Assembly: GCA_947625005.1 (NCBI GenBank)
Contig: CANQNA010000005.1
Coordinates: 1 to 25,424 of the forward strand
DNA: 25,424 nucleotides
Source: an uncultured Bacilli bacterium
GTDB lineage: Bacteria; Bacillota_I; Bacilli_A; RF39; UBA660
Direction: 5' to 3'
Part shown: one piece after another, positions 1 to 25,424 of the stretch
Layout of the letters: every line of letters begins with the position of its first letter
How positions within the stretch are numbered: position 1 is the stretch's first letter
Made by a program: the position numbers and the translations under genes
The notes under the pieces: model-generated
Told to the model about the DNA's origin: nothing
Database searches by the model: none
Seen by the model: the letters and a program-made list of their open reading frames with translations, nothing else

Positions 1-244
1 GAGCACCTTTCTCTCCAGTATTGCCTTTAGGTCCTACGGCACCAGTTAAACCAGTAGGACCTATAGGTCCCACAGGTCCTTGAGCGCCAGTATTGCCAGT
101 CTTTCCAGTTGGTCCTGTAGGTCCTACTAATCCTTGGGGGCCAGCTGGACCTTGGACTCCTTGAGGTCCGGGAGTTAAGCTGATAGTAGAAACTTTGTCA
201 ATTAATTCATCTATAATTTTATATGTCTTACTATTTTCAGCCAT
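1..244 (-). CDS. Collagen-like phage structural protein (partial, N-terminus only)
   Basis: The gene begins at the ATG at 244-242 and runs off the left edge, so the C-terminus is missing. The first 23 or so residues ([20 protein letters not shown]...) look like a short helix. They are followed by about 18 uninterrupted Gly-X-Y triplets rich in Pro, Gln and Thr ([20 protein letters not shown] and so on). Such triplets form collagen-like triple helices and are common in phage tail fibres and appendages. The start codon directly abuts the TAA of the upstream glycosyltransferase, and its ribosome site (GGAGG) lies inside that gene, so the two are probably translationally coupled. The position after the fibre and glycosyltransferase suggests another host-contact appendage protein. 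Confidence 0.85.
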
Positions 245-1414
245 TTATCGTTCCTCCAAATAATTTATTAACCATTGATAATCGTCAAAGAAACCATAAT
301 ATCTAGCTTCTTCATAATCTTTAGTTGTAGTAATAAATTTTTCTTTAGCTTCTTCAAAAACACATTTAGCTTTTTCATATTCACCAATCCAACAATAAGC
401 AACAGCCTTAATATGAAGTGGACGCCAAGTATAATTATAATCTAATTCTGTCCAATTATAATATCTAATTGTATTTTTTTCAGCTTTTTCTAATATATCT
501 AAAGATTCTTTACCTCTCCCTTGATAAGCTAAAAAAGTAGCGTAATTAAGGTAAGAATCTTTTATAGTTTTATCTTTTTCAATAGCTAGTTTATAAAAAT
601 AATCTGCCTCATTATTTAAATTATTAGCTTCTAAAATTTTAGCTATATATGTTGCAAAAGTCCAAGCTAAACCTCCATAGGGGTCTTTCATATAACCCTA
701 CAATGCGGCGGTTAAGCCCTTCAAATCTTTTGGATTATAAGCAACATATTCACGCACTAAATATATTAGTCCATTTAAATCTTCTGGAGCTTCTTTAACT
801 CTTATCTCCAACAGTGGTAAATATTGTGCTCTTGATTTAGTTTTATCTGGATAATGATGTAAATAAACAATTTCTGGATTTAAATCATATTCACCCTCAT
901 AATGGTATTTATCTGGTTCAACATTTTCACTGCATTCATGAACTGCGGCTTTGTATCTAAAACCGCCTTGTGGATGTACTTTATTATACCAGAATACACG
1001 CCCATTATCTCCATTATCATTATGATTCCAAGCATACAAATAATTTATTCTTTCAAAATTAGGGTGTTTTAATATAGTTAATCTTAAATCTTCCCAAAAC
1101 TGCGGAATGAGCACTTCGTCCAAGTCGACTTGAACAAGAGCATTATAAGTATCTTTTGGCATCATATCCAAATTATCATTTCTAGCTATATCAAACCTAA
1201 AAAATTTATATTTTTTCTTTTTTATATGTAACCAATTTTTAGGTATATTTAATTTTTTTATTGTCTTTTTAAATTGTTTAATTGTATCATCTGTAGAGCC
1301 AGTGTCTAATACATATGCGGAATCCGCACCTTTTCCATTATTATACATTGATGTTATCCACCGCTCTACAAATTGACTTTCATTTTTGCAAATTGTATAA
1401 ACAGCTATTTTCAT
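245..1414 (-). CDS. Family 2 glycosyltransferase with C-terminal helical-repeat domain, read through one in-frame TAG
   Basis: This is a 389-residue protein if the TAG at 700-698 is decoded as an amino acid (codon 239). The N-terminal 230 residues are a GT-A fold glycosyltransferase: CKNE near residue 9, DTGSTDDT at 37-44, and a DxD-type metal/sugar-nucleotide motif DLD at 97-99. Past the TAG the same frame continues with Q-G-Y-M into about 148 residues of TPR-like helical pairs (for example EADYFYKLAIEKD and ESLDILEKAEKN). That is the usual companion domain of this GT2 subgroup, so the part after the TAG is not a separate gene. It lies 35 bases after the fibre gene, with an AAGGAG site before its ATG. 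The operon position suggests it glycosylates the fibre or modifies the host surface. The sugar and acceptor are unknown. A strict standard-code reading would split it into 238 and 148 residues. Confidence 0.85.
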
Positions 1415-1449
1415 AAAAACTCCTTTTATCTCCTATTATATATATTTAT

Positions 1450-4400
1450 TTAACTAACTTTTATAGTTGCAAGCTTATTATGAAGAAGAGTATATTCTGC
1501 TTCACTTAATATTAAAGTGCCTGCAACAGGTTGTCCATTTGCAAAATAGACTGGCTGATTAGTTGAACCTGCTGAACTTTGTAATTTAGTAGCTGATGTA
1601 GCATTTCCATTTAAAGAGCCTGTAATTGCACCGGTCATAGTTCCACCTGCTAATGGAAGATATTTCTTTTTTATATCTGCAATCTCTGTGTCCTGAGAAG
1701 TATTCTTTGTTTCAACCGCTGAAATTTTGTTATTTTGAGTTGTTTGTTCTGTTTGTAATGCGGTTATAGCATCTGCATTTTTCTTTTCTGCTGCAGATGC
1801 CCTTGTTTGCTCGGCTGTTATAGAAGATTTTAAAGTATCTTCAACTTCTTGAGCTCTGGTTTGTTCAGCTGTTATTGCAGTTTCATTAGCTTTTTCTGCT
1901 TTAGTAGCTCTCGTTATCTCTGCTGCAATACTATCTTCTAAATCCTGTTCAGCACCCTCAGCTCTACTCTTTTCAGTAGCAATAGCAGTTGAATTAGCTT
2001 GTTCAGCCTTAGTTGCTCTAACGACTTCCGCATCTAATTTATCTTGTAACCCTTTTTCTGCGGTTGTTGCTCTAGTTTGTTCAGTAGAAATAGCCGTTGC
2101 ATTTGTTTGTTCTGCACCTTTAGCTCTAGCAATTTCATCTTGTAAAGCTTTATCTTGTTCAGAATTTTTAGCATCTAAGTCAGTTTTATTATCTGTAACA
2201 GTTTTAGTTAAACTTGCTATATCATTTTTATTTTTAGTTATAGCAGAGTTCATTGAAGCAGCTTCATCTTGATGGTCATTTATCCAATCAGAAATCTCTT
2301 TTAATGTATCAAGACTTGATGGAGCACCATTTACTATTTCAGCAATTTTATCTGCAACAGTTTTACTTACTGAACCTTCACCTATTCCATTTAATATATC
2401 AATAGCATCTTGAGCCTTATCAACAGCAGTAGTTAATACATCTTCTGCTTGTGTAGCTCTAGTTGTTTCTTGATTTATTAAGGTTATATTAGCGGTTTCA
2501 GCGGCCGTAGCTCTAGCTATTTCCTTCTCTAAGTCAGATGTGAGAGTACCTTCAGCACCTTCCGCCCTAGCAATTTCCGCAGCTAATCCATCTTCTAATT
2601 CTTTCTCTTTAGCTTTTGCTCTTTCTGCCTCCGCAGTAATAGCATCACTATTTGCTTTTTCAGCCTTTTGCGCTCTATCTACTTCAGTATTTAAATTAGA
2701 TTCAATTTCATTTTCTCTATCTGTTGCTCTAGTAACTTCATTAGATATTGCAGTTGTATTAGCTTTTTCTGCCTTGGTAGCTCTATCTATCTCCGCATTA
2801 AGATTAGTTGTAAGAGCACTCTCAGCATCTTCAGCTCTTGTTATTTCTTCATTTAAGCTAGTGGTAAGATTACTTTCAGCTTCTTGAGCTCTTTGAATTT
2901 CAGAATCTAATTTGTTATCTATTTCATCTTCTCTAGTAGTAGCTCTTGTTATTTCAGCTTTTAAAGCTGTATCTATTTCAGTTTCTTGTGCTTTAGCCCT
3001 TGCTATTTCATCATTTAAATTCTGTTCTATATCTTCTTCTTTTTGGGTAGCCCTTGATATTTCAGAATTTAAATTATTTTCAATTTCATTTTCTTTATTT
3101 TTTGCTCTATCTATTTCTGTATTTAAATTATCCTCAATTGTTTTTTCTTTTAAAGTAGCTCTATTTATTTCTGTATTTAAATTGTTTTCAATATCTTCTT
3201 CTTTTTGTATAGCTCTTGCGGTTTCATCTGCTAAATCTTGAACTATCGCATTTTCTGCGACAGTTGCTCTATCTACTTCTTTCTCTAAATTTTCAGTTAA
3301 AGTAGTTTCTGCTGTAGTTGCTCTATCTATTTCTTTAGTTATCTTATCATCTAAAGTATTATATTGCTTTTCTGCATCTGTTATTTGTAAATATTTATCT
3401 TCAAGACTAACATTATTCTCTCTTAATTCAGTAGCATCAACATAAGAAAAACCCTCTATATTTTGAGAACCAGAGCCAAGAATAGTAGTAGAATTTATTG
3501 TTAGTTGATTATTATCACTATCTTTGGCGGTAAAATTATTTATACCAACTGTAGAGCTATTTCCATCATTATCTTCAACAATTATTCTAGGTTTATTATC
3601 TGCTACATTTATTATAGCTCTACCTGCTTCTTCATCCTCTAAAGAAATTTCATCTGCGGATACAGTAGCTACATAATTAGTTCCATCACCGACCGCACTT
3701 AAAGTAGTATTTACTAAATCTATACCATCATTAAGATTTTCTTTATCTTCAACAACATTTAATTTATGTGCTGTTGTTTCTCCGTTGAGATAAGTTTCGC
3801 CCTCAAAATCATTTCTTTCAGTAAAAACATTATCAAAATCTACTTTTGCATATCTAGCATCAATAGATTCACCATCTAATGTAAATTCTTGTGCTTCTAT
3901 TGTTCCCGCAAAATTAGCATTAGTTCCAGTTATATCATCTGTAAAAGTGTTTTCACCAGTAAATGTATTAGGAGAATTTAATCTTGCATATTTTTCTTCG
4001 AGAGTTTCACCATTTTCTGTAAAAGTAGTTGATTCTATATTAGCAAAATTTGTAATTGTAGATTGGTCTGCGGTTCCTGTTAAACCGCTTGAATCTAAAG
4101 TTACAGTGTTATCATTATTATTTACAGTAATTGTATCTCCATCAATAATTGTTGTTTGACCATTTTTATTTATAGTAGTTTTTCCATTTACTGTAAGATT
4201 ATTAGTAATATTAACATCTTTTCCAAAATCTGCGGTATCATTTACAGTTAATTTACCTTGATTAATAGTATCTTTATTAACTGTCAAATTAGATTCAATA
4301 GTTGTATCATCATGAAAAATTGCTTGACCAGTAACTTCTAATTCATTATTTAAATTAGTTATTCCATCAACAGATAAACTACCATTTATCTCAACATCTT

Positions 4401-4704
4401 GTGTAAAGTTATTATTAGCTGTAAATATGTTTGGTTGACTAAGACGAGCATAATCTCTTAAATCAACAGATGTTTCTCCAATACAAGCCCATTCACCATT
4501 TATAAGGAGGTATTCTTCATACTTATCATTACCATATACATCTTCTTTTTTCAAGAGATATAAAGTATGGTCGTTAGCTTCTTCTGGAGGTGGAAGAACA
4601 TCTACAAGCTCTTTGCTTAAATGTAATTGATTTGCGTTATATATTTGTTTATCTGTCTACCTTCTAGCTAAAGCTAAGGTTACAACATCTACGCCTCCAC
4701 TCAT
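1450..4704 (-). CDS. Long coiled-coil tail fibre / receptor-binding protein (one in-frame TAG)
   Basis: This is a 1084-residue protein. I chose the ATG at 4704-4702 because a strong AGGAGGTG site precedes it and the frame stays open except for one TAG at 4659-4657 (codon 16, ...LALARR-TAG-TDKQIY...). The alternative is a TTG at 4554 without a good ribosome site. The N-terminal third has beta-rich repeats of the LTVNGKTTI / GSLSVDG type, which suggest a beta-helical or triple-beta shaft. The middle has two blocks, 17 and 7 copies, of an 18-residue helical repeat with pattern (L/I)xxE(I/V)xRAxxxE. A linker of the phage-fibre type (LDTLKEISDWINDHQ) separates the blocks. The C-terminus carries YLPLAGGTMTGAITGSLNGN, a motif seen near the ends of many phage tail fibres. 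It is probably a trimeric side or tail fibre. No chaperone or peptidase domain was seen. Confidence 0.9.
1768..2145 (-). repeat. Seven 54-bp repeat units in the fibre gene (block 2)
   Basis: Seven consecutive 18-codon units with the pattern (L/I)xxExxRAxxxE (LQDEIARAKGAEQTNATA is the first). The DNA copies are diverged, so the repeat is old or kept at protein level. Eighteen residues equal five alpha-helical turns, or one heptad plus one hendecad, which is compatible with a nearly straight coiled coil. Confidence 0.85.
2425..3342 (-). repeat. Seventeen 54-bp repeat units in the fibre gene (block 1)
   Basis: Exactly 918 bases, or 17 units of 18 codons, from ITKEIDRATTAETTLTEN to INQETTRATQAEDVLTTA. 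The invariant core is E-x-x-R-A followed four residues later by E. There are no gaps between units, and the block ends just before the LDTLKEI linker that separates it from the second block. Copy number could change by unequal recombination and so set the shaft length. Confidence 0.88.
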
Positions 4705-4706
4705 TC

Positions 4707-4913
4707 TTAAACACCTCCTGTGTTAAAAGGCATTAACTCAAGCCATTCATGTTCTTGATTTAATACCCAAACTGAGCCATCATCTATTGCACATAATACA
4801 CTTCCGGGGGTAAAATTAGTTGGAGCAGTTGCTACTTCCGCTCTTGTATCAGTGAAAGCACTAATTATATATTTTACTTTATTATCATTATTATCTGTTA
4901 ATATAAAGCTCAT
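4707..4913 (-). CDS. Small phage protein upstream of the fibre, function unknown
   Basis: This is a 68-residue protein with TAA at 4709-4707, two bases before the fibre ATG, so it is probably coupled to the fibre. A GGGAG site precedes its ATG. The sequence contains a central GSVLCAIDDGSVWVLNQEHEW stretch that reads like the small beta-sandwich or cap proteins often encoded just before phage tail fibres. I do not recognise a named family. It is the first gene of the leftward late operon. Confidence 0.7.
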   Translation of the reverse strand: MSFILTDNNDNKVKYIISAFTDTRAEVATAPTNFTPGSVLCAIDDGSVWVLNQEHEWLELMPFNTGGV

Positions 4914-4951
4914 AATTTTTCACTCCCTGTTATAGTTATTTCTCTACCTAT

Positions 4952-4979
4952 ATTATATAAAATTAAAAATAAAAGTTTA
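4952..4979 (-). promoter_or_regulatory. Putative leftward promoter of the fibre operon
   Basis: On the minus strand a TATAAT lies at 4957-4952, about 40 bases before the ATG of the 68-residue gene. The -35 box at the expected spacing is poor (ATAAAC), and there is no extended-10 TG. This is weaker than the rightward promoters, so late expression may need an activator. Confidence 0.4.
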
Positions 4980-4994
4980 TAATGGTTTTGCCCA

Positions 4995-5023
4995 TTGAAT
5001 TTTATTAAAATTTTTGTTATAAT
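4995..5023 (+). promoter_or_regulatory. Sigma-A-like promoter, first rightward unit
   Basis: TTGAAT (4995-5000), a 17-base spacer, extended-10 TG (5015-5016) and TATAAT (5018-5023). It is 24 bases upstream of the nucleotidyltransferase start and diverges from the fibre operon. Confidence 0.75.
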
Positions 5024-5047
5024 AAAATAAAAAAAGAAAGGTAAAAT

Positions 5048-6061
5048 ATGATTCAAGAAAGTTTGCAATCCTATTATGATTTTTTAACAACAGACAAATT
5101 TGCTGAACTAGAATTATTAGGTGTTTTTGCTTATGGTAGTATGAATTATGGATATTATAAAGAAGGCGTAAGTGATATAGATGCTTATGTCATTATTTTT
5201 CCTAAATTTAAAACACTATATTTTAACAATAAAATAAATAAAGAATATCAAATAAATAAAAATAATAAGTTATTTTTTCTTGATATACGTTCTTTTGTAG
5301 AAGATATTATATCACAAAAAATGAGTGCTTTACAATTACTTTATACAGATTATAAAGTTATCAATCCTAAATATGAAGAAGCTTTTAAAGAAATATTTTA
5401 TAATCATCGTAATAAATATACAAAAATAAATCCTAAATCACTTGTTATGCGGTTAATAGGTCATGGAATTTATCACCTAGAAAAAAAGGAACGAACCGCA
5501 AAAGATATATATAATGGAGTTAGACTTCTCAATTCCGCATTAGATTATATTAATGGTTTACCATTTGAGGAAGTCTTGTGTACAAAAAACATAAATACTC
5601 ATAATTGGTTATATGATATTAAATATAATAAAAAGAAAGAAGAAGAATTAGATAAAATTGCCAAAACAACTCTTGAACAATTAAAAAAATTGCAAGAAAC
5701 TGTTTTAAACAATAGTAATTTATTACCTATAGAAGAATCAAATGCAACTATTCAATTTATACAAGATGAAGTATTTAATTTAATAAAGTCAAATGTTACT
5801 AAAGAACTGTCTAATAAAACTATTACTGCCTCTGAATTTCTTGATTCTCTTACTATGTTAGAGAAAAAGGCTTTTGAATCTGTTAAAACTAAAATTGGAA
5901 CTTGCGGGGGAGTTTCTATTAGTAAATTAATTGAAGAAACTGGTATATCAAGAACCGTTTATTCTTCTTTATTTAATAAAATGACAAAAGCAGAAGTAGC
6001 AGAAATAACTAATGGTGGGGTAAAAGGAACTTATATTAAAATAGTAATTCCATCTTTATAA
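5048..6061 (+). CDS. Pol-beta-type nucleotidyltransferase fused to a CodY-like winged helix
   Basis: This is a 337-residue protein. Residues 28-50 carry the nucleotidyltransferase signature: AYGS at 28-31 and, 11 residues further on, the metal-binding pair D43-x-D45 in SDIDAYVI. The fold resembles the COG3541 predicted nucleotidyltransferases found in many large phages. Residues 283-337 read like the C-terminal winged helix of the Firmicutes regulator CodY: VSISKLIEETGISRTVYSS matches the CodY VASKIADRVGITRSVIVNA element, and GGVKGTYIKI matches LGMKGTYIKV. I infer a nucleotide-transfer enzyme directed to DNA or host regulatory sites by this domain. The substrate is unknown. It has its own promoter, a TAA stop, and no terminator before the next gene. 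Confidence 0.75.
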   Translation: MIQESLQSYYDFLTTDKFAELELLGVFAYGSMNYGYYKEGVSDIDAYVIIFPKFKTLYFNNKINKEYQINKNNKLFFLDIRSFVEDIISQKMSALQLLYTDYKVINPKYEEAFKEIFYNHRNKYTKINPKSLVMRLIGHGIYHLEKKERTAKDIYNGVRLLNSALDYINGLPFEEVLCTKNINTHNWLYDIKYNKKKEEELDKIAKTTLEQLKKLQETVLNNSNLLPIEESNATIQFIQDEVFNLIKSNVTKELSNKTITASEFLDSLTMLEKKAFESVKTKIGTCGGVSISKLIEETGISRTVYSSLFNKMTKAEVAEITNGGVKGTYIKIVIPSL

Positions 6062-6081
6062 TATGGGTAAGACAGATTAAC

Positions 6082-6119
6082 TCCTCCTTTTGTTTTTTAA
6101 TATTTTAACGAAGGGAGGA
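6082..6119 (+). promoter_or_regulatory. Hairpin that could sequester the ribosome site of the next gene
   Basis: TCCTCCTTT (6082-6090) is complementary, with one G-U pair, to AAGGGAGGA (6111-6119), which contains the Shine-Dalgarno of the gene starting at 6128. The loop is about 20 bases and T-rich. The first arm looks like a built-in anti-Shine-Dalgarno, so translation may be off unless the hairpin is opened. No ligand-binding fold was seen. Confidence 0.45.
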
Positions 6120-6127
6120 ATTATTAT

Positions 6128-6559
6128 ATGATTGAGCTATTTCAAGCTTATTCTCTAACAGAAATATTAGCTATTGTTATTACTTTGGCATTAGCTTTTA
6201 AAGGATTGGTTTCTTTTATAGATTGGTATACTGATAGAATAAAAAAAATAGCTATAAAAACAGAATTACCCAAAAAAAATCAAGATACAATAGCTGATTT
6301 AAAAGAAGAACTTGATGAATTAAAAGATTCTGTTTTTCTTTTGATTGAATCTGATAAAGATAATATAAAATCATATATTACTGAAAGGCACCATTATTTT
6401 TGTTATGAGAAAAAATATATTGATGACTTTAGTTTAGAATGTTTAGAAAGACGTTTTGAACATTATAAACAGGAAAAGGGCAATTCATTTATTACAGATT
6501 TTATGAATGATTTGCGGGCGTTGCCTAATACTCCTCCAGAAAACTTAGATAAAGGCTGA
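6128..6559 (+). CDS. Small membrane protein with N-terminal transmembrane helix and coiled coil
   Basis: This is a 143-residue protein. Residues about 12-33 (EILAIVITLALAFKGLVSFI) form one hydrophobic helix, followed by a Lys/Arg-rich stretch and a predicted coiled coil (TIADLKEELDELKDSV). The rest is charged and soluble, so the likely topology is N-terminal anchor with a cytoplasmic tail. It could be a holin-like or a membrane-tethering protein, but no family was recognised. The TGA stop lies inside the stem of a terminator, so the gene ends its transcript. Confidence 0.7.
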   Translation: MIELFQAYSLTEILAIVITLALAFKGLVSFIDWYTDRIKKIAIKTELPKKNQDTIADLKEELDELKDSVFLLIESDKDNIKSYITERHHYFCYEKKYIDDFSLECLERRFEHYKQEKGNSFITDFMNDLRALPNTPPENLDKG

Positions 6560-6586
6560 CTAAAAAATCAGCCTTTATTTTTTTTT
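6551..6586 (+). terminator. Rho-independent terminator after the small membrane protein
   Basis: Perfect 9-bp stem AAAGGCTGA (6551-6559) / TCAGCCTTT (6568-6576) with an 8-base loop, then ATTTTTTTTT. The TGA stop codon of the upstream gene is part of the stem. Confidence 0.9.
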
Positions 6587-6594
6587 AAAAATTT

Positions 6595-6602
6595 GTTATA
6601 AT
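6595..6602 (+). promoter_or_regulatory. Extended-10 promoter for the RNA ligase unit
   Basis: TG-T-TATAAT with TATAAT at 6597-6602 follows the terminator T-tract directly. The -35 position (TTTATT, 6574-6579) overlaps the terminator and is weak. Confidence 0.6.
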
Positions 6603-6637
6603 AATTATAGAAAATAAAGAAAGGAGAAATAAATAAT

Positions 6638-6742
6638 ATGACAAAGAATATGTATGAACTTTATATGCAAGCTTATGCTGAAGACCCAGATAATGGATAC
6701 TTTGCTATAATTAAAGTTGCTACAGGTGGGGAGGAATATTAA
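6638..6742 (+). CDS. Leader-like small protein before the RNA ligase
   Basis: A 34-residue reading frame (MTKNMYELYMQAYAEDPDNG...GGEEY) with an AAAGGAG site upstream. Its TAA directly touches the ATG of the RNA ligase, and the ligase ribosome site (GGGGAGG) is inside its last codons. This indicates translational coupling. No family was recognised. It could act mainly as a translated leader. Confidence 0.6.
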   Translation: MTKNMYELYMQAYAEDPDNGYFAIIKVATGGEEY

Positions 6743-7933
6743 ATGTTAAATCCAAAGACAGGTAAAAGAGAATTAGCTTATATTGTTGAAATTGCAGAAA
6801 TTCGTCCGCTAGAAGGTTATGATAGAGTTGAATATGCAAGAGTAAATGGCTGGTGGTGTGTAATAGGCAAAGGAATGAAAGTTGGAGATAAAGCTATTTA
6901 TTTTGAAATAGATTCTCAAGTAAATCCTTTAGATAAAAGATTTGCTTTTATGTCCAAGAGAAAATATAGAGTAAAGACACAGAAAATGTGCAAAGTAGTT
7001 TCTCAAGGACTCGTATTACCTTTAACTGATTTTCCAGAATTTGCAGATAAAAATGTGGGCGATTTTGTTACAGAAGAGTTGGGTGTTACTTACTATGAAC
7101 CTGCGGATAATCAGAGAAAATCTAATATAGATAAATACTCTTCTATGATAAACCGCAAACCAAAAGTATTTAAAAACAAGTTTGTTAAGAAAATTATGAA
7201 ATACTCTTGGGGTAGAGAAATGATGTTCTTCTTTTTTGGAAAGAAAAAAGATAAGAAAACCGCATTTCCTACTAAGTTTCCTTATATAAAGAAAACAGAC
7301 GAAGAAAGAGTAGAAAATATGCCTTGGATATTGAAAGATAAATCTCTTTGGGTAAAAACAACAAAAATAGATGGTACCTCTTGTACTTATATTCTTGAAA
7401 GAAAGCCTTTTGGTAGAAGAGAATTTTATGTATGTTCTCGCAATATAAGACAGCTTACGCCCAATCAGTCTTGCTTCTTTGATGACGACAATGTCTATTG
7501 GGAGATAGAAGAGAAATATCATATTAGAGAAACTCTTGAAACTCTCCTTAAAGAACACCCAGAGTGGAAATATGTAGCTATTCAGGGTGAAGGCGCAGGT
7601 GTTACAGAAGCTGGAACTGCTATACAAGGAAACCCCCATAAATTTAATACATTAAGATTTTTTGTGTTTAATTTAATAGATTCTGAAAATGGAAGATGGG
7701 ATACTACAAGAGGTCGTGAAGAACTTAAGAGATTTAATGTTGACTGGGTACCAATCATTGATACAGAATATATACTCCTAGATGATTTTGAAGAATTTAA
7801 GAAAACCGCAGATGGACCTTGCGAAGCGAATGGGGCAACAGGACCAAGAGAAGGATATGTATACAGAAATGTAGCAGACCCTAACAAATCTTTTAAAAAT
7901 GTTAGCAGAAAATACCTGCTTGGTCAGAAATAA
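6743..7933 (+). CDS. RNA ligase with N-terminal OB-like domain
   Basis: This is a 396-residue ATP-dependent RNA ligase. The adenylated lysine is probably K208 in motif I, TKIDGTS. Other nucleotidyltransferase motifs are the acidic AIQGEG motif, EGYVYR (motif IV) and SFKNVSRKYL (motif V). The N-terminal 120 residues (AYIVEIAEIRPLEGYDRVEYARV, WWCVIGKG, VGDKAIYFEIDSQV) resemble the OB-like module that precedes the ligase domain in the Deinococcus DRB0094 family, which seals RNA 3'-OH/5'-phosphate nicks. Its likely role is repair of cleaved tRNA or other RNA during infection. The kinase and phosphoesterase about 1.2-1.7 kb downstream would supply the end-healing steps. Confidence 0.88.
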   Translation: MLNPKTGKRELAYIVEIAEIRPLEGYDRVEYARVNGWWCVIGKGMKVGDKAIYFEIDSQVNPLDKRFAFMSKRKYRVKTQKMCKVVSQGLVLPLTDFPEFADKNVGDFVTEELGVTYYEPADNQRKSNIDKYSSMINRKPKVFKNKFVKKIMKYSWGREMMFFFFGKKKDKKTAFPTKFPYIKKTDEERVENMPWILKDKSLWVKTTKIDGTSCTYILERKPFGRREFYVCSRNIRQLTPNQSCFFDDDNVYWEIEEKYHIRETLETLLKEHPEWKYVAIQGEGAGVTEAGTAIQGNPHKFNTLRFFVFNLIDSENGRWDTTRGREELKRFNVDWVPIIDTEYILLDDFEEFKKTADGPCEANGATGPREGYVYRNVADPNKSFKNVSRKYLLGQK

Positions 7934-7997
7934 TTAAATTTATTAAAATTAAACGCATATATAAAAATGTGTAATTTTAAGGAGGTGAATATTAAAA

Positions 7998-8225
7998 ATG
8001 ACAAAAACAATTAGCATAAAAATTAATCTTGTTGCTGATGTTATGAAATTTGTTCAAGAAGCAGCAAAAATTGAAGGACAGGTTATAGTAGAAAGAGATA
8101 TTTATAAAGTAGATGGTAAATCTCTTTTAGGAGTAATGTCTATTAATCCATCTAAGCGGTTTTCAGTTACTTTTCCCGCAGAAAACACAAAAAGTTTTGA
8201 AGATTTTTTACTTACACTTTATTAA
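7998..8225 (+). CDS. HPr/Crh-like protein lacking the active-site histidine
   Basis: This is a 75-residue protein with an AAGGAGGTG ribosome site. Aligned by eye to HPr, the helix 1 segment VMKFVQEAAK corresponds to TMLVQTASK of Bacillus HPr, and VDGKSLLGVMSI corresponds to the segment LKSIMGVMSL around Ser46. The HPr catalytic His15 position is Leu11, and the conserved Arg17-Pro18 are absent, so it cannot carry PTS phosphate on His. The regulatory Ser46 equivalent is kept (Ser42). This is the pattern of Crh, the CcpA co-regulator that also lacks His15, and of small HPr-like proteins in Clostridia. I infer a possible effect on host carbon-catabolite control or HPr kinase. It sits between RNA ligase and lysin with no promoter of its own that I can see. 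Confidence 0.7.
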   Translation: MTKTISIKINLVADVMKFVQEAAKIEGQVIVERDIYKVDGKSLLGVMSINPSKRFSVTFPAENTKSFEDFLLTLY

Positions 8226-8245
8226 GAAAGGAAGATATTAAACAT

Positions 8246-8695
8246 ATGAGAAAGATAAATTTGTTTATCTGTGTAATTCTCACACTTATGCCGTTGTGCT
8301 TCGGCACAACACCAACATATGCGTCAGATTTAAATCCAGATACACTATTATTAGCAAAACTTATAAATGCGGAAGCAGGAGAAGGCTGTTCAATAGAGCA
8401 TAACCAACTCGTTGGCTGTGTTGTAATGAACAGAGTAAAAGATTCTCGATTCCCAAATACAATTAGTGAAGTTATTTATCAAAAAAATCAATATTCCTCT
8501 GTTTAGGGTAAGAAATTTAGTGCATATCCTTCTCAAATAGCTATAGATGCTGCAACCGCAGTACTAAATAATGAAGTAAGTTGTCCATCAAATGTTATTT
8601 TTCAATCTACTTGTAAACAAGGTAATGGTACTTATAAAGTATGTGAAATGAGTACCCCTTGGTATCATTCTACAACTTACTTTTGTTACGGTTAA
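8246..8695 (+). CDS. SleB/CwlJ-type cell wall hydrolase with signal peptide (one in-frame TAG)
   Basis: This is a 149-residue protein if the TAG at 8504-8506 (codon 87) is read as sense. A lipobox-free signal peptide fits residues 1-26 (basic MRK, hydrophobic core, TYAS). The mature part begins with LLAKLINAEAGEG, the Hydrolase_2 (SleB) motif with Glu43 as probable catalytic acid, then CVVMNRVKDSRFPNTISEVIYQKNQYSSV up to the TAG. After it the same frame continues GKKFSAYPSQIAIDAATAVL and ends with TAA, matching the length and C-terminal part of the family. The TAG therefore does not mark the end of the domain. The protein would cleave the glycan of peptidoglycan. Export by signal peptide distinguishes it from the amidase at 11825. 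Confidence 0.88.
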
Positions 8696-8710
8696 TATAT
8701 TTATAATAAG

Positions 8711-8745
8711 AAAGTTACTATTTATTAGTAACTTTTTTCTTTTTA
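8711..8745 (+). terminator. Rho-independent terminator after the SleB-like gene
   Basis: AAAGTTACTA (8711-8720) / TAGTAACTTT (8726-8735), a 10-bp perfect stem with a five-base loop, then TTTCTTTTT. It lies 16 bases after the TAA at 8693-8695, which supports reading the gene through the TAG. Confidence 0.9.
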
Positions 8746-8755
8746 TAAAAAAATT

Positions 8756-8764
8756 TGTTATAAT
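8756..8764 (+). promoter_or_regulatory. Extended-10 promoter for the zinc protein/kinase/phosphoesterase unit
   Basis: TG-T-TATAAT with TATAAT at 8759-8764, preceded by AAAAAAATTT. No good -35 box, since the terminator T-tract occupies that position. Confidence 0.6.
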
Positions 8765-8794
8765 AAAGTATAAAGAAATAAAGGAGGAATAAAA

Positions 8795-9178
8795 ATGGCA
8801 AGAAACAAAAGACGCACAATAAATTTTACATTAAGTGATTTTTATTGTACAGAATGTGGACAAAAAGGTATAAATATTGCAAGGAAAAATGGACAGCAAA
8901 GAGAGCCGGGACATCTTAAAAAATTATATTGTATTCATTGTAAAAAAGAAACTAATCATGTAGAAGTTAGACCTTATGGTGAATATAATTATGAAGATTT
9001 TGAATTAGAGTATAAACTTGGCAGGTTTGTAGATGGAAAAAGAATAAGTTTAAATGAATTAGCTACTTGTAAAAAAGAATGTCCTTATAATCAAAATGGT
9101 AAATGTTGGAATGCAAATCATTCAATTAATTGTATTTATAGAAATAAGAAAGAAGGAATAGATAATGACGAAAAATAA
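8795..9178 (+). CDS. Cys-rich zinc-binding phage protein, function unknown
   Basis: This is a 127-residue protein with an AAGGAGGA ribosome site. The N-terminal half has two Cys pairs, CTECG (residues 18-22) and CIHCKK, which form a zinc ribbon. The C-terminal part has another Cys set, C-x3-C-x7-C-x8-C (CKKECPYNQNGKCW...C). Basic N-terminus (MARNKRR) suggests nucleic acid contact. The last codons overlap the kinase start by 14 bases, so the two are translated together. I do not know a named family. Confidence 0.7.
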   Translation: MARNKRRTINFTLSDFYCTECGQKGINIARKNGQQREPGHLKKLYCIHCKKETNHVEVRPYGEYNYEDFELEYKLGRFVDGKRISLNELATCKKECPYNQNGKCWNANHSINCIYRNKKEGIDNDEK

Positions 9179-9662
9179 GCCTATATTATTTTTACTTGTG
9201 GGGATACCAGCTTCAGGGAAATCAACTTATGCAAGAAAAATAACTAAAATAACTCCTAATTCAATATGGGTATCAAGAGATAATATTCGTAATTCTCTCT
9301 TAACTGACAAAGATAAATTTTTTGATAAAGAAACGCAAGTATTTAATAATTATATAAATCAAATAAATAATTTATTAAATAAAGGTTATACTGTTTTTGC
9401 GGACGCTACTCATGTGAATAAAGCATCTCGGTTAAAAGTTCTTACTAGAATAAACACACCTTGTACTAAAGTAGCTATTGTATTTGATAGGCAGCTTCAA
9501 TTATGTTTAAGTAGGAATGCAAAAAGAGAGGGAACCGCCAGAGTTCCAGATGTTGCGATTCATAATATGGCAAATAAATTTACTATTCCTACTAAAAGCG
9601 AAGGATTTTTTAAGATATTTATGTTAAATGAAGATGGAAGTTTAACAGAAGTGGAGGAATAA
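9165..9662 (+). CDS. P-loop polynucleotide kinase (kinase domain only)
   Basis: This is a 165-residue protein. The Walker A motif is GIPASGKST at 13-21, followed by WVSRDNIRNSLL, the SRDxIR motif of the T4 Pnkp-type 5'-kinase domain, and the lid region SRNAKREGTARVP. The length equals the kinase half of T4 Pnkp (301 residues), so the C-terminal 3'-phosphatase is absent. The protein would phosphorylate 5'-OH ends of RNA or DNA. A metallophosphoesterase follows 4 bases later and may provide phosphate removal. Together with the RNA ligase at 6743 it makes a plausible RNA-repair set. Confidence 0.85.
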   Translation: MTKNKPILFLLVGIPASGKSTYARKITKITPNSIWVSRDNIRNSLLTDKDKFFDKETQVFNNYINQINNLLNKGYTVFADATHVNKASRLKVLTRINTPCTKVAIVFDRQLQLCLSRNAKREGTARVPDVAIHNMANKFTIPTKSEGFFKIFMLNEDGSLTEVEE

Positions 9663-9666
9663 AATA

Positions 9667-10221
9667 ATGCAAGAACAAATAAATACAAACAATATCTTTT
9701 TTTGTAGTGACCATCACTTTTGTCATAATAGAAAATTCATTTATCAAGAAAGAGGATATTCTTCTATTGAAGAAATGAATGAAGATATAATCAGTAAACA
9801 TAATTCTATTGTTAATCCTAATGATGTTGTTTATTTTTTAGGCGATATTGGTTTAGGGGTAAATATAGATAAAATTATTGAATATATTAAAAGATTAAAT
9901 GGACAAAAATATTTAATTATAGGCAATCATGACACTGATAATAAAATTAAACAATTTGTAAAAGCTAAAATTTTTAATGATATAGTTTTTGGATATAGAG
10001 TAAAAATAAAAAAGAAAATAGGGACTTTAACACATTATCCCATGATAACGAGTAATTTTCAAGAAGATATAAAAGTGTGGAGTATTCATGGGCATACTCA
10101 TTCAAAAGAAAAATTTTCTTCTCAATATCCTTGGTGCTATAATGTTTGTTTAGATGCTCATAATATGTATCCTGTATCAATAGAAGAATTGTTTGAAGAT
10201 ATAAAGGAAGCTAAAATATAA
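9667..10221 (+). CDS. Calcineurin-like metallophosphoesterase
   Basis: This is a 184-residue protein with the ordered metallophosphoesterase motifs: D15-x-H17 (FFCSDHHF), GDIG near residue 60, GNHD, a lone His in THYPM, and GHTH near the C-terminus. All two-metal ligands appear present. The size fits the small phage and bacterial phosphoesterases related to YfcE-type enzymes. It is co-translated with the kinase (GGAGG in the last kinase codons), suggesting a shared nucleic-acid or nucleotide substrate. The actual substrate cannot be read from sequence. Confidence 0.87.
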   Translation: MQEQINTNNIFFCSDHHFCHNRKFIYQERGYSSIEEMNEDIISKHNSIVNPNDVVYFLGDIGLGVNIDKIIEYIKRLNGQKYLIIGNHDTDNKIKQFVKAKIFNDIVFGYRVKIKKKIGTLTHYPMITSNFQEDIKVWSIHGHTHSKEKFSSQYPWCYNVCLDAHNMYPVSIEELFEDIKEAKI

Positions 10222-10250
10222 GGGTGTAGTTAATACACCCTTTACTTTTT
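10220..10250 (+). terminator. Rho-independent terminator after the metallophosphoesterase
   Basis: AAGGGTGTA (10220-10228) / TACACCCTT (10234-10242), 9 bp, then TACTTTTT. The stem starts within the TAA stop of the phosphoesterase. Confidence 0.88.
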
Positions 10251-10269
10251 AAAAAAATTATGATATAAT
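10241..10269 (+). promoter_or_regulatory. Promoter for the membrane protein/PhoH/amidase unit
   Basis: TG-A-TATAAT with TATAAT at 10264-10269. A possible -35 TTTACT lies at 10241-10246 with a 17-base spacer. Confidence 0.6.
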
Positions 10270-10339
10270 AAGAAAAAATAATATCAATTTTATTTAATTA
10301 TAATAATATAATTTTTAAATAAATAAAAGGAGATATATT

Positions 10340-10600
10340 ATGAAAAATTTTATTTTTGGGTGTATATTTATAGGTTTTATTATACCAATAATGCACGGTT
10401 TAGTTACTGTTATAGAACAAATTTTTCAATATCTTTATAATATTTTTTATTTGAAAACCGCCATACAAGAGCAGTCTTTAAAAGAAACTCTTGAAGAAGC
10501 AGAAAAAGTAGAACCTCCTATTAATACTTCTCAAATAGGTTTTCAAATAGATAGTACAAGAGAGGAAGAATATGTTGAAGAAGATGAAGAAGATAAGTAA
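10340..10600 (+). CDS. Small membrane protein with acidic tail
   Basis: This is an 86-residue protein with AAAGGAG upstream. Residues 4-26 form a hydrophobic segment (FIFGCIFIGFIIPIMHGLVTVI), with a second amphipathic aromatic stretch (IFQYLYNIFY). The C-terminus is strongly acidic (EEEYVEEDEEDK). The last 29 bases overlap the PhoH start. No family is recognised. A holin role is possible given the amidase in the same unit, but an acidic tail is not typical of holins. Confidence 0.6.
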   Translation: MKNFIFGCIFIGFIIPIMHGLVTVIEQIFQYLYNIFYLKTAIQEQSLKETLEEAEKVEPPINTSQIGFQIDSTREEEYVEEDEEDK

Positions 10601-11801
10601 TAAGTATTTTTATGATACTTGCGCCTTGCTAGATTGCATAGATAGTGCTTTTGAACAAAAATTTGCTATTAGTTCTATTACTATTGATGAATTAGAACAT
10701 ATAAAAACTTCAGCAAATAAATCTCCAGAAATAAAAGAAAAAGCAAGGAGATTAATTAAAAAGATTGTAGAAAATCAAGATATTTGTGATATTGTAATAA
10801 TGAACAAAAAGAATGATTATGTATGTAATGATATAGCTATTATCTATGATGCAATTCAATATTCTGAACCATTCACTTTTGTAACAAATGATTATGGTTG
10901 TTATATAAGAGCAAAAGAAAAGGGCTTATCAACAATTTACGGTAAATATGATACACCAAAAGAAGATAAATACTGCGGTTTTAAGGAAGTTTATCTTAAT
11001 GACGAAGAATTATCTAATTTTTATCAAACAATGTTAAATAATAATGATTTTAATTTGTTAGATAATGAATATCTTATTATAAAAGATAAAAATAATAAAA
11101 TTATTGATAAATATAAATATAAAGATAATAATTTTAATAAAATTATATATCCTACTTTTGCTTCTAATATGTTTGGTAATATAAAACCAAAAGATATATA
11201 CCAAGAAATAGCGATGGATAGTTTAATAAATAATCAAATGACTTTGTTAAGAGGACCTGCGGGAACAGGTAAATCTTTATTAGCTCTAGGTTATTTATTT
11301 TCTAAATTAGATAAACATGAAATAGACAAAATTATTATCTTTTGTAACACGGTAGCTACCTTGGGAAGTGCTAAACTAGGTTTTTATCCGGGTAGCAGAG
11401 ATGAGAAACTTTTAGACGCCCAAATCGGAAACTTCCTATCTAGTAAAATAGGTTCTGATATAGAAGTCCGCAGACTGATAGAAACTGAAAAATTATTATT
11501 GTTACCTATGTCTGATATTAGAGGGTTTGACACCTCTGGAATGAATGCAGGTATTTATATAACAGAAGCCCAAAATTTAAGTGTAGAATTAATGCGGTTA
11601 GCGCTACAAAGAATAGGTGAAGATTGCATTTGTATTCTTGATGGTGATGATAAAGCCCAAGTTGATTTAAATTTATATGAAGGCAATAGTAATGGGTTAA
11701 AAAGAGTTTCTGAAGTTTATAGAGGTAAAGAATTTTATGGTGAAGTTACTTTACAAGAGATAAGACGTAGTAATATAGCAAAAATAGCACAATTAATGTA
11801 A
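10572..11801 (+). CDS. phoH: PhoH-family ATPase with N-terminal PIN domain (PhoH2-like)
   Basis: This is a 409-residue protein. The PIN nuclease domain covers about residues 10-130, with acidic residues D15 (YDTCALLD), E40 (DELEH), D87 and D107 (TNDYG). The PhoH ATPase follows, with Walker A GPAGTGKS at 228-235 and an IYITEAQNL Walker B-like segment. The linked PIN-PhoH architecture matches PhoH2 proteins, for which RNA helicase and ribonuclease activity is reported. PhoH is common in large phages, but its role there is unsettled. The start could also be the ATG four codons downstream (10584). A GAGGAAG lies just before 10572. It overlaps the upstream membrane gene. Confidence 0.88.
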   Translation: MLKKMKKISNKYFYDTCALLDCIDSAFEQKFAISSITIDELEHIKTSANKSPEIKEKARRLIKKIVENQDICDIVIMNKKNDYVCNDIAIIYDAIQYSEPFTFVTNDYGCYIRAKEKGLSTIYGKYDTPKEDKYCGFKEVYLNDEELSNFYQTMLNNNDFNLLDNEYLIIKDKNNKIIDKYKYKDNNFNKIIYPTFASNMFGNIKPKDIYQEIAMDSLINNQMTLLRGPAGTGKSLLALGYLFSKLDKHEIDKIIIFCNTVATLGSAKLGFYPGSRDEKLLDAQIGNFLSSKIGSDIEVRRLIETEKLLLLPMSDIRGFDTSGMNAGIYITEAQNLSVELMRLALQRIGEDCICILDGDDKAQVDLNLYEGNSNGLKRVSEVYRGKEFYGEVTLQEIRRSNIAKIAQLM

Positions 11802-11824
11802 AAATATAAGGGGTGAAATATATT

Positions 11825-12643
11825 ATGCAATTAATTAAAAATTATGTTTCAACAAATAAAACAACTTATTCTCCCAATAGAAAAATAGAATGGATTGTAT
11901 TACATTATACAGCAGGAACTAAATCTACTAAAGGAAGTGCTGCGTCTACAGCAAATTATTTTAAAACAAGTACAGCAGAGGCTTCCGCAGACTACATTGT
12001 AGATGATGAAACCGCTGTACAATATAATGCAGATATAAAAAATAGATACACTTGGGCGGTTGGAGGTAGTAAATACACCACAAAATCTACTTCTCTTGCT
12101 GCACAATATTATGGTAAATGTACTAATAAAAATTCTATAAATATAGAAATGTGTAGTAACAAATCTAAAAAGAATACTTTGTATGCAACAGATACAGATT
12201 GGTATTTTACAGATGCTACTTTTAATAATGCGGTTGAACTTGTTAAATTGCTTATGGCAGAATATAATATAGATAAAAACCATGTTATTATGCACCATCA
12301 AGTAACCGGAAAAGTTTGTCCTAATCCTTGGTGCGTAAATGAGGATAGACTAATTATATACAAAAATTTTATAAACAAATTGTCAACCCCTAAAGTTGCT
12401 ACTCCAACACCAGCAACCGCAGCTAATATACCAACAACAGTAAATGAAACTTTTAAAGTAAAAGTAACCGCTGATGGATTAAATATTCGTAAAGGTCCAA
12501 GCACATCATATGCTATAACAGGAACTATAAGAGATAAAGGTGTTTATACTATTGTTGCAACTCAAAATGGATGGGGATTACTAAAATCATATGCTAATAA
12601 TAAAAGTGGATGGATAAGTTTAGCATATACTAAACGAGTATAA
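11825..12643 (+). CDS. Endolysin: N-acetylmuramoyl-L-alanine amidase with SH3 domain
   Basis: This is a 272-residue protein. The Amidase_2 domain (about residues 20-165) has the zinc ligands in LHYTAG and in HHQVTGKVCPNPW, where the Cys replaces the last ligand as in T7 lysozyme. A Thr/Pro/Ala linker (TPKVATPTPATAA) leads to a C-terminal bacterial SH3 domain with GLNIRKGPSTSYAITGTI and a GWISLAY end, which would bind the wall. There is no signal peptide, so release needs a holin. I chose ATG 11825 over the GTG at 11813 because that GTG lies in the AAGGGG ribosome site. Confidence 0.92.
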   Translation: MQLIKNYVSTNKTTYSPNRKIEWIVLHYTAGTKSTKGSAASTANYFKTSTAEASADYIVDDETAVQYNADIKNRYTWAVGGSKYTTKSTSLAAQYYGKCTNKNSINIEMCSNKSKKNTLYATDTDWYFTDATFNNAVELVKLLMAEYNIDKNHVIMHHQVTGKVCPNPWCVNEDRLIIYKNFINKLSTPKVATPTPATAANIPTTVNETFKVKVTADGLNIRKGPSTSYAITGTIRDKGVYTIVATQNGWGLLKSYANNKSGWISLAYTKRV

Positions 12644-12696
12644 AAATTATAAAATATTAATTATATAATTTTACTCAACTAAAACATAATATTATT

Positions 12697-12730
12697 AAAG
12701 CAAAGATTTAATTGTCTTTGCTTTTTTAAT
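12697..12730 (+). terminator. Rho-independent terminator after the endolysin
   Basis: AAAGCAAAGA (12697-12706) / TCTTTGCTTT (12715-12724), a perfect 10-bp stem with an 8-base loop and a following TTT-rich tract. Confidence 0.88.
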
Positions 12731-12746
12731 TTTTTTATGATATAAT
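12718..12746 (+). promoter_or_regulatory. Promoter for the 127-residue gene
   Basis: TG-A-TATAAT with TATAAT at 12741-12746. TTGCTT (12718-12723) is at the -35 distance but is shared with the terminator stem. Confidence 0.6.
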
Positions 12747-12780
12747 AAAATATATATAAAAGAAAGGAAGTTATAAAAGT

Positions 12781-13164
12781 ATGGAGCTATTTCATGGTAG
12801 TCATAAAAAATTAAAAATACTAAAACCTTCTAAAGGTGATTATTTATATGCTTCTCCAAGCTTTAACTATGCCATATGTTTTGCTGGTAAAAAATGGAAA
12901 AATAATGATGAAATAAGTTTACAAATAAATAATAACAGAATATATCTTATAGAATTAAAAGAAAACGCCTTTAAAGATATATATAATACTAAAGGTTATA
13001 TTTATGTTATAAATCATCCTTATTTTAAATATTTTAAAGATAATGAATATACAGTTAATGAATATATAAAACCTTGTAAAAGAATTAAAATAAATAATGT
13101 TTATGAATTTTTGAAGAAGAGTGAGATTGTTTTATGTCATTATTCAAGCATTTCTTTATTTTGA
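12781..13164 (+). CDS. Putative ADP-ribosyltransferase-fold protein
   Basis: This is a 127-residue protein with its own promoter and an AAAGGAAG site. The N-terminus LFHGSHKKLKILKPS followed by DYLYASPSFNYAICFAG resembles the opening of ADP-ribosyltransferase and KptA-like folds, in which an H-G-(T/S) motif binds NAD and a (Y/F)A(S/T) strand follows. A clear catalytic Glu motif is not evident (the ELKENAF segment is a candidate). It could modify a host protein or act on RNA ends, but this rests on a short resemblance. It ends in TGA, one of the genes showing that TGA remains a stop here. Confidence 0.55.
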   Translation: MELFHGSHKKLKILKPSKGDYLYASPSFNYAICFAGKKWKNNDEISLQINNNRIYLIELKENAFKDIYNTKGYIYVINHPYFKYFKDNEYTVNEYIKPCKRIKINNVYEFLKKSEIVLCHYSSISLF

Positions 13165-13257
13165 ATCTATTATAGCAAAAATTTTTGAGAATTTCAAACG
13201 GGATTATAAACTAGCGTAAAGTAATCAAAATTTAATAGGCTAGTTAAGGAGAATAAT

Positions 13258-13286
13258 TTGAAAATTGAAAAAATTTATGATATAAT
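13258..13286 (+). promoter_or_regulatory. Strong sigma-A-like promoter of the topoisomerase/ligase operon
   Basis: TTGAAA (13258-13263), a 17-base spacer, TG (13278-13279) and TATAAT (13281-13286). It is the closest match to the shared phage consensus and drives the longest operon in the window. The preceding stretch, 13165-13257, has no gene. It holds only a loose inverted repeat, ACTAGC/GCTAGT, around 13211-13245. Confidence 0.8.
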
Positions 13287-13321
13287 GAAGAGGAAGAAAA
13301 GAAGAGAAAAGGAGTTAAATT

Positions 13322-14662
13322 ATGTCATTAAATAATTATAATGCTGACACAATTAAAACCTTAGATTTTTTTGAACACATAAGGAAATATCCGGGAATGT
13401 ATATTGGTTCAAAAGATATTAGAGGTTTACATCATTGTGTCCAAGAGATATTATCTAACAGCATTGATGAATATTTAAATGGTGCTGGAGATATTATTGA
13501 AGTAATAGTTAAAAAAGATGGCGGAATTTATATAAAAGATAATGGTAGAGGCATTCCACATGGAAAGCATGAAAGTGGATGTAGTTTACTTCAAGCTTGT
13601 TTTGGAATAGCTAATACTGGTGGTAAATTTAATAATATAACAGGTGAATCTGGATATAATACATCTGGAGGAGAGCATGGAACTGGATGTAAGGCAGTTA
13701 ATGCGCTTTCTAAAAAAATGATAGTAACAACCGCCCGTGATAATATAAAAGAAATTGTTGAATTTTCAAAAGGGCAGTTTATTAGTTATAAGCAAGAGAA
13801 AACAAGTGAAAGAGGAGTTTCAGTTTTATTTTATCCAGATGATGAGATTTTTGAAACTGTTACTTTTGATAATGATAGAATTGAATTAATGTTGCAAGAA
13901 TCCGCATTTTTAAGTAGAGGATTAGCTTTTTATTATATAAATGAAATAAAAAATATTGAAAAAACATTTTATTCTGAAAATGGATTATATGATTATATAA
14001 AATATTTAAATAAAGATAAAAAGTTCTTATTTGAACCTATTTATTTTACTGCGGAGGAAGGAACCTTTCAAGTAGAAGTTGCTATTGCTTATAATGAAGG
14101 ATATAATAATATAGTAAAGTTATATACTAATAATATTCCTCAAGAAAAAGGAACTCATTTGACAGGGTTTAAAACTGCATGGACAAGTACTTTAAATACA
14201 ATAGCAAAAGAAGAAAAATGGATAAAAGATAATGAAATTAATCTTACGGGTAGTGATTTTGAGGAAGGACAAATGTTAGTCCTTAATTTTAAGATGATTG
14301 ACCCTGTGTTTAAAGGACAAAATAAAGAAGAATTAAGCTCGTCAGAAGGAAGAATTTATGTACAGAGATTAACTACACAAGCTCTGCGGAAAATAGCAGA
14401 AAAAAATAAAAAAGTTTTTAAAATTGTATTTGATAAAGCATTAAAAGCTAAAAAGGCTAGAGAAGCCGCAAAGAAAGCTAGAGAAGCAGTTAGGGATAAT
14501 AAGAAAAATCAAAAAGTATTAAAATTTGATAGTAAGTTAGCAGATTGTTATTCTAAAGATAGATTAAAATGCGAAATCTTTATAACAGAAGGAGATTCTG
14601 CTTCTGGAAATCTTAAATCTGCAAGAAATAATGAATTTCAAGCTGTTATGCCTGTGCGAGGT
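13322..14662 (+). CDS. Type II DNA topoisomerase subunit B (GyrB/ParE-like), exon 1 of 4
   Basis: Exon 1 encodes residues 1-447 of a 638-residue protein (exons 13322-14662, 15130-15299, 16145-16359, 16628-16818; 1917 bases). It contains the GHKL ATPase: KYPGMYIGS, EILSNSIDE with the Mg-binding Asn, DNGRGIP, and the ATP-lid SGGEHGTGCKAVNALS. The transducer domain follows, then the start of TOPRIM (ITEGDSASGN, catalytic Glu) and the FQAVMPVRG motif. The exon ends after GGT. Reading on into the intron gives a false tail of nine residues (RRKILKIFE). The 638-residue spliced length is normal for ParE. It partners with subunit A at 17043 to relax or decatenate phage DNA. Confidence 0.93.
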
Positions 14663-15129
14663 AGACGTAAAATATTAAAAATATTTGAATAATACTTGCC
14701 TCTACATCTCTAACCACTAATCAGTGGGGTCATATTAATGTGGCTAACGGGGAAACCTGACCGTTACACATGAATGTCAAAACATGTTTAGGCGAAGGTA
14801 ATCCCGTGTGAATTGTTAATCTAAAATTATAAACGTGGACAAAAGTATATAAATGTCCAAGTAAAAGAAATAAGAAACTCTTATCAAAAAGGGATTATAA
14901 GCTATAGAGAATTAGGTGAAAAATATGGTGTATCTGAAAATACTATAACTAGAATAATAAAGAGAGAAACTTATAAAAATGTAGATTAACTCATGTATCG
15001 ACTATCCCGGGTTAGACTGGGAGTACTGGTGCTATTGATACGCACTGGGAAATGGGATGCTCAATGAAGAGTTTGACAAACTCTGAGAGTAAAAGATAGT
15101 CAGTCCTTATAGAAATATAAGACAAGATG
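14663..15129 (+). mobile_element. Group I intron 1 (467 nt) in topoisomerase B
   Basis: The 5' exon end GAGGT pairs with an internal guide GCCTC at 14698-14702, leaving the required U-G at the splice site. The last base is G. Core elements: P4-P6 region about 14712-14757 (CTAATCAGTGGGG ... GGCTAACGGGG), P7 strands GACTAT (15000-15005) and ATAGTC (15096-15101), and a final hairpin CTTATA-GAAA-TATAAG (15106-15121) with a GNRA loop. Splicing restores VRG-KILNTQRA, as in GyrB LRGKILNVEKA. Its core is close in sequence to the other three introns. It carries only a remnant of a homing-endonuclease DNA-binding domain. Confidence 0.92.
14824..14989 (+). pseudogene. Remnant of homing-endonuclease HTH domain in intron 1
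   Basis: One frame reads VQVKEIRNSYQKG followed by SYRELGEKYGVSENTITRII and a KNVD end, the C-terminal helix-turn-helix found in phage HNH and GIY-YIG homing endonucleases. There is no start codon, no nuclease domain and no ribosome site in front of it; the frame opens after a TAA. It is best read as what is left after loss of a homing endonuclease. Confidence 0.65.
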
Positions 15130-15299
15130 AAGATTCTTAATACGCAAAGAGCAACTTTAGAAAAAATCCAAAAAAATGCAGAAATTATGACAATGATAAA
15201 AGCTTTTGGTTTAACTATTGATCCAAAGACAATGACAGTTACTTATGAGCCAGAAGACTTGCGTTATGGCAAAATTATAATCATGAGTGATGCAGACGT
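15130..15299 (+). CDS. Topoisomerase subunit B, exon 2 of 4
   Basis: 170 bases in phase after intron 1, encoding KILNTQRATLEKIQKNAE and on to KIIIMSDADV, the second part of TOPRIM. It ends within the codon just before the last Asp of the catalytic D-x-D-x-D (DADVDG), with GT as the first two bases of a Val codon. Intron 2 therefore splits the metal-binding motif, and without splicing the enzyme has no active TOPRIM. Confidence 0.92.
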
Positions 15300-16144
15300 C
15301 AACTTATCGGCGTATGAAAGACTTTTCGCTTAATCAAGCGGGTGCATCTTATTAAGATGTGCTAACGGGGAAGCCTAAACTCAATAGAGCATGGTAATCA
15401 CCGTGGGAAACATTTATTCTTTTACTTCCCTCACGAGGGAGGTGTTTTGTACTTGTTTTGTGTTTATAAAATAATAAATAAGATAAATAAAAAAGCTTAT
15501 ATAGGAATAACAAAAAGAGATCCTAAAATAAGGATGCAAGAACATTTCTCTAATAAGAATGAACTTTTAGGCAAGGCTAAAGAAAAATATGGCAGAGAAA
15601 ATTTTATATTAGAAATATTAGAAAATAATATTTCAGAAAATCAAATAGATGACAAAGAAAGATATTATATTAAACTATATGATACTTTAGCTCCGAAAGG
15701 TTATAATCTTTCTCAAGGAGGAATATCTAATAAAACCATTTCTCTAGAGGGAAAGAAAAAGTTAAAAGAATGTAACCTTGGTATAAAGAATCCTAAATGC
15801 CATAAATACATTTTAATGATGGATGAAAAGAATGAAAAAATTATCCAAAAATTTGGAAGTATTAGAGAAGCAGCAAGATTTTTAGGAAATGAAGAAAGAT
15901 ATAGAAATCTTATTTTCTTATCGTTTAAAAGGAAAAAATAAAATTTTTAAAGGTTATTTTTGGAAGTATGAAGAATAAATGAACCTGTATCGACTATTCC
16001 CTAAGCCTTCTGGGCAGGGAAGTAGGGTTGCTATTGATACGCAGCTGTGTTTTAGGTAACGAAGCACATGAAAACCGAAACGGGCTCCTCTCTAATTAGA
16101 GAGTAAAAGATAGTCAGTGCTTATGGAAACATAAGAATAACATG
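15300..16144 (+). mobile_element. Group I intron 2 (845 nt) with GIY-YIG endonuclease gene
   Basis: The 5' exon end ACGT pairs with GCGT just downstream (15310-15313) as a short P1 with U-G at the site. The last base is G, and splicing gives DADV-DGAHIKNLFY. Core elements: CTTAATCAAGCGGG ... GTGCTAACGGGG about 15332-15372, P7 strands GACTAT (15992-15997) and ATAGTC (16110-16115), and terminal hairpin CTTATG-GAAA-CATAAG (16120-16135). The endonuclease gene is inserted between the P4-P6 region and P7. Confidence 0.92.
15453..15941 (+). CDS. GIY-YIG homing endonuclease of intron 2, C-terminus frameshifted
   Basis: The GIY-YIG nuclease domain begins at once: VYKIINKINKKAYIGITK, with the GIY equivalent VYK and the YIG motif YIG, then R (DPKIRMQEH) and the catalytic Glu in DKERYYIK. 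A NUMOD1-like DNA-binding segment (FGSIREAARFLG) follows. The frame ends in TAA at 15939-15941 with a meaningless tail. The +1 frame continues LKGKNKIFKGYFWKYEE to a TAA at 15976-15978, the expected end of a NUMOD1 module. I infer a one-base indel near 15905-15925. I chose the TTG at 15453, ten bases after GGGAGG. A TTG at 15447 is too close. Confidence 0.85.
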   Translation: MFCVYKIINKINKKAYIGITKRDPKIRMQEHFSNKNELLGKAKEKYGRENFILEILENNISENQIDDKERYYIKLYDTLAPKGYNLSQGGISNKTISLEGKKKLKECNLGIKNPKCHKYILMMDEKNEKIIQKFGSIREAARFLGNEERYRNLIFLSFKRKK

Positions 16145-16359
16145 CGATGGCGCTCATATCAAGAACCTATTTTACACCTTTATCTGGAACTTTTGCCCAG
16201 AACTAATTAAAGATGGATATATTTATGCAGGGGTTCCACCACTGTATAAACTTACTATTGATAAAGATACTTATAAATATATAAAGAACGATGAAGAATT
16301 ACAAAAATGGAAGAAAGAAAATCCAAATAAAAAATTTATAGTAAATAGGTTGAAAGGGT
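16145..16359 (+). CDS. Topoisomerase subunit B, exon 3 of 4
   Basis: 215 bases encoding DGAHIKNLFYTFIWNFCPE through GYIYAGVPPLYKLT to FIVNRLKG, the end of TOPRIM and the region before the conserved RYKGLGEM motif. The last base, T, is the first base of a Leu codon completed by TA of exon 4. No ribosome site or start codon exists for independent translation. Confidence 0.92.
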
Positions 16360-16627
16360 ACGAGTTAGTCTGGCCCTTAGCTACTTTTCCGCTAATCAGC
16401 GGGGTTGTATTAAAAAATACAGCTAACGAGGGAGTCTTGTTGGAAGATGGTCTCGTGGGAAAATATTATAACTATATAATATAAACCTGTATCGACTATC
16501 CACATTGTTGTGGAGTACAATTACTATTGATACGTAATTGGAAAAGGTAGCACCCAATGACGGCAATTAAACCTTTAGCCAGAGGGTAAGAAATAGTCAG
16601 TGCCAATGGTGACATTGGAGTAACACG
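16360..16627 (+). mobile_element. Group I intron 3 (268 nt), no reading frame
   Basis: The 5' exon end AAGGGT pairs with the guide GCCCTT (16373-16378) with U-G at the site. The last base is G, and splicing restores LKG-LGEMSVEE, matching the family motif KGLGEM. Core: CTAATCAGCGGGG ... GCTAACGAGGG about 16391-16433, P7 strands GACTAT (16494-16499) and ATAGTC (16593-16598), terminal hairpin CCAATG-GTGA-CATTGG (16603-16618). It is a minimal intron that must rely on other endonucleases or vertical descent. Confidence 0.93.
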
Positions 16628-16818
16628 TAGGAGAAATGTCAGTTGAAGAAACTGAGGAAACATTAACTAATCCTAATAATAGAATTATTAAACAAATAAC
16701 AGTTGAAGATACTAAAGAAACAGATATATTATTTGAACAATTAATGGGGAATGATATAACAGCAAGAAAACAATATATTAAACTACATTCACAGGAGGCG
16801 AAATATAATGCAGAATAA
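16628..16818 (+). CDS. Topoisomerase subunit B, exon 4 of 4
   Basis: 191 bases encoding the C-terminus: LGEMSVEETEETLTNP, the QITVEDTKETDILFEQLMG segment and QYIKLHSQEAKYNAE, ending in TAA at 16816-16818. These match the C-terminal end of ParE/GyrB proteins. An ATG at 16636 in this exon is the Met of GLGEM and is not a start. Confidence 0.92.
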
Positions 16819-17053
16819 TGCAATTTTATGTCCAAATTGTAAAAAAGAAATTTTTTATTGTTATGATGAATGGGGTTGTACTCCTATTCATCTTCATTGT
16901 CGTGAATGTGGTATAAATATTGGAGCAACAAGCTTTGAAAAAAGTAATGAATTATTAAAAAAATATCATAAAAAGGAAACTTATATAGAATATTATAATA
17001 ATAAAATTCAATTCTTATCTGAAGAAGGGAGAATTGTAATAAATGCAGAATGA
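16808..17053 (+). CDS. Small zinc-ribbon protein between the topoisomerase genes
   Basis: This is an 81-residue protein overlapping the end of subunit B by 11 bases, with a GGAGGCG site. It has CPNCKKE near residue 8 and HCRECGIN near residue 30, a Cys4 zinc ribbon. The ending TGA overlaps the ATG of subunit A (17043), so all three genes are translationally coupled. It could help assemble or target the topoisomerase. It also resembles the small phage Lar-like zinc proteins, but only in the Cys pattern. Confidence 0.7.
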   Translation: MQNNAILCPNCKKEIFYCYDEWGCTPIHLHCRECGINIGATSFEKSNELLKKYHKKETYIEYYNNKIQFLSEEGRIVINAE

Positions 17054-19364
17054 AGTTAAACAAGAATTAGGCATTAATTTTATTGAATATGCGGTTGCTT
17101 GTAATACAGATAGAGCTATTCCTGATTCTAAAACGGGATTAAAACCTGTTGCAAAAAGAATACTTTGGTCTGCCTATGAAGAAGGTAGAACTTCAAACAA
17201 GCCTCATGTGAAATCAGCTCGCATTGTGGGAGATGTAATGGGTGGATATCATCCTCACGGCAATAGTTCAATCTATGGCGCGATGGTAAGACTTTCTCAG
17301 TCTTGGGTTATGAGGTATCCTCTGATAGACTGGCATGGAAATAATGGAAATATTGCAGGAGATGGACCTGCAGCCGAGCGCTATACGGAAGCAAGACTTA
17401 GCAAAATAGCGGAATTGGGATTACTTGAAGGCATAAAGAAAAGAAATGTAGATTTTATTCCTAACTATTCTGAAGATAGTGAAGAACCAGTTACTTTGCC
17501 TTCTATTTTTCCTAATTTACTTTGTAATCCAAACATGGGAATAGGAGTTGCCACAGCTTGTTGTTGGCTGCCCCATAATTTAAATGAGGTAGCTCAAGCA
17601 ATTTATGATTATTTAGATGGAAAAGAACCTATCCTTGCAGGTCCAGATTTTCCAACTGGTGGTATTATTATAAATAAGAATGATATTCCTCAAATAATGA
17701 AAACTGGACACGGAAGTGTAAAAATTCGTGGTCAATATAATATAGAAAATAAAAAGAATATTGTTTTTTATGAAATTCCATATGGAACAACTATTGAAAA
17801 TCTTTTAAATGAAATTGGAAATGCTTGTGATAAAAAAGAAATAGAAGGTATTTCTGAAATAAGAGATGAAAGTAATAAAAATGGTATTAGAATAGTAATA
17901 CAGTGTCAAAAAGAAAATGAAATATCCTCTATAATTAATAAATTATTTGAAAAAACAAATTTACAATCTTCTATTTCTTATAATCAAGTTGCTTTAATTG
18001 ATAAAACACCTACAGAATTAAATTTAAAAGATTGTATTGAAATATATATAAATCACAATGAAGAATGTTTAATTAAAGAAGCTAATTTTGATTTAAATAA
18101 AATTGAAAGTAGAATAGAGATTGTAACAGGTTTATTAAAAGCTTTAGAAAATATTGATAATATAGTTAATTTAATAAAAAAATCTTCTAATTCTTTAATA
18201 GCAAAAGAAAGCTTAATTAAAAAATATAATTTTTCAGAAAATCAGGCTAAAGCTATCATTGATATGAAATTAGGTAGATTGGCTGGATTAGAAAAAATAG
18301 AATTAGAAAATGAATATAAATCTTTACAAGATAGAAAAAAAGATTTAACATTTGTTTTAACAAACAAAGAAAAAAGATTAGAAATCATTAAAGAAAGATT
18401 AAAAAACATTGTTTCTATTTTTGGAGATCCCCGTAGAACTCAATTAACTCAATTAGACCTCACTTCTTCTTTAAAGGAAGAAAAAAAAACAGAAAATGTA
18501 ATAGTAACAATAACAACTAATAATGAAATAACTAGAACCGCAACAGACTCTCTAAAGGTGCAGAGCAAAAGAGGTAAAGGAATAAAAAATAAAAATCAAA
18601 AACCTTTACTAACAACAATATCAACTAATACTAGTGAATCTATATTTTTATTTACATCAAAAGGTAAAATGTTCCGCTTAGAAGTAGATAAAATATCTGC
18701 AGATTCTATTGAAAACATTAACTCTCTAATTAAATTAGATGATGAAGAAAAAGTCATTGCCGCCACTACTAATAAAACAAATAAATATGTTGTATTTGTA
18801 ACAAAAAAAGGTCTTATCAAGAAAACCGCTATAGAGGAGTATCAATCTTCAAGAAAAAATAGTGGAATTATAGCTATAAAATTTAAAGATGAAGATAGCT
18901 TAGTTAATGTTCATTTTATGAACGAAGAAGAAATGATTGTTTTAACCAAACAAGGAATGATAATTCATTTTGAAACAAAAAATATAAAATCAATAGGAAG
19001 AGCTACAAGCGGTGTTAGAGGAATAAAATTAATTGAAAATGATGAAGTAATTGCGGGATTACCTATTTTTAAGAAAGATAATAATTATTTCTTAGTTACT
19101 TTTGATAAAGAAGGTATTGTTAAAAAGACAAGTATAGATGAATATCCTCTTCAAAATAGAGATGGTAAGGGGTTAAAATATAATACAAATGGTAATGAAT
19201 TAGTTTGTGCGGTTTTTGCTACAAACACAGATAAATTATTAATAATAGGTGATAAGCGTTCTATGTATATTAGCGTTGAGGAGTTATCTTTAGGTAAAAG
19301 AACTAACCTTGGAACAAAAGTAATAAAAGATGGAATAATAGAAACAGCAATAGCAGTACAATAA
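17043..19364 (+). CDS. Type II DNA topoisomerase subunit A (GyrA/ParC-like)
   Basis: This is a 773-residue, uninterrupted protein. The breakage-reunion domain shows RAIPDSKTGLKPVAKRILW, GGYHPHGNSSIYGAMVRLSQ, and the catalytic Tyr114 in AAERYTEARL. The GyrA-box-containing beta-pinwheel region follows from about residue 480 (for example SLKVQSKRGKGIKNK, SKGKMFRL, TKKGLIKKT and TKQGMIIHF), so it has a DNA-wrapping-type C-terminal domain. It ends in TAA. In contrast to subunit B it has no intron. Gyrase versus topoisomerase IV activity cannot be settled here. No clear QRRGGKG box was seen (a weak counterpart is QSKRGKG), which favours ParC-like relaxation or decatenation. Confidence 0.93.
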   Translation: MQNEVKQELGINFIEYAVACNTDRAIPDSKTGLKPVAKRILWSAYEEGRTSNKPHVKSARIVGDVMGGYHPHGNSSIYGAMVRLSQSWVMRYPLIDWHGNNGNIAGDGPAAERYTEARLSKIAELGLLEGIKKRNVDFIPNYSEDSEEPVTLPSIFPNLLCNPNMGIGVATACCWLPHNLNEVAQAIYDYLDGKEPILAGPDFPTGGIIINKNDIPQIMKTGHGSVKIRGQYNIENKKNIVFYEIPYGTTIENLLNEIGNACDKKEIEGISEIRDESNKNGIRIVIQCQKENEISSIINKLFEKTNLQSSISYNQVALIDKTPTELNLKDCIEIYINHNEECLIKEANFDLNKIESRIEIVTGLLKALENIDNIVNLIKKSSNSLIAKESLIKKYNFSENQAKAIIDMKLGRLAGLEKIELENEYKSLQDRKKDLTFVLTNKEKRLEIIKERLKNIVSIFGDPRRTQLTQLDLTSSLKEEKKTENVIVTITTNNEITRTATDSLKVQSKRGKGIKNKNQKPLLTTISTNTSESIFLFTSKGKMFRLEVDKISADSIENINSLIKLDDEEKVIAATTNKTNKYVVFVTKKGLIKKTAIEEYQSSRKNSGIIAIKFKDEDSLVNVHFMNEEEMIVLTKQGMIIHFETKNIKSIGRATSGVRGIKLIENDEVIAGLPIFKKDNNYFLVTFDKEGIVKKTSIDEYPLQNRDGKGLKYNTNGNELVCAVFATNTDKLLIIGDKRSMYISVEELSLGKRTNLGTKVIKDGIIETAIAVQ

Positions 19365-19378
19365 GGAGAAAAAGCAAT

Positions 19379-21337
19379 ATGGATATAAAAAGTACAATAG
19401 ATTTATTAAATAAAGCTACAGAAGAATATGATAAAGGTACTCCTATTATATCTGATAAAACGTGGGATAATTTATATTTTGAGCTAGAGGAAGAGGAAAA
19501 CCGCACTAATGTGCGGCTCCCTAATTCTCCAACACAAAGGATTCATTATAATAATTTTTATATAGTTGATGAATTAAAGAAAATACCTAATGACCCGCCA
19601 ATGCTATCTTTATCTAAAACAAAAGATATAGATGACTTAGTTTCTTTCTGTAAAGTTGCAAACACTATTGCTATGTTAAAAATGGATGGCTTAAGTTGTA
19701 GGCTTATTTATAAGGATGGAAAATTAGCAACCGCCGCAACAAGAGGCAATGGAACAATAGGAGAAGATATTACTCATAATGCTATAAAAATACCTTCAAT
19801 TCCTCTTACTATTGATGACAAAAGTGATGAAGTAATAATAGACGGAGAAATAATATGTACTTATAAAGATTTTAAAGAGTTTGAAGATAAATATATTCAT
19901 CCAAGAAACTTTGCTGCGGGAAGTATAAGATTACTTGATAATAAAGAATGTGCTAATAGAAAGCTTACTTTTGTTGCTTGGGATTTAATCAATAGTGATT
20001 TAATTTTTACAGATAAAATGAAATATATTCAAGACATATCTAATGATACTATGTTTACTGTACCTTATTTAGTAACAAATAAAGATACTATTGAAAAAGA
20101 TATTGCAGAATTAACACAAAAAGCATTTGGGTGCTCTTATCCTATTGATGGATTAGTGTTTAGATATAATAATACAGCTTTTGGACGTTCGTTAGGTAAT
20201 ACCGCCCATCATCCTAAACATAGTATAGCATACAAATTTTATGATGATTTGTTTACAACTCATTTAATAGATATTGATTGGACTATGGGGCGGACTGGGG
20301 TACTGACCCCAACCGCAGTATTTGATGAAGTTATTATTGATAATACAAGTGTCACAAGAGCTTCTCTTCACAATGTATCTATGATGAAAGAGATATTAAA
20401 AGATAACCCTTATAAAGGACAAGAGATACAAGTATTTAAGAGTAATTCCATTATTCCTCAAGTGGCGGATTCTGTTGGATATGATGAATTAGAGAATACA
20501 AATAATACACAGTTTTTAGAAATACCAAAAGTATGCCCTATATGTTGGGGTTATGTAACTCTGGAGGAAACTGAGGGTAAAGTTGCAGAAGTATTAGTAT
20601 GCAAAAATCCAGAATGTAATGGTAAGCTAATAAATAAATTAGACCATTTCTGCTCAAAAAAAGGATTAGACATAAAAGGTTTATCAAAAGCTACTTTAGA
20701 AAAACTTATAGATGCAGGTTTTATTAACTCTATTGTTGATATTTTTAATTTATCTAGCCATGCAAAAGAATGGGAATCTATGGTTGGTTTTGGTAAAAAA
20801 TCAGTTAATAATATTTTAAGTGCAATTGAAGAGAGAAAGAATAACACTTCTCTTGAAACTTTTATTGCAGGATTAGGTATTCCGGGTATTGGTATTACTG
20901 TTACAAAAAAATTAATAGAATATATAGATTCATATGAAGATTTTAGAGATAAAATAAAAAATAATTATACTTTTTATAAAATTCCTACTTTTGGATTAGT
21001 TACTCATATGAATATAATAAAATTTAATTATACTGAAGCAGATGAACTTGCTAAAATAATAAACATTGTAAATCCTATTGTAGAAAAAGATAATAATAGT
21101 TTATTTAAAGATAAAGTATTTGTTATTACGGGTAAATTAACTACATATAAAAATAGAGATGAACTAAAAGATTTTATAGAGCGGAATGGTGGTAAAGTGA
21201 CAAATTCTGTCACTAAAAATACAAATTATCTTATAAATAATGATATAGATTCTAATAGTACAAAAAATAAAACCGCCAAGAAACTTAATGTAGAAATAAT
21301 TTCTGAAGAGCAATTTAAAAAAATATTTGATTTATAA
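19379..21337 (+). CDS. ligA: NAD+-dependent DNA ligase
   Basis: This is a 652-residue protein of normal LigA length and domain order. The NAD-binding Ia region is short (YDKGTPIISDKTWDNLYFEL). The adenylated lysine is K101 in LKMDGLS. Other signs are ATRGNGTIGEDITHN, the OB region, a Cys4 zinc finger (CPIC ... CKNPEC), helix-hairpin-helix repeats (GLGIPGIGITVTKKL) and a C-terminal BRCT domain (FKDKVFVITGKLTTYKNRDE onward). The usual KxDGxA motif has Ser after Leu (KMDGLS). The gene starts 14 bases after subunit A with an AAGGAG site, so it is in the same operon and would seal replication nicks. Two strong GC-rich hairpins lie inside the gene. Confidence 0.95.
   Translation: MDIKSTIDLLNKATEEYDKGTPIISDKTWDNLYFELEEEENRTNVRLPNSPTQRIHYNNFYIVDELKKIPNDPPMLSLSKTKDIDDLVSFCKVANTIAMLKMDGLSCRLIYKDGKLATAATRGNGTIGEDITHNAIKIPSIPLTIDDKSDEVIIDGEIICTYKDFKEFEDKYIHPRNFAAGSIRLLDNKECANRKLTFVAWDLINSDLIFTDKMKYIQDISNDTMFTVPYLVTNKDTIEKDIAELTQKAFGCSYPIDGLVFRYNNTAFGRSLGNTAHHPKHSIAYKFYDDLFTTHLIDIDWTMGRTGVLTPTAVFDEVIIDNTSVTRASLHNVSMMKEILKDNPYKGQEIQVFKSNSIIPQVADSVGYDELENTNNTQFLEIPKVCPICWGYVTLEETEGKVAEVLVCKNPECNGKLINKLDHFCSKKGLDIKGLSKATLEKLIDAGFINSIVDIFNLSSHAKEWESMVGFGKKSVNNILSAIEERKNNTSLETFIAGLGIPGIGITVTKKLIEYIDSYEDFRDKIKNNYTFYKIPTFGLVTHMNIIKFNYTEADELAKIINIVNPIVEKDNNSLFKDKVFVITGKLTTYKNRDELKDFIERNGGKVTNSVTKNTNYLINNDIDSNSTKNKTAKKLNVEIISEEQFKKIFDL
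19501..19516 (+). repeat. Perfect inverted repeat inside ligA
   Basis: CCGCAC-TAAT-GTGCGG, a 6-bp GC-rich stem with a tetraloop in an otherwise AT-rich gene. Both arms carry the CCGC/GCGG tetramer that is enriched in this window. Confidence 0.7.
20290..20316 (+). repeat. GC-rich hairpin inside ligA
   Basis: Inner stem TGGGGT (20296-20301) / ACCCCA (20306-20311) with loop ACTG, and outer stem GCGG (20290-20293) / CCGC (20313-20316) across a small bulge. It is unusually stable for this sequence and again flanked by GCGG/CCGC. Confidence 0.65.
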
Positions 21338-21355
21338 AAAATTTTTTGATATAAT
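21327..21355 (+). promoter_or_regulatory. Promoter for the 58-residue gene
   Basis: TTGATT (21327-21332), a 17-base spacer, TG and TATAAT (21350-21355). The -35 box overlaps the last codons of ligA (FDL-stop). Confidence 0.75.
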
Positions 21356-21390
21356 AAATATACAGAAAAGATAAAGAAAGGTTAATACTT

Positions 21391-21567
21391 ATGAAAAAAG
21401 AAATTGCGCAACTTGCAAATGAAATTGTAAGATTAGAACACTCACTAGCTAAACATCCTGACGATACTTCTATTGAAGATAGAATAGAATCTTTAATGAC
21501 AAATTTATCAATGGAAGATTTAATTGCCATAGATGAATATATATATGAAAATAGATTACTTAATTAA
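21391..21567 (+). CDS. Small acidic protein, function unknown
   Basis: A 58-residue protein with AAAGG upstream of its ATG and its own promoter. It appears to be two helices (EIAQLANEIVRLEHSL and IEDRIESLMTNLSMEDLIAI) ending in a Tyr-rich helix. The size and placement suit an early regulator or inhibitor, but nothing identifies it. It ends in TAA three bases before the next promoter. Confidence 0.6.
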   Translation: MKKEIAQLANEIVRLEHSLAKHPDDTSIEDRIESLMTNLSMEDLIAIDEYIYENRLLN

Positions 21568-21576
21568 ATATTGACT

Positions 21577-21605
21577 TTGACTTTTAAAAAATTTTCTGTT
21601 ATAAT
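21577..21605 (+). promoter_or_regulatory. Canonical sigma-A promoter for the winged-helix gene
   Basis: TTGACT, a 17-base spacer, TG and TATAAT. A second TTGACT sits six bases upstream. The -35 match is the best in the window, so this unit is probably strongly expressed. Exact edges are accurate to one or two bases. Confidence 0.75.
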
Positions 21606-21653
21606 ATTTCTATAATAAAAAATAATAAATAAAAAATAAAGGAGAAAAATAAT

Positions 21654-21923
21654 ATGGCACTTAGTGAAAATAGTAGAATTGTATTTAATTATGTAAAGGA
21701 AATGCAGGGTAAGAAGGATATTACAGCAGCTGATATTGCTGATGCAACAGGCATTGGTGTTAAGCAGGTAAATGGTATTGTTACAGCAGCGTTTTGTAAT
21801 AAGAAGCTCATGCAGAGAGTTGAAGCTGAAATAGAGCAAGCAGATGGACTTCATAAGAAGGTAAAGTTTATTGAACTCACAGATAAGGGTATGAATTTTG
21901 ACCCTGACGCTACTGAAGAGTAA
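21654..21923 (+). CDS. Winged-helix DNA-binding protein
   Basis: This is an 89-residue protein. The core ITAADIADATGIGVKQVNGIVTAAF reads as a helix-turn-helix, then a wing (KVKFIELTDKGMNF) of the MarR/LexA-like winged-helix type. It has an AAGGAG site and the strongest promoter here. Codon choice differs from the neighbours: Lys is mostly AAG and Gln is often CAG, whereas most genes nearby use AAA and CAA. That fits high expression or recent acquisition. It is likely a phage transcription regulator or a DNA-coating protein. The target is unknown. Confidence 0.75.
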   Translation: MALSENSRIVFNYVKEMQGKKDITAADIADATGIGVKQVNGIVTAAFCNKKLMQRVEAEIEQADGLHKKVKFIELTDKGMNFDPDATEE

Positions 21924-21940
21924 TAAAATATAATATATAA

Positions 21941-21968
21941 GGGGGTAGTAAATGCTATCCCTCTTTTC
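21941..21968 (+). terminator. Putative terminator after the winged-helix gene
   Basis: GGGGGTAG (21941-21948) / CTATCCCT (21955-21962), an 8-bp stem with two G-U pairs, then CTTTTCTT. It is weaker than the other terminators. No promoter is visible before the next gene, so partial read-through is likely. Confidence 0.5.
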
Positions 21969-21996
21969 TTAACAAGAGAAGAAAGGATTTTTAAAT

Positions 21997-22821
21997 ATGA
22001 CTTTTTTAACAGTTGCTTATGTTATAATTGCGGTTGTTGTATCTATTTAGTTAGGTAAATCCGCAGTTAATTATGCAGTGTATAAAAAACAAAGAGATGA
22101 AATCCAATCTGAAATAAATAACTTAAATGTAACAAAAAAACAGTTAGATTTAGAAATAATAAATTTACGATAGGATTTAGATGAAATTCAAGTTTCATAT
22201 AATAATATTCAAAAGGTTTATCAAGGATTAACCGAGAAAAAAGAACAAATAGAATTACAAATTGCAGAGATTGAAAACGAATTTTTAGAAATAAAGAATG
22301 ATATAGCTGCAGGAACAAAAGCTAAATTAAGAGAAAGAGAAATTGCAGAGAAACGAAATTTTTATAAACTATCTGTATCACCGCAAGAGCTTGAGGATAT
22401 TCATACATTAGAACAAGTGAAAACAATGTTAAAACGTCCTGTTGTTATAAGTAAACTTATATGGAGTGAATATTTCCAAAAGCAAACAACAGACTTATGT
22501 AATAGAATAGTTGGAACAAATACTAAATGTGGTATTTATAAAATAACTAATATAAATACTGGACAATGTTATATAGGTCAAGCTACAGATATATCAAAAA
22601 GGTTTAAAGAACATATAAAATGCGGTTTGGGAATAGAGGCCTCCGCCACTAACAAACTTTATAATGCTATGCAAAAAGAAGGAGTTTATAACTTCACTTT
22701 TGAAGTGTTAGAAGAATGTAATGATAGAAATTTATTAAACCAAAAAGAATCTTTATGGATAAAGACTTTTCAATCTAATGAAATTGGATATAATAGTAAC
22801 AAGGGGATAACAAAGACGTGA
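21997..22821 (+). CDS. Membrane-anchored coiled-coil protein with C-terminal GIY-YIG nuclease (two in-frame TAGs)
   Basis: This is a 274-residue protein if TAG at 22048-22050 (codon 18) and 22171-22173 (codon 59) are sense. The N-terminus is one hydrophobic helix (MTFLTVAYVIIAVVVSI, then the first TAG), followed by a long coiled coil in which both TAGs fall without breaking the pattern (...EIINLR-TAG-DLDEIQVSYNNI). A middle segment (LEQVKTMLKRPVVISKLIW) precedes the GIY-YIG domain: CGIYKIT, CYIGQATDI, R of KRFKEH, and Glu in NQKESLWIK. The nuclease lies in a fixed gene, not in an intron. It resembles coiled-coil/GIY-YIG proteins of the DUF4041 type, possibly a membrane-associated defence or exclusion nuclease. 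It ends in TGA, overlapping the next GTG start. Confidence 0.8.
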
Positions 22822-23169
22822 AAATAACAACTAATGAAGTTTCTAATTTTAAAAGTAGTTTAAGAGGGATGCGAAATCCGCTTGAGAGTTGGGATAAAAG
22901 TGATAGTACTTTTGGTGCGACAACTTGTCATTATATTGTGACAAATAATATCTACTCTTGTTCTCACGGGAATGAAAAATATGCGGATTATTTAAAAAAA
23001 ACTGGCGTGATAAAACATACAACCCCAGATGAAATTTTTTATACTTATAACTTAATTGGAATAAATGATTTAAAATTGGCACAAAAGCTAATAAAAGCGG
23101 GTTCTGAGCATAGAAAATTTATGCGACAGATACAAGTATGTATGGATATAACAGCACCTTTATACTGGT
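22818..23169 (+). CDS. Conserved phage protein, possible ThyX-like fold, exon 1 of 2
   Basis: The protein is 276 residues after splicing (22818-23169 joined to 24264-24742). GTG start overlaps the previous stop. Exon 1 has SLRGMRNPLESWDKSDSTFG and GSEHRKFMRQIQVCMDITAPLYW, a sequence I know as a conserved phage/Firmicutes protein. The EHRKFMRQ segment followed after splicing by LDTYKIGTTANSTST has an arrangement like ThyX (H-x2-F ... RHRxxSxNE), but the RHR motif itself is missing, so thymidylate synthase activity is doubtful. The exon ends after TGG-T, in the most conserved WW pair. Confidence 0.8.
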
Positions 23170-24263
23170 AAAACTTTCTGCCAGTAAACACTTTTCCGTA
23201 AGCTAACGGGGTCTTATTATAAATAAGGCTAACGAGGGTAAAATCTCGTGGGAAAGGATAACTTAATAGTGACAAAAAGTATTTATAAAATTACAAATAA
23301 TATTAATGGCAAAGTTTATATAGGGCAGTCTAAAGACCCTAAAAGACGATTAAAAGAACATATTGCTGGAAAAAATGATGATAATAGTGTAATACATTTA
23401 GCTATAAAAAAGTATGGTGTTAATAATTTCTCTTTTGATATTTTAGAAAAAGATATAGAAAATTATAATGAAAGAGAAAAATATTGGATAAAATACTATC
23501 ATTCTCAAGATAAGGAAATGGGGTATAATAGAACAGAAGGCGGAGAAGAACCTCCAATTATTACAGGTGAAAATAGTGCCCTATCTAAATATAGTAATGA
23601 AATGGTACATAATATAGAAAATGATATTATAAATACAAAATTAATTTTTACCGATATTGCAAATAAATATAATGTTTCTAAAGAATATATTTCTTTAATA
23701 AATCGTGGAATTATTAGAAGAAATAAAAATTTGTCTTATCCGTTAAGAGCTTCTAATAATATAGTAAATGAAAATATTTATAATTTAATAATACATGATT
23801 TAATTTTTACTCATCTTCCAACAGAGCATATAGCTAAAAAATATAAAATTTCCAGTGTAACAGTATATAGATTAAATAAGGGATTAATTCATCATATAAA
23901 TATTATTAAATATCCAATTAGAAAAGATTATAGTAAATACTCTAATTGGTTTATAGACAATATATATAATGAAATAAAATGTAATGAATATAAATTTAGT
24001 GATATAGAAAAAATGTATGGTATATCAAAAAGTACATTAAATAGAATTAATCAAGGGAAAATTTGTAAACGTGAAAATGAAATCTATCCATTACGTTCTA
24101 GTTCACAAAGAGTTATCAAACCTGTATCGACTATCTCCGGTGAGACGGAGAGTAGCCCTGCTATTAGCACGCAGGCTGATTGTAAGTAATGAAGTCAGTG
24201 CAAAGCGAAACGGTGTTCTCCTTTTAGGAGTAAAAAATAGTCAGCAACGTATATCGAGCGTTG
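23170..24263 (+). mobile_element. Group I intron 4 (1094 nt) with intact GIY-YIG endonuclease gene
   Basis: The 5' exon end TACTGGT pairs over seven bases with the guide GCCAGTA (23180-23186), with U-G at the splice site. CTTTC just before the guide pairs with GAAAG of the 3' exon (P10). The last base is G, and splicing joins LYW-WKELDTYK. Core: GTAAGCTAACGGGG ... GGCTAACGAGGG about 23199-23237, P7 strands GACTAT (24129-24134) and ATAGTC (24237-24242), and terminal stem CAACG/CGTTG (24245-24263). Sequence of the core matches introns 1-3 closely. Confidence 0.93.
23269..24189 (+). CDS. GIY-YIG homing endonuclease of intron 4 with three helix-turn-helix repeats
   Basis: This is a 306-residue protein. 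The nuclease domain has SIYKITNNINGKVYIGQSK, Arg in DPKRRLKEH, and Glu in NEREKYWIKYY. From residue about 105 there are three similar segments of about 55 residues, each a helix-turn-helix (DIANKYNVSKEYISLI; HIAKKYKISSVTVYRL; DIEKMYGISKSTLNRI) ending in YPLR or YPIR. This is a tandem DNA-binding tail for a long homing site. I prefer the GTG at 23269, ten bases after GGAAAGGA, to the GTG at 23248. The last 23 codons (24119-24189) overlap the conserved intron P7 region. Confidence 0.88.
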   Translation: MTKSIYKITNNINGKVYIGQSKDPKRRLKEHIAGKNDDNSVIHLAIKKYGVNNFSFDILEKDIENYNEREKYWIKYYHSQDKEMGYNRTEGGEEPPIITGENSALSKYSNEMVHNIENDIINTKLIFTDIANKYNVSKEYISLINRGIIRRNKNLSYPLRASNNIVNENIYNLIIHDLIFTHLPTEHIAKKYKISSVTVYRLNKGLIHHINIIKYPIRKDYSKYSNWFIDNIYNEIKCNEYKFSDIEKMYGISKSTLNRINQGKICKRENEIYPLRSSSQRVIKPVSTISGETESSPAISTQADCK

Positions 24264-24742
24264 GGAAAGAACTCGATACATATAAAATAGGAACAACCGC
24301 CAATTCAACCTCCACAATGCACAAACTCGCTTCAAAACCTATTACTATTGATTGTTTTGAAATTGGTGATTATAATAGAGATTTAGTGTTAGACAGTAAT
24401 ATACCTTATGAAGATGATGTGACAATAAGAACAATAGTAGAAGGCAAAAATACAAATGAAGGTATTATAGCCTTTTTAGAGAATTTAAGACAAAAGTATT
24501 TAGAAACAAATGATAAAAAGTATTGGAAAGAATTAGTGCGGTGGTTGCCTGAATCTTGGCTACAAACCCGTACTATGACAATGAATTATGAAAATCTTTT
24601 AAGTATTGTTAAGCAAAGACAAGGACATAAATTGAGTGAATGGAACACTTTTATTGAATGGGTGAAAACATTACCATATGCAGATGTATTGATTTTTGGA
24701 CGAGATATAGGAGAGATACTTGAAAATAGTGAAAATTTATGA
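24264..24742 (+). CDS. Conserved phage protein, possible ThyX-like fold, exon 2 of 2
   Basis: 479 bases in phase after intron 4, encoding WKELDTYKIGTTANSTSTMH, then a helical region (GIIAFLENLRQKYLETNDKK, WLPESWLQTRTMTMNYENLL) and ILENSENL before the TGA at 24740-24742. That TGA shares its TG with the extended-10 element of the next promoter. A longer frame opens at 24071 but its first 65 codons are intron RNA. Confidence 0.8.
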
Positions 24743-24748
24743 TATAAT
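24720..24748 (+). promoter_or_regulatory. Promoter for the last gene, overlapping the upstream stop codon
   Basis: TTGAAA (24720-24725), a 17-base spacer, TG (24740-24741) and TATAAT (24743-24748). The whole promoter except the -10 box lies in coding sequence. Confidence 0.75.
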
Positions 24749-24782
24749 AAAAACATAAACAAGTAAGGAGAAAAGAAATAAT

Positions 24783-25424
24783 ATGAAAAGTAAATTTATA
24801 AATAGAGAAAATATTGAAGGATATGTATTTACTCATGAACTTGAAGTAAAAGTTTCTCAAAGACAGGATTCTAAAATTTTTGGACAAGAATATATAAATG
24901 GTAATTTAATGGTAGCAACAGATGAAGAGGGGCTTAATGTATTAACAATTCATTATAGATGTGTAACCCCTACTACAAAAGATGGTAAAGTAAATCAGAC
25001 TTTTAATGCACTTAAAAAGATAATTACAGAAAATAAGACTTGGCTTAATGTAGGCAAGGATGAATGTTTTAAGGTAAGATGTAATCCTACTCTTGAGGTG
25101 AATGATTTTTATAGTAATAGAGATAATAGTCTTGTTTCTGCTAAGTCTAATGAAAGTGGATTTGTAACAATAATTAATCAGCTTAATTCAGATGTAGATG
25201 AAAGAAATACTTTTGCTGTTGATATTATAGTAAATAAAATAACAAGAGTAGAAGCTGACCCAGAAAGAAGTATTGAGGAAGCTATAAGGATAGGCGGAGT
25301 TGTCTTTAATTATAAAAAAGAAGTTATGCCTGTTGAACTTATAGCAAGAGATGAAAGAGCAATTAATTATTTTGAAGGTATGGATATAAGTCCTAAAAAT
25401 CCTCTTGCAACACAATTACAAGGA
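24783..25424 (+). CDS. Conserved phage protein, putative single-strand DNA-binding protein (partial)
   Basis: 214 codons are open to the right edge, with an AAGGAG site and a clear promoter. The sequence has beta-rich segments (VFTHELEVKVSQRQDSKIF, NGNLMVATDEEGLNVLTI) that could form an OB fold, then an acidic end with YFEGMDISPKNPLATQ. I recognise this as a protein found in many Firmicutes phages near replication genes, which is why I suggest single-strand binding, but no motif proves it. Its codon use is richer in AAG, as in the winged-helix gene, consistent with high expression. Confidence 0.65.
   Translation, partial: MKSKFINRENIEGYVFTHELEVKVSQRQDSKIFGQEYINGNLMVATDEEGLNVLTIHYRCVTPTTKDGKVNQTFNALKKIITENKTWLNVGKDECFKVRCNPTLEVNDFYSNRDNSLVSAKSNESGFVTIINQLNSDVDERNTFAVDIIVNKITRVEADPERSIEEAIRIGGVVFNYKKEVMPVELIARDERAINYFEGMDISPKNPLATQLQG

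Follow-up and report, generated by a model that had tools for sequence, protein, structure and literature searches.

Five in-frame TAG codons in an uncultured phage fragment, probably read as glutamine, and relatives in which TAG apparently means glutamate

What does TAG mean in a piece of phage DNA where it lies within genes rather than at their ends? The window, i.e., the whole 25,424-nucleotide stretch that we analyzed, has five TAG triplets in frame in four genes, which the original prediction took for sense codons. Re-reading the sequence confirmed the position, strand and frame of all five, as well as the lack of any TAA or TGA within the four reading frames up to their ends. Two of the genes are on the minus strand: a glycosyltransferase gene (phrog_13126; 245..1414) with TAG at codon 239 of 389 (698-700), and a long repetitive gene of unknown function (phrog_13589; 1450..4704), whose inferred product is tail-fibre-like, with TAG at codon 16 of 1084 (4657-4659). 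The remaining two are on the plus strand: a cell-wall hydrolase gene (Pfam PF07486, Hydrolase_2; 8246..8695) with TAG at codon 87 of 149 (8504-8506), and a gene for a GIY-YIG-containing protein (21997..22821) with TAG at codons 18 (22048-22050) and 59 (22171-22173). As a codon TAG is rare in the window, with 5 occurrences against 202 of CAA/CAG.

One way to account for such triplets would be random nonsense mutation, decay or sequencing error, a possibility raised by the window being a lone contig, with no similar DNA among named phage records in a DNA search and no exact DNA match at the tested site in viral_contigs. We consider this extremely improbable. The five TAGs are unlike random nonsense: given a random expectation of 18-20% TAG in these genes, all five being TAG by chance has a probability of about 2-4e-4 (1.7e-4 to 3.5e-4). 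A Fisher test of the four TAG genes against the remaining genes was dropped as circular, because the four had been chosen for having TAG. Further, the claim that the genes continue beyond their TAGs held for the hydrolase and the glycosyltransferase, where the protein is conserved on both sides: identity to nine hydrolase homologues is 55-77% before the TAG and 51-68% after it, and identity of the glycosyltransferase to six relatives is 60-65% and 39-55%, respectively. A hydrolase relative at 86-90% identity, P0254, has its C-terminal end exactly at the window's TAG site and therefore shares the stop there, again arguing against chance error. In the phrog_13589 product, the region matching a Faecalibacterium phage protein (E 1e-6) starts at residue 28, i.e., before the first start available past the TAG.

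That TAG is still a stop, with leaky readthrough in a naturally amber-suppressing host yielding short and long products of the four genes, is likewise highly improbable, despite the small number of TAGs and the absence of a tRNA from the window. The glycosyltransferase does have an ATG three codons 3' of its TAG, but no such restart is close by in the hydrolase, where 48 codons separate the TAG from the next start, or in the phrog_13589 gene, where the earliest possible start lies 35 codons downstream. Against readthrough also stand the relatives of the window, in which the terminase, portal and RecJ genes are rich in TAG and homology-defined genes almost never end in it (0/44, 0/37, 2/52 and 1/58 in the contigs G006, G010, G020 and G021). 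The sparseness of TAG in the window is explained by most of its genes being of kinds that have few TAGs in the relatives too: across 80 loci with a related ligase, homologues of window proteins have 39 TAGs in 164,000 aligned residues, with none in the two nearest loci, while many TAGs are found in the relatives' structural genes.

Stop usage within the window points the same way with less force. The statement that its genes end in TAA or TGA and never in TAG stood in its count: the 26 reading frames that we chose from open-reading-frame lists end in TAA (21) or TGA (5). However, three of these (13322-14692, 15127-15333 and 22818-23171) look like exons, so that their stops are no gene ends. 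An Rfam search of the window for group I introns was negative. Among 13 homology-defined gene ends in the window, 11 are TAA or TGA, two are unclear and none is TAG. The missing TAG stops are weak evidence in any case because relatives without TAG recoding also seldom end genes in TAG (7/46 in G018, 5/55 in G016 and 5/42 in G017, or 17/143 in sum).

If TAG is a sense codon, which amino acid does it specify? Two of the five sites are informative as to the residue; the other three fail to separate Gln from Glu. The informative pair lies in the GIY-YIG gene, where both TAGs align with Gln in P0121, a homologue that is 97% identical across 55% of the query. Codon 18 has no aligned residue in 119 of 120 homologues, i.e., in all but P0121, whereas 115 of the 120 have a residue at codon 59, namely Gln in 54, Lys in 35, Glu in 10, Asp in 7 and others in 9. 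The TAG columns of the glycosyltransferase (in 45 homologues) and the hydrolase are variable, with a small preference for Gln over Glu of 0.2-0.3 log units, and no homologue spans codon 16 of the phrog_13589 gene. The proposed check of TAG columns against homologues thus upheld Gln at two sites, with two columns too variable and one lacking spanning homologues. An automatic column test on the window had n=2 and gave Tyr as best, with one of the two probably in a shadow frame. The letters of P0121 come from a protein record and would look no different had its source translated TAG as Gln. Two entries of the window itself in the same database, P0001 and P0244, are cut at TAG, and P0254 apparently is too, which argues against such translation there.

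The placement of the window bears further on the residue. We reached related loci through the NAD-dependent DNA ligase (19379..21337, plus strand), aligned in viral_contigs; the gyrA/topoisomerase IV subunit A gene (17043..19364, plus strand) as a single-protein query gave no match there, and alignments of the hydrolase and the glycosyltransferase returned only distant kin. Both the ligase and gyrA are free of TAG and served, together with two small neighbor genes, as markers for placing the window, which groups with L138 (contig G021) and L117 (G020) at UFBoot 100 and FastTree 0.99. The window has the neighbors shared in its family (gyrB, gyrA, the ligase, and the 21654, phrog_6721 and 24783 genes); in the fetched stretches of the 80 ligase loci, gyrA occurs in 72, gyrB in 52, the 21654 gene in 76, the 24783 gene in 64 and the phrog_6721 gene in 44, counts that record co-occurrence and not gene order. 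L033 and L034, from rabbit-gut assemblies, have the hydrolase in common with the window and little else; reading TAG as sense improves their coding only slightly, and some of their frames end in TAG, a point against recoding. In both nearest relatives Gln is the best reading of TAG, by 107.2 log units over Glu in G020 (n=131) and 107.1 in G021 (n=130), and in one stretch of G021 (L306) coding coverage rises from 0.22 to 0.94 with TAG as sense.

The family as a whole gives TAG, with high confidence, two meanings: Gln in the lineage of the window, Glu in seven or more of the related contigs. The best reading among 17 related contigs is Gln in seven and Glu in seven, with too few TAGs in three. 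In near-invariant columns Gln stands at 89/97 TAGs of five Gln-type contigs, while Glu stands at 87/90 TAGs of six Glu-type contigs and Gln at none; sense-codon controls of this test were correct in 96/96 cases. Many of the Glu columns fall at position 67 of the phrog_6721 gene, a position that adjoins an intron in the window; we retained this position because the Glu-type frame is continuous there (e.g., PLYWWK-TAG-FDTYK), and the wider Glu test is independent of it. TAGs at positions 36 and 61 of the same gene in L125 were not counted, as the sequence there seems intron-like, and a thyX identity for this gene was set aside for want of Pfam support. PHROG profiles gain 34.9 bits in sum over five Gln-type proteins with TAG as Q and 4.3 bits over five Glu-type proteins with TAG as E, two of which slightly favor Q. 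Gln-type, Glu-type, apparent TGA-type and standard members occur close together in the family.

Given this mix, could the window's phage itself read TAG as glutamate? The Glu type is common in the family (7/17 contigs) and at three of the five sites the two residues cannot be told apart; we nonetheless regard this as very unlikely, as P0121 has Gln at two sites, the residues at codon 59 favor Gln over Glu, and both nearest relatives, grouped with the window at bootstrap 100, are of the Gln type. The choice of Gln from general context was guesswork and might have failed, because other family members read TAG as Glu, even if Gln proved the best reading. Hence, we are confident that TAG encodes Gln in the window's phage and that TAA and TGA still terminate its genes. 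The predicted match to genetic code 15 was supported by in-frame TAGs in conserved genes, TAA/TGA ends and alignment with Gln, and within its phage family the window represents an ordinary code-15 phage.

Briefly, we advance the following mechanism. The window is most probably a piece of a large phage whose lineage turned TAG from a stop into a sense codon. We infer the decoder, as the window itself contains no suppressor tRNA; in line with the original reading, neither ARAGORN nor Rfam detected any tRNA in it. The decoder is likely a CUA-anticodon suppressor tRNA that lies elsewhere in the phage genome and is charged by the host. Presumably once accumulated, this tRNA would outcompete release factor 1, so that Gln would be inserted at all five TAG sites. 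CTA tRNAs occur in six family members, three of the seven Gln-type contigs (G010, G011, G022) and three of the Glu type (G013, G014, G015). They were not found in the nearest relatives G020 and G021, and a pattern search, run without a positive control, found no CTA anticodon arms in eight contigs for which no such tRNA had been detected. By alignment, the Glu-type tRNAs score Glu 26.0 against Gln 13.0 (G013), Glu 25.0 against Gln 9.0 (G014), and Lys 25.5, Gln 25.0 and Glu 20.0 (G015); the Gln-type ones score Trp 31.5, Gln 21.0 and Glu 14.5 (G010), Gln 15.5 and Glu 14.5 (G011), and an odd tRNA 25.0, Glu 21.0 and Gln 17.5 (G022). Outside profiles and tRNA similarity thus back Glu only faintly.

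Several known systems resemble this one in their features, which need not imply kinship. The accounts of crAss-like phages describe genetic code 15, with TAG as Gln, TAA/TGA stops, a concentration of TAG in genes that are late or structural, and genes interrupted by endonuclease genes (PMC9523058, PMC7886860). The present phages share these properties; they differ in that their evidence comes from sequence, whereas peptide proof exists for two crAss-like phages. The proposed Phassvirus (phAss-1), uncultured gut phages of ~136 kb, is described with TAG in 41 genes and a tRNA-Sup-CTA (PMC10607447), and is alike in being uncultured and in having in-gene TAG, with a CTA tRNA as in six members of the window's family. 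Lak megaphages (~540 kb, Prevotella hosts) are reported to read TAG as Gln with a CTA suppressor; their authors noted some TAG positions aligned with Glu and deduced Gln for much of the clade (PMC8346664). The six Glu-type contigs here differ from these in the near-invariant columns given above. Some ciliate nuclear codes read UAA and UAG as Glu; these share UAG as Glu with our Glu type but belong to eukaryotic nuclear genomes, as against phages that keep TAA as a stop. No phage with TAG as Glu was found in the literature searched, and the family apparently includes a type undescribed so far.

The window alone adds one further code-15 phage, and the greater interest lies in its family. If annotation allowed TAG no meaning but Gln, many positions that are Glu would be given as Gln, changing the charge at conserved sites. 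The mixed family makes the steps of reassignment testable, such as whether the suppressor tRNA was swapped first or the codon passed through a phase of disuse, and also bears on how the host synthetase chooses between Glu and Gln. If true, TAG as Glu with TAA and TGA as stops would be a genetic code new for phages, and the family would naturally document how a stop codon came to change its amino acid, perhaps via exchange of suppressor tRNAs.

The five TAG triplets that the original prediction singled out are all present and in frame: 698-700 and 4657-4659 on the minus strand, in the glycosyltransferase gene (245..1414; phrog_13126) and the phrog_13589 gene (1450..4704), respectively; and, on the plus strand, 8504-8506 (codon 87 of the hydrolase gene, 8246..8695; PF07486) and 22048-22050 and 22171-22173 (codons 18 and 59 of the GIY-YIG-containing gene, 21997..22821). 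As it also held, neither TAA nor TGA lies within these genes and no gene ends in TAG: of 26 window frames, which are our own choice and three of which resemble exons, 21 end in TAA and 5 in TGA. The lack of TAG stops weighs little, because three relatives without TAG recoding end just 17 of 143 homology-defined genes in TAG, a count in which overlapping pieces may enter one gene twice. Among random nonsense stops the expected share of TAG is 18-20%, giving p = 1.7e-4 to 3.5e-4 for five out of five; over 25 window gene frames (7,148 codons) there are 5 TAG, 167 CAA and 35 CAG. Identity to nine homologues is 51-68% past the TAG of the hydrolase as against 55-77% ahead of it, and for the glycosyltransferase, compared with six homologues, 39-55% as against 60-65%. 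The first 48 codons past the TAG in the hydrolase gene and the first 35 in the phrog_13589 gene are without a start, and one match of the phrog_13589 product starts at residue 28. Going by sequence, these genes are predicted to carry on across TAG. P0254, a protein 86-90% identical to the hydrolase, terminates exactly at the TAG site; therefore, a stop there is common to another phage, the triplet in P0254 itself not having been seen.

As to the residue inserted, P0121, a homologue 97% identical to the 21997..22821 product across 55% of that query, carries Gln at each of the two TAG sites; it comes from a 584-base public contig and is known here as a protein record only. It matches up to LKRPVV and diverges from there to its end, with the GIY-YIG half absent, which may reflect an insertion, another ending or an assembly edge. 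When homologue residues are counted in the TAG columns, Gln is the commonest at codon 59 (Gln 54, Lys 35, Glu 10, Asp 7 and others 9, in the 115 of 120 listed homologues, out of 2,752 found, that have a residue). The hydrolase (51 residues) and glycosyltransferase (45 residues) columns are variable, preferring Gln over Glu by 0.2-0.3 log units versus 1.0 at codon 59, and the homologue search found none spanning the phrog_13589 site. Among the window's own sites, the proposed Gln meaning draws on the two of the 21997..22821 gene, the other three not being Gln-specific. We take TAG in the window as a supported sense codon for Gln, and the window is a further phage of the already known TAG=Gln kind.

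A ligase alignment search of viral contigs recovered 215 related loci, the best 80 of which (ligase identity 46-52%) were retained. Within the fetched stretches of these 80, the neighbours include gyrA (72), the 21654 gene (76), the 24783 gene (64), gyrB (52) and the phrog_6721 gene (44); the 21997 gene is matched in 77, though its GIY-YIG part alone may account for this. The phrog_6721 gene (22818-24742) itself seems interrupted by a GIY-YIG endonuclease gene (23248-24189), and its two parts match nearly adjacent stretches in L034; L034 and L033 are phage-like contigs within assemblies titled Clostridia bacteria, from isolates named Lapin. The gyrB gene (13322-16818) seems split into three or more parts (13322-14692, around 15127-15333 and around 16636-16818), and a GIY-YIG endonuclease gene (15447-15941) lies between them, suggesting two introns; Rfam gave no group I intron match in the window.

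The window clusters with loci L138 (contig G021) and L117 (contig G020) in trees built from gyrA, ligase and two small proteins, with FastTree support of 0.99 (80 rows) and IQ-TREE UFBoot of 100 (49 of these rows). Seventeen of the contigs, 16 to 240 kb in length, were fetched piecewise, 16 completely and G012 minus its final 545 bases. Reading TAG as sense sharply lifts coding coverage in many contigs, mostly in certain regions (from 0.13 to 0.95 in L280, 0.22 to 0.94 in L306 and 0.19 to 0.95 in L314), with no marked gain in G018. In some pieces of G016 and G017 coverage gains with TGA as sense, and these contigs (L255-L268) appear to use TGA rather than TAG in this way. Homology-defined genes ending in TAG number 0/44 in G006, 0/37 in G010, 1/58 in G021, 2/52 in G020, but 5/73 in G014, a contig of the Glu type described below.

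We then compared each in-frame TAG with the residues of other family members at its column (35-90% identity, E <=1e-30, a gap-free neighbourhood with at least 5/16 identities and at least two other members), scoring 20 residues with substitution frequencies drawn from the same alignments. TAG reads best as Gln in 7 of the 17 contigs and as Glu in another 7. The Gln-type contigs, with the number of TAGs and log units over the second residue, are G011 (121, 112.3), G020 (131, 107.2), G021 (130, 107.1), G024 (65, 55.5), G010 (60, 43.1), G019 (36, 24.3) and G022 (10, 10.6); the Glu-type are G015 (170, 88.0), G014 (153, 81.0), G006 (138, 80.0), G013 (119, 50.6), G005 (80, 26.4), G012 (34, 13.8) and G008 (11, 4.6), comprising pieces L224-L232, L241-L254, L269-L275, L289 and L310-L316. 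Qualifying TAGs are nearly absent from G016 (n=1) and G017 (n=7, best Leu) and absent from G018; the window itself (n=2) is assigned no residue. Evidence against a clean split is furnished by short loci that lean slightly to Gln within the Glu-type part of the FastTree tree: L169 (21, 3.2), L168 (5, 3.0), L122 (9, 2.8), L120 (19, 0.9), L161 (10, 0.6) and L177 (5, 0.5). In the trees, the neighbours of the Glu-type contigs are a standard-code group and a single contig of the Gln type (L182), at partly weak support (57-67), which would fit one origin as well as several.

Sense codons run through the same procedure (CAA, CAG, GAA, GAG, AAG, TAC, TCA and TGG in 12 contigs) returned the right residue in 96/96 cases, a control not fully independent because those alignments also supplied the substitution table. 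At near-invariant columns (a single residue in 90% or more of the other members, of which there are no fewer than five), which are not all independent because homologous columns repeat across contigs, TAG in G005, G006 and G012-G015 faces Glu in 87/90, Asp, Trp and Tyr once each and Gln never; in G010, G011, G020, G021 and G024 it faces Gln in 89/97, Glu in 2 and others in 6. Composition, referenced to members whose coverage led us to class them as without TAG recoding, shows in TAG-bearing genes of Glu-type contigs a Glu deficit approximating the TAG frequency and a smaller Gln deficit (G006: Glu 0.062 vs 0.086, Gln 0.039 vs 0.047, TAG 0.028), and in Gln-type contigs a proportionally larger deficit for Gln than Glu (G020: Gln 0.030 vs 0.048, Glu 0.073 vs 0.082, TAG 0.025; G011: 0.028 vs 0.038, 0.074 vs 0.082, 0.015). 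PHROGs profiles, from outside the family, back Gln clearly in the Gln-type, where five proteins together gain 34.9 bits, and Glu faintly in the Glu-type, where five gain 4.3 bits and two of them slightly favour the opposite. In six Glu-type contigs Glu leads Gln at TAG by 0.33-0.58 per site, less than the 0.72-0.82 by which GAG leads its second residue, so TAG there may stand for other residues at a minority of sites or be read in a mixed way.

ARAGORN predicts CTA tRNAs in Gln-type G010, G011 and G022 and Glu-type G013, G014 and G015, and none in the other 11 of 17 contigs, including G020, G021 and G024; it found no tRNA whatever in G005, G006, G008, G019 and G020. TCA tRNAs are predicted in G016, G017 and G024, and a TTA tRNA accompanies the CTA tRNA of G013 (L252:12622-12696). 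By eye, the acceptor stems of the three Glu-type CTA tRNAs are alike; tRNA-Glu is the top similarity of two, not of the third. Within 5048-10221 of the window, genes for an RNA ligase (6743-7933), a polynucleotide kinase-like protein (9165-9662) and a nucleotidyltransferase-like protein (5048-6061) could serve tRNA repair or upkeep.

In the portions of the literature available to us, peptides establish TAG as Gln in two crAss-like phages (PMC9523058), and the same meaning is inferred in other phages (PMC7886860, PMC10607447, PMC13037316, PMC11210395), Yutin et al. also describing a genome that has recently acquired a TAG suppressor and is beginning to build up TAGs (PMC7886860). The Lak paper noted TAG positions aligned with Glu, yet deduced Gln (PMC8346664). 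Passages of PMC7162821, PMC12386605 and PMC8629427 hold no Glu reading of TAG, and among the papers that the literature searches listed no title or abstract opening makes such a claim for phages. The phage family of the window very probably uses TAG with two meanings, Gln and Glu, the latter apparently undescribed for phages.
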